Origin: Clostridia bacterium | GTDB taxonomy: Bacteria; Bacillota; Clostridia; Christensenellales; Pumilibacteraceae | Reading direction: 5' to 3' | Assembly (NCBI GenBank): GCA_017623455.1 | Contig: JAGAPA010000014.1 | Location: forward strand, 1-54,302 | DNA length: 54,302 nt | Part shown: in pieces, positions 1 through 54,302 of the stretch | How the letters are laid out: each line of letters opens with the position of its first letter | How positions within the stretch are numbered: the stretch's first letter is position 1 | Notes under the pieces: generated by a model | The model's database searches: none | What the model saw: only the letters and a program-made list of their open reading frames with translations | What the model was told of the DNA's origin: nothing | Translations under genes and position numbers: made by a program

Positions 1-1062
1 GTGAGAACAGGCATGCTGATCTCGCTTGGCGTATATGCTGTTCTTTCTGCCGTGGTGCTGATTTTCGCAGAACCGATGCTGAAGCTCATGGCGACTGATG
101 CGAGCATTATCGAAGCATCCGCATTCTACATACGAATTGAGAGTATTGCAAATATTTTTTCAATCCTCACGCAGTTCGCACTCGTAGCACTTGTTACTGT
201 CAATAAGAGCAAATACCTTTACGCGCTCACAGGTGCAAGACTTGTGCTGTGCCTCGTGTCCGATACCTTCCTCGTTTCCACTTTGCCTGTGTCGGCAAAT
301 CTCGGTGTGAATGGAATCGGATACTCCAATATCATCGTAAACGCGCTGTTGCTAGTTGTATCGCTCGTCCTTCTCGCCAAGGAAGAAGTCAAGGTGTTTA
401 GAAAGGCAAAGCTCAACTTTGTTTGGACGAAAGAATTTGCCAAGGTTGGTGGTATTTCAGGCGTGGAATCTCTCGTTCGTAATGTTGCCTATATGGTGAT
501 GATCGCGAGAATGGTCAATGTTGTTGGAGAGCAGGGAACATACTGGGTTGCCAATAACTTCATTTGGGGTTGGTTATTACTTCCGGTTCTCCAATTAGGT
601 GAACTTATTAAACGTGAAACTGCAACTGATGAAAACGCAGTTAAAAATAATTCGCTTGGATATTTTATTATAACGGTAGTAATTTGCGTTCTATGGTGCA
701 TAACTATTCCACTTTGGAAACCGTTTATGAGTCACGTGTTGAATTTTAGTGACGTTGACAAGTTGTTTGAACTTGTTATGGTGCTTTTAGGTTTTTATAT
801 GCTTTACGCCATTCAAAATGTGTTCGACTCCACCTTCTACGGACTTGGCAAAACAAACTATATGCTGTTTGAATCCGTTGCAACCAACTTAATTTACTAT
901 GGTGTAGCATTTATTCTATATCTTTGCGGAGTGTGGCAACCAACACTTATAGGAATAGCGTTATTGTTTGGCATAGGGAACGCCTTTGATAGTATAGTTT
1001 CATTTATTGCTTATGTATTCTTATTAAAGAAAAAGAAGATAAATATTTTAGATGCTGAGTAA
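1..1062 (+). CDS. MATE-family multidrug/cation antiporter, 3' part
   Basis: This is the C-terminal part of an integral membrane transporter; the gene begins before the window. The 353 visible residues hold about eight to nine hydrophobic helices separated by short loops. The layout fits the second half of a MATE (NorM/DinF-like) protein, whose full length is about 450 residues in 12 helices. MATE proteins export drugs or metabolites in exchange for Na+ or H+. The GTG at the window edge is not the true start. The reading ends with a lysine-rich cytoplasmic tail and a stop at 1060-1062. The substrate cannot be read from the sequence. A flippase of the wider MOP superfamily is the alternative. 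Confidence 0.75.
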   Translation: MRTGMLISLGVYAVLSAVVLIFAEPMLKLMATDASIIEASAFYIRIESIANIFSILTQFALVALVTVNKSKYLYALTGARLVLCLVSDTFLVSTLPVSANLGVNGIGYSNIIVNALLLVVSLVLLAKEEVKVFRKAKLNFVWTKEFAKVGGISGVESLVRNVAYMVMIARMVNVVGEQGTYWVANNFIWGWLLLPVLQLGELIKRETATDENAVKNNSLGYFIITVVICVLWCITIPLWKPFMSHVLNFSDVDKLFELVMVLLGFYMLYAIQNVFDSTFYGLGKTNYMLFESVATNLIYYGVAFILYLCGVWQPTLIGIALLFGIGNAFDSIVSFIAYVFLLKKKKINILDAE

Positions 1063-1177
1063 ATCTTTATTTGTGAACCTATAAAACCTTAAAATCTTTA
1101 CTTTTTTCTAATATTGGCTTTTAGAGGTAAAGATTTTTTATTTTTAAAGGTAACAGCAAAAACAATTGAAAAAACAA

Positions 1178-1206
1178 TTGAAAAAAGAGTAAAAAAAAGG
1201 TATAAT
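1178..1206 (+). promoter_or_regulatory. sigma-A promoter of the CoA-disulfide reductase gene
   Basis: TTGAAA (1178-1183), a 17-bp spacer and TATAAT (1201-1206) lie 23 bp before the ATG, followed by a GGAG ribosome binding site. Two CAATTG copies in A-runs, at about 1163 and 1175, overlap or precede the -35 box and could bind a regulator, which is speculative. Confidence 0.6.
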
Positions 1207-1228
1207 ATAGAAAAGGAGATTTATAGTC

Positions 1229-2917
1229 ATGAAAATCGTAATAATAGGTGGGGTTGCAGGTGGCGCAACAGCCGCAGCAAGAATAAGAAGATTAGATGAA
1301 CGTGCAGAGATTATTATTTTTGAGCGTTCGGGTTTTATTTCATACGCAAACTGTGGGTTGCCGTATTATATCGGTGGCGTTATTGAAGATAAGGAAGATT
1401 TGACGTTACAAACTCCCGAAGGCTTTTATCGTCGTTTTAGAATCAAAGCAAAAGTTAATCACGAAGTAACAGATATTGACGTACAGAACAAAACCGTACA
1501 CGTTACTGACCTAAAAACGGGAACGAGTTTTACAGAAACGTACGATAAACTCATTTTATCACCCGGAGCAAAGCCGATATTGCCCGATTTTTACATTGAA
1601 AACGAAAGAACGTTTACTCTCCGCACCGTAGAAGATACGCTTAAAATTCGTGAATTTGTAGTGCGAAAACAACCAAAAACAGCAGTTGTTATAGGCGGTG
1701 GGTTTATCGGTCTTGAAATGGCGGAAAACCTTGCTGAGCTTGGGGTTAAAACGGCTATTGTTCAACGTTCTAACCATCTTTTACCGACGGTTGACTGTGA
1801 TATGGCGTCGTTTATACACGCAAACTTCCGTCACCACGGAGTACAACTGTTACTAAATACCAACACAAATAAAATGAGTATTACCGGCGACAAAGTTTCG
1901 CTTGAGTTATCCGGCGGACAGCAGATTAGCGCGGATATGGTCGTGCTTGCCGTTGGCGTTGCGCCCGAAAATACGCTTGCGAAAAAGGCAGGCTTAGAGC
2001 TTGGAGTAAAAGGTGCAATAAAGGTGAACGGCAAAATGGAAACGTCGGTTCCCGATATCTACGCGGTGGGGGACGCCGTTCAAGTAAAGCACTTTATCAC
2101 CGAGCAAGATGCTGTAATTTCCTTGGCAGGGCCGGCAAATAAGCAAGGCCGTATTGTTGCCGATAATATTTGTGGGCTTAACAGCGAGTATAAAGGCTCA
2201 CAGGGCTCGTCTGTCATAAAACTATTCGATATGACGGTGGCAACGACGGGTATCAACGAACAGCAAGCCAAGGCGAATGGTTACGAATATGAAAAGGTAG
2301 TTTTAACGCAAAATTCGCACGCAGGATATTACCCAAACGCAACGGCAATGACAGTAAAACTGATTTTTGAAAAGAAAACCTTTAAGATTTTAGGCGCACA
2401 AATTGTTGGCTACGATGGCGTTGATAAGCGCATTGATGTTATTGCAACGGCAATACGTGCAGGTTTAAGTGCATACGAATTGAAGGATTTGGATTTGGCG
2501 TACGCACCGCCGTACTCTTCTGCGAAAGACCCCGTAAATATGGCAGGTTTTGTTGCAGAAAACATCAAAAACGGTGTAGTTAAGCAGTTTTATTATGAAG
2601 ATATTCCGTCTTTAAGAGAAAGAAAAGACGTGATTTTGCTTGATACTCGAACCCCGTTTGAATATATGCGAGGACGTGCGGACGGATTTATCAATATTCC
2701 GCTTGATGATTTAAGAGAGCGTTCAGGTGAGCTTGATAAAACAAAAAAAATCTACGTTATGTGTCAAAGTGGCTTGCGCAGTTATTTAGCTACACGAATT
2801 TTAATGCAAAACGGATTTGACGCATATAACTTTGCAGGTGGTTTTAGGTTGTATAGCAGTATTAAAAACGAAGAATTGTTATCTAAGCAATGCTACTCTT
2901 GCGGTATGGAGAAATAA
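1229..2917 (+). CDS. CoA-disulfide reductase-like flavoprotein with C-terminal rhodanese domain
   Basis: A pyridine-nucleotide-disulfide oxidoreductase of the CoADR-RHD type, 562 residues. It should reduce CoA disulfide, CoA persulfide or polysulfide with NAD(P)H in the cytoplasm. Visible features: an N-terminal FAD-binding GGVAGG turn (residues 8-13), the single redox cysteine Cys42 in a SYANCGLPYYIGG stretch typical of the CoADR/NADH oxidase clade, a central NAD-binding GGGFIGLE loop, a YAVGDA FAD motif, a dimerisation domain, and a rhodanese domain over roughly the last 100 residues with active loop CQSGLR. A further CYSC pair sits at the extreme C-terminus. A GGAG ribosome binding site 8 bp upstream fixes the ATG. 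The gene appears monocistronic. The exact sulfur substrate is uncertain. Confidence 0.88.
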   Translation: MKIVIIGGVAGGATAAARIRRLDERAEIIIFERSGFISYANCGLPYYIGGVIEDKEDLTLQTPEGFYRRFRIKAKVNHEVTDIDVQNKTVHVTDLKTGTSFTETYDKLILSPGAKPILPDFYIENERTFTLRTVEDTLKIREFVVRKQPKTAVVIGGGFIGLEMAENLAELGVKTAIVQRSNHLLPTVDCDMASFIHANFRHHGVQLLLNTNTNKMSITGDKVSLELSGGQQISADMVVLAVGVAPENTLAKKAGLELGVKGAIKVNGKMETSVPDIYAVGDAVQVKHFITEQDAVISLAGPANKQGRIVADNICGLNSEYKGSQGSSVIKLFDMTVATTGINEQQAKANGYEYEKVVLTQNSHAGYYPNATAMTVKLIFEKKTFKILGAQIVGYDGVDKRIDVIATAIRAGLSAYELKDLDLAYAPPYSSAKDPVNMAGFVAENIKNGVVKQFYYEDIPSLRERKDVILLDTRTPFEYMRGRADGFINIPLDDLRERSGELDKTKKIYVMCQSGLRSYLATRILMQNGFDAYNFAGGFRLYSSIKNEELLSKQCYSCGMEK

Positions 2918-2955
2918 TTTTCAAAATTGCCAAGCAGACAGCAACAGACGGTTGC

Positions 2956-2984
2956 TTGTCAACACCTACAGTATGTGATATAAT
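2956..2984 (+). promoter_or_regulatory. sigma-A promoter of the XRE-zinc ribbon gene
   Basis: TTGTCA (2956-2961), a 17-bp spacer and TATAAT (2979-2984). An inverted repeat GCAAC/GTTGC at 2941-2955 directly precedes the -35 box and may be an operator or a weak transcription stop for the upstream gene. Confidence 0.6.
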
Positions 2985-3012
2985 ATGACTATAAAATGTG
3001 GGTGGTGATTTT

Positions 3013-3684
3013 ATGGAAACGAAGGATATTATTTACCAATTAAGAACGAAAAAAGGATTTTCGCAGGAGGAGCTTGCGGAAAAGATATTTGTGACAAGAC
3101 AGGCAGTATCACGGTGGGAAACGGGCGAAACGGTGCCGAATACGGAAACGCTGAAGCTTTTGTCCAAGTTGTTTGACGTGTCTATCAATACGCTTCTCGG
3201 TTCTCCAAGAGCTCTTGTATGCGAGTGTTGCGGTATGCCGATTGACGATAGTAATCTCAGCCGAGAGAAAGACGGGCTTTTTAACGAGGAGTACTGCAAA
3301 TGGTGCTATGCCGACGGCGAATACACTCTTGATGTCTGGAAGCAATATGCAAAAACAGGCGGAAAGGAAAAGCTCGAAGAGTTCAAGATGCAGTTGATTT
3401 GCGAAATTAACACGCTTTTGAATATCGAAGGGTTGCCCAAGGTGGAAGACTTAAACGTGCTGTCGGGCGAATTTATTAATATGGAATACACTCTTCCAAA
3501 TGGGGGAAAAGTTAAGTTTCTCGACGATAAGCAGACGTATCTTGGCAGTCAGCTCGAAAGCAAATCGGAAGACAGATGCTTTGGTATTGCCGCAAATATG
3601 GATTTCATTTTGGTATGTACGTACGGAGAAAACGGAGAGAACCCCGAGCTTGTGTTTTACAAGAAGAGAAGACGATGCTTGTAA
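3013..3684 (+). CDS. XRE-family regulator with zinc-ribbon domain
   Basis: A 223-residue protein with an N-terminal helix-turn-helix of the XRE/Cro type (about residues 5-60; the ARQAVSRWE-type recognition helix is clear as TRQAVSRWETGET). A putative zinc ribbon follows with the pattern CxCCGMP...CKWC (about residues 70-100). The C-terminal domain of about 100 residues is often found with this ribbon and resembles a small sensory fold. I chose ATG 3013 over the upstream in-frame GTG 2998 because GGTGGTGA lies at the right distance before it. It probably acts as a metal- or ligand-responsive transcription factor. The DUF5131 gene begins 18 bp after its stop, so the two probably share a transcript. 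The target genes are unknown. Confidence 0.8.
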   Translation: METKDIIYQLRTKKGFSQEELAEKIFVTRQAVSRWETGETVPNTETLKLLSKLFDVSINTLLGSPRALVCECCGMPIDDSNLSREKDGLFNEEYCKWCYADGEYTLDVWKQYAKTGGKEKLEEFKMQLICEINTLLNIEGLPKVEDLNVLSGEFINMEYTLPNGGKVKFLDDKQTYLGSQLESKSEDRCFGIAANMDFILVCTYGENGENPELVFYKKRRRCL

Positions 3685-3702
3685 TTTGACGGAGGTGAGA
3701 GT

Positions 3703-4419
3703 ATGGCAACGTGGAATCCGTGGAGAGGTTGTAAAAAGTGCAGTGACGGCTGTCTTTATTGCTATATTCACAAGGGTGATGAAAAGCGCGGAGTTGATAC
3801 GAGTGTTATCGAAAAGACAAAAGATTTTGTAAAGCCAGCAAAACGGCTGAAGAATGGTAATTATAAAATGAAAGCTGGCATTGTGTATACCTGTTTTTCT
3901 ACCGATTTTCTGATAGAGGAAGCGGATGCGTGGCGCGCAGAATGTTGGCAAATGATAAAGGAGCGCAAGGATTGCACCTTTTTGTTTCTCACAAAGCGCA
4001 TTGACAGATTTATGGACTGCATCCCCGACGATTGGGGTGGGGGATATGATAACGTGGTTGTTTGTTGCACGGTTGAGGATCAGAAGAACGCGGATTACAG
4101 GCTCGGAATATTTTCAAAGATTCCTATAAGGCACAAGTGCATAACGGCTCAGCCTCTTATTGAAAAAATTGATATAGAACGGTATCTTGACGGTATTGAG
4201 CTTGTAGTGGTTGGTGGAGAATCAGATGTGAATGCAAGACCGCTTGATTACGCGTGGGTGCTTGATATCAGAAAGCAATGCGTCCGAAAGAACGTGTCTT
4301 TCGAATTCAGACAGTGTGGAACGCATTTTATCAAGGACGGCAAGGAGTATAAATTGCAGACTAAGGACTTATGCGCTCAGGCAAGAAAAGCGGATATAGA
4401 TTTTAAGAGCAAAAGATAA
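3703..4419 (+). CDS. DUF5131 (phage Gp37/Gp68-type) protein
   Basis: A 238-residue protein that begins with the family signature: Trp-Asn-Pro-Trp followed by a cysteine cluster CKKCSDGCLYCY (residues 10-21). That arrangement recalls an Fe-S or radical-SAM-like cofactor site. The rest looks like an alternating alpha/beta barrel, including a VVVGGES turn near residue 168 and a further Cys/His pair (QCGTHF) near the C-terminus. The family is common in phages and mobile elements, but its activity is not established. GGAGG precedes the ATG. It is probably co-transcribed with the XRE-zinc ribbon gene 18 bp upstream. Confidence 0.72.
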   Translation: MATWNPWRGCKKCSDGCLYCYIHKGDEKRGVDTSVIEKTKDFVKPAKRLKNGNYKMKAGIVYTCFSTDFLIEEADAWRAECWQMIKERKDCTFLFLTKRIDRFMDCIPDDWGGGYDNVVVCCTVEDQKNADYRLGIFSKIPIRHKCITAQPLIEKIDIERYLDGIELVVVGGESDVNARPLDYAWVLDIRKQCVRKNVSFEFRQCGTHFIKDGKEYKLQTKDLCAQARKADIDFKSKR

Positions 4420-4438
4420 TTTATGTGCCGATATAAAT

Positions 4439-4450
4439 AAATCACACCTT
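4439..4450 (+). repeat. left copy of a 12-bp direct repeat flanking the accessory island
   Basis: AAATCACACCTT occurs here, just after the DUF5131 gene, and again at 10288-10299. Between them lie phage-like and restriction-type genes and a recombinase remnant. It could mark the duplicated target of an inserted element. Twelve bases is short enough to leave room for chance. Confidence 0.4.
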
Positions 4451-4509
4451 AGTTGGGTATTCTTGGGAAAATTAAACAATAATATTTAACCAAATAGCAA
4501 GTTTGTTTG

Positions 4510-4537
4510 AAAGAGTTCGAAAAATCGGACTCTTTTC
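4510..4537 (+). terminator. Rho-independent terminator
   Basis: A stem AAAGAGTTCG / CGGACTCTTT (one G-T pair) with a 6-nt loop, followed by TTC. It lies about 90 bp after the DUF5131 stop, but just inside the left island repeat. Confidence 0.55.
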
Positions 4538-4566
4538 TATTAGTTTCTTTACAGGGCTATTCTTAC

Positions 4567-4595
4567 TTGATTTGTCTGTCAAAATATGTTATAAT
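4567..4595 (+). promoter_or_regulatory. sigma-A promoter of the KilA-N gene
   Basis: TTGATT (4567-4572), 17-bp spacer, TATAAT (4590-4595), 30 bp before the chosen ATG. Confidence 0.6.
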
Positions 4596-4625
4596 GCAAT
4601 AAAATTAGTCAAAAGGTGTAAAATT

Positions 4626-5450
4626 ATGAGAAACAAAGAAATTACTGTATTAGACAAAGAAATTCATATTAACAAAGACGATTATTTCTCTTTAACGGAT
4701 ATAGCGAAGTACAAAAATCCTGAAGCGCCTGCTGATGTTGTTAAAAATTGGCTTAGACGTAAAGACACCATAGAATTTATAGGGTTGTGGGAAAAGTTAA
4801 ACAATCCTAATTTTAACATGGTCGAATTCGACCAGTTTAAAACTGAGGCGGGACACAATTACTTTACGATGTCGCCTAAAAAATGGATTGACGGTGTAAA
4901 CGCTATCGGTATTGTATCAAAAGCGGGAAAATATAATGCAGGAACTTATGCTCATAAGGATATTGCATTACAATTCGCTTCGTGGATTTCACCCGAAATC
5001 AATTTGTATATCATAAAAGAATTCCAACGTCTTAAAGTAGAAGAACAAAAATTGCTCGGTTGGACGGTTAAGCGTGAACTAGCAAAGATAAATTATCGTA
5101 TTCACACCGACGCAATTAAAGACAATATCATAATTCCCCTTGAAATATCCAAAGAACAAGCATCTTTTGTCTATGCAAGTGAAGCAGACGTGTTAAACGT
5201 TGCACTTTTCGGTATGACGGCAAATCAGTGGCGAGATAAAAACCCTGACAAGAAAGGAAATATTCGTGATTATGCCGAAGTCTCGCAACTCGTATGCCTT
5301 TCTAACTTGGAGAACTTAAACGCTTATCTAATTGAGCAAGGCGTAAACCAACAAGAGCGTCTTATTAAACTTAACAGTGCCGCTATTCGCCAAATGAAAG
5401 TTTTGGCAGAAGAAACGTTACAACTTACTGATGGCTCGGACTCTGAATGA
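4626..5450 (+). CDS. KilA-N domain protein
   Basis: A 274-residue protein whose first 130 or so residues match the KilA-N fold: a YFSLTDIAKYKNP-type start, an NWLRRKDTIEF segment, and an AGTYAHKDIALQFASWISPE core. KilA-N is a DNA-binding module found in phage and large-DNA-virus proteins. The C-terminal half is helical, and its role is not known. I chose ATG 4626, which has AAAAGGTG upstream and a promoter 30 bp away; the longer in-frame start at 4503 would translate the preceding terminator and promoter. The stop overlaps the next ORF, suggesting co-translation with the small XRE gene. It fits a phage-derived or defence-associated cargo gene. Confidence 0.85.
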   Translation: MRNKEITVLDKEIHINKDDYFSLTDIAKYKNPEAPADVVKNWLRRKDTIEFIGLWEKLNNPNFNMVEFDQFKTEAGHNYFTMSPKKWIDGVNAIGIVSKAGKYNAGTYAHKDIALQFASWISPEINLYIIKEFQRLKVEEQKLLGWTVKRELAKINYRIHTDAIKDNIIIPLEISKEQASFVYASEADVLNVALFGMTANQWRDKNPDKKGNIRDYAEVSQLVCLSNLENLNAYLIEQGVNQQERLIKLNSAAIRQMKVLAEETLQLTDGSDSE

Positions 5451-5458
5451 GGTGCGAA

Positions 5459-5653
5459 ATGAAATTTGCAGATAAAGTAAAATATGTAAGAATGAAATTA
5501 CTCCTAACGCAGGAAGCGTTAGCAAAAGAACTTGGCGTATCCTATGCCACCATTTGCCGATGGGAAAAAGATAATCGTGAACCGCAAATCGTATCACAAG
5601 GTAAATTCTATGCCTTTTGCGAAAAACAAGGCGTTAAATTTGAAGAGAAATAA
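5459..5653 (+). CDS. small XRE-type DNA-binding protein
   Basis: A 64-residue protein made almost entirely of one XRE helix-turn-helix, with the TQEALAKELGVSYATICRWE pattern over its middle. An ATG at 5447 overlaps the KilA-N stop. The ATG at 5459, preceded by AGGTG at 4-nt spacing, is the likelier start. It is translationally coupled to the KilA-N gene and probably regulates the island. No partner toxin of recognisable type adjoins it. Confidence 0.82.
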   Translation: MKFADKVKYVRMKLLLTQEALAKELGVSYATICRWEKDNREPQIVSQGKFYAFCEKQGVKFEEK

Positions 5654-5664
5654 AAATTTTGTGA

Positions 5665-5685
5665 ATATGACGGCAGTTGTCATAT
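5665..5685. promoter_or_regulatory. palindromic operator candidate before the HTH/WYL-like gene
   Basis: Inverted repeat ATATGAC-7 nt-GTCATAT, just upstream of a TATAAT (5695-5700). Its position over a promoter suggests regulator binding. It also follows the XRE stop, so a terminator role is possible. Confidence 0.4.
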
Positions 5686-5764
5686 TTAGTATAGTATAAT
5701 ATTAAAAAAAATTTAATGCGTGGGTAAAAGATAGAAATGAAACTAAAAATAAGAGGATAAAATA

Positions 5765-6739
5765 ATGAATATTTCCACCTACATAGATGAATACGCAAGA
5801 AAGAAGAAATATTATCTTTCTTGCGATGCGGAAACAGTACACAATCTAATAAAAGGCGATGGAAAGTATTCTTTTAAATCGCAACCTGATTACACAAACT
5901 CGGAGAATCTTGCATACAACATAGAATATTCTGTAAAGAGTTATACAAGAGATAAAGATATTGCCATCAGCATCTATAAGGATTTTTGTGCGTTTCTTAA
6001 GAGTAAAGGCATTGAAATTAATGTTTCTTTTCCCCCAATAGCTGTTTCCAATTCCTTTGAGCGCTTGATGTTTATTTCAAAATATCTTCAAGATCCTCGA
6101 CACAAGGTTTCGGACCTTCAAGACCTTTTATGGGTAAGCGAAAGGACTATCCAGAATGATTTAATAAAATTGCGAGGACGAGATAATGATCCAATACAAA
6201 TATGTGGCAAAGTGTTTAAGATTGACAATTTAGAACGTGGAAAAGATGTTGTGCATTTCCCCTCTACTGCACACCCGTTATTTTTAACTCCCAATCTTAC
6301 ACAAGTGCTTGTTACGTTAAAAGGATTGAAAACTATGGGCGAAAATCCGCTTTATGCGGAATATGCTCACCTTGTCGCAATGGATATTTGGGAACAACTT
6401 TCTGATTATGCTAAAACACGAATCCATTTCGTTTTATCTGAACTCCTCCCCGAAGATTTAGCTTGGTATGAAAAATTAAGAAAGCAAGACGACGAGTCTT
6501 TTTACTCTGAATATCGTTGCAGTCCAAATGGCAACATATTTTTAGATTGCATAAAGAATGAAAAGACATTTTGCGTGGAATATGACGGCGAGGATGGCAT
6601 TTGTTTATATAGCAACTGTGTTTTTATTCCAAGAAGTATGGCAGATGGGAGTTTTGAAGTAAATAGCAATCAAGGTAAAGTTAGATTGCATTTTGATAAA
6701 ATCTTGAGAAGTGCATATACGGCAGAAGAATTGATATAA
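5765..6739 (+). CDS. HTH transcriptional regulator with WYL-like C-terminal domain
   Basis: A 324-residue protein. A DeoR/HTH_11-type helix-turn-helix sits near residues 100-135 (VSDLQDLLWVSERTIQNDLI). The last 75 residues have the spacing of the WYL barrel (IKNEKTFCVEYDG ... VRLHFDKILRSA) but lack a clear Trp-Tyr-Leu motif. WYL regulators often control phage-defence and DNA-damage genes by sensing a ligand. The first 95 residues are unusual for the family. GAGG lies before the ATG. The palindrome at 5665-5685 may be its own operator. The HTH assignment is firmer than the WYL one. Confidence 0.65.
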   Translation: MNISTYIDEYARKKKYYLSCDAETVHNLIKGDGKYSFKSQPDYTNSENLAYNIEYSVKSYTRDKDIAISIYKDFCAFLKSKGIEINVSFPPIAVSNSFERLMFISKYLQDPRHKVSDLQDLLWVSERTIQNDLIKLRGRDNDPIQICGKVFKIDNLERGKDVVHFPSTAHPLFLTPNLTQVLVTLKGLKTMGENPLYAEYAHLVAMDIWEQLSDYAKTRIHFVLSELLPEDLAWYEKLRKQDDESFYSEYRCSPNGNIFLDCIKNEKTFCVEYDGEDGICLYSNCVFIPRSMADGSFEVNSNQGKVRLHFDKILRSAYTAEELI

Positions 6740-6744
6740 AAAAA

Positions 6745-6757
6745 TGAAGCTGAGCTT
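6745..6757. promoter_or_regulatory. short palindrome before a promoter
   Basis: GAAGCT-G-AGCTTC immediately upstream of the -35 box of the following promoter. It may be an operator or a weak hairpin ending the previous transcript. Confidence 0.35.
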
Positions 6758-6759
6758 CG

Positions 6760-6788
6760 TTGAAGTTTTTATCCAGACGGTTTATAAT
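6760..6788 (+). promoter_or_regulatory. sigma-A promoter of the 193-aa gene
   Basis: TTGAAG (6760-6765), 17-bp spacer, TATAAT (6783-6788), followed by AAAGGAG and the ATG at 6827. Confidence 0.6.
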
Positions 6789-6826
6789 AAAGGCACAATA
6801 AAAATCAACCGAAAGGAGAAAATATT

Positions 6827-7408
6827 ATGAAATGCACTTTTTACAGACCTGAAACCGTAAACACAAACGAATTTGAGAATATCGTTAGTAAGCTTCGATA
6901 TGATCTTCACTTACTTGAAACGGAAAAGAGCGACGAATGGAATATATATACTTATGTTTATTCATTAAGCAAACTTGCCAAGCCACTTGCAAAAAATCCA
7001 AAGATGTCTTTCTTTGGACTTGATGAACCAGAAAGGATGCCGTCGGATGCTCGTGTTGATTTCTTTTACAGACCAACCTACATCGCAACTGCATTTATGA
7101 TGAAAGCCGTACTTTTATATCCAAGTTTGATGAATGAAGCAACCTTTCTTGATTCCGATCTCGATTTTACAGTAGATACGGTCAGAAATACTTTATCCGC
7201 TTGTATGCTCGCTTGTACGGGGCGCAACTTTGAAGGTGGCGGTGTGTTACGTCTTTCAGAATGCCTGCAAATTTTTGAGAATGCTGGAGTTGTGGAATTT
7301 ATTGAGAAATACCCCGAGATGTGTCCTGAGTTTAACTCGTTATACAAGGAGCGAAAAGCATTCATTGAAAATGGTGGAATAGATCTTCGCGAGCGTTGGT
7401 ATATGTGA
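6827..7408 (+). CDS. uncharacterised 193-aa protein
   Basis: I do not recognise this family. The protein is soluble-looking, mixed helical, with no signal peptide and no membrane segment. A glycine-rich turn (RNFEGGGVLRL) lies near residue 140, and a conserved-looking YxxYVYSLSKLAKPLAK stretch near residue 45. An AAAGGAG ribosome binding site and its own promoter argue that it is expressed. It is followed 14 bp later by a 42-codon membrane-peptide gene and then by the GmrSD-type nuclease gene, so an accessory role in defence or island maintenance is possible but unproven. Confidence 0.6.
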   Translation: MKCTFYRPETVNTNEFENIVSKLRYDLHLLETEKSDEWNIYTYVYSLSKLAKPLAKNPKMSFFGLDEPERMPSDARVDFFYRPTYIATAFMMKAVLLYPSLMNEATFLDSDLDFTVDTVRNTLSACMLACTGRNFEGGGVLRLSECLQIFENAGVVEFIEKYPEMCPEFNSLYKERKAFIENGGIDLRERWYM

Positions 7409-7422
7409 TTAAGGAGAAAAAT

Positions 7423-7551
7423 ATGCCGAATTTAGATGATTTTCACGCATTTAAAAGCACAAGCGGAGGCGCTGGTGGCGGTTGCTCTACTCCAATAGTG
7501 ATTATAGGAATTATAATTTCTATTCTATATTTGATTGGCAAGTGTGCATAA
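7423..7551 (+). CDS. 42-aa single-pass membrane peptide
   Basis: A short gene with a strong AAGGAG ribosome binding site 6 bp before the ATG, starting 14 bp after the stop of the 193-aa gene. The peptide has a polar N-terminus (MPNLDDFHAFKSTSG), a Gly-rich linker (GGAGGGC), then one hydrophobic helix rich in Ile (about residues 24-39) and a short KCA tail. It looks like a real small membrane protein. The sequence does not say whether it is a toxin-like, sensor or scaffold peptide. Operon placement with the upstream gene is clear. Confidence 0.6.
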   Translation: MPNLDDFHAFKSTSGGAGGGCSTPIVIIGIIISILYLIGKCA

Positions 7552-7677
7552 TGTTTGCTTAATCTTTGGACTTTAAGAGCACATATATTAGAAAATGGAA
7601 AAATAAGAAAAGGCACTAACAGATATATCGAAAAATATTAAAAGTGTAGGAAAAGCAATTTCAAAGGAGAAAGACTT

Positions 7678-9771
7678 ATGAAAGTAGAAAAATATAGAGT
7701 ACTTGGTGAGTTGATTGAAACTAATAAACGTCAATTTGTTATCCCTGTCTATCAAAGAAACTATGATTGGGGAAAACAACACTGCAAAAAACTTTATGAT
7801 GATATTATTTCCGCATATGAGTTAGATAGATTTCACTTTATCGGCTCAATCGTTTATGTTGACCAAGGCGAAGAAAATAAAATATATAGATATTTAATAA
7901 TTGACGGACAACAAAGAATTACAACGCTTTTTTTATTGCTTAAAGCTCTTCTTGATTTAACCGAAGACGAAAATCTTAAAAAAGAGTTTGAAGATATTCT
8001 TTTTAATATCGACAAATATAATGACCTAAAACTAACAGACCAAACAAAGATAAAGTTGAAACCAATCAAAAGCGATAATGACCAATTTATGCTTTTGATG
8101 AAAAATGATTTGCAAGCGATTGATAGAAGTTCAAACATTTTTATTAACTATGACTATATGAAAAAGTTGATTTCAAAATCAAACGCATTAGGTATAACAA
8201 CTAAAGATATTTTGTCAGGCATCAAGAAATTAACTTCAGCAGTCATTATACTTGACCCAAAAGAAGATGAACCACAAGTGGTTTTTGAGTCTATCAACTC
8301 AACAGGGTTAGACCTTTCTCTTGCAGATTTAATTAGAAACTTTATTCTAATGACTGATAAAAATCAAGAAAAACTTTTTGAAGACTATTGGATTAAAATC
8401 GAGAATAATGTTGGTCAAAATAAAATGCCCGCCTTTATTACGGATTTCTTGCAGTTTTCTTGTCGTGAGATTGTTTCTACTAAAAATGCTTATATTGTCT
8501 TTAAGAATTATTTTAAGACAGAGAATTTTTCTAATGAGCAAATGTTAGAAAAGTTGTTGCATTATTCTGCTTTCTACAAGGCGTTTTTAGGCAATGATAC
8601 ACAAACATATTCTCACATCGTAAACAAAAAATTGGCAGGATTTAATGCATTAGACCAAGGGACTATATATCAATTTTTATTCCACATTTTCGACGATTAC
8701 GATGCAGGCATTATTTCAATTGAAGATTTAGAAAAGATTGTTACGTTCTTCTTTAATTATTTGCTCCGTAGAATTGTCTGTGGGGTGGGCTCTAATAGTT
8801 TGAGAGGACTATATAAAACTCTATACAATAGAATTTTTGCCGATAAAAAGAATTTGGAAAATTACTACGACTCTATTATTCAATTCTTCTTACAGTTGAA
8901 TACAAAGGATGCAGTTCCTTCTGATTCAGCGTTTAAAGATGCCCTAATAAACACTGATATTTATAACAAGAAAAACGTTTGTAAATATCTCTTAAAATCA
9001 ATAGAAGATATTGCAGAAGATGGAAGTGAAAGCAAAGAGATATTAGACGTTTCAACTCTTTCTATTGAACATATAATGCCACAAAAACTTTCAGATTATT
9101 GGCAAACAGCGCTCGGCAATAATTATGCCAAAATACACGAAAAGTACTTACATAATCTCGGCAACTTGACGTTAACGGGTTATAATAGTGAATTAGGACA
9201 AAAAACTTTTGACGAAAAGAAGCAATTAATCATAGATAAAAACTCTCATATTGTTGCTCTTAACAAAGATGTTTTATCTCAAGCTTCTTGGGGTGAAAAA
9301 GAAATTAAAAATCGTGCAGACCGCTTAAGTGCTATTTTATTAAAGCTATTCTATATTGATAAGCCACAAAAATACATTCAATTTCAAAATGATACGGAAA
9401 GACGTTATTCGGTTGGAGAAAATTTCGATGCAACGGGAACTAAGCCAAACACTTGCATTTTCTTTGGCAATACTTTAACGGTTAGTTCTTATGCAGACTT
9501 ATTATCAAAAGTTATGGAAGTATTCTATGATTTAGATAACGATGTAATAAATGAATTAGCGAATAAAAATTACAAGTTAGCAAGCGCATCAAGGACATAT
9601 ATTACCCACGATGCTGAAAAATTAAGAAAAGCTGTTGAAATTTACGAAACAGGGATATTTTTTGAATCAAATTTAAGCGCAAATAACATTATTTCTTTCT
9701 TAAAGAGTCTTTTAGATGTGTTTGAGCTTGATTATTCCGAACTTGTTATATGTGTTGATTCCAAATCTTAA
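7678..9771 (+). CDS. DUF262/DUF1524 (GmrSD-type) nuclease
   Basis: A 697-residue single-chain GmrSD-like protein. The N-terminal ParB-like DUF262 domain is seen in IPVYQRNYDW (about residues 22-31) and IIDGQQRITTLFLLLKAL (about 74-91), which bind and hydrolyse nucleotide in the family. The DUF1524 HNH nuclease core is IEHIMPQ (about 464-470) followed by HNLGNLTLTGYNSELG and a downstream Lys-rich segment. About 150 extra residues follow and may be a DNA-recognition domain. Related enzymes restrict phage DNA carrying modified cytosines. AAAGGAG precedes the ATG. It is the clearest defence gene in the island. Target specificity cannot be predicted. Confidence 0.88.
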   Translation: MKVEKYRVLGELIETNKRQFVIPVYQRNYDWGKQHCKKLYDDIISAYELDRFHFIGSIVYVDQGEENKIYRYLIIDGQQRITTLFLLLKALLDLTEDENLKKEFEDILFNIDKYNDLKLTDQTKIKLKPIKSDNDQFMLLMKNDLQAIDRSSNIFINYDYMKKLISKSNALGITTKDILSGIKKLTSAVIILDPKEDEPQVVFESINSTGLDLSLADLIRNFILMTDKNQEKLFEDYWIKIENNVGQNKMPAFITDFLQFSCREIVSTKNAYIVFKNYFKTENFSNEQMLEKLLHYSAFYKAFLGNDTQTYSHIVNKKLAGFNALDQGTIYQFLFHIFDDYDAGIISIEDLEKIVTFFFNYLLRRIVCGVGSNSLRGLYKTLYNRIFADKKNLENYYDSIIQFFLQLNTKDAVPSDSAFKDALINTDIYNKKNVCKYLLKSIEDIAEDGSESKEILDVSTLSIEHIMPQKLSDYWQTALGNNYAKIHEKYLHNLGNLTLTGYNSELGQKTFDEKKQLIIDKNSHIVALNKDVLSQASWGEKEIKNRADRLSAILLKLFYIDKPQKYIQFQNDTERRYSVGENFDATGTKPNTCIFFGNTLTVSSYADLLSKVMEVFYDLDNDVINELANKNYKLASASRTYITHDAEKLRKAVEIYETGIFFESNLSANNIISFLKSLLDVFELDYSELVICVDSKS

Positions 9772-9788
9772 AAAATAAATCGAAAAAC

Positions 9789-9820
9789 AGGCAGATGTCC
9801 AAGAACGTGGACATCTGCCT
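9789..9820 (+). terminator. strong terminator hairpin after the nuclease gene
   Basis: A perfect 12-bp stem AGGCAGATGTCC / GGACATCTGCCT with an 8-nt loop, 17 bp after the stop. The U-tract is poor (ATTGACTTTT). Confidence 0.65.
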
Positions 9821-9821
9821 A

Positions 9822-9850
9822 TTGACTTTTATAGGTTCTTATGATAAGAT
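9822..9850 (+). promoter_or_regulatory. promoter-like sequence before the recombinase remnant
   Basis: TTGACT (9822-9827), 17-bp spacer, TAAGAT (9845-9850). It may be fortuitous, since only a gene fragment follows. Confidence 0.35.
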
Positions 9851-9856
9851 GGAATA

Positions 9857-10234
9857 ATGAAAATTGTAAACGCAAATAAACGTTGTGATGAAATCAATAA
9901 GACTATTCGCAAACTATACGAAGATAACGTTAGCGGAAGAATAACCGACGAGCGATTTGACTACATTTCTAAGTCTTACGAAGAAGAGCAAAACGAGTTG
10001 AACCGTAAACTACAATAACGAAAAGGAATTCTCGCCGGTGTGGATAACGACAACGAGAAATTAGCAAAGTTTAATCGTATTGTAAAGCGATACCGAAGAA
10101 ATTACATCCAATATTCTTCATAGTTTCGTGGATAGAATTTACATAGGCAAAACGGATGTTTACGTAGGACAAAAGTTTTAAGATATAAAATTGTAGGAGC
10201 AATAGACTTACCGTCAACACGCAATATAAAGTAA
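9857..10234 (+). pseudogene. remnant of a large serine recombinase (TnpX/TndX type), C-terminal end
   Basis: A 53-codon open stretch (9857-10018) encodes the coiled-coil end of large serine recombinases, recognisable as IRKLYEDNVSGRITDERFDY...SYEEEQNELNRKL. Shifting frames after its stop gives KLAKFNRIVKRY, then TEEITSNILHSFVDRIYIG up to 10181, then YKIVGAIDLP up to 10234. These match in order the final part of the same family. The catalytic N-terminal domain is absent and at least three frame breaks are needed, so this is a decayed fragment. It suggests that the island once carried, or neighboured, its own integrase. Confidence 0.7.
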
Positions 10235-10287
10235 AAAGGGAATATGAGTGGGTTGGTTTTATACCAACTTATCCAAAATTACCCAAA

Positions 10288-10327
10288 AAATCACACCTTG
10301 TAGACGGTTTGCCTTAAGGTGTGATTT
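10288..10327. terminator. bidirectional terminator; contains the right 12-bp direct repeat
   Basis: A perfect 12-bp stem AAATCACACCTT / AAGGTGTGATTT with a 16-nt loop, followed by T-rich sequence. It lies between the convergent recombinase remnant and TIR gene. The left arm (10288-10299) is identical to 4439-4450. An open reading of 28 codons (10231-10317) crosses it, and I give that reading no weight. Confidence 0.65.
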
Positions 10328-10393
10328 TGTGTTTTTTTTGTTTTTTGGGCGATTCGTGTGTCGTCCGTGCTTTTTTTTGTTTGTTGCTTTTGA

Positions 10394-13300
10394 TTAGCAG
10401 TCTTCCTGAAGCTTAAGATTGATAAGAGTGAAGACAAGTGCGGCAATAGCAAGGAAGAAGGTTATAACAATGGGAGCGAATGATATGTTTGTGTACGAAA
10501 AATCCGCAGTTGTGGGGATAAGGAAAATCATTCTTAAGAAGGAGAATACCAAGAACGTGATATTGTGCTTTCTGCTGTACTCATAGCTAGGCTCGTAGAG
10601 TGATTTGAAGGCGTTGAAGAACATCATCATGGTTATCATTGTAAGCGGGAAGAAGATGATGGAGTCAAAGATTGCCGCTACTTCTATTCCCTGATCAAAC
10701 GCGATCATCGGGCAGTACGACATGGAGAACGCCGTATAGGATATTGATTCTGAGCCGGAATTGAAGGTGATGGACCAAGGAAGCAAAATGTAGATAACGA
10801 TGATAAGGATAAGACGAATGATGCCCGTAATGTAGAAGCCCTTATTATCGCGGAATCTGCATCTGTTCTGACCGGATGCAATACGGCAAACGAGAGCCGC
10901 AAAAAGAAGAATTAACGAAGCTGTAATACCGAACACCGTAGCGCCGTTCATTCTGTTTGTAACGATCATTCCGCCGGTAGAGGTTGCGTCGGTCATGGTA
11001 ACCGAAGTAAACAGCATAGCAAATATTGCGTACATAACAACAGATCTTATTGTGCTGCGCGAGCCGTAGGTACTGCCGTTCTTAAGAGATTTGATGTTGC
11101 TTACGATAGACTTGATTCCAAACAGGAAGTTGAAGAACAAGAGCGCAAGAGTGAAGAGTATACCCGAAATATTAGCGAATATTGAGGCAAACTCCGAACC
11201 GTTTGAGCCGATATTATCCCACGCGTTCGAGAAGAAGTAGAAGATGTGCGATTGCTCGCTTCCTACCATAAACGTACAGATAAACGTGATGAGCGTAGCG
11301 ATAAGTCCAAATACGGAACACATTTTTGCCGCTTTTGTTTTACCCTGTACCGTTCTACGTTCTCTCTGAAGGTTTGCAAGTAATTGGTTTGCATCCCTAT
11401 AACCGCTTGCCTTTTCAAGAAGTGCCACCGTGTTGCGGTAGTTAGATTCGGTCATTGTTTGTCTGAGCGCCGTTTTTGCGCTGTTGTATGCGTTCTGTTT
11501 TTCCTGATCTCTTTTCTTGCTTGCAAGGCCTGAAAGAATGGAGTCGGCATCCTTATAGCCCTTTAGCGCTTTGAGAAGCTTTTGCGCTTTGTCGTAGTTT
11601 GCGCTGACGGTAAGGTCTGCCTTGCTCGCGGTTACTGCGGCAATGTATTTCTTTTCCGTTTCCAGCATCTGACGTTTTTCGGGAAGAGAAGCAAGGAGTT
11701 TGGATGCGTCCTTATATCCTTCAATCTGAGAAAGAAGCTCTTGCGCCTTGCTGTAAACAGAGGTGCTTGTAAGATCGCCGTTGTAAGAAACGAGAGCGAG
11801 CTTATACGTCTTTTCGTTTACCTGCGCCTGACGTTTTTCGGGAAGCGTGTTAATAAGATAGTTTGCGTCCTCATAGCCGTTAGATGCGCGAAGGTGCGTC
11901 ATAACGAAATCGTAAGTAGTGTCGTCGGTAAGATCCTTACTCATTGCGGCTACTGCATCCGAGTAGTTCTTTGCGTCGATAAGCTGTTGGCGCTTTAGGG
12001 GAACGTCGGTAAGAAGGAATCTTGCGTCTTTATAGTCGTCCGCTTTTTTAAGGTAGTTAATAAGACTGTCGTACGTTTTGTCGTCCGCGAGGTTTTTGGA
12101 AAGCAAAGCTTGTGCGTAATCGTAGTTCTTCTTTTTGAGAAGTTCTTCTCTCTTTACGGGAAGCTCGTCGTACAAAAAGCTTGCGTCTTTGTAGCCTGCA
12201 ATCTCTTTAAGACAGTTTCTTGCGTGATCGTAGTTGAGCTTTTCGGTAATGTCCGTTTCAAGAGCTTTCATTGCGATACTGTATTTTACTTGAAGCTCAA
12301 GGTCTTCTATCTTATACTTAAAGTTGCCGTTTGCGAACTTTTTAGCTTTAAGGAAATTATTGTTGTTAATTACATCGAACTCGTTTGCAAGATTTTCTAT
12401 TTCCGATTGCTTGTATGAGCAGAGCACCTTTACAAGGTAGGCTTCCGCAACTTCCGCGTCTATGTCAAGAATTTTTTCCGCGTACTCGTTTGCTCTTTCC
12501 CAGTCATTGTCGCCAAGGAATATCTTAGCGCGGTTGAGGTAGTTTTGAATGGTTGCGTGATTAGCGTCCTTAGGCTCTTGAGATTCGGGAGAATACGAGG
12601 GCGCTTGTTGATACTGAGGAGCGGAATGAGCGTAGGGCGCGCCGTAAGAAGCGTAGTTTACTCTGCCGAACTTGCTGTCAATCTGACGGGTAAGGTTTTC
12701 GGTAAAGTCCATATCCATAGTGTTGAGCGCCTGAAACTCGGAAAGCTCTTTGGGAAGATCGTATGCGTCCATGTTTGCAATACAGGGCACGATAACCTTG
12801 TCGGGATCTTCTCTCATAAACTCTATGTATCTGCTCCATTCGTTTCTTACCCATCTTGCGTCAACGTGAGAAGCGGAGTTGGAAACGAGAAGCATTACTT
12901 TGGCGGATATAAGGGCGGAGTAAATTACGGGCTCGTATTTACTTCCTGCCATTCCTTTAAGGGTTACTCTGGAAAAGAAAACCTTATAGCCTTTGTTGGT
13001 AAGGTTGGTGTAGATCTTGGTTGCAATCTGAGAATCTCTCGTTCTTCTGCCGTCCTCGTCGGTTTCTTTATAACAAATGAAGATGTCGTAGGGCTCGGAC
13101 TTGTCTGCAATCTCCAAAATTTCTTTCTGAATACGGTCGATTTCCTTAGCTTCCGCCTCGTAGATTGCGCGCTCTTCCAAAGTAGCTCGTGACATAATGA
13201 GCTTATAATCGCTGTTGTCGAAAATGCTTTCCCTTAACGTTCTGTGACAGGTGGGAAGTTTTTTCTCGGTAAGAGTATCGTCTACGTATTCTATACCGTA

Positions 13301-13552
13301 GATACACAAAAGTTTACACCAGTAAGCCTCGTTGTCGTCGGGGTACTGCTCGATAAGACTTTCGTATTTGCCTTTTGCAATATCAAACTTGCAAGCGAGT
13401 CTGTCCTCGTTTGCATCCATAAACAATTCTACCTTCTCGGGAGAATCGATTTGCGGAAGAGTTTGTTCCATTCCACAAAAATCACACGTTATTACCTTTT
13501 GTCCTTCTTCCACCTCAAGCTCGGTTCCGCAGGCTTTGCAATAAAGTTCCAT
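10394..13552 (-). CDS. membrane-anchored TIR-domain protein with zinc ribbon and helical repeats
   Basis: A 1052-residue protein. Order of parts: an N-terminal zinc ribbon (Cys5, Cys8, Cys23, Cys26); a short TPR-like region; a TIR domain at about 153-290 that starts YDIFICYKETDEDGR and contains GSKYEPVIYSALISAKV, where Glu207 aligns with the catalytic glutamate of TIR NADases; then from about 330 to 700 a run of about ten helical repeats, many with a GYKDA-type signature; and about eight membrane helices to the C-terminus. A cytosolic TIR held at the membrane is implied. TIR proteins of bacteria often hydrolyse NAD+ in phage defence, but similar gut-clostridial proteins may serve signalling. 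A promoter-like pair lies upstream. The next genes on this strand are a zinc-ribbon membrane protein and NiaR. Confidence 0.82.
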   Translation of the reverse strand: MELYCKACGTELEVEEGQKVITCDFCGMEQTLPQIDSPEKVELFMDANEDRLACKFDIAKGKYESLIEQYPDDNEAYWCKLLCIYGIEYVDDTLTEKKLPTCHRTLRESIFDNSDYKLIMSRATLEERAIYEAEAKEIDRIQKEILEIADKSEPYDIFICYKETDEDGRRTRDSQIATKIYTNLTNKGYKVFFSRVTLKGMAGSKYEPVIYSALISAKVMLLVSNSASHVDARWVRNEWSRYIEFMREDPDKVIVPCIANMDAYDLPKELSEFQALNTMDMDFTENLTRQIDSKFGRVNYASYGAPYAHSAPQYQQAPSYSPESQEPKDANHATIQNYLNRAKIFLGDNDWERANEYAEKILDIDAEVAEAYLVKVLCSYKQSEIENLANEFDVINNNNFLKAKKFANGNFKYKIEDLELQVKYSIAMKALETDITEKLNYDHARNCLKEIAGYKDASFLYDELPVKREELLKKKNYDYAQALLSKNLADDKTYDSLINYLKKADDYKDARFLLTDVPLKRQQLIDAKNYSDAVAAMSKDLTDDTTYDFVMTHLRASNGYEDANYLINTLPEKRQAQVNEKTYKLALVSYNGDLTSTSVYSKAQELLSQIEGYKDASKLLASLPEKRQMLETEKKYIAAVTASKADLTVSANYDKAQKLLKALKGYKDADSILSGLASKKRDQEKQNAYNSAKTALRQTMTESNYRNTVALLEKASGYRDANQLLANLQRERRTVQGKTKAAKMCSVFGLIATLITFICTFMVGSEQSHIFYFFSNAWDNIGSNGSEFASIFANISGILFTLALLFFNFLFGIKSIVSNIKSLKNGSTYGSRSTIRSVVMYAIFAMLFTSVTMTDATSTGGMIVTNRMNGATVFGITASLILLFAALVCRIASGQNRCRFRDNKGFYITGIIRLILIIVIYILLPWSITFNSGSESISYTAFSMSYCPMIAFDQGIEVAAIFDSIIFFPLTMITMMMFFNAFKSLYEPSYEYSRKHNITFLVFSFLRMIFLIPTTADFSYTNISFAPIVITFFLAIAALVFTLINLKLQEDC

Positions 13553-13585
13553 TGTGCTTTTCCTCTGTTCAAATTATTTATAATA

Positions 13586-13614
13586 ATTTTATCACAATAT
13601 AAACACAAAGTAAA
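13586..13614 (-). promoter_or_regulatory. possible promoter of the TIR gene
   Basis: On the minus strand: TTTACT, 17-bp spacer, TAAAAT, 34 bp before the ATG. The -35 match is weak. Confidence 0.45.
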
Positions 13615-13664
13615 GTGAATTTCTATATTTGTAACGGCTAAACGGTATAATTTTGACTAAAAAG

Positions 13665-13703
13665 CACAAAAGCCCTACTCAAAACACGAGTAAAGCTTTT
13701 GTG
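13665..13703 (-). terminator. terminator between the zinc-ribbon gene and the TIR gene
   Basis: Arms CACAAAAG...ACTC and GAGT...CTTTTGTG close a hairpin 15 bp after the stop of the upstream minus-strand gene. It separates the TIR gene into its own unit, at least partly. Confidence 0.6.
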
Positions 13704-13717
13704 TGGATTTGTATAAA

Positions 13718-15151
13718 TTATTTTTCTTTGCGCTTAAGTATTCTGCTCACTATCGTAGCGATAAGACAAACTGTAAGCAGTATTGCATAAACGATTACCG
13801 GGATCCAGGTGACCTCGGACGATTGGAATCCAATCTGAACGTGGGAGAATGATTGGGAAAAAAGCGCCAGAGCTATTATGGTGAGTATAGACAGGATAAC
13901 TTTGACCGAATCTGATATGATAGCAGATACTTTGTACGGTTTGTCGGGGTTTGAAATGGTTTGTGCGATGGCTTGGAATACTAAGAATATTGTTACAATA
14001 TTAAGAAGCGAGCCAATAAGGCACGTACTAAACGCTTGCGTAGCGTACGCCGAATTATTGTTAAAATCCGTGTGGTTGACAAAAAGATTTGCAAGCATGG
14101 GAATAAACTGAATGACGTTATAATTTAACGTTATCGTTATGCCGTACTGAGTGACCGAATGGGAAGTTATATTAACTACCAAACAACAAACTGCGGTCAA
14201 GAGTGATATCTTGATTGCGGAAAATACGAGAGCTGAAACGGTGTTTGTGGAGTAGTAGCCCGTTGGTTTACTGATAAGCGAAAGTACGACTGAAGCGACA
14301 AGCGTAATCAACGACATAACTATACCCACAATGGTAACGGGGCTTAAAAGTATGGATCCGCTAAGCGACATGGAACTGTCCGTTTGGAAAAATCCGCAGT
14401 TAAGGATAGAGAACGCGGAGGCTGTAGCAACGTAAGACAGAGTAGCGTATACGCTAAACTTGAACGGGGATTTTTTGGAAAATCCAATAAAGTATCTAAT
14501 TGCGTAAACGGCTGCAAGTACGGTAAAAACAAGGGGAAGTAAAATGCACAGCGCGCATATACACGTACCTATAATACACGTTACCGTAAACAGGGTTTCG
14601 CTATAGCCTGTATAATATACGAGAGCTTCCAAGGATTTGCTCAAATTCGTATATACGTCCCCGAAATAGTAGTATATGGTAAACTGAGAAGGGTCGTACG
14701 AACTGAGATTGATAGCGTATTTCAGGTCGCCCGGCAAGTATACCGAGTAGCTTGTAAAAAAGCAAAATATCAGAGCAATCAGCGCGCTAAGTAAGCCCAA
14801 TCCCACAGAGATTTTATCCGTTGTGTTTTTCCAAGTCGTTGAGCTTGTGGGGGTGTGCGTGGGACGGGGTGAATAGTCGAAATTGGTTTTGGGCAAAGAG
14901 GAAAAACGACCGAGTTTTCCGCATTTAGTGCAATACGTACCCATGAATTCGTGACCGCAACCGGAACATTCGTTCTTTCCGTCCAGTCTTAATCCGCAGT
15001 TTGAGCAGTATTTGCAGTCGCTTTCCGTTTGTACGAATCCGCATTGGCTGCATCTCTGTTTTGGCGGATGAAACTCGGACGTGGGAGCACCGCAATGCGT
15101 ACAAAAGAGAGAGTCGTCGGTAATTTGTTTTTGACAAGTTTTGCAGATCAT
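13718..15151 (-). CDS. zinc-ribbon polytopic membrane protein
   Basis: A 477-residue protein of unknown function. The first 85 residues carry at least three CxxC-type zinc ribbons (CKTC/CTHC, CSQC/CSNC, CSGC/CTKC). A Pro/Ser/Thr-rich linker follows, then about eight hydrophobic helices (roughly 115-470). Proteins of this plan are common in gut Clostridia and usually annotated only as zinc-ribbon domain proteins. GGAGG precedes the ATG. Its start lies 9 bp after the NiaR stop, so the two are probably co-transcribed. The general plan (zinc ribbon plus C-terminal membrane bundle) resembles the neighbouring TIR protein without the TIR and repeats. A link to NAD metabolism is speculative. Confidence 0.65.
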   Translation of the reverse strand: MICKTCQKQITDDSLFCTHCGAPTSEFHPPKQRCSQCGFVQTESDCKYCSNCGLRLDGKNECSGCGHEFMGTYCTKCGKLGRFSSLPKTNFDYSPRPTHTPTSSTTWKNTTDKISVGLGLLSALIALIFCFFTSYSVYLPGDLKYAINLSSYDPSQFTIYYYFGDVYTNLSKSLEALVYYTGYSETLFTVTCIIGTCICALCILLPLVFTVLAAVYAIRYFIGFSKKSPFKFSVYATLSYVATASAFSILNCGFFQTDSSMSLSGSILLSPVTIVGIVMSLITLVASVVLSLISKPTGYYSTNTVSALVFSAIKISLLTAVCCLVVNITSHSVTQYGITITLNYNVIQFIPMLANLFVNHTDFNNNSAYATQAFSTCLIGSLLNIVTIFLVFQAIAQTISNPDKPYKVSAIISDSVKVILSILTIIALALFSQSFSHVQIGFQSSEVTWIPVIVYAILLTVCLIATIVSRILKRKEK

Positions 15152-15160
15152 AGAACCTCC

Positions 15161-15679
15161 TTATGCTTTGCTTATCAGAATATTAAGACTTTGAAGCTGA
15201 TCGGTAATGCGGTTGTAAGTATCTTCGTTCTTTACCGCAATGGTGTGAATGTGGTATCCGTCGGTTAAATCGCATAAAAGCATTGCGTCGGTTTCTGCGC
15301 TTTTTTTAACGAATTCTTGCGCGTCGTAACGTGAAGCGATATTAAGGTCTGCTGAGATTTGTCCGTACAGAGAATGTTCTACGGTAACGGATACAACCTT
15401 TCCGCCGTTGTCGATGATTGCGTAAAATTCATCTAAAGTCTGATCCTTTGAATGTTTGCAAATAACCGTTTTGAAAATATCGTCGGAAATCTTTTTAGGT
15501 ACGGTGTAACCAAGTCTTTCGGAAATAATTTTCACACCGCTTGCTCTCAGTAGTGCAACGTCGGATACTATAATTTGTCTTGTTACTCCCGTTTCCTGAG
15601 CAAGACGGGTCGCGCTTATCGGCTTTGAGGATGAAGATAGTATTTCCAATATTTTGACTCTGCGATTTTCTCCGCTCAT
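15161..15679 (-). CDS. niaR: NiaR-type niacin-responsive repressor (HTH + 3H domain)
   Basis: A 172-residue regulator. An HTH_11 domain at the N-terminus (RVKILEILSSSSKPISATRL... TGVTRQIIVSDVALLR) is followed by a 3H domain with the expected histidines: KH near residue 80, EH near 105 and the YHIHT pair near 145. NiaR binds niacin with a metal at the 3H domain and represses NAD-precursor uptake and synthesis genes. I chose the ATG at 15679, preceded by AAGGAG; a longer frame to 15742 overlaps the promoter. No nad or niacin transporter genes are seen in this window, so its targets lie elsewhere or include the two unusual neighbours. Confidence 0.85.
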   Translation of the reverse strand: MSGENRRVKILEILSSSSKPISATRLAQETGVTRQIIVSDVALLRASGVKIISERLGYTVPKKISDDIFKTVICKHSKDQTLDEFYAIIDNGGKVVSVTVEHSLYGQISADLNIASRYDAQEFVKKSAETDAMLLCDLTDGYHIHTIAVKNEDTYNRITDQLQSLNILISKA

Positions 15680-15713
15680 ATTCTGAACTCCTTGATATAA
15701 ATGATTATAAGAT

Positions 15714-15742
15714 ATTCTAACATAATATGAGAGTTTTTGCAA
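15714..15742 (-). promoter_or_regulatory. promoter of niaR
   Basis: Minus strand TTGCAA (15737-15742), 17-bp spacer, TAGAAT (15714-15719). A second TATAAT-like box lies closer to the gene. Confidence 0.5.
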
Positions 15743-15770
15743 GGGGTTTTTAAAAAAAGACGTAATTTAC

Positions 15771-15792
15771 AAAAACCGCCGTAATACGGCGG
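15771..15792 (-). terminator. terminator of the acyltransferase gene
   Basis: On the minus strand the stem CCGCCGTATTACGGCGG is followed by TTTTT, 30 bp after the stop of the acyltransferase gene. Confidence 0.7.
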
Positions 15793-15822
15793 ATGCGTAT
15801 TTACGGCAGTACGGTTAAGTTT

Positions 15823-16638
15823 TTACGCATACGTATGTGCGTTTTCCGTGCTATTTTCGGTTTTTACGTATTTAATAACCTCATAATCGCTGTACTTTGT
15901 ACATTCGCAAAAAAACGCGTATACCTTATCCTTAAGCTGTTTCTTTTTTTCGCTTACGGAGAGGTTATCGTCTGCAAAAATGGGGTCGCTTATATATACG
16001 GTCACGTTTGCTTTTCTCAAAAAGGATAGAAAACCTTTGGGCTTGGTGTACGCGGTAAAGAATGCAAAGCAGGGCGCGTCGGTTTTTGCAGGGTAAGAAA
16101 ACGAGGTGTCGGGGAAGTTTCTTACCTTTGTATAGTACGGCCATATATGCGCTTCGGGATAGATCGTGATATTGCATTTTTCGTGGGTTTCGTCAATAGC
16201 TCTTAAAAAGTTTTTCGTGCTTTTGATATCGCTTGGCGTGGGTATAGCCCCCAACATCTGCACGAAGTTTTTAAGACCTTTAATTGATACGGTGTCCGGA
16301 CCTACTATGATTTTGTTGCGACGGGGTAGTGATATCAGGTTTGGAGTAAACGCGTCAATAAAGCCCGTGTGGTTGCCGTACAAATAGTACGGCTTATCCT
16401 TATATTCTTTTACGGCTTTTTTGTTTACGAATTTTACTTGCATTATAACGCGCATAAAAAACCAGACCAACGGCACGGCGAAAACGTAGTAGGCAAGAAA
16501 GGCAAAAAATTTCCAGACGGGGTGCGTGTGCCGATAATTAAAATTTTTGTCTATCTTTTGCGGTTTGATGTTTGTCCCCGCAAAATCGTCGTTCGATTCG
16601 TCGCTATAATATATTATTTTTTGTTCTTTGTTTTTCAT
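15823..16638 (-). CDS. PlsC-like 1-acyl-glycerol-phosphate acyltransferase
   Basis: A 271-residue membrane-associated acyltransferase. One hydrophobic stretch (about 40-66) precedes the catalytic NHTGFIDA motif (about 93-100; HX4D box) and a YPEAHIWP segment that takes the place of the usual EGTR block. It should transfer a fatty acyl group to a lysophospholipid or glycolipid acceptor on the cytoplasmic face. GGAGG before the ATG fixes the start, which lies inside the 3' end of the glycosyltransferase gene (35-bp overlap). The tight coupling with a GT4 enzyme suggests joint work on a glycolipid or lipid-linked glycan. The acceptor is uncertain, because the EGTR box is divergent. Confidence 0.75.
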   Translation of the reverse strand: MKNKEQKIIYYSDESNDDFAGTNIKPQKIDKNFNYRHTHPVWKFFAFLAYYVFAVPLVWFFMRVIMQVKFVNKKAVKEYKDKPYYLYGNHTGFIDAFTPNLISLPRRNKIIVGPDTVSIKGLKNFVQMLGAIPTPSDIKSTKNFLRAIDETHEKCNITIYPEAHIWPYYTKVRNFPDTSFSYPAKTDAPCFAFFTAYTKPKGFLSFLRKANVTVYISDPIFADDNLSVSEKKKQLKDKVYAFFCECTKYSDYEVIKYVKTENSTENAHTYA

Positions 16639-17764
16639 TATATACCTCCACCATCATTTCTTCCGTTTTTTTCATACATTCCGTTTGCTCGTATACCGTG
16701 GCTTGCTCTAAGTATCGCTTTTCATACTCCGCACGTTCTTGCGGATGCTCTATCCAGTAGTCTATAACGCGCGCAAGGTCTTTGGGGTTTCGGTTTTTGA
16801 AAATACATTTTTCGTCCAGAGCAAAACCGCAGGTAGCGGAGCGCGGAGAAGAAGATACTATAGTAAGCTTTCCGCAAGCGATAGCTTCAAGACACGAAAT
16901 TCCTTCAAGCTCTATTTCTGCAGGGTGTACGTAAATGTCCGCGTAGTTGAGCACGTCTATTATCTCCGTTCTCGAATAGAACTTGAAAACGGGAGCTATG
17001 GGGAGGGATTTCGAGAGCTTTTTGTATTGCTTTTCCTTTACTCCCTGACCACCCAGAATAAGCTGAATGGATGACGCGTATTTGGAAAGCTTTACCGCTT
17101 TTATAAGCACGTCCTGAGCTTTTTCACGCGCGTATCTTCCCGTGGTAAGTATAACGGTTTTGTTTTTATATTCTTCGGGCTTTTCGCTTTCCCTTTTTTT
17201 TACGTATGAGTTAACGCCGTTGGAAATAACGTACGCAGGCGTGGTCTTTTTTACGTTTTTCTCGAATACGTTTCGTATAAAATCGGTTGGATAATGTATT
17301 CCGTCCACGTGTTTGTAAAAATGTTTGTAGATGAATTTGTATACGCCTTTATTAAGAGGCGAGAGGTTGTTGAGCTTTATATACGAGGTGAAGTTTTCCG
17401 CCTGCATGTGAAAGCCCGCGGTAATGGATATGCCCAGCTCTTTACAAATCTTCACCGCTTTCATTCCAAGCAGAAAGGGTAGCATAGAGTGAACGTGGTC
17501 CGCACCCTCTATCGCACGTCTTATAACGTCCTCCTGTGGTTTTGCAAGAGTTACTCCCACTTTTTTTACGTATGCGTTCAAAAGCTTGCCGAGTGAAAGG
17601 TTGGGTACGACGTAGCAGTTTTCTTCGTGTGTCTTGTCTTGGTCCGCGCACAGTATGCGCACCGTATGTCCTTGGCTTTTTAGGTGCCGTATCAAGTTCA
17701 TTGACGCTATCGTTGTTCCGTTGTTTTCTTCACCAAGCACGTCGCATACTACGGTTATTATCAT
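16604..17764 (-). CDS. GT4-family glycosyltransferase
   Basis: A 386-residue retaining glycosyltransferase with two Rossmann lobes. The N-terminal lobe begins MIITVVCDVLGEENNGT, with the glycine-rich acceptor-side loop. The C-terminal lobe has TTGRYAREKAQDVLI and the donor-binding HPAEIELEGISCLEAIACG stretch with the two glutamates of the EX7E motif. The donor is probably a UDP- or GDP-sugar. GGAG lies before the ATG. The downstream acyltransferase gene overlaps it by 35 bp, so a diacylglycerol or other lipid acceptor is plausible, as in glucosyl-diacylglycerol synthases. The acceptor cannot be read from the sequence. Confidence 0.8.
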   Translation of the reverse strand: MIITVVCDVLGEENNGTTIASMNLIRHLKSQGHTVRILCADQDKTHEENCYVVPNLSLGKLLNAYVKKVGVTLAKPQEDVIRRAIEGADHVHSMLPFLLGMKAVKICKELGISITAGFHMQAENFTSYIKLNNLSPLNKGVYKFIYKHFYKHVDGIHYPTDFIRNVFEKNVKKTTPAYVISNGVNSYVKKRESEKPEEYKNKTVILTTGRYAREKAQDVLIKAVKLSKYASSIQLILGGQGVKEKQYKKLSKSLPIAPVFKFYSRTEIIDVLNYADIYVHPAEIELEGISCLEAIACGKLTIVSSSPRSATCGFALDEKCIFKNRNPKDLARVIDYWIEHPQERAEYEKRYLEQATVYEQTECMKKTEEMMVEVYNEKQRTKNNIL

Positions 17765-17994
17765 AATAAGTCGTTTCTCCTTTTTTCGGTTTTGTAATAC
17801 GTTTCTATTTTAGCGGACGAAAATCTTAAAGTCCACTAAAAGAATTATACTGTTGAGTCAGACAATTCTACCGCTTATGTTTTAACACTCTACTATCGGT
17901 TTAGATGCGTAAAAACTCGCATACGTGTGCTTATTATGCGTAAATTTTACGTAAAAATCACGTATATAGCCCGTTTTTATTATTGTGTTAACGT
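17765..17994. other. intergenic DNA between the glycosyltransferase and XRE genes
   Basis: No gene recognised. A CGCATACGTGTGC motif at 17918-17930 recurs in related form elsewhere in the window (37018, 42549). The AAAATCTTAAAG-rich part near 17820 should carry the promoter for the glycosyltransferase operon, but no clear box pair stands out. Confidence 0.4.
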
Positions 17995-18028
17995 AAAAAA
18001 AGCGTTACGCAAAAATAATGCGTAACGC
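17995..18028 (-). terminator. terminator of the XRE gene
   Basis: Perfect 9-bp stem GCGTTACGC / GCGTAACGC with a 9-nt loop, followed on the minus strand by seven T, 17 bp after the stop. Confidence 0.85.
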
Positions 18029-18045
18029 CGTAAAGAGAGTAGCAT

Positions 18046-18246
18046 TTATTCTATCTCGGAAAAAAACTCGTCGTAAGTAAGATCAAAAGTTTTTACTATC
18101 GCCATAATATACGAAAGCTTGGGTTCGTTTATATCGCGCTCCCAATAGTCTATCGCTTTTTGGCTTACCCCAATAAGCTTGGCAAGCTGTGCCTGTGAAT
18201 AGCCCCTTTCTTTTCTTAATTCTCTTAAATATTGACCTGTTTTCAT
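18046..18246 (-). CDS. small XRE-family repressor, probably leaderless
   Basis: A 66-residue XRE helix-turn-helix protein. The HTH spans about residues 10-60 (YSQAQLAKLIGVSQKAIDYWE). No ribosome binding site precedes the ATG. Instead a TATAAT (18253-18258, minus strand) ends only 6 bp before it, so transcription should start at or next to the ATG, giving a leaderless mRNA. Two identical 15-bp palindromic sites sit over this -10 box and in the divergent promoter, which points to autorepression and control of the opposite transcript. It has its own terminator. Confidence 0.82.
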   Translation of the reverse strand: MKTGQYLRELRKERGYSQAQLAKLIGVSQKAIDYWERDINEPKLSYIMAIVKTFDLTYDEFFSEIE

Positions 18247-18252
18247 ACTTAT

Positions 18253-18258
18253 ATTATA
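18253..18258 (-). promoter_or_regulatory. -10 box of the leaderless XRE gene
   Basis: TATAAT on the minus strand ends 6 bp before the ATG. No good -35 box is visible at 16-18 bp. Confidence 0.55.
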
Positions 18259-18272
18259 GAAGAAATCTTCTT
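18258..18272. promoter_or_regulatory. XRE operator site 1
   Basis: AGAAGAAATCTTCTT, a near-perfect palindrome overlapping the last base of the XRE -10 box. Identical to site 2; the two are 29 bp apart. Confidence 0.7.
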
Positions 18273-18279
18273 GTTTTGC

Positions 18280-18308
18280 TTGACAAAGAAGAAATCTTCT
18301 TATATAAT
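18280..18308 (+). promoter_or_regulatory. consensus sigma-A promoter facing away from the XRE gene
   Basis: TTGACA (18280-18285), exactly 17 bp, TATAAT (18303-18308). Operator site 2 fills the spacer, so bound repressor should block it. Confidence 0.8.
18287..18301. promoter_or_regulatory. XRE operator site 2
   Basis: Second exact copy of AGAAGAAATCTTCTT, inside the spacer of the divergent promoter. Confidence 0.7.
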
Positions 18309-18314
18309 AATATT

Positions 18315-18510
18315 ACAATTTGTCGAAAGTGCTTATTTAGCGATAATATAGAGCTAAAAGTAGAATAAAAACTGCAAGTGCTTTTGAGTTTGTTTTCAAA
18401 GCGTATGTGGAAAAACGTGCGCAATTGAAAAATTCCCATGACCAACCCTAAACCCTTTTTTATCTGGAAAGACCAACACGCAAAATTAATAACGTGTTGG
18501 TCTTTTCTTT
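18315..18510 (+). ncRNA. candidate XRE-controlled small RNA (~195 nt)
   Basis: This is the interval from the predicted start of the consensus promoter at 18280-18308 to a strong intrinsic terminator at 18471-18510. It holds no ORF with a ribosome binding site; the longest reading, 24 codons from 18438, runs through the terminator stem and is not credible. A short regulatory RNA is the simplest reading. A very small peptide (for example from GTG 18378, 16 codons) cannot be excluded. Confidence 0.5.
18471..18510 (+). terminator. terminator of the candidate small RNA
   Basis: Perfect 10-bp stem GACCAACACG / CGTGTTGGTC with a 12-nt loop, followed by TTTTCTTT. Confidence 0.85.
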
Positions 18511-18533
18511 AGCGGAGGGCAGACCCCCTGTTC

Positions 18534-18791
18534 CCAACGTGGACGTTGGATCCGCTATTGTTCTTTGGTAAAGAAAACAATAAACAACCGTCAATTCTTT
18601 ATTTGTATTGTTGCATCCTGTTTTTGCAAACGTAGACGTTTGATCCGCTATTGTACTTTGACGGTGCGAACAGTTAACTATCGTCAATTCTTTATTTGTA
18701 TTGTCAGCATCCTGTTTTTGCAAACGTAGACGTTTGATCCGCTATTGTGCTTTGACGGTGCGAACAGTTAACAACCGTCAATTCTTTATTT
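18534..18791. repeat. tandem ~93-bp repeat, nearly three copies
   Basis: Units start at 18534, 18627 and 18721. Each opens with a 16-bp palindrome: CCAACGTGGACGTTGG in the first and CAAACGTAGACGTTTG in the second and third. The two outer changes keep the pairing. Each unit then has GATCCGCTATTGT, and closes with a second arm pair (TTGACGGT / ACCGTCAA in copy 3, with one G-U change in copy 2) before AATTCTTTATT. No coding potential. It does not look like CRISPR: too few copies and no unique spacers. Confidence 0.75.
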
Positions 18792-18867
18792 TGGTTGTAG
18801 GTATTCCATTTTTATGCGGTAACCTGAAATTTTATTTGAGGTTTTAGTGGTATTTTTGAAAATTGTA

Positions 18868-18896
18868 TTGCATTTTAGGGTAAGGTGTGGTAAAAT
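18868..18896 (+). promoter_or_regulatory. promoter of the 377-aa lipoprotein gene
   Basis: TTGCAT (18868-18873), 17-bp spacer, TAAAAT (18891-18896). Confidence 0.6.
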
Positions 18897-18936
18897 CAAA
18901 TATATCAAAAGAGGAAAACGTTATGGGAGGGTGTTT

Positions 18937-20070
18937 ATGAAAAAGAAGTTATTTTATTTTTTAGCCGTGCTTCTTGTGCTGCTAAGCGGTGTAATGCTTG
19001 TAGGCTGTGATATTTTTGCGGATATTGGAGATAACGGAGGAGAGATTCCCGTTATTGATAACACGGTGGATCTTGAAGTGTACACTCCCGAGGTGGGGGA
19101 TAATCTGCCCGAGGGCGAGGTTTTCTACAAATCCGTATCCGTAGATCTTGTTACCGAAATACACGGCAATTACAGAACGGACAGACCTTTTACTTTGGAT
19201 GCGGAGAACGAGAACAAGAGAATTTATCGCAATATTTATTTTTATGAGGACGACTTTTTTCAGGTTCTTTACTATAAAGATCCTAACGATTTAGGTGCTA
19301 TTTTTGCGATTATGAGTGACGAAAGCGACGGCGAGTACGCTGAGGTTGAGTACGACTACGGGAACAATCCGTTGCAGATAACAATTAAAAAGCAGGGTAT
19401 TTACGACCTTGTGCTTGACGTGGAAACCTTTGGAATCGATATGGTAAAGGTTGGGGATATAGATACGCCCGTATACGAGCAGATCAAGACCTGCGAGCTT
19501 TACGTGCATTTATCCGCTTCTAACGCTTCCTATACTCCGATGATGCTTGACGAGTCAACCAACGAGTATTATATAGAAAAAGACGTTCCCATGAATGCGT
19601 CAATCGGATTTTTCAACGCCTCGCATACCGCACGTTATAAAATGGACGTGGAAGCAAGCCTTAAAAACACCTTGGTATACAGGAACGATAATAACGTTGA
19701 GAAGGTGCAGGTTCACGTGGGCGGAAGATACAAAATTTATTTTAACGCTAAAACCTACGTATTAAGATTGGAGCTTCAAAATCCCGATACTGCAAGCTAT
19801 TTCTGTCAGGTGGGCTGGCAAGAGGGCAAAGAGCTGAGCCCTGTAAGCAGTTCTACGCCGTACCTGTTTGAGTATGAATTTGTGGCGGAAAGAAACGAGT
19901 ACGGTGTGTTTGTTGATCTCCCCTCATTCTACCCCTCGCTCGGTATGCCGTACGACCTTACCATTGTAAATGAGAACGGGGAGGAGGTTGCTTGGTACGT
20001 GGAGGAAGGAACGTACATGCTTAGGATAGACCTTAAAGACTTTAGGCTAACCGTAACAAGAAAAGAGTAG
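18937..20070 (+). CDS. predicted lipoprotein of unknown function
   Basis: A 377-residue protein with a lipoprotein signal peptide: KKK, a hydrophobic core, then the lipobox LVGC with Cys24 as the lipidation site. The mature part is acidic and rich in beta-type sequence with many Tyr and Asp, and I recognise no family. I chose ATG 18937, which has GGGAGG upstream; the frame is open back to 18847, but that start would cross the promoter. It has its own promoter and terminator. A role as an extracellular binding protein is possible. Confidence 0.7.
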   Translation: MKKKLFYFLAVLLVLLSGVMLVGCDIFADIGDNGGEIPVIDNTVDLEVYTPEVGDNLPEGEVFYKSVSVDLVTEIHGNYRTDRPFTLDAENENKRIYRNIYFYEDDFFQVLYYKDPNDLGAIFAIMSDESDGEYAEVEYDYGNNPLQITIKKQGIYDLVLDVETFGIDMVKVGDIDTPVYEQIKTCELYVHLSASNASYTPMMLDESTNEYYIEKDVPMNASIGFFNASHTARYKMDVEASLKNTLVYRNDNNVEKVQVHVGGRYKIYFNAKTYVLRLELQNPDTASYFCQVGWQEGKELSPVSSSTPYLFEYEFVAERNEYGVFVDLPSFYPSLGMPYDLTIVNENGEEVAWYVEEGTYMLRIDLKDFRLTVTRKE

Positions 20071-20163
20071 CGGAGTAAGAGGTAGTAATGGTAGATTTGT
20101 AACAGTTACTGCTATACGTTATTGAGAAAATCGGTTTTTTGTTTGTAAAATACGATAAAAAAA

Positions 20164-20199
20164 GAACTCCTATGAAGTGGAATCATAGGAGCTCTTTTT
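20164..20199. terminator. bidirectional terminator
   Basis: Arms GAACTCCTATGA and TCATAGGAGCTC (one mismatch) around a 7-nt loop, with A-tract before and T-tract after. It ends both the lipoprotein gene and the convergent vor operon. Confidence 0.85.
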
Positions 20200-20248
20200 G
20201 TCGGAGGACGCCGACATTTAGCACATACAATATGGAATTGTAAGCAAA

Positions 20249-20779
20249 TTAATAATTGTAGCCTGTTTGCAAAGCTTTAATATTTGCTTCAAGCAAGCTT
20301 GCACGCTTTGCAGAAACTACGTGTTTCATGGCCTCGGTCGCACTCTCTAAAGTTACAAGACCCGTTTCCTTAATCATTTTGCCAAGAATAATCATGTTTG
20401 CGAGAGTGGGAGTGCCAAGCTCGTTTGCAAGACGGGTTGCAGGGATGTAGAAAGCGTCTACGTCCTTACGCTCTACCTCTCTTGCAATAAGAGAGCTGTC
20501 TACAAAAATCTTTCCGCCCGAAACGGTATCCTTTTCGTATCTGTCGAGCGAGGGAAGATTCATTGCGATAAGAATGGTGGGCTTGGAAACGATGGGGGAG
20601 CCTACGGGTTCGTCGCTGATGATAACTCCACAGCTTGCAGTACCGCCACGCATTTCGGGTCCGTAGGAGGGAAGCCAGCTAACCTGCTTGTTCTCCTCAA
20701 GTCCCTCGTAAGCAAGGCATTTTCCTGCAAAGAGAACACCCTGTCCGCCAAAGCCTGCGATAAGAATTTCGTTAGTCAT
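20249..20779 (-). CDS. vorC: 2-oxoacid:ferredoxin oxidoreductase, gamma subunit
   Basis: A 176-residue gamma subunit of a 2-oxoacid:ferredoxin oxidoreductase (VOR/KOR type). The family signatures are [18 protein letters not shown] at the N-terminus and [16 protein letters not shown] near residue 40. It pairs with the alpha subunit, and the complex cleaves or forms 2-oxoacids using CoA and ferredoxin in the cytoplasm. It is the last gene of the ilvE operon, starting 3 bp after the beta subunit stop. The branched-chain assignment rests on linkage to ilvE; 2-oxoglutarate is the main alternative. Confidence 0.85.
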
Positions 20780-20782
20780 AGT

Positions 20783-21535
20783 TTAGTCCTCCTTCTTTTG
20801 AGCGCCCTTATCCTTGTATACGCCAAGGGGGTAGTAGGGGATCATATTGGTGTCAACCCATTCAAGAGCCTGAGAGGGAGTCATACCCCAGTTGGTAGGA
20901 CAAGTTGAAACGATTTCAATAAGGGAGAAGCCTTTGCCTTCAACCTGATTCTTAAACGCCTTCAAGATTGCCTTTTTAGCGTTTCTTACGTTCTTAACGT
21001 TGTTTACCGCAACACGCTCGATATAGTAAGGAGCGTCTAAAGCGGAGAGCATTTCGCTTACCTTAATGGGATAGCCTGCAGTCTTTACGTCACGGCCGTA
21101 GGGCGAGGTTTGGGTAACCTGACCGGGGAGAGAGGTGGGAGCCATCTGTCCGCCCGTCATTCCGTAGATTGCGTTGTTAACGAAAATAATGGTAATATTC
21201 TCGTTTCTTGTCGCCGCGTGAACGGTTTCCGCCATACCGATAGAAGCCAAGTCACCGTCGCCTTGATAGGTAAAGATGATATTTTCGGGCATAGCGCGCT
21301 TTAAGCCTGTAGCAACGGCAGGAGCTCTTCCGTGAGCCGCTTCTACCATGTCGCAAGCAAAGTAGTCGTAAGCCATTACCGCGCATCCAACGGGCGCAAC
21401 GCCAACGGTCTTACCTTCAATTCCAAGCTCGTCTATAGCCTCGGCAACTAAACGGTGAATAATTCCGTGCGTACAGCCGGGGCAGTAGTGTAAAGGAGCA
21501 TCCGTCAATGCCTTGGGTTTATCAAAAACTTTCAT
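20783..21535 (-). CDS. vorB: 2-oxoacid:ferredoxin oxidoreductase, thiamine-diphosphate (beta) subunit
   Basis: A 250-residue TPP-binding subunit. It starts with the conserved HYCPGCTHGI (an Fe-S or structural cysteine pair), has a VGCAVMAYDYF segment, the TPP/Mg2+ motif TYQGDGDLASIGM (about 89-101), and a NNAIYGMTGGQMAPTS loop. It binds the 2-oxoacid-derived acyl-TPP intermediate and passes electrons to ferredoxin. Its start is 2 bp beyond the alpha subunit stop, indicating translational coupling. Naming of VOR subunits varies between databases, so the symbol is approximate. Confidence 0.87.
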   Translation of the reverse strand: MKVFDKPKALTDAPLHYCPGCTHGIIHRLVAEAIDELGIEGKTVGVAPVGCAVMAYDYFACDMVEAAHGRAPAVATGLKRAMPENIIFTYQGDGDLASIGMAETVHAATRNENITIIFVNNAIYGMTGGQMAPTSLPGQVTQTSPYGRDVKTAGYPIKVSEMLSALDAPYYIERVAVNNVKNVRNAKKAILKAFKNQVEGKGFSLIEIVSTCPTNWGMTPSQALEWVDTNMIPYYPLGVYKDKGAQKKED

Positions 21536-21537
21536 TG

Positions 21538-22599
21538 TTACTTAACCTCCTTTGCCATATTTTTAATGCTTTCCAAAACCTGTTCGGGAGAGGGGATCAT
21601 ACCGCCCGTACGGTTGCAAAGAACAACGGGACGGGAGCAATCGATAGCAAGTTTTACGTCTTCTATCATCTGTCCCATAGAAAGCTCTACGCTAATAAAG
21701 CCCTTTACGGTTTCAGCTGCTTTTTTAAGTACTGCTTTGGGGAATGGCCAGAGCGTGATGGGGCGGATAAGACCAACCTTGATACCCTGCTTTCTTGCCT
21801 CAACCACGGCGTTTTTGGAAATACGCGAAGCAATACCAAAGGAAACTACGCAGTACTGAGCGTCTTCCATCATAAACTCTTCGTACATAACCTCGTTCTT
21901 TTCAATCTCGGCATATCTTTCATAACGTTCAAAGTTTGTCTGCTCAAGCTTTTCGGGATTGAGGTAGAGCGAGTTTACGATATTGTGCTTTCTTTCGCCC
22001 TTAGTGCCTCTTACCGCCCAAGGCTTTTCAACCTCTTTAACCTCGATGTCGGGAAGAGAAACGGGCTCCATCATCTGACCGAGCGTTCCGTCTGCAAGAA
22101 GCATTGCAGGAACTCTGTACTTATCCGAAAGATCGAAAGACTTGATGGTAAGGTCAGCCATTTCCTGAACGGAGGCAGGAGCAACTACGATAAGACGGTA
22201 GTCGCCGTGTCCGCCACCCTTGGTAGCCTGAAAATAATCGGACTGAGAGGGCTGTATTCCGCCAAGACCGGGGCCTCCACGCTGTACGTTTACGATAAGA
22301 GCGGGAAGGTCTGCGCCTGCTATGTATGAAATACCTTCTTGCTTAAGAGAAATTCCGGGGCTGGACGAGGACGTCATAACTCTATATCCTGCGCCTGCAA
22401 CGCCGTATACCATGTTGATTGCCGAAACTTCGCTTTCAGCTTGTAGGAAAGTTCCGCCTATCTTGGGCATACGTTTTGCCATATATGCCGCGATTTCCGT
22501 TTGGGGAGTAATGGGGTAGCCGAAGTAGTGTCTGCAACCTGCTTTGATTGCAGCCTCAGCGATAGCCTCGTTACCTTTCATTAAAACTTTGTTACTCAT
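21538..22599 (-). CDS. vorA: 2-oxoacid:ferredoxin oxidoreductase, alpha subunit
   Basis: A 353-residue alpha subunit, typically annotated as 3-methyl-2-oxobutanoate dehydrogenase subunit in Clostridia. The N-terminus has GNEAIAEAAIKAGCRHYFGYPITPQ, then the QAESEVSAINMVYGVAGAG and TSSSSPGISLKQEGI core, and GGPGLGGIQPSQSDYFQATKG. In the oxidative direction it yields branched acyl-CoA, CO2 and reduced ferredoxin; in the reductive direction it carboxylates branched acyl-CoA to the 2-oxoacid. It follows the ferredoxin subunit by 8 bp in the same operon. The N-terminal CxH/PIT motif is intact. Confidence 0.87.
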   Translation of the reverse strand: MSNKVLMKGNEAIAEAAIKAGCRHYFGYPITPQTEIAAYMAKRMPKIGGTFLQAESEVSAINMVYGVAGAGYRVMTSSSSPGISLKQEGISYIAGADLPALIVNVQRGGPGLGGIQPSQSDYFQATKGGGHGDYRLIVVAPASVQEMADLTIKSFDLSDKYRVPAMLLADGTLGQMMEPVSLPDIEVKEVEKPWAVRGTKGERKHNIVNSLYLNPEKLEQTNFERYERYAEIEKNEVMYEEFMMEDAQYCVVSFGIASRISKNAVVEARKQGIKVGLIRPITLWPFPKAVLKKAAETVKGFISVELSMGQMIEDVKLAIDCSRPVVLCNRTGGMIPSPEQVLESIKNMAKEVK

Positions 22600-22607
22600 A
22601 ATTCACC

Positions 22608-22814
22608 TCACTTTTCGACAGTAATTACGCAGTCGGGGCACATCGTAGCGCAGAATGCGCAACCAATGCACTTTTCCTGATCGGTAATTTCTGCCGGAGA
22701 ATGACCTTTTGCGTTGATTCTGTCTTTTGCGATAGCCAGAATCTTTTTGGGGCAAGCGTCTATACAAAGACCGCAACCCTTGCAAAGATTGTCGTTAAAA
22801 GTTACCTTTGCCAT
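22608..22814 (-). CDS. vorD: 2x[4Fe-4S] ferredoxin subunit of the 2-oxoacid oxidoreductase
   Basis: A 68-residue ferredoxin-like delta subunit with two cluster motifs, CKGCGLCIDACP and CIGCAFCATMCP. It carries electrons between the TPP subunit and the external ferredoxin. I chose the ATG at 22814 (AAGGAG upstream); the frame continues to 22838, but that would overlap the preceding gene further. The ribosome binding site is inside the end of the P-loop gene. Confidence 0.88.
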   Translation of the reverse strand: MAKVTFNDNLCKGCGLCIDACPKKILAIAKDRINAKGHSPAEITDQEKCIGCAFCATMCPDCVITVEK

Positions 22815-22818
22815 ACTT

Positions 22819-23496
22819 TTATATCTCCTTAATGTCAAAATATTTTTTCTGTAACGTCATTGCGAATTTATCATCCGCCGTATATTGTTTTCCAACCTCT
22901 TCACTTACCGAGGTGAAAAGAATGGGAAGTCCTGTTTTTTTGCTTAGCTCGTCAGCCTTTGCTTTCGTACTCAAAACGTCGTCAGCCTTGGTAAGGTTGC
23001 CAAGATTAGAGTTGTTTACGATAGCTGTAAACTTGATTTTGCACGCGTCCTCTATCTCGCGCATAACCTCTATTGCCGAAGTAACGTCGGGGGTTAAGGG
23101 GCGGAAGAAGTTTACCACGAATACCATTTCGTAATCGTTTTCTTCCTTAATAAAGTTTGCATATCTGCCCAAGGCATACGCGCCTCTGTCATCTCCGCCA
23201 ACGTCTAACACGGCGTAGTAGTTTTTGTCCCACACGAGCGCATAAAGCTGTTGGGGGAGAGCCGGGAGGTCAACGTTGGAGTTTGCAAAAGCAGGAGAAA
23301 TAAGTTCTATGCCTGCCTCGCTCAGTTCCTTTGCGCTGTCCTTGGTACGAAAGTACGGATTGACGATATCCATATCTCCGATTTTTACGGGGTAACCGTT
23401 TTGCTTGATACGTATCGCGTAATTTACGGCAATATTGGTTTTTCCGCTACCGTAATGTCCTGCAAAAATAGTTACGCGTTTTGGCTTTGCGTTCAT
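22819..23496 (-). CDS. P-loop ATPase of the MinD/ParA/CobQ group
   Basis: A 225-residue protein with a Walker A motif GHYGSGKT near residue 13, a DMDIVNPYFR switch-like segment near 42, and an LDVGGDDRG Walker B/switch region near 98. It lacks the deviant second lysine of classic ParA/MinD. Its stop is 5 bp before the ferredoxin ATG, and its ATG overlaps the ilvE stop by one base. This strict coupling suggests a job in assembling or energising the oxidoreductase, for instance Fe-S or cofactor insertion as CooC/Mrp relatives do. That is inference. I know no proven function for it. Confidence 0.7.
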   Translation of the reverse strand: MNAKPKRVTIFAGHYGSGKTNIAVNYAIRIKQNGYPVKIGDMDIVNPYFRTKDSAKELSEAGIELISPAFANSNVDLPALPQQLYALVWDKNYYAVLDVGGDDRGAYALGRYANFIKEENDYEMVFVVNFFRPLTPDVTSAIEVMREIEDACKIKFTAIVNNSNLGNLTKADDVLSTKAKADELSKKTGLPILFTSVSEEVGKQYTADDKFAMTLQKKYFDIKEI

Positions 23497-24566
23497 TAGA
23501 TTTTTACGCTCCAGCCCTTGTTCTCTTCAATCTTGCCCCACTGAATTCCGGTAAGGTTGTCGTAAAGCTTTTGGGTAAGAGGTCCAATCTCGTTGTTAGA
23601 AACGGTGTAGTCCTTGCCGTTGTAGAAAAGGTGTCCGATGGGCGAAACAACAGCCGCTGTTCCCGTTCCCCAAGCCTCTTCCAGCTCGCCTTTTTCGCAA
23701 GCTTCAAACAATTCGTCAACAGAGAAGAGTCTTTCTTCAACTTCGTATCCCCAATCCTTCAATAGCTCTATGCACGACTTTCTGGTAATTCCGGGAAGAA
23801 TAGATCCGCTGAGCATGGGGGTTACGATTTTGCCACCAATTTTGAACATAACGTTCATAGCGCCAACTTCTTCAATATACTTTCTCTCCACGCCGTCAAG
23901 CCACAAAACCTGAGCGTAGCCCTTTTCTTCTGCGCGTTGTCCCGCTCTCATGCTTGCCGCATAGTTTCCGCCACACTTAGCGTAACCCGTTCCGCCTCTT
24001 ACCGCTCTTACGTCCTCGTTTTCGATAGCAATTTTTACGGGCTTAAGACCGGAAGCGTAGTATGCGCCTACGGGCGAGCAAATGATAACGAATACCGCGT
24101 TGTGTACTGCGTGTACGCCAAGGTGAGGATCGTTACCGTAAATGAAGGGACGGATATAAAGCGAAGTTCCCTCGTTGTGGGGTATCCAATCCTGCTCAAG
24201 CTCTACAAGCTTGGTGATAGCGTCGAGCGCGCCCTCTTCGTCAAGAAGGGGAAGACAGATTCTCTCCGCGCTTTTGTTAAGACGCTTAACGTTCTCCATA
24301 GGACGGAAAAGTCTGATAGATCCGTCAACCGCTCTGTATGCTTTCATGCCTTCAAAGATTTCCGCTCCGTAGTGGAAAACGGTGGATGCAGGATGTGTGG
24401 GGATAGGTCCAAAGGGAACTATTCTCGCATCGTGCCATCCCTTTTCTGCGGAATATTCCATAATAAACATATGGTCTGTAAAAATCTTTCCAAATCCAAG
24501 CTTGCTTTCGTCCGTGGGCTTGGGCTGGGGGTTTGCTGTTTTTGTAATGGTGATATCGTATTTCAT
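23496..24566 (-). CDS. ilvE: branched-chain amino acid aminotransferase
   Basis: A 356-residue PLP enzyme of fold type IV, BCAT type II. Diagnostic are HYGAEIFEGMKAYR (about 65-78), YIRPF (about 137-141), the PLP lysine Lys197 in GTGYAKCGGNYAAS, ERKYIEEVGAMNVMF and a C-terminal GTGTAAVVSPI. It interconverts Val, Leu and Ile with their 2-oxoacids. It heads the operon ilvE - P-loop ATPase - ferredoxin - alpha - beta - gamma, so its 2-oxoacids are the obvious substrates or products of the oxidoreductase. GGAGG precedes the ATG. No T-box or attenuator fits in the short leader. Confidence 0.93.
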   Translation of the reverse strand: MKYDITITKTANPQPKPTDESKLGFGKIFTDHMFIMEYSAEKGWHDARIVPFGPIPTHPASTVFHYGAEIFEGMKAYRAVDGSIRLFRPMENVKRLNKSAERICLPLLDEEGALDAITKLVELEQDWIPHNEGTSLYIRPFIYGNDPHLGVHAVHNAVFVIICSPVGAYYASGLKPVKIAIENEDVRAVRGGTGYAKCGGNYAASMRAGQRAEEKGYAQVLWLDGVERKYIEEVGAMNVMFKIGGKIVTPMLSGSILPGITRKSCIELLKDWGYEVEERLFSVDELFEACEKGELEEAWGTGTAAVVSPIGHLFYNGKDYTVSNNEIGPLTQKLYDNLTGIQWGKIEENKGWSVKI

Positions 24567-24589
24567 AATTTGTTTACCTCCTGTAAAAA

Positions 24590-24595
24590 ATTATA
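24590..24595 (-). promoter_or_regulatory. -10 box of the ilvE-vor operon
   Basis: Minus strand TATAAT 24 bp before the ilvE ATG. A good -35 box is not visible. The leader would be about 20 nt, which excludes a long riboswitch. Confidence 0.45.
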
Positions 24596-24644
24596 ACTTG
24601 TTAAAATTAAATAAATTCTAAAGTGTGCGCCTACCGAAAAATAA

Positions 24645-24910
24645 TAGTTGCGCCCACTTCAATTAGTCGTTTCTCTTAGTTGAGTAACAATAATGACGGG
24701 GTTTGCCCTTGGGTTACAATCTTAAGGAATTTAAGTTTCACCCACTCTAATTAGTCGTTTCGTTTAATTGAAGAAACAATAATGACGGTGGGTCTGCCCT
24801 TGGGTTATAATCTTAAGGTGTTTAAGTTGCGCCCATTCTGATTAGCCGTTTCTCTTAGTTGAGTAACAATAATGACGGTGGGTCTGCCCACTGGGTCTGC
24901 CCACTGCGCC
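24645..24910. repeat. tandem ~90-bp repeat, three copies
   Basis: ATTAGTCGTTT/ATTAGCCGTTT marks unit starts at 24662, 24750 and 24841 (88- and 91-bp spacing). Each unit has AACAATAATGACGG, then TGCCC, GGGTTA and TCTTAAGG blocks. The last ends in doubled GGGTCTGCCCACT. The GGGCAGACCC module also occurs at 18525, 42013 and 42260, linking this block to a dispersed repeat family. It lies between the stop of the Val-type ligase and the ilvE promoter. No gene is visible. Confidence 0.75.
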
Positions 24911-24916
24911 TTCGCA

Positions 24917-27214
24917 CTATAGTTTGTTTCTCATAATCTTTCCGCTGGTGGTTTTGGGAAGTTCGTCGCGGAACACAACCACTCTGGGATATTTATAGGG
25001 CGCGGTACGTTGCTTAACGTAATCCTGAACCTCTTTCTTAAGCGCCTCGGTAGGCTCGGTGCCTTTTACAAGCACGATACTTGCCTTAACTATCTGACCT
25101 CTTACCTCGTCGGGCATTGCGGATACACCGCACTCAAGAACGTAGGGAAGTTCCATAATAACGTTTTCGATTTCGAACGGTCCGATACGGTAGCCTGACG
25201 ACTTAATAACGTCGTCCACTCTTCCTACGTACCAGTAATATCCGTCCTCGTCACGCCACGCGGTATCGCCCGTGTGGTACAAGCCGTTTCTTCTTACCTC
25301 GCTCGTCTTTTCCTCGTCCTCAAAGTAGCCTAGCGTTAGTCCGCAAGGGTTGCCTTTGCTGATGTCGATAACAATTTCGCCCACTTCACCAACAGCAACC
25401 GGTTTGTCCTCGCTATTGACAAGTGAGATATTATAAAGCGGAACGGGTTTACCCATAGAGCCAATCTTGGTCTTTGTTCCAAACAGGTTTGCAAGAGCAA
25501 CCGTTGTTTCCGTCTGACCGAAGCCTTCCATAATCTGTAACCCCGTAGCCTTTTCAAACTGTCTGAAAACCTCGGGATTGAGGGCTTCGCCTGCCGTTGT
25601 CATATGCTCGATTGAGGAAAGATCGAAGTTGGAAAGATCCTGCTTTATCATCATACGAAGCATCGTGGGCGGAGCGCAGAACGTAGTGATATGGTATTTT
25701 GCAAACATGGGCAAAATATCGTTTGCGTCAAATCTGTCAAAGTCGTACACGAACAGGGGAGCTTCGCACAGCCACTGTCCGTAAATCTTACCCCAGGCAG
25801 CTTTTGCCCAGCCGGTGTCGGAGATTGAAAGATGCAATCCGTCGGGGTTTACGCAGTGCCAGTATTTTGCGGTGATAAAGTGACCAAGTGGATACTTGTA
25901 GTTGTGCATAGCAACCTTGGGATTGCCGGTAGTTCCCGACGTAAAGTACATAAGCATCAAATCGTCACCCTTGGGAGAATCTTCCGTTCTTTCAAACTTA
26001 CTTGAATACAAGGTGTATTCCTCGTCAAAGTTTCTCCAACCCTTTCTTTCGCCGTTTACAATAATTTTATGTTCAAGACAGGGAGCGAACTCGCTGGCCT
26101 TGTCCACCTCGTTTGCAACGTCGCCGTCAGCGGTACAAAGAATCATCTTGACGCCTGCTTTGTTAAGACGGTACGTAATATCGTGTTCTTTAAGTTGGTT
26201 AGTGGCAGGGATCGCAACTGCGCCTATTTTATGAAGTGCTACCATTGCAAACCAGAACTGATAGTGACGCTTAAGGATAAGCATAACCTTGTCGCCCTTT
26301 TTTATACCGAGCGATTTGAAGTAGTTTGCCGTCTTTGCCGACATTTTCTTGATATCGGAGAAAGTGAAGCGTCTTTCCGTTTTGTCGTTGGAAATATGCA
26401 AAAGCGCAAGCTTGTCCGGATGAGCTGTAGCCAACGCGTCTATTACGTCAAAGCCGAAGTTGAACTCGTTCTCGTTGGTAAAGGCAATCTTTTGAATTTG
26501 ACCTTGCTCGTTTTCGGTGGGAACGACGAAGTTATTCCATACACGCTTGGGTTCGGGCTTCTTGTTGTGCTTTTTGACCGCAATAAATTCTCTTGCACCG
26601 CCGTGTACGAGCTTAGATATTGGCTCGGACGCAGGGTTGAGGACTATAGCGTAAAAGATACAGTCGGCACCGCCCGTCGCGATCATTCCGTGAGGAGTGG
26701 AGGAGTCGTAGTAAATACTGTCGCCCTCGCCCAAAATCTCCACGTGGTCGCCCACCTGAACCTTAAGAGTTCCCTTTACAACGATATCACATTCCTGTCC
26801 CTCGTGTGTGGTAAGCTCGATGTCCGCATTCTGAGCGCTTTCGTCGTAGTCCGAAATAACGTACAATGGTTCTGCAATACGGTTCTTAAAAGCGGAGGCA
26901 AGATTGTAGTAAGTCATGCCGTGTGCTTTCTGAATCTGCTGACCTTCGCCTTTTCTTGTTACCGTGTAGCCTGCAAGTCGGGGTCCGGTACCTTCGATAA
27001 TTTCAGTAACGTCTACCCCAAGCGCGAGAGCGCAACGGTATAAGAATGCGAAGTTAAGGTCGGATTTTCCGCTTTCGCAGTCCAAGTAATCCTGTAAACT
27101 GACTCCGGTCTTGTTTGCCATATCCATTGTAGTAAGACCGATAATTTCACGCAAAGTTTTAATTCTTTGCGCCATTTCCTGAATTTTAAATTCAAGACCT
27201 GTTGCTGTTTGCAT
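24917..27214 (-). CDS. XRE-cupin-acyl-CoA ligase fusion, behind a valine-type T-box
   Basis: A 765-residue fusion. An XRE helix-turn-helix (about 14-75) is followed by a cupin (about 134-192, with DSSTPHGMI) and an AMP-forming acyl-CoA synthetase (about 235-765). Ligase motifs are FTSGTTGNPK (424-433), GFGQTE (564-569), YHTGD (646-650), GYRIGPFEIE and the catalytic lysine in KTTSGKIMRNKL (Lys759). The ligase part is closest in style to ACSM/short-branched acyl-CoA synthetases. It would convert an acid plus ATP and CoA to acyl-CoA. I chose ATG 27214 (GGAGG); the longer frame runs into the T-box terminator. The T-box specifier predicts Val-tRNA control, so isobutyrate is the inferred substrate. 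It is a close paralogue of the gene at 27674-29944. Confidence 0.85.
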   Translation of the reverse strand: MQTATGLEFKIQEMAQRIKTLREIIGLTTMDMANKTGVSLQDYLDCESGKSDLNFAFLYRCALALGVDVTEIIEGTGPRLAGYTVTRKGEGQQIQKAHGMTYYNLASAFKNRIAEPLYVISDYDESAQNADIELTTHEGQECDIVVKGTLKVQVGDHVEILGEGDSIYYDSSTPHGMIATGGADCIFYAIVLNPASEPISKLVHGGAREFIAVKKHNKKPEPKRVWNNFVVPTENEQGQIQKIAFTNENEFNFGFDVIDALATAHPDKLALLHISNDKTERRFTFSDIKKMSAKTANYFKSLGIKKGDKVMLILKRHYQFWFAMVALHKIGAVAIPATNQLKEHDITYRLNKAGVKMILCTADGDVANEVDKASEFAPCLEHKIIVNGERKGWRNFDEEYTLYSSKFERTEDSPKGDDLMLMYFTSGTTGNPKVAMHNYKYPLGHFITAKYWHCVNPDGLHLSISDTGWAKAAWGKIYGQWLCEAPLFVYDFDRFDANDILPMFAKYHITTFCAPPTMLRMMIKQDLSNFDLSSIEHMTTAGEALNPEVFRQFEKATGLQIMEGFGQTETTVALANLFGTKTKIGSMGKPVPLYNISLVNSEDKPVAVGEVGEIVIDISKGNPCGLTLGYFEDEEKTSEVRRNGLYHTGDTAWRDEDGYYWYVGRVDDVIKSSGYRIGPFEIENVIMELPYVLECGVSAMPDEVRGQIVKASIVLVKGTEPTEALKKEVQDYVKQRTAPYKYPRVVVFRDELPKTTSGKIMRNKL

Positions 27215-27243
27215 TAAAAACCTCCTTGGTAGGGCAGTTATAT

Positions 27244-27517
27244 AAAAACTCGCCCCAAACGATAAAATCCTTTGAGACGAGTATCTAATACCCGCGGTAC
27301 CACTCAAATTGTACGCTTAATTTTGCGTACCACTTTCAGGCTCTGACAAGCCGTATGCCTTAACGCAGCAATCACGAGGAAGGTCTACTTGGAAAAATTT
27401 CTTTTCTTCTTCCCTGCTCAGAAGTTACATCAAACGCTTTTGCGTAGCGGTTTTCACCGTTTCCGCCTCTCTGTAACGCAATTTTGCGCGGTTGAACTCT
27501 TCGTCTATGCATTTGTA
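27244..27517 (-). promoter_or_regulatory. T-box riboswitch, predicted specifier GUA (Val)
   Basis: The minus-strand leader has an AGAGAG Stem I start (27467-27472), and ACTTCTGAGC preceded by the predicted specifier GUA (27426-27428). The T-box antiterminator GTGGTACCGCGG lies at 27292-27303, followed by a terminator with arms ACTCGTCTCAAA / TTTGGGGCGAGT and a T-run (27244-27282). UGGU in the T-box bulge fits an A73 discriminator, as in tRNA-Val. Uncharged tRNA should allow read-through into the ligase gene. Confidence 0.88.
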
Positions 27518-27523
27518 CAAGTG

Positions 27524-27552
27524 ATTATAGCATACTAGTTAAATCTTGTCAA
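27524..27552 (-). promoter_or_regulatory. consensus promoter of the Val-type T-box transcript
   Basis: Minus strand TTGACA (27547-27552), 17-bp spacer, TATAAT (27524-27529). Confidence 0.85.
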
Positions 27553-27673
27553 TAAAATTTAGAGTTTAATTTAATAATAAATTAACCATTCTTTGACTTG
27601 GTGCGTTCTAAAAACAGTAAAAACCTTATATTATGCACATTTGGAGAACGTTTTATTGACAGATGAAATATGC

Positions 27674-29944
27674 TTAAAGTTTGTTTCTCTGGATTTTTCC
27701 GCTGATTGTTTTGGGAAGTTCGTCCTTAAACACTACCACTCTGGGGTATTTGTAAGGCGCAGTATGGGATTTAACGTAATTCTGAATTTCTTTCTTAAGC
27801 TCTTCGGTAGGCTCGGTGCCTTTGGTAAGAACGATGCTTGCTTTTACGATCTGTCCGCGAATTTCGTCCGGAACGGCGGATACACCGCACTCTACAACGT
27901 AGGGAAGTTCCATAATAACGCTTTCGATCTCAAACGGTCCAATGCGGTAGCCTGACGACTTGATTACGTCGTCTATACGGCTGACGTACCAAAAATATCC
28001 GTCCTCGTCTTTCCAAGCGGTATCTCCCGTATGATACATTCCGTCGTACCAAGCTTCGTTTGTTTTTTCCTCGTCAAGATAGTATTCTCTGAACAGTCCG
28101 CAAGGCACGTTTTTGTCGGTATGAACAACAATTTCTCCAACTTCACCGGGAGCAACCGAATTGCCCTCGCTGTCTACGATATCAATATCATATTGGGGCG
28201 AAGCCTTACCCATAGATCCGATCTTGGGAGTAGTACCGTAAAGATTTGCTATGGTAAGAGTAGTTTCGGTCTGACCGAAGCCTTCCATTATTTCAAGACC
28301 CGTTGCCGCCTTAAACTGCTTGAATACTTCGGGGTTGAGCGCCTCGCCTGCCGTGGTCATGTGGTGGATAGAGGACAGGTCGAACTTGGACAGGTCGCCT
28401 CTTATGAGCATACGGAGCATTGTGGGTGGAGCGCAGAACGTAGTGATCTGGTATTTAGCGAACATGGGAAGGATTTCGTTTTCGTCAAACTTGTCGAAGT
28501 CATACACGAATACCGCGCCTTCGCAAAGCCACTGTCCGTAAAGCTTACCCCACAAAGATTTGCCCCAACCTGTGTCGGAGATGGTAAGATGTAAGCCGTC
28601 GCGCTCACAGCAATGCCAATATTTAGCGGTTACAAAATGACCGAGCGCGTAGGTGTGCTTATGCGCTGCCATTTTGGGATTTCCCGTAGTTCCGGAAGTA
28701 AAGAACATAAGAGCAACGTCGTCACCGCACGAAGCGTCTTCGGGACGAACGAAACGACGCGAGAAGAACTTGTATTCTTCGTCAAAGTCGTGCCAGCCCT
28801 CTTTCTTTCCGCCAACTAAAATGTGGGTCTGTACGGTAGGACACTTGAGAGATGCGGCGTATGCAATATCCGAAACGTCACCGTCGGCTGTACAAACGAT
28901 TGCCTTTACGCCTGCAGCGTTGTAGCGATATTCAAAGTCGTGTTCTTTGAGCTGATTGGTAGCAGGGATTGCAACAGCGCCTATTTTATGAAGGGCTACC
29001 ATTGCAAACCAGAACTGATAATGACGTTTGAGAACGAGCATAACCTTATCACCGCGCTTGATGCCCAAAGATGCAAAATAGTTTGCGGTTTGGTTACTTG
29101 CGTCCTTGATATCCTTGAAGGTAAATCTTCTCTCGTTTTTATGCTTGTCAAGATGCAACATTGCAAGTTTATCGGGATACGTACGTGCGATTTGGTCAAC
29201 AATGTCAAAACCGAAGTTGAACGAATCGGTGTTTTCAAACGTGATACTTTCAAGCTTTCCGTCTTCGCTTTCCACGGGTTTTACAAACTTTTCGCAAATG
29301 AGTTTTTCCTGACTTCTTGCCGTGATGATAGTACGCTGAACGATGTCTTCCTTAGTATCCTCGCCTGCGATAACTACCGCGCAGAAGGTACAATCCTTAC
29401 CGTCTACCGCAATCATTCCGTGAGGAGTGGAAGAATCGTAGTAAATACTGTCGCCCTCGTGAAGCACCTCGGTGTGATTGCCAACCTGAACTTTAAGTGT
29501 TCCGCTAAGAACAAGGTCGAACTCGTGTCCGCTGTGAGTGGTAACGTGAATGGGCTTGTTTTGAAGTGAAGCCGAATATTCGTACGTTACGTAATAAGGC
29601 TGAGCCAATTTATTACGGAACTTGGAAGCAAGGTTCTGAATGGTTATACCGTCCTCTTTAGCAGTGGTAAGACCCTGACCTTTTCTGGTTACCGTATAGT
29701 TGGTAAGGCGTGTAGCTCTACCCTCCAATAATTCCGTCATTTCAATATTGAAAGCAAGCGAACATTTGTGAATAAATGTAAAGGGAATGTCCGCTTTTCC
29801 GCTTTCGTAAGCGTTGTAAAGCTCGGTAGAAACGTCGGTTTTTACCGCCATTTCATCTTCGGTCCAGCCCATAATTTCACGCATTTCTCTTATACGTGTT
29901 GCGATATCCGATAATCTGCGCATAGAATTGTTTTGGTTGTTCAT
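27674..29944 (-). CDS. XRE-cupin-acyl-CoA ligase fusion, behind an isoleucine-type T-box
   Basis: A 756-residue paralogue of the previous fusion with the same order: XRE domain (about 15-75), cupin (about 130-190, DSSTPHGMI), and AMP-forming ligase with FTSGTTGNPK, GFGQTE, YHTGD, GYRIGPFEIE and the C-terminal KTISGKIQRNKL lysine. The ligase halves are very similar (long identical stretches such as LKRHYQFWFAMVALHKIGAV), while the N-terminal halves differ more. That suggests duplication followed by change in sensing or DNA specificity. GGAG lies before the ATG. The T-box upstream predicts Ile-tRNA control, so 2-methylbutyrate is the inferred acid. Its transcript may read into the Val-type unit, as no clear terminator lies between them. 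Confidence 0.85.
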   Translation of the reverse strand: MNNQNNSMRRLSDIATRIREMREIMGWTEDEMAVKTDVSTELYNAYESGKADIPFTFIHKCSLAFNIEMTELLEGRATRLTNYTVTRKGQGLTTAKEDGITIQNLASKFRNKLAQPYYVTYEYSASLQNKPIHVTTHSGHEFDLVLSGTLKVQVGNHTEVLHEGDSIYYDSSTPHGMIAVDGKDCTFCAVVIAGEDTKEDIVQRTIITARSQEKLICEKFVKPVESEDGKLESITFENTDSFNFGFDIVDQIARTYPDKLAMLHLDKHKNERRFTFKDIKDASNQTANYFASLGIKRGDKVMLVLKRHYQFWFAMVALHKIGAVAIPATNQLKEHDFEYRYNAAGVKAIVCTADGDVSDIAYAASLKCPTVQTHILVGGKKEGWHDFDEEYKFFSRRFVRPEDASCGDDVALMFFTSGTTGNPKMAAHKHTYALGHFVTAKYWHCCERDGLHLTISDTGWGKSLWGKLYGQWLCEGAVFVYDFDKFDENEILPMFAKYQITTFCAPPTMLRMLIRGDLSKFDLSSIHHMTTAGEALNPEVFKQFKAATGLEIMEGFGQTETTLTIANLYGTTPKIGSMGKASPQYDIDIVDSEGNSVAPGEVGEIVVHTDKNVPCGLFREYYLDEEKTNEAWYDGMYHTGDTAWKDEDGYFWYVSRIDDVIKSSGYRIGPFEIESVIMELPYVVECGVSAVPDEIRGQIVKASIVLTKGTEPTEELKKEIQNYVKSHTAPYKYPRVVVFKDELPKTISGKIQRNKL

Positions 29945-29992
29945 ATTACTTTCTCCTTGTAAATAAAAGTTTAGATTTTGGATAGAGGCAAT

Positions 29993-30262
29993 AAAAAAAT
30001 TCGCCTCAAAAAACTTTGAGACGAATTATAAAAATCCGTGGTACCACTCAAATTGCGTAAATTTTTTACGCCACTTCAGGCTCCAACAAGCCCTATGCAC
30101 TAACGTAGCAATCACGTAAGCCTCTACTCGCTTTCGCTTTCAAAACTTCAGCTCGGAAGTGATAGGATTGTTCGAAGTTCGTTTGTCGGCTTTCACCGTT
30201 CCCGACTCTCTGTAAAACTCACATTCGACTCCGTCTTCGTCGTAGCCTTTGATTAAATTGAT
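29993..30262 (-). promoter_or_regulatory. T-box riboswitch, predicted specifier AUC (Ile)
   Basis: AGAGAG opens Stem I. ACTTCCGAGC follows the predicted specifier AUC (30161-30163). The T-box is GTGGTACCACGG (30036-30047), and the terminator arms AATTCGTCTCAAA / TTTGAGGCGAATT are followed by a T-run (29993-30027). The T-box has CACGG where the usual sequence is CGCGG. The UGGU bulge suits A73 of tRNA-Ile. Confidence 0.87.
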
Positions 30263-30268
30263 GTAGCA

Positions 30269-30297
30269 ATTATAGCACCGCATTTCGCACTTGTCAA
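30269..30297 (-). promoter_or_regulatory. consensus promoter of the Ile-type T-box transcript
   Basis: Minus strand TTGACA (30292-30297), 17-bp spacer, TATAAT (30269-30274). Confidence 0.85.
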
Positions 30298-30402
30298 GGA
30301 TTTTTTTAAAATTTCCAAAAATTTTTTTCGACGGCAATTTTTCAGTCTGTAATCAACGTTGTTCAATTCCTATAAAAAACGAAAATTCAGCCGTTTTGGT
30401 TT

Positions 30403-30636
30403 TTAATCTTCAAAATCATTAAAATAATCTCTATCGAAAAATTCGGACAAGGTGATCCCTGCGCCTTGACAAAATGCTTTAATCGTGGATACTTTAGAAC
30501 ATTTCGTCCTGCCTTTAATCAAGTCATAAATCGCAGAAGGCGATTTCCCACCATTCAACGAAGCCTCGCAAACGTTGATATTCTTTTCCTTGCAAATTTC
30601 CTCAATTCTTCTAATAATCGCATCGTTTATATTCAT
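30403..30636 (-). CDS. XRE-family regulator, 77 aa
   Basis: A 77-residue helix-turn-helix protein of the XRE type (INVCEASLNGGKSPSAIYDLIKG over about residues 20-42, then a CSKVSTIKAFCQGAGITLSEF helix), with an acidic tail. It resembles small XRE proteins of gut Clostridia that act alone. Inverted TCGTGGA/TCCACGA sites lie directly upstream, between its -10 box and ATG and again near -35, indicating autorepression. A gluconolactonase-like gene is divergent and may share control. Confidence 0.75.
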   Translation of the reverse strand: MNINDAIIRRIEEICKEKNINVCEASLNGGKSPSAIYDLIKGRTKCSKVSTIKAFCQGAGITLSEFFDRDYFNDFED

Positions 30637-30647
30637 ATATAATCACC

Positions 30648-30724
30648 TTCGTGGAGTTCCATATAGGTGTTCCACGAAAGTATTATAAGAATTTTTAAAA
30701 TTATTATCTCGTGGAGTTCCACGA
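30648..30724. promoter_or_regulatory. XRE operator cluster in the divergent intergenic region
   Basis: Site A: TTCGTGGA (30648-30655) and TCCACGAA (30671-30678), with extra half-sites between. Site B: the perfect palindrome TCGTGGAGTTCCACGA (30709-30724). A minus-strand TATAAT (30682-30687) lies between the sites. Confidence 0.65.
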
Positions 30725-30750
30725 TTGTTGGCATTGTAGCGTATTTTTTG

Positions 30751-30780
30751 TTGACAGCGTTTATTGTTTAATGATAAAAT
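30751..30780 (+). promoter_or_regulatory. promoter of the SMP-30-like gene
   Basis: TTGACA (30751-30756), 18-bp spacer, TAAAAT (30775-30780). Operator site B ends 26 bp before the -35 box. Confidence 0.65.
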
Positions 30781-30826
30781 ACAAGAGGAAGTAAAGAGTT
30801 TACATAATAAATTAATGGAGATTGTT

Positions 30827-31693
30827 ATGGGCAAATTAGATATTATTAAAATTATATCCGAAAAACGTTGTATTATCGGCGAGGGTCCGATTTGGAACGA
30901 GTGTGAAAACACGCTGTATTTTACTAACGGAATGGGCGGTGAGATTTGCTCGTATAATTTTACTAATGATAAGCTGAGCGTAAGACCGCTTCCGTTTTCG
31001 GTTTCGGCGTTTGCTTTTGACAAACAAAACCGTTTGATTGTATCGAATGTAAATGGCGTGCATTTTCTCAATTCAGATAATACGTTATCGCCTATTTATG
31101 ACCAAAATACAAAAATAGAGTATGCAAACGATATGAAAGTGGGCCCGGATGGCGCGATATACGTGGGAACTCAAAGCGGAAAAAGAAAGGGTGTTTCGGA
31201 TAAGGTTGACGGCAAGCTGTATAGAATTGCGCCGAGTGGAGAAGTTGAAATCCTACTCGATAATTTAATTTTGTCAAACGGTATGGAGTGGTCGATAGAT
31301 GAGAAAAAATTCTATCACACCGATAGTGATACGAGAATAATAAAGGAATATGATTTCGACAGATCTACCGGGAAAATAAGTTATACAGGCAGAGAGGTTT
31401 ATATAAGGGGAGTGGACGGATTTACTATTGGTCAAGACAATAATTTATACGTTGCTTGTTGGGGACAAGGTCATATCGCCGTTATTGATACTCAGACGTT
31501 GCAGATAAAAGAGTTTATCGACGTACCGTGTCGTATTCCTGCAAGCTGTGGCTTTTGCGGAAAGGATATGGGCGTTCTTGCAATAACCACCGCAAGCTAT
31601 CACGCTGATATGGATAACGATAAAAACGCAGGCTTTACGGTTTTGGCTAAAATGCAAATAAAGGGAAGGCTTCCTTATATTTTTGCAAAATAA
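30827..31693 (+). CDS. SMP-30/gluconolactonase-family protein
   Basis: A 288-residue six-bladed beta-propeller of the SMP-30/gluconolactonase/LRE group. The metal-site residues are visible: Glu in IGEGPIW (about 18-20), Asn in LSNGMEWS (about 150) and Asp in GVDGFTIG (about 200). Family members are Ca2+ or Zn2+-dependent lactonases acting on sugar lactones. I chose ATG 30827, with TGGAG upstream; the frame is open from 30764 but begins inside the promoter. No signal peptide is seen, so it is cytoplasmic. No sugar pathway gene adjoins it, and the physiological lactone is unknown. Confidence 0.8.
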   Translation: MGKLDIIKIISEKRCIIGEGPIWNECENTLYFTNGMGGEICSYNFTNDKLSVRPLPFSVSAFAFDKQNRLIVSNVNGVHFLNSDNTLSPIYDQNTKIEYANDMKVGPDGAIYVGTQSGKRKGVSDKVDGKLYRIAPSGEVEILLDNLILSNGMEWSIDEKKFYHTDSDTRIIKEYDFDRSTGKISYTGREVYIRGVDGFTIGQDNNLYVACWGQGHIAVIDTQTLQIKEFIDVPCRIPASCGFCGKDMGVLAITTASYHADMDNDKNAGFTVLAKMQIKGRLPYIFAK

Positions 31694-31719
31694 TCCGTTA
31701 TATACAGTTTATTAAAATA

Positions 31720-31757
31720 AAAAATTCGACTTAGGGTTTAATCCAAGCCGAATTTTT
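31720..31757. terminator. bidirectional terminator
   Basis: Arms AAATTCG-CTT-GG and CC-AAG-CGAATTT with small bulges, flanked by A- and T-tracts. It ends the SMP-30 gene and the convergent ligase operon. Confidence 0.75.
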
Positions 31758-31762
31758 ATTTT

Positions 31763-34219
31763 TTACTTTTTAAGTCCAAGCATTTCTTCTGACTGTTCTT
31801 TCATCTTGTACTTCAGGATTTTGCCTGCAGCGTTCATGGGGAACTCTTTAACAAATACGATGTATCTTGGAACTTTGTGTAAAGCCATATGCGCTTTACC
31901 GTAGTTCTTCATTTCTTCTTCGTTACTTTCCATGCCCTCGTGGAGAATAATCCAAGCGCAAGCCTCTTCGCCGTATCTTTCGTCCGCAACTCCTACAACC
32001 TGAACGTCGCGCACTTTTTCGTGAGTTAAGTAAAACTCTTCGATCTCTCTGGGATACAAGTTTTCTCCACCGCGGATAATCATATCCTTAAGACGTCCCG
32101 TAATCTTGTAGTAGCCGTCTTCGGTCTTGCAGGCAAGGTCGCCACTATGAAGCCAGCCGTCAGCGTCAATAGTCTGAGCTGTAGCTTTGGGCATTTTGTA
32201 GTAGCCTTTCATTATATTAAAGCCACGTGCTACAAACTCGCCGTTCTCTCCTGCAGGAAGTTCTTCGCCCGTTTCGGGGTCGATAATCTTGCACTCAACG
32301 CCGGGGAATGCGCTACCAACCGTTTCCACTCTGTGGTCGATGTCTTCGTTAACCTCGCCCATAGTACAGCCCGGCGATGCTTCGGTCTGTCCGTAAACGG
32401 AAAGGATCTCTTTCATGTTCATTTCATCCGCCGCTCTTCTCATAAGGTCTGCAGGACAGTTCGCGCCTGCCATAATACCCGTACGCATATACGAAAAGTC
32501 GGTTTTAGCAAAGTCTTCGTGATTGAACATTGCGATAAACATCGTGGGGACGCCGTTAAAGCAGGTTATCTTTTCCGCGTTGATGCACGCAAGAGAGGAC
32601 TTGGGACTAAAGTACGGCATAGGACATACCGTTCCGCCGTGAGTCATAAGGTTGGTCATGGAAAGTACCATACCAAAGCAGTGGAACATGGGTACTTGAA
32701 TCATCATTCTGTCAGCTGTGGATATATCCATTCTGTCACCGATGGTCTTGCCGTTGTTGATGATATTGCGGTGAGTGAGCATAACGCCTTTAGGGAAGCC
32801 CGTTGTTCCCGACGTGTACTGCATGTTACATACGTCGTCAGGCTTTACTTCGGACGCTCTTCTTCTTACTTCTTCTTTAGGAACAAACGCTGAGCGAAGT
32901 AACATTTCGTCCCATTCCAAGCAACCGTCCATCTTAAAGCCTACCGTTACGACGTTGCGAAGGAAGGGAAGCTTTTTGGAGTAAAGCGGAGCGCCGGGAT
33001 TAAGCGTTTTAAGCTCGGGGCAAAGCTCTTCGATAATTGCTTTGTAGTCGGAGTCCTTACAGCTGTCTATCATAACGAGCGTGTGAGTGTCGGACTGACG
33101 GAGCAGGTATTCGGTTTCGTGAATTTTGTACGCGGTATTAACCGTTACGAGTACCGCGCCAATCTTTACCGTTGCCCAAAACGTTATGAACCATTGGGGA
33201 ATATTTGTTGCCCAAATAGCAACGTGATGTCCGGCCTTTACGCCAAGTGAGATAAGAGCCGCTGCCGTTCTGTCTACGTCGTCGCGGAACTGCGAGTACG
33301 TTCTCGTATAATCCAAAGTAGTGTACTTGAAGGCGTACTGATCGGGATAGTAGTCTACCATAGTATCGAGAACCTGAGAAAAAGTAAGGTCCAAAATATC
33401 GTATTTTTTCCAAGGGAAAGTTCCCGTTTTGCTTCTGTTGTAGTATACGGGACGGGCGGATTTACGGGAAGGGGTAACGGATGCGATAAAACGGGTGAAG
33501 TGTGTAAGCACTATATCTTCGTCGTCAATCTCGTCGTTCCACAGCGCGCAAACGTATCCGTCGTAGTTGAGAGAACGAAGCGCGTTGATGAAGTCCGCAA
33601 CGGGCAGATCGCCTTCGCCGATAAGACAGTTTATGCCGTCTTTTCTGTCGCCGATAAGTACGTAATTGATGTACGCGCCCAAGGTCTGAATAGTAGTGTC
33701 TGCGTTCTCTCCGCCCACGAAGAACGTTTCTCTTACGTTCCAGGCAACACCGAGTGCAGAAGATGCGAAAATGTTCAGAATGTCGATAACGTTCTGCGTA
33801 TTTGCGTACTTTCCGCTCGTTTCGATGAGGATAATTATACCTGCTTTTTCCGCTTTTTTTACAAGAGGAGTAAGAGAGGAAACGATAGTTTCAACGTCTG
33901 AGTTATCGTCGAGAGATACCACGAGGTTTTCAATCTGCGCGGTTGCGCAAAGCTCAATAAAGTCGTTTGCGTTTTCAAAGTCTGTGTTTTCGTTTATTTT
34001 TTCGGGGAAAGCAATTGCGCTGATTCCGATATGGCGGTTGACAAGCTTGCGCTTTGCGCCTGCTGTGTTACTTGAATGGAATATACTGTCTTTATGTTGC
34101 GCCTTTTCCTTTTTCGCGTCGTAAATTTCAAAGCCGTCGAAGCCGTATTCCTTTACTTTGTTACAAAGCGAGAGGAAGGACTGCGCGCAAACGTGTTTAG
34201 TGGAGAATACAAGTTTCAT
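31763..34219 (-). CDS. TIM-barrel (sugar isomerase/AP-endonuclease-2 type)-acyl-CoA ligase fusion
   Basis: An 818-residue fusion. Residues 1-250 resemble a xylose-isomerase/AP-endonuclease-2-like TIM barrel (MKLVFSTKHVCAQSFLSLCNK start; EYGFDGFEIYDA; LIETSGKYANTQNV; ISAIAFP). Residues 265-815 form an AMP-forming acyl-CoA synthetase with YTSGTTGFPKGVMLTH (468-483), YGQTEASP, WLHSGD and a C-terminal NAAGKILKYKMKE lysine. The ligase is a different subfamily from the two XRE-cupin ligases, closer to medium-chain fatty-acid ligases. The gene starts 2 bp past the LeuA-like stop, so it is translationally coupled and shares the Leu-type T-box. Isovalerate is the inferred substrate. I know no described role for the barrel here. 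Confidence 0.8.
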   Translation of the reverse strand: MKLVFSTKHVCAQSFLSLCNKVKEYGFDGFEIYDAKKEKAQHKDSIFHSSNTAGAKRKLVNRHIGISAIAFPEKINENTDFENANDFIELCATAQIENLVVSLDDNSDVETIVSSLTPLVKKAEKAGIIILIETSGKYANTQNVIDILNIFASSALGVAWNVRETFFVGGENADTTIQTLGAYINYVLIGDRKDGINCLIGEGDLPVADFINALRSLNYDGYVCALWNDEIDDEDIVLTHFTRFIASVTPSRKSARPVYYNRSKTGTFPWKKYDILDLTFSQVLDTMVDYYPDQYAFKYTTLDYTRTYSQFRDDVDRTAAALISLGVKAGHHVAIWATNIPQWFITFWATVKIGAVLVTVNTAYKIHETEYLLRQSDTHTLVMIDSCKDSDYKAIIEELCPELKTLNPGAPLYSKKLPFLRNVVTVGFKMDGCLEWDEMLLRSAFVPKEEVRRRASEVKPDDVCNMQYTSGTTGFPKGVMLTHRNIINNGKTIGDRMDISTADRMMIQVPMFHCFGMVLSMTNLMTHGGTVCPMPYFSPKSSLACINAEKITCFNGVPTMFIAMFNHEDFAKTDFSYMRTGIMAGANCPADLMRRAADEMNMKEILSVYGQTEASPGCTMGEVNEDIDHRVETVGSAFPGVECKIIDPETGEELPAGENGEFVARGFNIMKGYYKMPKATAQTIDADGWLHSGDLACKTEDGYYKITGRLKDMIIRGGENLYPREIEEFYLTHEKVRDVQVVGVADERYGEEACAWIILHEGMESNEEEMKNYGKAHMALHKVPRYIVFVKEFPMNAAGKILKYKMKEQSEEMLGLKK

Positions 34220-34221
34220 AG

Positions 34222-35592
34222 TTAGTTCTCCTCGTATACGATTTTGTTAAGAGCGTTAACGTATGCTCTGATACATGCGCCGATAATATCCGTGGATACG
34301 CCGTTGCCCGAGTACAGCTTGCCGTTTGCAATAAGGCGGATAAGAGAGGAAGCCGCAGCCTCTCTGCCTTTGGTGATAGATTGGATTTGGAAATCGTCAA
34401 GCTCGTAGTGATGTCCGATAATCTGTTCGATTGCGTGGAAAGCCGCGTCAACAGGACCGTCGCCTGCACTTACGCCAATAAGCTTTTCACCGTCCTTTTC
34501 AAGCGTAACGCTTGCGGTTGCGGTAATAATGTTTCCGCTGTTTACAACGTAGTTTACAAGATGGAAGGTGGAGGGGACTTGCATTGCGGTGCTTGCCACG
34601 ATTGCGTCAAGCTCGCGGGAGGCAATACTGCCCTTTCTTTCGCTTACGCGCCTGAACTCTTCGTAAACTTTGCCGTTGTCCTCGTCCGAAAGCTCGTAGC
34701 CAAGAGCCTTGATCTTTTCGATAATGTCGGTAAAGGTTGCCGATGCGTCAATGGTTTCGCCGTCGTTTTTGGACGACTTAACTTCTTCCGTGTTGTCGGT
34801 AATTGTCGATACCGTATTGTGGATTGCCGTGCAATCGAGGTTGCTCTCAACCCCCATATCGTCGCCCTTTGTTCTGATAAGGTCTGCAAACTTATCGGGG
34901 CGCATTCCGTCGCCGTCCGTTGCCGTCTTAACGCCTTGTGCGCCTACGGACAACGCTATGCAAGCGCATGCGCAAGCAAGGGAGATCTTGTCTGAAGTTG
35001 CAACGTACACCTTAGCGGTAGGAACTGCTTCGATAACCTCTTTAACCAGCGCGGAGAATTCACAGGGGAGAGATATGCCGGCATCGTCGCATACGGTAAT
35101 CTCGCTCGCGCCGTTTTCTACCGCCGTTTTTGCACACTGAGCAACGAAGCCTTTTTCAGCTCTCGTTGCGTCGGTTGCCACAAACTCTACCGCATAGCCC
35201 GTTTCGCTTGCCTTTTTAGTGATGGAAGCGATTTTGTCGAGCATCTTGGGCGCTTTTAAGTGGTAGGTGTATTCCATAACCACGGTGGATGTGGGCATAA
35301 TAACCTGCAATACTGCGTTTTTAGCGTTCTTTGCCATTTCGGTTGCCGCAGTAAACGATTCGTCGGTAAAGCCAACGGGTATTCTTACCTGACAGTTTTT
35401 TACCGATTGGATAATAGTGCGGTAAACAACCGCGTCCTCCTTGGATAGGGATAGGGTGGGCAGTTCGATAGCGTCAACGCCGGTTTTTACGATAGCATCG
35501 CAAATAGCCAATTTTTCCTTAAAAGAAACGGACTTTTTAAGCTCTTCGGTTTTAGCTCTGAGTGTTACGTCTGATACGAATAATTTTTTCAT
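34222..35592 (-). CDS. LeuA-like protein with lost metal ligands (probable pseudoenzyme)
   Basis: A 456-residue relative of 2-isopropylmalate synthase. Residues 1-270 follow the LeuA barrel (SDVTLRAKTEE where LeuA has DTTLRDGEQ; GVDAIELPTL; VEFVATDATRA; VCDDAGISLPCEF). The active site is changed: the Asp after the catalytic Arg is Ala, the metal-binding HxH is Ala-Thr-Ser (VYVATSDKISLA), the EDA glutamate is Thr, and the NGIGERAGN loop is DGDGMRPDK. The C-terminal LeuA_dimer domain (about 325-450) looks intact and normally binds leucine. It probably does not make isopropylmalate. A leucine sensor or altered catalyst is possible. GAAGGGAAAAGG precedes the ATG. The gene is controlled by the Leu-type T-box and is coupled to the ligase fusion. 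Confidence 0.8.
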   Translation of the reverse strand: MKKLFVSDVTLRAKTEELKKSVSFKEKLAICDAIVKTGVDAIELPTLSLSKEDAVVYRTIIQSVKNCQVRIPVGFTDESFTAATEMAKNAKNAVLQVIMPTSTVVMEYTYHLKAPKMLDKIASITKKASETGYAVEFVATDATRAEKGFVAQCAKTAVENGASEITVCDDAGISLPCEFSALVKEVIEAVPTAKVYVATSDKISLACACACIALSVGAQGVKTATDGDGMRPDKFADLIRTKGDDMGVESNLDCTAIHNTVSTITDNTEEVKSSKNDGETIDASATFTDIIEKIKALGYELSDEDNGKVYEEFRRVSERKGSIASRELDAIVASTAMQVPSTFHLVNYVVNSGNIITATASVTLEKDGEKLIGVSAGDGPVDAAFHAIEQIIGHHYELDDFQIQSITKGREAAASSLIRLIANGKLYSGNGVSTDIIGACIRAYVNALNKIVYEEN

Positions 35593-35667
35593 AATATACC
35601 TGCCTTTTCCCTTCAGGGGATAATATAATGTGTCTTAATGCTGATTTTTGCCGTTGTAGTAGCGGAA

Positions 35668-35939
35668 TAAAAAAATCCGCAGAGCAAAATATGCACTCTG
35701 CGGGACGATTAACAAAAATAACCGCGGTACCACCCGTATTGCTCTTAGTTTTAAGAGCCACTTATCGGATACTAACATATCCTTGACCTGTAACGGGATC
35801 GCCCGTGATTCCTTACTGTTATTTTCCGGAACCCTGCTCCGATACGAGACAAAACAAACGTCGTCTGCCGTTTCACACCAACCAACGGCTCTCTGATAGC
35901 CCGAAATGCTTGTTTTTAATATCATCATCGCATTTAATA
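35668..35939 (-). promoter_or_regulatory. T-box riboswitch, predicted specifier CUC (Leu)
   Basis: AGAGAG opens Stem I. Aligned with the other two leaders, CUC (35846-35848) precedes GTATCGGAGC. The T-box is GGGTGGTACCGCGG (35722-35735), and the terminator arms CCGCAGAG / CTCTGCGG are followed by ATTTTTTT (35668-35703). The UGGU bulge suits A73 of tRNA-Leu. Confidence 0.88.
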
Positions 35940-35945
35940 ATCGGT

Positions 35946-35974
35946 ATTTTAACACTTTTGGCAAGTGTTGTCAA
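35946..35974 (-). promoter_or_regulatory. promoter of the Leu-type T-box transcript
   Basis: Minus strand TTGACA (35969-35974), 17-bp spacer, TAAAAT (35946-35951). ACACTT and AAGTGT in the spacer form a short inverted repeat. Confidence 0.8.
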
Positions 35975-36108
35975 CGAATTTTTAAAAGTTTTTCAAAAAA
36001 TTTTTCTTTACGCGCGCGTATGCGCTACGTATTTAATGACTAACCAAACGAAAGGGAGTGGCGCAAACGAACGTGGCGAGGATAAAAAGGGTTTGTTTGC
36101 TGAAACTG

Positions 36109-36137
36109 TTGATTTTACGCGTTTTTTATGGTACAAT
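36109..36137 (+). promoter_or_regulatory. promoter of the PfkB-type kinase gene
   Basis: TTGATT (36109-36114), 17-bp spacer, TACAAT (36132-36137). Confidence 0.55.
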
Positions 36138-36166
36138 GGTCAAAGTAAATATTTAAGGAGATTTAT

Positions 36167-37009
36167 ATGCATACCGTACTTGGCTTTGGCGAAATAATAT
36201 GGGACGTTTTTCCCGACAAAAAATGTATCGGCGGAGCGCCGTTTAACTTTTGCGCGCATGCAAAAAAACAGGGTGCAGACGTGTTTTTTGTTTCCGCCGT
36301 AGGAGAGGATAAGCTGGGTAAGGACGCGTTTGAAAAGATTAAAAAATACGGGATTGACTCAAGGTTTGTGAGTGTAAACGAAAAACCAACGGGCGCATGC
36401 AAAGTTACTCTTGATGCAAACGGAGTTCCGTCCTACAACCTGCTTAGCGACGTTGCGTACGATTACGTGGACGCGAGCGCGGTTAGTGGAAAGTACGGCG
36501 CGTTGTACTTTGGTACTCTTGCGTTAAGGGGAGAACATAACAGGGAACAGCTAAGACGTATACTTTCCTCTTGCGTGTTTAACGAGGTGTTTTGCGACGT
36601 TAATCTGCGCGCGCCGTATTATAACGAAGAAAGCGTAAAGCTATGCGTTGAGAATGCGACTATTCTTAAGGTAAGCGACGAGGAAATGGGCGAGCTTGAA
36701 AGAGTGCTGTACGGAAAAGCGGAGAGTGGACGCGAGGAGTTTTTGGCTAAGATTTGCGCAAGCTATCCCAACGTAAAGCTCGTAATTCTTACCATGGGCG
36801 GTAACGGCTCGTACGTGTATAGACCTAACACGAAAAATCTGTTTTTATGTCCGGCAAAGCAATGCAAGGTAGTGTCTACCGTGGGCGCAGGCGACAGTTA
36901 TTCGGCGACGTTCCTTGTCGCGTATCTTAGCGGTGCGGACATAATGGATTGTATGAAAAAGGCGAGCGAGGTCAGCGCGAAGATTGTTTCTAAAAAAGGC
37001 GCGATTTAA
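36167..37009 (+). CDS. PfkB-family sugar kinase (fructokinase-like)
   Basis: A 280-residue ribokinase/PfkB enzyme. It has the N-terminal GEIIWDVFPDKKCIGGAPFNFCAH substrate-side motif typical of fructokinases, an ADP-pocket TMGGNGSY near 210 and the catalytic GAGDSY with Asp243. It phosphorylates a sugar with ATP in the cytoplasm. AAGGAG lies before the ATG. The dtd gene starts 67 bp after its stop. No transporter or hydrolase neighbours it, so the sugar is a guess; fructose is the closest match by motif. Confidence 0.85.
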   Translation: MHTVLGFGEIIWDVFPDKKCIGGAPFNFCAHAKKQGADVFFVSAVGEDKLGKDAFEKIKKYGIDSRFVSVNEKPTGACKVTLDANGVPSYNLLSDVAYDYVDASAVSGKYGALYFGTLALRGEHNREQLRRILSSCVFNEVFCDVNLRAPYYNEESVKLCVENATILKVSDEEMGELERVLYGKAESGREEFLAKICASYPNVKLVILTMGGNGSYVYRPNTKNLFLCPAKQCKVVSTVGAGDSYSATFLVAYLSGADIMDCMKKASEVSAKIVSKKGAI

Positions 37010-37076
37010 TAAAAATCCGCATACGTGTTATGTAAAACGCGACAGTTCAGAGAAAATTATAAGGAGAAAAACGTAA

Positions 37077-37526
37077 ATGAAAGCTGTAATTCAAAGAGTA
37101 ACAAAAACAACCTTGAAAGTGGACGGAGAGCTTATTTCCGAGATAGGAAAAGGATTAGTGGTGTACCTTGGTGTGCAAACGGGCGACGTGCAAGCGAGCG
37201 CGGACTATCTTGCAAAAAAGATATCGGCAATGCGAATTTTTGAGGACGAAAACGGGAAAATGAATTTGTCGGTAAAGGATATCGGCGGAGAGATTTTGGT
37301 GGTTTCGCAGTTTACTCTTCTTGCCGATACCTTGCACGGCAATCGCCCCGGGTTTACCGAGGCAGAGCGACCCGAGCGCGCTAACGAGCTTTATGAGTAT
37401 TTCGTGTCGCTTATCCAAAACGTTTACGGCATCACCGCAAAAAAGGGAGTGTTTGGCGCGGATATGAAGATAGAACAGCATAACGACGGACCTGTAACTA
37501 TATTAATGGATAAACGTGACGTTTAA
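37077..37526 (+). CDS. dtd: D-aminoacyl-tRNA deacylase
   Basis: A 149-residue enzyme of the usual length for Dtd. Family motifs are RVTKTTLKVDGE at the N-terminus, the cross-subunit SQFTLLAD (about 81-88) and NDGPVTILMD (about 138-147), which corresponds to the Gly-cisPro-type edge of the active site. It removes D-amino acids or glycine from mischarged tRNAs. AAGGAG precedes the ATG. It is a proofreading housekeeping gene, probably in the same transcript as the kinase. Confidence 0.93.
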   Translation: MKAVIQRVTKTTLKVDGELISEIGKGLVVYLGVQTGDVQASADYLAKKISAMRIFEDENGKMNLSVKDIGGEILVVSQFTLLADTLHGNRPGFTEAERPERANELYEYFVSLIQNVYGITAKKGVFGADMKIEQHNDGPVTILMDKRDV

Positions 37527-37790
37527 TCCGCTATTTGTAGTGTTTTGGGTTGAAAACAGCGCAGGTGTACACTGCTACCGACCTTTGCTTTGCAGTGAGT
37601 AAAATTTCAAAGCGAAGCCATTTAATTTCCGCAGACGCGCCTGATTATTGACAGCTCTCCTGTAGGGGCGATTCACGAATCGCCCAATAAATCCATAAGG
37701 TAAAGTGTGATAACGGCAACGTCGGTGCTTTTGCGCGAAATATTTAAAAGATTAAAAGAAACGGCTGTCATAAAATAGAAAAACGATACA
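37527..37790. repeat. repeat-bearing intergenic DNA after dtd
   Basis: Nothing coding is seen. It carries GGGCGATTCACGAATCGCCC (37666-37685), a 9-bp-arm palindrome that recurs at 42139 and 43519, and a TCCGCTATTTGTAGTGTTTTGGGTT-like module related to 42.0 and 43.4 kb. Confidence 0.6.
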
Positions 37791-37792
37791 AG

Positions 37793-37821
37793 AAACGGTT
37801 TTAAGAGCCGTTTTTTGTTTT
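37793..37821 (+). terminator. terminator downstream of dtd
   Basis: AAACGG / CCGTTT stem with a 9-nt loop, then a T-rich run. Confidence 0.6.
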
Positions 37822-37916
37822 ATTTTACCCTGCGTTTTTAAAAACGTGAAAACGCCAAAAATACGGAATTTGGCTATGTTTTGGCGCGAAAAACTAAAAA
37901 AATGGCAAACAAACGA

Positions 37917-37945
37917 TTGACACGAGGTAAAATTTACCCTATTAT
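37917..37945 (+). promoter_or_regulatory. promoter of glmM
   Basis: TTGACA (37917-37922) and TATTAT (37940-37945) at 17 bp. The spacer holds the palindrome GGTAAAATTTACC (37926-37938), an operator candidate. Confidence 0.6.
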
Positions 37946-38016
37946 ACTCAAAACGTGTATGAACGTAATTGCGTGCATAGGCATATATTTTAAGTACAGA
38001 AAAAAAGGAGTATACA

Positions 38017-39333
38017 ATGGGATTATTTTTTGGAACGGACGGACTTCGAGGAATTGTAAACAAGGATCTCACGTTTTCGCTTGCGTACAAGGTGGGAAAC
38101 GCATTGGGTTCGCTTTGTAGCGGTGCTAAAATTTTAGTGGGAAGGGACACGCGAATATCGGGAAGCTATCTGGTTTCCGCATTGTCGGGCGGAGCGATGA
38201 GCGCCGGGGCTGACGTTATAGACGTTGGAGTTATTCCTACGGCAGGCGTTGCGTATCTTACTAAAACGTGCGAGTTTGATTTCGGAGTGGTTATAAGCGC
38301 TTCGCATAATAGCGGAGAATACAACGGAATAAAGATTTTCGGCAAGGACGGCTACAAGCTTTCGGATAGGGAAGAAGAGAGCGTGGAGAGGTGCTTTATT
38401 CACGATAAAACGAACGACTATCCCAACGTAGGTTCGTATTCGGTAGAACCGAATATGTTCAAACGTTACGCTGATTTTTTGACAAACAGCGCTAAAGACC
38501 TTAGTGGACTTAAGGTGGTTTTGGACGGAGCGAACGGGGCGAGCGGTCGCATTGCGCCTGCGGTTTTCAGGAGTCTTAACGCAAAAGTGGTTGCATCGTG
38601 TTGCAGTATGGATGGGAAAAGGATTAACGAGAATTGCGGTTCGCTCTATCCGCAAAAGCTTATAGCGCGCGTAAACAGGTATAAGGCGGACGTGGGATTT
38701 GCGTTTGACGGCGACGCGGATAGGCTGATTGCGGTGGACGAAAACGGCTCGGTCATAGACGGGGATATGGTGCTTTATATTCTTGCAAAGCACCTGAAAA
38801 GCAAGGGTGAGCTTAACGGTAATACCGTAGTGGGAACGAGCCACACCAATATGGCGATAGAGGAAGCGCTAAAGCGCGAAGGGATAGGCTTTTTGCGTAC
38901 GGACATAGGCGACAAGTACGTGCTGGCAAAGCTCGTGGAGCAAAACTTGTCGTTGGGCGGTGAGCAATCGGGGCACGTTATCCTAAAGAATATATCCACA
39001 ACGGGCGACGGAATACTTACCGCGATCGCCATAGCCTCGATTTTAGCCGAAACGGGCAAGAGGGCGAGCGAGCTTTTTGACGTGAAGCTGTATCCACAGG
39101 AAAACGTAAACGTTATCGTAAAAGATAAGCTGAGAATAATAAACAACGAGGAGCTGTCCTGCTCCGTTGCAAAACTGCAAAACGCGCTTGAGGGGAAGGG
39201 CAGGCTTATGGTAAGAGCATCGGGAACAGAACCCAAAATCAGAATAATGGTAGAAAGCCCTGACGCTCAAATCAATAAACGTTATGCAAAAATCGTGCAA
39301 GAGCTCGTTGTTAAGATAAACAGTGAGGAGTAA
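38017..39333 (+). CDS. glmM: phosphoglucosamine mutase
   Basis: A 438-residue alpha-D-phosphohexomutase. It starts GLFFGTDGLRGIVN, and has the phosphoserine loop SASHNSGEYNG (Ser96), the metal loop FDGDADR near 230, the GGEQSGH sugar-binding loop near 310 and a C-terminal RASGTEPKIR phosphate site. It converts glucosamine-6-phosphate to glucosamine-1-phosphate for peptidoglycan. AAAGGAG precedes the ATG. glmS follows 6 bp later, so the two UDP-GlcNAc pathway genes form an operon. Confidence 0.95.
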   Translation: MGLFFGTDGLRGIVNKDLTFSLAYKVGNALGSLCSGAKILVGRDTRISGSYLVSALSGGAMSAGADVIDVGVIPTAGVAYLTKTCEFDFGVVISASHNSGEYNGIKIFGKDGYKLSDREEESVERCFIHDKTNDYPNVGSYSVEPNMFKRYADFLTNSAKDLSGLKVVLDGANGASGRIAPAVFRSLNAKVVASCCSMDGKRINENCGSLYPQKLIARVNRYKADVGFAFDGDADRLIAVDENGSVIDGDMVLYILAKHLKSKGELNGNTVVGTSHTNMAIEEALKREGIGFLRTDIGDKYVLAKLVEQNLSLGGEQSGHVILKNISTTGDGILTAIAIASILAETGKRASELFDVKLYPQENVNVIVKDKLRIINNEELSCSVAKLQNALEGKGRLMVRASGTEPKIRIMVESPDAQINKRYAKIVQELVVKINSEE

Positions 39334-39339
39334 TCGCGC

Positions 39340-41019
39340 ATGTGTGGAATAGTGGGCTTTATTGGAAAAAACGCCGTGTCAAACGCAATGGAAAAGCTAC
39401 GGCTTTTGCAGTACCGCGGATACGATTCTGTGGGCGTGGGCTTTGTGGAAGACGGGGAGATTCGTATAGAAAAAGCTGTGGGAAAGGTGGATGAGCTGAG
39501 CGTAAAAAGCGAGTCGGTACGCGCCGTTGCTCATACGCGCTGGGCTACTCACGGCAAGGTTTGTACCCGTAACGCGCACCCACATGCAAGCGGAGAAAAC
39601 TGGGCGATAGTCCACAACGGAATTATCGAAAACTACTCGGAGCTTGCAACGGGAAAAACCGTGTCGGATACCGACAGCGAGGTTATTGCGCAGTTGCTCG
39701 AAAAGTACGGAAACGGGCTTGGTTCGGTGATTGCTTGCGCGCAAAAGCTCGAAGGCGCGTTTGCCGTTCTGGCTTTAGAAAAAAGCGGAAAAATATATGC
39801 GATAAAGCAAAAAAGTCCGTTGTTTGTTAGCGAGAAAAACGGAGAAGTTGTATTTGCCTCCGATCCCGTGTGTTTTTGCGGTTTTTCGGATACGTATTAT
39901 AGTTTTTGCGACAAAGAATGTGCCGTAGCGGACGAAAACGGCGTTGAGTTTTACAGTTTTTCGGGCGAAAGGATTGCAAAGACCCCACAAACCCTTGCCG
40001 TAGAATACAGGGCGAGCGAAAAGGGGGATTTTGATACTTTTATGCATAAGGAGATATACGATATACCGCTTGCTCAAAGCAGGATAGAGCAAACGTACTT
40101 ACCTGCGTTTGTAAGCGAGGTGGTAAGCGATATAAGACATGCTGACGAGGTGTGGTTTATCGGGTGCGGAACGGCATACCACGCGTGCCTGTTTGCAGTG
40201 TGCGTTTTTGAAAAAGCAGGCGTAAGGTGCAGGGCGTTTATCGCGAGCGAGTTCAGGTATTCAGACGTAGTGCCAACAAAAAACACGCTGTGCGTTTTCG
40301 TGAGCCAGAGCGGAGAAACGGCGGATACTCTCGGGGCTTTGGAGAAGGTTGCGGGGGTGTGTAAAACGGTTGCGCTGACAAACGTGGGGTATTCCGCGCT
40401 TGCTTCAGCCGTAAACGTTTGTCTGCCCACTCTTGCAGGCGAGGAGCGAGCGGTGGCAAGCACTAAGGCGTACGCGTGCCAGATTTTTGTTTTCGATATA
40501 CTTGCCTCTGTGCTTAATAATGCAGAGCCTGTTATGCAAAAGCTTGATAAAAACGGGCTTGATTATATTTTTGAAGAGGCGAAAAGAGTTGTAAAGAGTT
40601 TTGACAAAAACGAGCTGTTCGTGCTGGGCAGAAAAGCCGATTACGTAACCGCGCTCGAGTGTGCGCTAAAAGTAAAGGAAGTGAGCTACGTAAATGCAAA
40701 CGCGTACCCGACGGGCGAGCTTAAGCACGGCTTTATCGCGCTTATCGAGGAGGGAACTGAGGTGCTGATTTTCGCCACCGATCCTATTCTTTATAAAAAG
40801 AGCTTGCACGGCGCGCGCGAGTGTAAGAGCAGGGGCGCGAAAATAACCGTGGTAACAACCGAGCCCGAGATGTTTGAGGGAGTGGGAAACGTGGTTAAAG
40901 TAAGCTCCTACCTTTGCTCCGTAGCGTTCGCTTTCGCCTTTGCGCTCGAGTGCGCAAAAAAGCGGAACTTCGATCCCGATATGCCCCGAAACCTTGCAAA
41001 AAGCGTAACAGTAGAATAA
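39340..41019 (+). CDS. glmS: glutamine-fructose-6-phosphate aminotransferase
   Basis: A 559-residue glucosamine-6-phosphate synthase. The N-terminal glutaminase has Cys1 (after Met removal) in MCGIVGFIG, RGYDSVG, HTRWATHG and HNGIIENY. Two SIS isomerase domains follow, with SQSGETADT near 320, AYPTGELKHG near 455 and the classic C-terminus RNLAKSVTVE. It is about 50 residues shorter than usual owing to shortened loops, for instance between the glutaminase strands, but every catalytic motif remains. It makes glucosamine-6-phosphate from fructose-6-phosphate and glutamine. No glmS ribozyme-like leader is possible here, because it starts 6 bp after glmM. Confidence 0.95.
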   Translation: MCGIVGFIGKNAVSNAMEKLRLLQYRGYDSVGVGFVEDGEIRIEKAVGKVDELSVKSESVRAVAHTRWATHGKVCTRNAHPHASGENWAIVHNGIIENYSELATGKTVSDTDSEVIAQLLEKYGNGLGSVIACAQKLEGAFAVLALEKSGKIYAIKQKSPLFVSEKNGEVVFASDPVCFCGFSDTYYSFCDKECAVADENGVEFYSFSGERIAKTPQTLAVEYRASEKGDFDTFMHKEIYDIPLAQSRIEQTYLPAFVSEVVSDIRHADEVWFIGCGTAYHACLFAVCVFEKAGVRCRAFIASEFRYSDVVPTKNTLCVFVSQSGETADTLGALEKVAGVCKTVALTNVGYSALASAVNVCLPTLAGEERAVASTKAYACQIFVFDILASVLNNAEPVMQKLDKNGLDYIFEEAKRVVKSFDKNELFVLGRKADYVTALECALKVKEVSYVNANAYPTGELKHGFIALIEEGTEVLIFATDPILYKKSLHGARECKSRGAKITVVTTEPEMFEGVGNVVKVSSYLCSVAFAFAFALECAKKRNFDPDMPRNLAKSVTVE

Positions 41020-41036
41020 AAACAAAAAAAACACGA

Positions 41037-41082
41037 AAAGTCCCTACCGTTTATGAGATTTTCAGACGGAAAGGGGCTTTTT
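41037..41082 (+). terminator. terminator of glmMS
   Basis: Arms AAAAGTCCCTACCGT and ACGGAAAGGGGCTTTTT with small mismatches, then a T-run. Confidence 0.75.
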
Positions 41083-41190
41083 ATTTGGGTTTTTGCCGAA
41101 AAAGCGTGGCGAGAAAAACGGATTTCGACAGCATAGTACAATGTTCGATGTTTTGTAACAATCTCTCCGAAAAACAGACAAAGGAAAGGT

Positions 41191-41220
41191 TTGCACATTT
41201 CGCACGAAAATTGCTATAAT
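41191..41220 (+). promoter_or_regulatory. promoter of spo0A
   Basis: TTGCAC (41191-41196), 18-bp spacer, TATAAT (41215-41220). TTTGTCAGCAAA at about 41230 is weakly like a 0A box. Confidence 0.5.
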
Positions 41221-41284
41221 GTCAGTACAATTTGTCAGCAAATGAAGGAAAATATCGAGGTTAAAAATTTTTTAGGAGACAAAA

Positions 41285-42013
41285 ATGAAAACGAAAATTC
41301 TGGTAATCGACGACAACAAAGAGTATGCGGAGCAACTGGCGAAAAGCCTGACAGAGGCGGAGGATCTTGAGGTTATTGCAACCGCGCAAAACGGTGAGGA
41401 AGGGCTGAAAATATTCAATACGTATCGCCCCGACGTGGTGATTTTGGACTTGGTAATGCCCGTTCGCGACGGGTATTCGTTCTTGGAAAACGCGCACAAA
41501 GGCAACAGTAAATTTATCGCGCTTTCCGCGCTCTCGCAGGACGCGTTCATAAACCGCGCTATTACTCTCGGCGCCGATTATTATCTCGTAAAGCCGTGCA
41601 GTGCAAAGGTGGTAGAAGAGCGCATACGTTTTGTCCGTAACGGGAACAAGGAAACGGTTGTGGATAAGGCTATAGAGGAGCGTATAACCAATATTTTCAT
41701 AACGGTGGGCATACCTGCGCACATCAAGGGCTATCAGTTTTTGCGCGAGGCAATAAAGATGGCGGTGGACAATCCCGAGGTTATCAATTCCATCACAAAA
41801 CAGTTGTATCCGTCCGTGGCAAAGAGGTTCTCTACGTCCGCAAGTAAGGTGGAGCGCGCAATCCGTCACGCAATAGAGGTGGCTTGGAATAGGGGTAAGA
41901 TAGAAAATATCAACTCGCTTTTCGGTGTGAAGGTGTACAACCATAACGAAAAACCGACAAACGGCGAATTTATTGCGCTCGTAGCCGATAAAATGCTTCT
42001 CGAAAGCGTCTAG
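41285..42013 (+). CDS. spo0A: sporulation master regulator Spo0A-type response regulator
   Basis: A 242-residue response regulator. The receiver domain (1-115) has the acidic pair DD at 9-10, phospho-acceptor Asp55 in ILDLVMP, Ser in ALSAL and the KPC lysine near 103. The Spo0A_C DNA-binding domain (about 135-240) has IPAHIKGYQFLREAI, ASKVERAIRHAIEVAWNRG and KPTNGEFIALVADKM, which are nearly diagnostic. In Clostridia it starts sporulation and shifts metabolism on phosphorylation. It lies alone between glmS and upp instead of next to spoIVB. GGAG is upstream of the ATG. Whether the organism sporulates cannot be told here. Confidence 0.92.
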   Translation: MKTKILVIDDNKEYAEQLAKSLTEAEDLEVIATAQNGEEGLKIFNTYRPDVVILDLVMPVRDGYSFLENAHKGNSKFIALSALSQDAFINRAITLGADYYLVKPCSAKVVEERIRFVRNGNKETVVDKAIEERITNIFITVGIPAHIKGYQFLREAIKMAVDNPEVINSITKQLYPSVAKRFSTSASKVERAIRHAIEVAWNRGKIENINSLFGVKVYNHNEKPTNGEFIALVADKMLLESV

Positions 42014-42438
42014 TGGGGCAGACCCCACGGTCAATAATTGTTATTCCGCTAAAGCATATTTAAAGTGGTGCAGGGTACTTTAGGTTTTGTGGAGTACTAT
42101 ACTAAAAAGGGTAGTTGCATCAGACTATTATGTTTAGTGGGCGATTCGTGAATCGCCCCTACAGAAAAGCTGTCGACAATCGATTGTTAGTTTTGTAACT
42201 AAGGTTTGTTTATAGTGGGGCAGGGTGCTTTGGGTTTTGTGGAGTACTATATAGAACAAAGGGCAGACCCCACGGTCAAGTGCGCAGGCGCACCCCCAAT
42301 ATTGGCAGACAGGTCTGCTCCCGATAATTGTTCTTTAGCAAATCAAACAATCACCGTCAGCTCATTCTCTTATGTCATTGCGAGGAGCGAAGCGACGTGG
42401 CAATCTCTATAACTTTTTAAGATAATCTGCAAAAACGG
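42014..42438. repeat. mosaic repeat region between spo0A and upp
   Basis: No gene. It contains two copies of a module with CAGGGT(A/G)CTTT, GGTTTTGTGGAGTACTATA (at about 42070 and 42220), GGGCAGACCCCACGGTCAA at 42014 and 42261, the palindrome GGGCGATTCGTGAATCGCCC (42139-42158), and at 42377-42404 an ATTGC...GCAAT hairpin element with an AGGAGCGAAGCGACG core, which I recognise as a widespread REP-like sequence in many bacterial genomes. Confidence 0.65.
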
Positions 42439-42467
42439 TTGCAATAAATTGCGGAATGTATTATAAT
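42439..42467 (+). promoter_or_regulatory. promoter of upp
   Basis: TTGCAA (42439-42444), 17-bp spacer, TATAAT (42462-42467). GCAAT-AA-ATTGC overlaps it. The palindrome CGCATACGTATGCG lies in the leader at 42549-42562. Confidence 0.6.
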
Positions 42468-42604
42468 AGTTGTAATGCAAGCGAAGTCCGTCCTTTTTCG
42501 GGTGATTCGTTCACAAACCGCAAAAATAGGGGGAAATAACGGTAAAAACGCATACGTATGCGAGAAAACCTGTCGCTTTGTAAAAAAATCGGGAGTAAAA
42601 ACTT

Positions 42605-43243
42605 ATGAAAAACTATGAAAACGTTGTAATTTTCGATCATCCGCTTATTAAGCACAAGGTGGCGATACTTAGAAGCAAAGACACCGACATGAAGACGTTT
42701 AGGGAGCTTGTTGAGGAGATAACAACTCTTATGACGTACGAAGCGCTAAAAGACGTGCCTACCGAAAAGATTATAGTGGAAACACCGCTCGAAACCGTTG
42801 AGCAAACGGTGGTAAAAGACGATAGCGTTGTTATCGTACCAATTTTGAGAGCAGGGCTCGGTATGGTAAACGGCGTGCACGTGCTGTTCCCCACCGCAAA
42901 GGTAGGACATATCGGAATGTACAGAAACGAAGAAACCTTAGAACCCGTGGTGTATTATTGTAAACTCCCCGTAGGAATTGAGGAAAAAATGGCTATAGTT
43001 GTAGATCCCATGCTCGCAACGGGCGGATCTGCGTGTGATGCGATAGACCTTTTGAAGAAGAACGGTTGTAAGAAAATCAAGCTGATGTCCATTCTCGGCG
43101 CGCCCGAGGGCGTGGAAAAGGTTGCTACAACGCATCCCGACGTAAACGTATACGTGTCCACCTTAGACAGACAGCTCAACGAGCACGGATATATACTTCC
43201 CGGTCTTGGCGATGCCGGCGACAGACTGTTCGGAACTAAGTAA
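42605..43243 (+). CDS. upp: uracil phosphoribosyltransferase
   Basis: A 212-residue enzyme of the normal length. It shows the N-terminal HPLIKHKVAILR motif, the PRPP-binding loop DPMLATGGSACDAI (about 138-151), PILRAGLGMV near 80 and the uracil-binding YILPGLGDAGDR near the C-terminus. It salvages uracil to UMP with PRPP. The leader from the -10 box to the ATG is about 130 nt but shows no convincing attenuator. It is a single-gene unit. Confidence 0.95.
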   Translation: MKNYENVVIFDHPLIKHKVAILRSKDTDMKTFRELVEEITTLMTYEALKDVPTEKIIVETPLETVEQTVVKDDSVVIVPILRAGLGMVNGVHVLFPTAKVGHIGMYRNEETLEPVVYYCKLPVGIEEKMAIVVDPMLATGGSACDAIDLLKKNGCKKIKLMSILGAPEGVEKVATTHPDVNVYVSTLDRQLNEHGYILPGLGDAGDRLFGTK

Positions 43244-43263
43244 AAATCAATACAAGTCCAACG

Positions 43264-43302
43264 AAAAACGTTTTTGCAAAAAATTGCGAAAGCGTTTTTT
43301 TG
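43264..43302 (+). terminator. terminator of upp
   Basis: Imperfect hairpin between AAAAACG and CGTTTTTTT, with GC-flanked loop and a T-run, 21 bp after the stop. Confidence 0.7.
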
Positions 43303-43324
43303 TTCATTCTATATAATTTTTATG

Positions 43325-43705
43325 CGCGCGCGGTGCGCAGGCGCACACCCAATAACGTTATTCCGCTAAAGCATATTTAGAGAGATACAGGGTACTTTGG
43401 GTTTTGTGGTGTTTTGGGGTTAAAAAGCGAAGGCGTACCCCCAATTATTGTTATTCCGCTAAGACGTATTTATAGTTTTTACAAAACCAATAATCGATAA
43501 TCGACAGCTTTTCTGTAGGGGCGATTCACGAATCGCCCACCCCTCACGAATCGCCCACCCCTCACGAATCGCCCCCGTGCGTAGGTGGGTTTTTCATGTT
43601 GGCAGTGCGCCTCGCACCGATTCACGAATCGCCCACCCCTCACGAATCGCCCACCCCCCGTACGTAGGTGGGTTTTTCATGTTGGCAATGCGCCTCGCAC
43701 CAAAA
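43325..43705. repeat. repeat cluster before the giant lipoprotein gene
   Basis: No gene. It holds the modules ATTCCGCTAAAGCATATTTA and CAGGGTACTTTGGGTTTTGTG (also at 42.0 kb), GGGCGATTCACGAATCGCCC (43519-43538), and two tandem copies (about 79-bp period) of a segment with repeated CACGAATCGCCCACCCCT, GTAGGTGGGTTTTTCATG and TGCGCCTCGCACC. Confidence 0.7.
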
Positions 43706-43920
43706 GCACTAAAATCTTAGGGTGATTTTGCGGTTGAACGTTAAAAAACGACGTAATTTCCTCAAAATCCCTCGAAAAACTGCAAAAAAATCGATTTGTG
43801 CAAAAGTATATATTGTGGTGGGAGCGCGTGAAAACCGCAATATAGGGCGCAAATCCGAATAATACGGGGCAAAAAGCCGTCTTGGAATATATATTAAAAA
43901 TATAAATTTCAAAAAACCCC

Positions 43921-43950
43921 TTGACAAATGCGGTCGATTTGGAGTATAAT
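43921..43950 (+). promoter_or_regulatory. promoter of the giant lipoprotein gene
   Basis: TTGACA (43921-43926), 18-bp spacer, TATAAT (43945-43950), then GGAGGG before the ATG at 43997. Confidence 0.8.
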
Positions 43951-43996
43951 AGTGCCATATTTGAAAAAATATTTATAATTCAATTGAGGAGGGATT

Positions 43997-46900
43997 ATGA
44001 AAAAGAAGCAATTAGTAGCAGTATTTGTCATGATGCTCGCAGCCGCAACAATGGCTACGGCGTGTCAGACACCGGAAGCGAAAGCTAAGGATGCTTTGAA
44101 GTACCTCGACGAAAAGTATAGTGACGAACAAGTCATCGATCTTGAATGGTCTGCAGGCGCGGACTATGATACGCTCACTTACAAATTCCTCGAGAACTTT
44201 AAGGTAAACAACGGCTTTGAGATGGAAGTGTACGCTGATGAAGCGCTTACACAGCTTGAGAACCAGGAGGCTCTTCAGCTTGTAGAGGGTAACAACGATT
44301 TCTGGATCGTTGTATTCAAAGCAGGCAAGAACAAGGACGACAAGTCCGCTCACGTATTCAAGGTAAACATCAACAAGCCCGTAACCGTAGACGTAACCTT
44401 AAACGTTGAGGGCGTAACAACCACTCTTGAGGGCGTAGCAGAGGGCACCTTCATCGCAGCTCCCGCAGCTCCCGTTTTGCCTGAGCAGAAGCAGTTTGAG
44501 GGCTGGTATTACGATTCAGCCTTTACCGATCCGTACGTTCCCGGCGAGCAGACGGCAGACTTTACCCTTTTCGCAAAGATTGGCGAGGGTACTTGGACTA
44601 CCGACGTTAACATCATGTGCGAGAATATCGCAGACGACGGTTACACTGCAGACGGAACTGTAGCAGCACAGTTTGTAGGAACTGCAGACAAGGCAGAGTT
44701 TAGCCACAACATCACAGGCTTCGTATACGACAGACTTGAAGCAAACGGCAGTGAAGTTACCGCGTACTACAAGAGAGCAACCTACACCGTTACTCTTTTG
44801 GGCGCAGACGAAACTACGCCTTATGCAACCGTTGAAAACGTTAAGTACGGCGCTGTTCCCGATCTTAGCGCATACAGCGTAACAAAGCCCGAAGCCGGTG
44901 AAACGGTTTATACCTTCGCAGGATGGTCTACTCTTGACGATCAGGAAGTAGGTGCGGTAACAGGCGCGGTATCTTATAAGCCCGTGTTCACTTCCGCTCA
45001 AAAGACCTACACCGTTACCGAGGATATCGAGGGTGCAGCAATCACCATTCTTGCAGGTGAAAAAGAGCAGTATTTCAAGGGCGATACCATCAAGTTTGAT
45101 ATCGAGCTTGAAGCAGATTATAATAGAAACGTAGAGTACACCATTTTGGTTAACGGCGTAGAAGTTGACTACGTTGACGGCGGATATACCGTAGAATTCC
45201 CCGGCTCTGAAAATCTTGTAATCACAGCAGAAAACATTGTTAAAAACACATATAACGCATCCTTGGGTGTTAAGATCGTTAATACCGGTGCAGAATTTGC
45301 AAAGGTTAAGGATGCAAGCGAACTTGTTCTTTACGTAGACGGAGTTGAGCAGGCGTACGAAGATGTCGCATCTATCGCAATCGCTCTTTCTTCCGGCGAT
45401 CACGTAATCGAGCTTAAAGTAGGCGAAGAAGTAATGTACAGCAAGACCTTGACCGTAGAAGCAGGCTGTGAAGACACCGCTCTCGATCTTGGTGTTGAAA
45501 CTATCGGCTACTTCAACTTCGAGGGTAAAGGCGGCGCGTTCTTCGAAACCGAGAACGGCTTGGTAAACTCTCTTGGTGGCGATCAGTTTATCGGACAGCA
45601 GGTATTCTTTGCTGATATCGATCCTACCGCAGACGCATTTAAGATCTCTGCAAATATCCAGAACGATTGGGATGCACTTCCCGAAGGTAAGGAGCAGGAA
45701 GGCGACCCCGGTTATGCATTTGAAATTACCGGTGGCGGAGCAATGCTTGAAGTTATCTTCATGAAATCTCAGGTACGTATCATTTACAGCGGAATGTCCG
45801 GTTGGGCTCCCCTTTCTTTAGGCAAAGCATACGACGTGGCTGACCTTATGGCAGAAACCAACGGCGACGGACTTAAGCTTTCCGTAATGAAGAAGGGCAG
45901 CGCATACTACTTCTATGCAGAAGACAGACTTCAGTTCGTATTCACCGAGAACGGCGTAACGAGCGTAGCAGTACCTGTTAATGTTGATGAGAACACGAAT
46001 AATATCATTGCAGAAAGAATGGCAACCATTCTTGCAGCCGACGACGTAAAAGCAGGTCTTTACTTCACCATGGACGGAGCAAATAATAAGCACCTTCCCG
46101 TAAGAGTAACCGACGCATCTTATACCGACAAGGCAGAAGATCTTGCTAAGTACGACGAGTACGGATCCGTATCGTTCGCACTTTCCGCTGATAACGAAAT
46201 CAGATCTCCTGCAAACGCATACGCAAGCATTGGCGCTGTTAAGATTTTACATCAGGCTAACGTTAACGTAGGCGCAAGCGTAGATCTTAACGATTACTTT
46301 ATCGGCAATCAGCCTGTTAGCGTTCAGGTGGGCGACTTTATTGACGCAGACCTTGGCAAGCTCGTTCTTTTCACCTCTACCGACGGTGGCGAGAGCTGGG
46401 ACGAAGGTACGGACGTAACCAACGAAACACTTTATGCAACAAGCAAACTTTGGCAGTATAACCTTGTTCCCGAAAAGGGCAAGTCCTACAGATTTGAGAT
46501 TACTTTTGCAGAAGAGAAAACCAAGGTTGACGCGCAGTTCTTTATTAAGTCCGAAGACGTATTGGTAACCGGAGTAGACTTCTCCGTACATAGACAGAAC
46601 GGCGACTCACTTGTTTATACAGGCACGACTATTACTATCGAAAATTCTTATAACGGTGTTATCAGTCTTCCTGCAGGCGACTACTATGTTTTAGTAGAAA
46701 CCGCAGGCAACGTATTCGGAAAGAAGGTAGAATTTACCATTCCCGAAGATTATGAAGAGTATACTATCGACGTAGAAGTAAATCTTGAAAAGAACATTTG
46801 GGGAACAGGCTTCACAGGCGTTGGCTTAGGATCTTTCGAGTATACTGCAGATATTACCGCAGAAGACGTAGCATCCACCTTCTCGTTGACTCGTGAAGGC

Positions 46901-49900
46901 TACTGTGGCGGTTCCGGTGGTGAATGGACTTTGGATCAAGGCCTTAACAACGGCGAAATGATCTCCTTCTCGCTTAAGTTCAACGAGGGCATGGGCTTGT
47001 ACAGAGGTCCTGACGGCTCTTATACCGGCGAACCCACCTTCAAGAATCCTGCAGGTCAGTACTCCGATATGTACATCAAGTTCTATACCTCCAAGGCAGA
47101 CGGAACTTGGAACAATCACGGTATTGGTTCTTCCGGTGCTGCTTGGGGTGGTACGGCTCTTAACAGCTCTCCCTTCCTTGCAAAAGGAGTTCAGGCTCAG
47201 TACGTTAAGGAAAATCCCGACCTTAGCCTTGTATACGACTTTGGCTATGCAAAACTTAACAACGTAGTATACCTCTTCGTTAAGTATCACGACGTAGACG
47301 AGTGGACGCTCGTATCTTCTAACGCAACGGGCGAGGGTGCAACTCAAATCAAGCTTGGTATTGCATCTATAGCTCAGTTCAACCTTAACTACACACTTAA
47401 CAATTTCGCATACCTTCAGGATGCTGACGAGGTTCAGAGATTGTACGACCTTAACCTTGTAACCGACGGTCCTATGACGGGTGCTAACGGCGAAAAGACC
47501 ATCAACGGTGACGGTGTTGTTTCCGACAAGACCGCAGGTACTCTTGCTTATACAACCGAAAACGACGCAGTAATTTGGGATACCGATACTGTTGGCGACG
47601 TTAACAAGGGTAAGATGACCATCGAAGGTGACTACTCCGTTTACGGCGACAAACACCAAGGTGGTGGATTTGTTATCAAGCAGATGTCAACCGGTAAGTA
47701 CATGACCATTATGATGGACTACAGTGCTGCATCTCTTATCCTTTCGCTTTCTGCTGGAAACGGATTTACAATGAGACAGTATCTTCACAACTGGAATGAT
47801 TACAAGAAGGGCTATGCAGATGCTCAGAACAACCTTACTTGGGGTACAACGACCAAAGACGCTCCTCTTACCTACTACATGAAGGCAGAACTCGAAGGCT
47901 ACAACCTTAAGATTTGGGTAGCAAAGAGCAAAGCAACCGTAGAAGCTAACCCCAACTTCGTAATGAACATCTACGAAGCATACAAGAAGGGTAACGGCGG
48001 TGGCGGAAGTGCAGCCGGCTTTGGTGATGCAGAGCTTGCAGCATTCCCCTTCCTTGCAGATATTGACGGAAATACCGCTCAGTCTTCAAAGGCTTACGAG
48101 TCCGGCGTAGTAGCACTCGGTTATGCTTACTGTGGTGACAAGACCAGAGGCGGTAGCATCAGCAACGGTTCTATCAACTACTTCTCTTATGACGAGATCC
48201 TCGTAGCAGCAAAGGCAGAAGCTGTTGCAGCTATCGAAGAGTACGCAGGCGAGCTTGAGTACGAGCTTGAAGACGGCGACCTTGCTCCCATCGATGCAAT
48301 GACCGCTCCCTCTCAAAAGGCAGAAGTTATTGCAGCAATCAAGGCTTCTATTGCAGAAAAAGACGCAGCTATCGACCTTGCAAACGCTAAGACCGACGCT
48401 CTTGCAGCTCTTGACGAGTATGCAGCAAGCAAGGTATACGTTGGAACCGAAGAAGCTGTAGTAGTAGAAGACGTAATGAAAGAAAAGATTACCTCCGCAA
48501 CAACCATTGACGGCGTAGCTGCAGGACTTGTAGAGGCTAAGGCTATTGTTGACTACTTTGCAGAAAAGGGCAAGGAAGTAGCAGAAACACTTCTCGAAAA
48601 AGTTAGCGCAGGACTTGCTTCCGTAGACGCAGAATATGCAAAAGCAACCGAAATGACCGACTACGGTAAAGCAGAACTTGATGCAGTTGTAGCAAAGGCT
48701 AAATCTGACATCAACGCAATCAGCACTGTAGAAGATATCGACAACGTTATCGCAGGATACGTAGCAACTGTAACCGACTCCGTTGCAAAGGTTTGCGCAA
48801 AAGTAGCAGTAACGTTTGCAGGCAACGAGGTAATGGACGTTCTTTACGGAACAGCTCTTGCAGACGTAGCAGGTGAAGCTGTTATCCCCGAAAAGGCAGA
48901 CGACAAGGACGGACTTGGACAGTACGTTGGCTCTTGGGCTATCGAAGACGGCGCATTGGCTACCGAAGACGTAGCAGTTGAAGCTTCCTACGTATACTCT
49001 TACTACAACGTAACTATCGCAGGTACCGCTGTTGACTATGCAGGCGCTGCTATCTCTAACGTAACCGTAACGGTTAACCACGTAGACGGTATGACCTTCA
49101 CAGGTGTAACCGATGCAGAAGGTAAGTTTAGTATCGATGCAAAGCTTGGTAGTGCAACCATTACTTGGTCAACTCCCGAACTTGTAACCGGTGTAAGAAC
49201 AACTAATCCCGATGCAAACTACGTAATCGCAAGAACAGGCAATGCTTCTACCATTGCTGATGATAAAGACACAACAAAGACTATTAACGTTGCTCTTGCT
49301 TACGGTATCTCCGTAGATAACGTTCCAAACGCAACAGTTGAAAAGACCGGTGCATACGCATCCGACGACCTTACCGACGCAACCTACGAAGGCTACTCTG
49401 TAAGCGCATACGGCTTCCAGTCAAATATCCACCTTCGTACCGGTAACGTTCTTAAGGAGAACACCTACTTCAAGTTCCGTGTAAATCTTCACGGTGCAGA
49501 AGGCGACAAGCTCGCTCACAATATCCACAAGAGCGGTGCTTATTACAGTGGCGACAAGAGCAAGGCATTCGGTGACGTTGCGCTCAAGATGATTATTGGT
49601 GGCTACGCTGCTAAGATCAACGGACAGGGCGGTGAGGTTGTACCTTGCGACCAGAGGCAGTCAGACTTTGTTGCAGGACAACTCTTTACAAGAACAGGCG
49701 CTCAGCCCTTTGCAGGACTTTATGAGAATGCAATCCGTGGAGCAGGCTCTGCTGACCTTCTTAAGGTAGACTACGAAAAGGTTGATATGGACCTTATGTA
49801 CGTTAAGACTACCGACAACCAGGTAACACTTTACGGAAAACTTGCTATCTCCGACAACGATTGGATTGCTCTTGCAACCGCAACCGTAAAGGGAGATTGG

Positions 49901-51415
49901 ATGACCCTTGGTAACGCTTCTCGTGGCAGCGACTGGTATCAGAACTTCACGTACGAAAACATCGAGTACGGTGCAATCGATACCGAAACCGGACTTCCCG
50001 CAGGCGAGGCTAAGCAGGATTATAACTATACAGGACGTAACGCATCCGTATACACCGATGCAGAAGGCAAAGAGCACTTTGAACTTAACGTTTCCGGATA
50101 CGGTGCAGAGCAAGGCAGAGATGCTGACGGCTCCGGCGGAAACGGAGAATTCGGTATTATCTTTGACAAGACTAAGTCCTACGACTTCCACAACGGCGTT
50201 CTTACCATGGAAGCAGACTTTACCGTAACCGAACTTAAGTCCGGCGGTAACGCAGCATTCGGCTTCATGCTCTACGATGAGTCCAATTTGGATGAAGAAC
50301 TTGCATATACCGACAAGGGTAGACAGATTATCTTCGCATTCAGAGCAAATCCGAACCCTGCTAGCAAGGATCAGATTTATATGTTCATGAGAAGAGGTAA
50401 CGGCGGTGGAGCAAGAACCTGGGGAACAGGTGCAGCTATCGACAGAAGCCAGTACGCATCGTTTACCGAGGGCTACAAGCTTCCTCCCAAGTGGTGTGGC
50501 GGAGAAGAGGCTACCGTTAACCTCAAGCAGGTTTATGATAACAACACTCTTATCACCTATATTGACGGCGTAGAAGTATACCGTATCAACGATATTGCAA
50601 GCTTCATCAAGACCGAACTTGACGCTTATCAGTCCTTCACCGACGAAGAGTTGTACAATCAGTGGTTCCCCACCGGTAAGGTACGTGCATCGCTCTACTT
50701 CAACCACGAAACCGGTTACGGTACTGACAGAGCAAGAGTAGAAAACTTCAAAGTTTCCTACATGACTAATGCAGAAGCTCTCGAAGCTGAAAAGGCTGAC
50801 GCTAAGAAGGCTATTACCGACGCGGCTACCGAGTACGGCGTAGAAGCAGACGCAGCAGTTCTCGCTTCAATCGACGAAGTTACCGAAAGAGGTAAAGCAG
50901 CTCCCATCGCAACCGCTGAGATTGCAAAGATGAAGTTCGCTTATGATCTTGCTAATGAGAAGAAAGCAGCTATGGATGCTCTTAACGCTTATGCAGTAGA
51001 ACTTAATGTAGAGGGCGAAATTCCTGCAGGTATTACCGGTCTTATTACAAGCATAACAGAGCTTGGCAAGGCACAAGATGCTCTTGTTGAGGCTAAGGGA
51101 CTTTTGGCAATTTACGCTAACAACCCCGATTGTTGGGAAATCATCGTAGCATCTACCAAGACTTTGGACGAAAAGTATGCAGCTGTTGATCAGTCCACTC
51201 TTACCGCAAAGGGTATAGAAGACCTCAACTCCGCATATGCTACCGCAAAATCTACAATCAATGCACTTGATAATAAAGACACAGCACAGGCAACCGCAGA
51301 CGGTGCAATCGCAGCGTTCGAAGAAGTTGTAGCAAAAGTACAAGGTACAGTTGCAGTAACCTTTGGAGCAAACGATGCAGTTGACTTAAGTACGGAACTC
51401 TTCTTTCCGCAGTAG
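43997..51415 (+). CDS. giant modular surface lipoprotein, 5' part before a frameshift
   Basis: 2472 residues. The N-terminus is a lipoprotein signal peptide (MKKKQLVAVF, hydrophobic core, lipobox with Cys23). The order is: a divergent first domain; two Listeria-Bacteroides (InlB B) type repeats with FEGWYYD and FAGWSTL (about 135-310); several beta-sandwich, lectin/laminin-G-like modules; Ala/Glu-rich helical FIVAR-like modules (48.2-48.8 kb and 50.8-51.35 kb); and a carboxypeptidase-regulatory/Ig-like module (about 49.0-49.2 kb). It is probably a cell-surface adhesin or glycan-binding protein tethered by lipid. I see no catalytic motif. The frame stops at 51413-51415, directly after VTFGANDAVDLSTELFFPQ, but coding continues in another frame, so the native gene is longer. 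Confidence 0.75.
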   Translation: MKKKQLVAVFVMMLAAATMATACQTPEAKAKDALKYLDEKYSDEQVIDLEWSAGADYDTLTYKFLENFKVNNGFEMEVYADEALTQLENQEALQLVEGNNDFWIVVFKAGKNKDDKSAHVFKVNINKPVTVDVTLNVEGVTTTLEGVAEGTFIAAPAAPVLPEQKQFEGWYYDSAFTDPYVPGEQTADFTLFAKIGEGTWTTDVNIMCENIADDGYTADGTVAAQFVGTADKAEFSHNITGFVYDRLEANGSEVTAYYKRATYTVTLLGADETTPYATVENVKYGAVPDLSAYSVTKPEAGETVYTFAGWSTLDDQEVGAVTGAVSYKPVFTSAQKTYTVTEDIEGAAITILAGEKEQYFKGDTIKFDIELEADYNRNVEYTILVNGVEVDYVDGGYTVEFPGSENLVITAENIVKNTYNASLGVKIVNTGAEFAKVKDASELVLYVDGVEQAYEDVASIAIALSSGDHVIELKVGEEVMYSKTLTVEAGCEDTALDLGVETIGYFNFEGKGGAFFETENGLVNSLGGDQFIGQQVFFADIDPTADAFKISANIQNDWDALPEGKEQEGDPGYAFEITGGGAMLEVIFMKSQVRIIYSGMSGWAPLSLGKAYDVADLMAETNGDGLKLSVMKKGSAYYFYAEDRLQFVFTENGVTSVAVPVNVDENTNNIIAERMATILAADDVKAGLYFTMDGANNKHLPVRVTDASYTDKAEDLAKYDEYGSVSFALSADNEIRSPANAYASIGAVKILHQANVNVGASVDLNDYFIGNQPVSVQVGDFIDADLGKLVLFTSTDGGESWDEGTDVTNETLYATSKLWQYNLVPEKGKSYRFEITFAEEKTKVDAQFFIKSEDVLVTGVDFSVHRQNGDSLVYTGTTITIENSYNGVISLPAGDYYVLVETAGNVFGKKVEFTIPEDYEEYTIDVEVNLEKNIWGTGFTGVGLGSFEYTADITAEDVASTFSLTREGYCGGSGGEWTLDQGLNNGEMISFSLKFNEGMGLYRGPDGSYTGEPTFKNPAGQYSDMYIKFYTSKADGTWNNHGIGSSGAAWGGTALNSSPFLAKGVQAQYVKENPDLSLVYDFGYAKLNNVVYLFVKYHDVDEWTLVSSNATGEGATQIKLGIASIAQFNLNYTLNNFAYLQDADEVQRLYDLNLVTDGPMTGANGEKTINGDGVVSDKTAGTLAYTTENDAVIWDTDTVGDVNKGKMTIEGDYSVYGDKHQGGGFVIKQMSTGKYMTIMMDYSAASLILSLSAGNGFTMRQYLHNWNDYKKGYADAQNNLTWGTTTKDAPLTYYMKAELEGYNLKIWVAKSKATVEANPNFVMNIYEAYKKGNGGGGSAAGFGDAELAAFPFLADIDGNTAQSSKAYESGVVALGYAYCGDKTRGGSISNGSINYFSYDEILVAAKAEAVAAIEEYAGELEYELEDGDLAPIDAMTAPSQKAEVIAAIKASIAEKDAAIDLANAKTDALAALDEYAASKVYVGTEEAVVVEDVMKEKITSATTIDGVAAGLVEAKAIVDYFAEKGKEVAETLLEKVSAGLASVDAEYAKATEMTDYGKAELDAVVAKAKSDINAISTVEDIDNVIAGYVATVTDSVAKVCAKVAVTFAGNEVMDVLYGTALADVAGEAVIPEKADDKDGLGQYVGSWAIEDGALATEDVAVEASYVYSYYNVTIAGTAVDYAGAAISNVTVTVNHVDGMTFTGVTDAEGKFSIDAKLGSATITWSTPELVTGVRTTNPDANYVIARTGNASTIADDKDTTKTINVALAYGISVDNVPNATVEKTGAYASDDLTDATYEGYSVSAYGFQSNIHLRTGNVLKENTYFKFRVNLHGAEGDKLAHNIHKSGAYYSGDKSKAFGDVALKMIIGGYAAKINGQGGEVVPCDQRQSDFVAGQLFTRTGAQPFAGLYENAIRGAGSADLLKVDYEKVDMDLMYVKTTDNQVTLYGKLAISDNDWIALATATVKGDWMTLGNASRGSDWYQNFTYENIEYGAIDTETGLPAGEAKQDYNYTGRNASVYTDAEGKEHFELNVSGYGAEQGRDADGSGGNGEFGIIFDKTKSYDFHNGVLTMEADFTVTELKSGGNAAFGFMLYDESNLDEELAYTDKGRQIIFAFRANPNPASKDQIYMFMRRGNGGGARTWGTGAAIDRSQYASFTEGYKLPPKWCGGEEATVNLKQVYDNNTLITYIDGVEVYRINDIASFIKTELDAYQSFTDEELYNQWFPTGKVRASLYFNHETGYGTDRARVENFKVSYMTNAEALEAEKADAKKAITDAATEYGVEADAAVLASIDEVTERGKAAPIATAEIAKMKFAYDLANEKKAAMDALNAYAVELNVEGEIPAGITGLITSITELGKAQDALVEAKGLLAIYANNPDCWEIIVASTKTLDEKYAAVDQSTLTAKGIEDLNSAYATAKSTINALDNKDTAQATADGAIAAFEEVVAKVQGTVAVTFGANDAVDLSTELFFPQ

Positions 51416-54207
51416 ACGCAAGCGCTCTTACCGCAACCAAGGCAGAAGACACCTACTACACCTACGAGTTCAAGGGCTGGGTAGTTTCTGATACCGCAGT
51501 TGTTGACGACGTTGCAGTAGAGGCAGAATTTACCGCAATCAACAAGGTAGTAGCAGTTTCCGGTAAGGCAGTAGACGAGAGAGGCAACGCACTTGCCGGC
51601 GTAACCGTATCTGCAGTTGTTGACGCAAACGGCAAGGAAGCAACCGCTTCTACCACCACAGCAGAAGACGGTACTTATACCTTCAACGTACCCGTTGGCG
51701 ACACGACCGACATTACTCTTGCTAAGCAGTTCTACTTCAGCAAAGCAACCTCTTACGAGGGCGTTAAGACTGAGGCTCAGTCCATCGCTAACGCAGTAAT
51801 GCCTTGGACCTTTGCTCCTGACGGAAACGGCGGAGAACTTACGATTGCAAACAACACGCTTGACGCAAACGATCTTGCTTCTACCGTTGATTCTTCCGTT
51901 CTTTCCTACGACTACTTCGGCGAGAGCAGAAACAACTACTGGCTTGATACCAACCTTGCTGTTGGCGAAGCAATCTCCTTCTCCTTCAAGTGGAACGAGA
52001 AACAGGGTTCTGACAGAGATCCTTATATGAAGATGAAGTACGGCAACGTTGACAACCTTGGAATCAACTCCATGGGAACAAGCTTCTCTAACTGGGATAC
52101 TACTGTTAACAACACCGTATTCGACTTCGGCGGTCCTAAGGATATTACCGCAGGTACGTTCTACGGAAAGGTTTACGACTACTTGTTCGTACGTGAAGAG
52201 GGAACCTTGAAGATGTACGGTAAGCACGGTGGTGCTGCTAAGTGGACACACATGGCAACCGAAAACATCGCTGCAACAAACACTGATACAAAGTTCTGCT
52301 TCGGATATTCTACTTGGGGTATGGTAGACTACAACTTCAGCTTGTTCAATGCTAAGAAAGTAGCAGCAAGCAGTCTTACCTTAGATAGCAACAAGAACTA
52401 CTTCAACGGCGGATGGTCGTCCGGTGCGCTTAATCCTGACGGAACCTACTCGCTCTGGTCGTCCTTTGCTAACGAAGGTGACGGAAAGACTCATAAGGGA
52501 GATAGCGGTGCTGCTCAGATCGTAACTCCCGACAAGTACACTGTTACCGACAAGCGTGTAACTATCACTACTGATGCTCTTATTGGAACAGACTGGGTAG
52601 ACAACACCACAGGTCTTGTAATGACAGGTGGCGGAAAGACACTTGTACTTGGATTCAAGCAGAACAGAGTAATGATTCAGCTTGCTGGCGGAAACGGTTA
52701 CAGCAGAAGAAATTGGAATTTAACTTCTGCTACCGCTGGTGTAGATTACCTTAACAACGAGGCTTGTCCCACCATTGTAAGCAAGAGCGGTAAACTTGGT
52801 AGAGATCAGTTCAAGCTTAAGTATGAGATCGAAGGAACTTACGCAACCATCTACGTAGACGACGTTCTCTGCTTTGCAGGTGATATCGTTGATATTATGA
52901 CCCAGTACACTCCTGGTGAAAACTCCAAGTATGCAGAAAGTGCAAGTGTATATCCCGTAGGCGAAGTACAGTTCGGCTGGCTTACCAACCAGGAATCTTA
53001 CACCTACTCTTCCTACTATGCTCTTGAAAACTTCAAGGTATCGCTTTCTGACGTAGCAGCAGACAACACCGAAGCAATCGCTTCTGCTAAGACTGCCGCA
53101 ATCGCTAAGATCAACGCAATCGATACCGCTAAGCTTTCTCCCGCAGGTAAAGAGTATTACGATGCTAACAAGGCTTCCGTAATCGATGCAATCAATGCAT
53201 ACGAGGCAGTAGAAGGTGCTTCTCTTACCGAAACTATTGGTGCTATCGAAGAGCTTGCAGCTCCCGTACTTGTAACCAATATGGATTACGACGTATTCAT
53301 CGCTGGCTACGGCACAGTAAGCGCTAAGTGGGGTACGACCGTTGCTTCTCTTGTTGAGGGCAAGACCGCATCCTCCTTCGGTGACAACGTAGGTTACTTC
53401 TACAACACTGATGGCAAGTTCGGTATCTACATTGATGCAACCAAGGGCTTAACTACTCTTGCAGGAACGGAAACCATTAAGCGTCAGACCAGAATCTATC
53501 CTTCTTCTGCAACTGCTGTTTCTGGAACTAGTGATTTCAATATGGAAGACAGTGGATCCGAGAACCACGGATTTATGATCAACAACGGCGGACGTTGGGT
53601 AACCAACAAGGCTTACACCGTAAAGGGCAAGACACTTACCGTTCGTGCAACCTTCGACTCCTGGAATAAGGGAACTTCAAAGATTCAGGGACTTGGATTT
53701 GCATTCAGAGATAACGCAACCGGAAAGGTAATCTCCGTAGCAACCGACTACAACACCAACCAGTTCTATATTGTAGCAGCTGCAAACAACGGATGGGGAA
53801 CCAGAGAAAGACTTCCCGTAGCTAAGGTAACTCCTATCAGCAAGGCTATTAATACCAATACCACGTTTGGTGGAGCAAAGTTTGATATGCAGATTCAGAT
53901 CACAGGCAACACCTGGAAGATTTGGATTGGCGAAGCAAATGCAACGTTTAACGACAGCAACGCTAACTTTGTTGTTGATAATATGTATACATATACTACA
54001 ACAGACAAGTCTGCAGGCGGTGGTGTTGGAACTATCGGCGTAGGCGCAGGTCCTGATGTTGAGAAGGCAAAATCTGTATATCCCGATCTTGGCGCTGCAG
54101 ACAGCTTAATCGTAGGTCTTAACTTCTTCTCAGATAGTGCTGGTGACGGATATTACGGTTCAAACGTTGCTCATTGTAAGGTAACCAACTTCTCAATCAA
54201 AAACTAA
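51388..54207 (+). CDS. giant surface lipoprotein, 3' part in the shifted frame
   Basis: About 939 codons that continue the same protein in the next frame, beginning KYGTLLSAVDA at 51388. The copy at 48.83 kb reads VLYGTALADVAG in the same context, which places the break at 51386-51387, where one base is missing. The part holds an Ig/carboxypeptidase-regulatory-like module (51.5-51.7 kb), two lectin-like beta-sandwich modules with GGxWT-type starts and DWVDNTTGLVMTGGGKTLVL, a helical module (53.05-53.27 kb) and a final beta module ending FSIKN. There is no C-terminal LPXTG or SLH anchor. An in-frame ATG at 51799 could start a separate protein, but no ribosome binding site is near. With the base restored, the gene encodes about 3,403 residues. 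Confidence 0.72.
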   Translation, partial: KYGTLLSAVDASALTATKAEDTYYTYEFKGWVVSDTAVVDDVAVEAEFTAINKVVAVSGKAVDERGNALAGVTVSAVVDANGKEATASTTTAEDGTYTFNVPVGDTTDITLAKQFYFSKATSYEGVKTEAQSIANAVMPWTFAPDGNGGELTIANNTLDANDLASTVDSSVLSYDYFGESRNNYWLDTNLAVGEAISFSFKWNEKQGSDRDPYMKMKYGNVDNLGINSMGTSFSNWDTTVNNTVFDFGGPKDITAGTFYGKVYDYLFVREEGTLKMYGKHGGAAKWTHMATENIAATNTDTKFCFGYSTWGMVDYNFSLFNAKKVAASSLTLDSNKNYFNGGWSSGALNPDGTYSLWSSFANEGDGKTHKGDSGAAQIVTPDKYTVTDKRVTITTDALIGTDWVDNTTGLVMTGGGKTLVLGFKQNRVMIQLAGGNGYSRRNWNLTSATAGVDYLNNEACPTIVSKSGKLGRDQFKLKYEIEGTYATIYVDDVLCFAGDIVDIMTQYTPGENSKYAESASVYPVGEVQFGWLTNQESYTYSSYYALENFKVSLSDVAADNTEAIASAKTAAIAKINAIDTAKLSPAGKEYYDANKASVIDAINAYEAVEGASLTETIGAIEELAAPVLVTNMDYDVFIAGYGTVSAKWGTTVASLVEGKTASSFGDNVGYFYNTDGKFGIYIDATKGLTTLAGTETIKRQTRIYPSSATAVSGTSDFNMEDSGSENHGFMINNGGRWVTNKAYTVKGKTLTVRATFDSWNKGTSKIQGLGFAFRDNATGKVISVATDYNTNQFYIVAAANNGWGTRERLPVAKVTPISKAINTNTTFGGAKFDMQIQITGNTWKIWIGEANATFNDSNANFVVDNMYTYTTTDKSAGGGVGTIGVGAGPDVEKAKSVYPDLGAADSLIVGLNFFSDSAGDGYYGSNVAHCKVTNFSIKN

Positions 54208-54244
54208 TCAACCGTAAACGTTAAATATTCATTTATCCTCACAA

Positions 54245-54274
54245 TTCCTCCCCTTGTACACCAAGGGGAAGGAA
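54245..54274 (+). terminator. hairpin after the giant gene
   Basis: CCCCTTG / CAAGGGG stem extended by TTCC/GGAA with a 5-nt loop. The T-run is missing, so it may be a pausing or repeat element. Confidence 0.45.
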
Positions 54275-54302
54275 AACGGGATAATTGTTTATAACAAAAC
54301 AA

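Follow-up and report, generated by a model that had tools for sequence, protein, structure and literature searches.

Known branched-acid salvage and related systems

Rumen bacteria carboxylate branched volatile fatty acids reductively, as described by Allison, Robinson and co-workers between 1962 and 1971 (cited in PMC7356843), and the titles listed in that source name these acids as growth factors for ruminococci. A sequence-only reading of the DNA analysed here had pointed to this chemistry in rumen anaerobes, and the cited titles bear it out, dating it to the 1960s. The overall conversions, isovalerate to leucine, 2-methylbutyrate to isoleucine and isobutyrate to valine, are those that we propose below. 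Whereas the rumen work, by its titles, concerned cultures, the present case is a gene set from uncultured Clostridia, with one ligase per amino acid and predicted control by tRNA.

The T-boxes of Firmicutes (RF00230) share with the leaders found here their architecture, specifier, terminator and position upstream of amino-acid supply genes. The targets differ, in that here they would be salvage acyl-CoA ligases, with three specifiers splitting a shared pathway at its entry. The T-box survey PMC2494555 mentions neither "acyl-CoA" nor "CoA ligase" in its main text, and records a T-box before leuA for Geobacter and Pelobacter. Among acyl-CoA ligases, MbcS of Staphylococcus aureus is selective for 2-methylbutyrate and isobutyrate, isovalerate being a poor substrate (PMC10026030), and MacsMa of Methanosarcina acetivorans, the enzyme of PDB 3etc, favours 2-methylbutyrate (PMC10455477). 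The Ile and Val ligases of our locus are homologous to these enzymes in the ligase domain (448 bits to MbcS, 623 bits to 3etc) and would be expected to use branched short acids, but they carry a fused HTH-cupin part in front, stand under T-box control, occur as two paralogues linked to Ile and Val and score below the MbcS cut-off.

The 2-isopropylmalate synthase LeuA combines an HMGL barrel with the allosteric LeuA_dimer domain. Both are present in a LeuA paralogue of this locus, which differs in having lost catalytic and metal residues, in being paired with a ligase and in occurring where LeuB over cut-off is absent from the tested carriers. HisZ, too, is a dead paralogue of the enzyme HisRS. 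In HisZ-HisGS, end-product inhibition of histidine synthesis is mediated by a separate regulatory protein (PMC9734150); by analogy, a dead biosynthetic enzyme would here control a ligase belonging to another pathway. Within a limited literature search, the gene set, the T-box for each ligase and the dead LeuA are undescribed, in agreement with the earlier statement that separate T-box control of each ligase had not been reported, while the chemistry is old.

Layout of the array

The window is the whole stretch of DNA that was analysed, 54,302 nucleotides of contig JAGAPA010000014.1 (source genome G000, 77.6% complete; sister genome G001, 94% complete). The Leu, Ile and Val ligase units, the aminotransferase IlvE and a four-subunit 2-oxoacid:ferredoxin oxidoreductase (VOR) form a single array with every part on the minus strand:

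35946..35974, minus strand: promoter of the Leu unit, TTGACA-17-TGnTAAAAT, 11/12
35698..35937, minus strand: T-box leader, specifier CUC (Leu); Rfam RF00230, 121.6 bits against a gathering score of 93
35677..35703, minus strand: intrinsic terminator of the Leu T-box, from the terminator scan
34222..35592, minus strand: dead LeuA paralogue; its HMGL barrel lacks HxH and GERxGN, its LeuA_dimer (leucine) domain is intact
31763..34219, minus strand: fusion of a TIM barrel (AP_endonuc_2) with an AMP-forming acyl-CoA ligase, candidate isovaleryl-CoA ligase
30269..30297, minus strand: promoter of the Ile unit, TTGACA-17-TGnTATAAT, 12/12
30014..30252, minus strand: T-box leader, specifier AUC (Ile); RF00230, 101.4 bits against 93
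29998..30027, minus strand: intrinsic terminator of the Ile T-box, from the terminator scan
27674..29944, minus strand: HTH-cupin-acyl-CoA ligase, candidate 2-methylbutyryl-CoA ligase; best NCBIfam MbcS, 448.6 bits; best PDB 3etc, 623 bits
27524..27552, minus strand: promoter of the Val unit, TTGACA-17-TGnTATAAT, 12/12
27270..27516, minus strand: T-box leader, specifier GUA (Val); RF00230, 96.1 bits against 93
27249..27281, minus strand: terminator hairpin of the Val T-box, 11 pairs, loop of 11 and T-run
24917..27214, minus strand: HTH-cupin-acyl-CoA ligase, candidate isobutyryl-CoA ligase; best NCBIfam MbcS, 435.8 bits
23496..24566, minus strand: branched-chain aminotransferase IlvE; NF009897, 478.2 bits, above the cut-off of 307
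22819..23496, minus strand: P-loop NTPase (NUBPL/ParA-like), conserved in the array; 20.9 bits, below the cut-off of 27.1
22608..22814, minus strand: 2x[4Fe-4S] ferredoxin, probable VOR delta subunit, from its translation
21538..22599, minus strand: VorB (alpha); NF005507, 563.4 bits, above the cut-off of 399
20783..21535, minus strand: VOR TPP-binding (beta) subunit; TPP_enzyme_C, 76.8 bits
20249..20779, minus strand: VOR gamma subunit; POR, 124.5 bits

The sequence-only reading had placed IlvE, a full VOR and three acyl-CoA ligases in this locus. All of these parts were recovered, and the occurrence of ligase units, T-boxes, IlvE and VOR in one locus is confirmed. The VOR subunits alpha, beta and gamma stand together with the ferredoxin, and their alpha-beta-gamma order is kept in relatives. 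Two features had been overlooked earlier: the opening gene of the Leu unit is a catalytically dead LeuA and not a ligase, and the Ile and Val ligases both carry N-terminal HTH and cupin domains. The Val ligase starts at the ATG at 27214, behind the ribosome site AAGGAGG; the listed start at 27307 falls within its T-box.

T-box specifiers, gene loss and the direction of the pathway

All three leaders score above the RF00230 gathering threshold, with a promoter before the leader and a terminator after the antiterminator; the Val terminator was read by hand from the sequence, its loop exceeding the length allowed in the terminator scan. The specifiers CUC, AUC and GUA were obtained from the specifier-loop alignment and by direct reading. 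An own T-box before each ligase unit, with Val, Ile and Leu specifiers, is thus found as had been suggested, and the leaders are predicted to answer the uncharged cognate tRNA. The gathering score misses many leaders, giving 2 in 20 sources (a mixed set, many not fused ligases), 10 of 18 expected leaders and 8 in 20 loci in other sets. The fold of one leader was of no help (z -1.15), and the evidence for T-boxes is the covariance model. Chance T-boxes were rejected on the Rfam scores, on conservation and on the promoters, a promoter site of at least 11/12 being present in 13 of 20 Leu leaders of relatives vs 5 of 725 random pieces.

We then looked at relatives. A T-box and ligase beside vor recur in dozens of loci with conserved gene order, which answers positively the conservation check that had been proposed. 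Strict specifier readings gave CTC for 13/13 Leu ligase units, ATC for 46/46 Ile units and GTA or GTC for 38/39 Val units, this last count including an odd reading (GGT, L092) judged to be a parsing error. Each codon matches the amino acid that its unit would supply. Across the class, a set of 28 loci yielded 13 Ile and 13 Val specifiers, while 20 upstream pieces yielded 12 for Ile and 2 for Val. The T-box motif was absent before the TIM-barrel ligase (0/22), the P-loop gene (0/47) and VorB (0/47). A ligase tree with members of at least 16 families separates the Ile-specified from the Val-specified ligases in one clean split (support 100/100) with no switch. Since each ligase paralogue keeps its specifier throughout the sampled families, the T-box codon may serve as a label for the substrate of unassigned acyl-CoA ligases, and the amino acid served by each ligase becomes predictable from it. 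One T-box per ligase is not universal among relatives: a single Ile T-box precedes both the Ile and the Val ligase in G115, and none was found within 1.5 kb before the ligase pair in G088.

Of the usual genes for valine, isoleucine and leucine synthesis, whose absence had been named earlier as a check, ilvB, ilvC, ilvD and leuB were then searched. G000 and G001 gave no match for ilvB or ilvD and nothing above 30 bits for ilvC or leuB. Over cut-off, the nine tandem-pair genomes had ilvC in 0/9, ilvB in 0/9, leuB in 0/9 and ilvD in 1/9 (G064), compared with 54, 52, 58 and 60, respectively, for ilvC, ilvB, leuB and ilvD in the other 112 genomes. The corresponding Fisher p values (ilvC 0.004, ilvB 0.010, leuB 0.003, ilvD 0.017) overstate the independence of the rows because the genomes are related. 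Below cut-off, tandem-pair genomes gave matches to ilvD (G111, 572 bits), leuB (G084, 265 bits; G088, 135 bits) and ilvB (G082, 220 bits; G084, 180 bits). Only 5 of 50 genomes holding other loci have ilvC, and it is kept in 2 of 15 genomes with a full-length fused ligase (G021 and G085). Many gut Clostridia without the usual genes carry such an operon, by which they appear to make the three amino acids from branched fatty acids that other microbes leave behind; in most cases each activating enzyme has a separate T-box.

With the T-boxes, specifiers, tree, gene loss and likeness to MacsMa and MbcS taken together, reductive salvage of isobutyrate, 2-methylbutyrate and isovalerate, the earlier interpretation, is well supported at the level of sequence. 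In this anaerobe, which lost the usual pathway, the array is very probably the chief source of valine, isoleucine and leucine. The sequence itself shows the layout, the specifiers, their wide conservation and the loss of the normal genes; from these we infer which acids the ligases take, which way VOR runs and how the units are controlled in the cell. The branched acids, waste from amino-acid fermentation by other microbes, would be turned into CoA esters by the three ligases; the shared VOR would carboxylate these with reduced ferredoxin and CO2 to 2-oxoacids, which the shared IlvE would transaminate to valine, isoleucine and leucine. Behind its constitutive-looking promoter, each leader would anti-terminate in response to uncharged tRNA-Val, tRNA-Ile or tRNA-Leu, so that the cell makes the ligase for whichever amino acid is lacking.

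IlvE and VOR can each work in both directions, and many anaerobes use them to ferment amino acids. The array could therefore be imagined to run backwards: valine, isoleucine and leucine would be transaminated, and VOR would oxidise the products to branched acyl-CoAs and acids for energy or redox balance. We consider this highly improbable: induction by uncharged tRNA has the wrong sign for breakdown, and ilvB, ilvC and leuB over cut-off are missing in all nine tandem-pair genomes; besides, the ligases are AMP-forming and cost ATP. If salvage is correct, the locus provides a concrete gene set for the rumen-type conversion of branched acids to amino acids, and its presence in a genome would mark cross-feeding on isobutyrate, 2-methylbutyrate and isovalerate.

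Ligase families and proposed control at the protein level

The Ile and Val ligases resemble MacsMa (2-methylbutyrate) and MbcS (2-methylbutyrate and isobutyrate). Both fall below the MbcS cut-off (NF047394, 850 bits), and they probably work like MbcS while not being filed as its members. MbcS being their best NCBIfam family, the ligases might instead supply primers for branched-chain fatty acids of the membrane, the role that MbcS has in S. aureus. We rejected lipid priming as very unlikely on account of the neighbours and the T-boxes: no fatty-acid synthesis gene was found among the nine array genes searched, which include those for IlvE and VOR, and there are three separate amino-acid T-boxes. 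The scores far under the MbcS cut-off also speak against it. The Leu ligase has a TIM barrel at its N terminus, and its best-matching ligase family differs from that of the Ile and Val ligases, which fits isovalerate being a poor substrate for MbcS. Its assignment as a candidate isovalerate ligase comes from the T-box and the neighbouring gene.

That gene, the dead LeuA, is immediately followed by the TIM-barrel ligase in 22 of 23 loci, the remaining one (L050) being cut by the locus end. It scores 228.5 bits against the LeuA cut-off of 598.7 (TIGR00973), and 105.7 bits for LeuA_dimer (PF08502). The readable dead copies, in the window and in relatives, have lost HxH, GERxGN and TLRDGEQ, which are retained in ten real LeuA of relatives. 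Mean pairwise identity of the dead copies is 0.71 in the leucine domain and 0.41 in the barrel, the reverse of real LeuA (0.44 and 0.60), with domain bounds slightly different for the two sets. It is thus the leucine domain, and not the barrel, that is under constraint. Across the 22 aligned dead copies the first metal Asp (D8) is nevertheless invariant (it is not aligned in G115), and the barrel is still significantly similar to solved IPMS structures, as would be expected of a living enzyme with another chemistry, or of an active LeuA with moved residues. Given the lost motifs, the constraint pattern and the lack of LeuB over cut-off in tested carriers, we regard such an enzyme as unlikely and prefer a sensor.

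End-product sensing at the protein level would then be provided by the dead LeuA in the Leu unit and by the HTH-cupin domains in the Ile and Val units. Each entry ligase may have two end-product controls, the T-box and a recruited protein sensor, the dead LeuA ("LeuZ") throttling the isovaleryl-CoA ligase and HTH-cupin acting likewise for Ile and Val; we put this forward tentatively, at slightly under even chances. Of the 16 Ile/Val differences that are fixed at a strict 90% level, 15 fall within the HTH-cupin part. At a 75% threshold, in 34 loci with both full genes, 28 of 69 do so, showing that the ligase domains differ too, and divergence of the sensor part alone is not claimed. Nothing pointed to gene conversion between the Ile and Val paralogues, and no shared HTH operator was seen by eye beside the promoters (22/57 Ile, 22/38 Val, 13/13 Leu).

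If this control is real, a dead enzyme of the pathway that was lost now senses leucine for the one that took its place, and with its preserved leucine domain it offers a clear and testable example of how a pathway enzyme becomes a sensor. In both G000 and G001, the dead LeuA of this locus is the sole LeuA_dimer protein.

Layout of the array and its T-box leaders

The array (35974 to 20249) lies entirely on the minus strand of contig 36 of our draft genome (2.40 Mb, 77.6% complete) and comprises three transcription-unit starts and one common gene set:

Minus strand, first unit (Leu): extended -10 promoter (11/12 consensus positions); LeuA-like gene, then a TIM-barrel/acyl-CoA-ligase fusion (TIM-ligase)
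Minus strand, second unit (Ile): extended -10 promoter (12/12); a single HTH-cupin-ligase
Minus strand, third unit (Val): extended -10 promoter (12/12); HTH-cupin-ligase, IlvE, P-loop protein, ferredoxin and three VOR subunits

Each start carries an Rfam T-box above the gathering score, followed by an intrinsic terminator. The sequence-only reading was thus right in describing ligase units behind separate T-boxes together with IlvE and VOR. Its predicted Leu, Ile and Val specifiers were also recovered, the codons before the closing helix in the Rfam alignment being CUC, AUC and GUA. Because the promoter scan of the window lists no minus-strand site in the gap separating IlvE from the Val ligase, transcription of the shared enzymes probably starts at the Val unit. 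The Val ligase of relatives is followed by the P-loop gene (31 loci, median distance 18 bases) or by IlvE (15 loci, median distance 24 bases). A tandem repeat (24646-24889, period 91, 2.7 copies) lies between the Val ligase and IlvE in the window, whereas about 27 bases separate these genes in the sister-genome locus L037. The P-loop NTPase (22819-23496) is kept in 47/80 relatives' loci, adjoining VorB.

These 80 loci are the best 80 of 575 relatives of the Ile ligase, and many have record titles that point to the gut of goat, sheep, deer, buffalo, yak or cattle (no sample is stated for the SIG series). Specifier scoring covered genes that had 330 or more upstream bases; under the strict rule, the helix, its 5' partner and GAGC all had to be present. 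A T-box motif preceded 20/22 LeuA-like genes, 76/78 Ile ligases and 51/51 Val ligases. Strict readings gave CTC for 13/13 LeuA-like genes, ATC for 46/46 Ile ligases and, for 39 Val ligases, 36 GTA, 2 GTC and 1 GGT, the last taken for a parsing error. Among leaders not strictly read, a relaxed reading placed the expected codon among the candidates in 5/7, 24/30 and 9/12 cases, respectively. No motif was found before the unit-internal genes encoding TIM-ligase (0/22), P-loop protein (0/47) or VorB (0/47) of relatives; one of 42 IlvE genes had the motif, in that case with no readable specifier. An Rfam search of six whole loci recovered 10 of 18 expected leaders at gathering score.

We observed the same pairing across the class. 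Of 391 genomes drawn from it, 154 contain a match to the Ile ligase at E <= 1e-200; some of the matching proteins are unfused. For distant fused ligases, a T-box (E <= 0.01) was present in 15 of 20 upstream pieces from 18 genomes (ATC 12, GTA 2, unreadable 1; no T-box 5). Twenty-eight further loci gave ATC 13, GTA 13 and no reading 2, the codon before the conserved helix being chosen where, as in several loci, there were other candidates. A maximum-likelihood tree was built from 49 proteins, each labelled with its specifier: two from the window, 28 from class and order loci, and 19 from the 80 loci, chosen by locus number and all with strict readings. A single label change was needed (support 100/100), versus about 17 for shuffled labels. 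Tree rows of known family cover 16 families, our own included, across which specifier codon and ligase paralogue have been kept together.

Proposed salvage and the usual branched-chain pathway

The sequence-only reading proposed that branched acids are activated to acyl-CoA, carboxylated by VOR and transaminated by IlvE to Val, Ile and Leu, and held that absence of the usual biosynthetic genes would support this. We compared 121 relatives, including our own genome, counting hits above curated cut-offs. Fused Ile and Val ligases stand side by side in nine (G000, our own; G001, the sister genome; G111, G084, G081, G064, G082, G115 and G088). The expected absence was found in all nine for ilvC (present in 54/112 others; Fisher 0.004), ilvB (present in 52/112; 0.010) and leuB (present in 58/112; 0.003), and in eight for ilvD (present in 60/112; 0.017), G064 having that gene; these Fisher values are optimistic because the genomes are related. 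VorB was above cut-off in 9/9 of these genomes and 57/121 overall. A T-box and ligase next to vor recur in dozens of loci. Fifty genomes behind others of the 80 loci, three of them apparently the same as G001, G111 and G084, included five with ilvC.

Against pathway loss, besides the ilvD of G064, stand G021 and G085, which have ilvC and one full-length fused ligase each, without a good T-box upstream. So do matches below cut-off to ilvD (G111, 572 bits; G060, 476), leuB (G084, 265; G088, 135) and ilvB (G082, 220; G084, 180).

The Ile ligase best matches PDB entry 3etc (623 bits), the enzyme MacsMa, whose preferred acid is reported as 2-methylbutyrate (PMC10455477). The best NCBIfam family of both Ile and Val ligases is MbcS, both scoring below its cut-off; MbcS is described as using 2-methylbutyrate and isobutyrate, and isovalerate poorly (PMC10026030). 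The Leu ligase has a different best family, PRK12583 (671.6 bits against a cut-off of 832), and is a candidate for isovalerate. This split would fit three acids. Rumen bacteria are reported to make Leu from isovalerate, Ile from 2-methylbutyrate and Val from isobutyrate (PMC7356843, citing papers of 1962-1971). On genomic comparison, the salvage interpretation is well supported.

The pathway is old; the gene set is newly seen, the regulatory wiring new and a dead enzyme within it unexpected. A limited search found no relevant literature on T-boxes together with these acids or acyl-CoA synthetases, and the available text of two T-box surveys (PMC2494555, PMC3766115) does not mention acyl-CoA ligase targets of this kind. 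Novelty of gene set and wiring holds within this limited literature.

Separate control of each ligase has exceptions among relatives. The full set of three leaders is present in G000 and G001 (the latter via L037). In G111, G084, G081, G064 and G082, an Rfam T-box (E <= 0.01) precedes both Ile and Val ligases, Leu leaders being read only where the locus was among the 80. In G115 (L014), one ATC T-box before the Ile ligase stands for both ligases, the Val ligase following some 20-30 bases on without its own. In G088 (L015), a search of the 1.5 kb preceding the ligase pair, and of the 20-30 bases between its genes, turned up no T-box. Among other fused ligases, G113 has a T-box with GTA, G033 and G085 have weak matches (56 and 39 bits), and none was found within 1.5 kb upstream in G021, G079 and G108.

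In 26/80 loci (e.g. L040, L049, L052, L053, L054), the Ile ligase occurs without the remaining array genes; since some of these loci have full 10 kb flanks, it can stand alone. In the more distant relatives L022, L023, L026 and L028 (about 48% identity), the match covers both HTH-cupin part and ligase but is interrupted by a single in-frame stop, which would suit two adjoining genes. In L026, whose genome consists of one contig, a T-box-like upstream stretch scoring below the Rfam gathering threshold offers ATC as one candidate codon.

A LeuA-like protein without catalytic motifs

The gene behind the Leu T-box encodes an HMGL barrel and a LeuA_dimer domain and lacks the HxH metal pair, GERxGN and TLRDGEQ. 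All three motifs are also missing from the related copies of 21 loci and from those of nine relatives' genomes, of which three coincide with loci (in a tenth, G064, the gene is cut by the contig end). Ten LeuA of other relatives keep them. For 22 such dead LeuA, mean pairwise identity was lower in the barrel (0.41) than in the leucine domain (0.71); for 10 real LeuA the order was reversed (0.60 and 0.44). In our own genome and G001, dead LeuA is the only LeuA_dimer protein. TIM-ligase follows it directly in 22/23 loci, at a median distance of 9 bases, the exception (L050) being truncated at the edge of the locus. The N-terminal TIM domain of TIM-ligase is less conserved than its ligase part (0.52 versus 0.85; first 15 of 18 aligned).

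Because the motifs are lost and the leucine domain is better kept than the barrel, we read dead LeuA as a putative regulatory subunit, selected for leucine binding without catalysis. In known LeuA, LeuA_dimer is described as the feedback domain (PMC11057210). HisZ-HisGS, as reported, offers a precedent (PMC9734150) that would share with dead LeuA the idea of a separate regulator protein.

tRNAs and other T-boxes

The tRNA-Ile(GAU) that the Ile specifier needs is present in our own genome and G001, and the tRNA-Val(UAC) that the Val specifier needs in G001; no tRNA-Val was found in our own genome among the tRNA genes examined, a part of those listed. In the same examined part, tRNA-Leu isoacceptors were CAG, UAA, UAG and AAG in our own genome and CAA, UAA and AAG in G001, with no GAG gene in either; CUC would therefore be read by tRNA-Leu(AAG), presumably carrying inosine at position 34. 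The Leu T-box may thus be read by an inosine-34 tRNA. A tRNA-Leu(GAG) gene is present in G081, G088 and the genome of L087. The Leu T-box (35937-35698) keeps CUC despite tRNA-Leu(AAG) in our own genome; this tRNA also occurs in G001, G060 and G064, as well as in the genomes behind L079 and L101.

Elsewhere in our own genome, two T-boxes, L003 (G000:C29:40521-40766) and L006 (G000:C57:6588-6846), each precede one gene that by eye is TrpB2-like and have TGG (Trp) in the specifier position. Such an arrangement would be compatible with tryptophan being made from salvaged indole on the same principle. A further T-box, L001 (G000:C67:7646-7877), lies between two tandem genes resembling aspartyl-tRNA synthetases.
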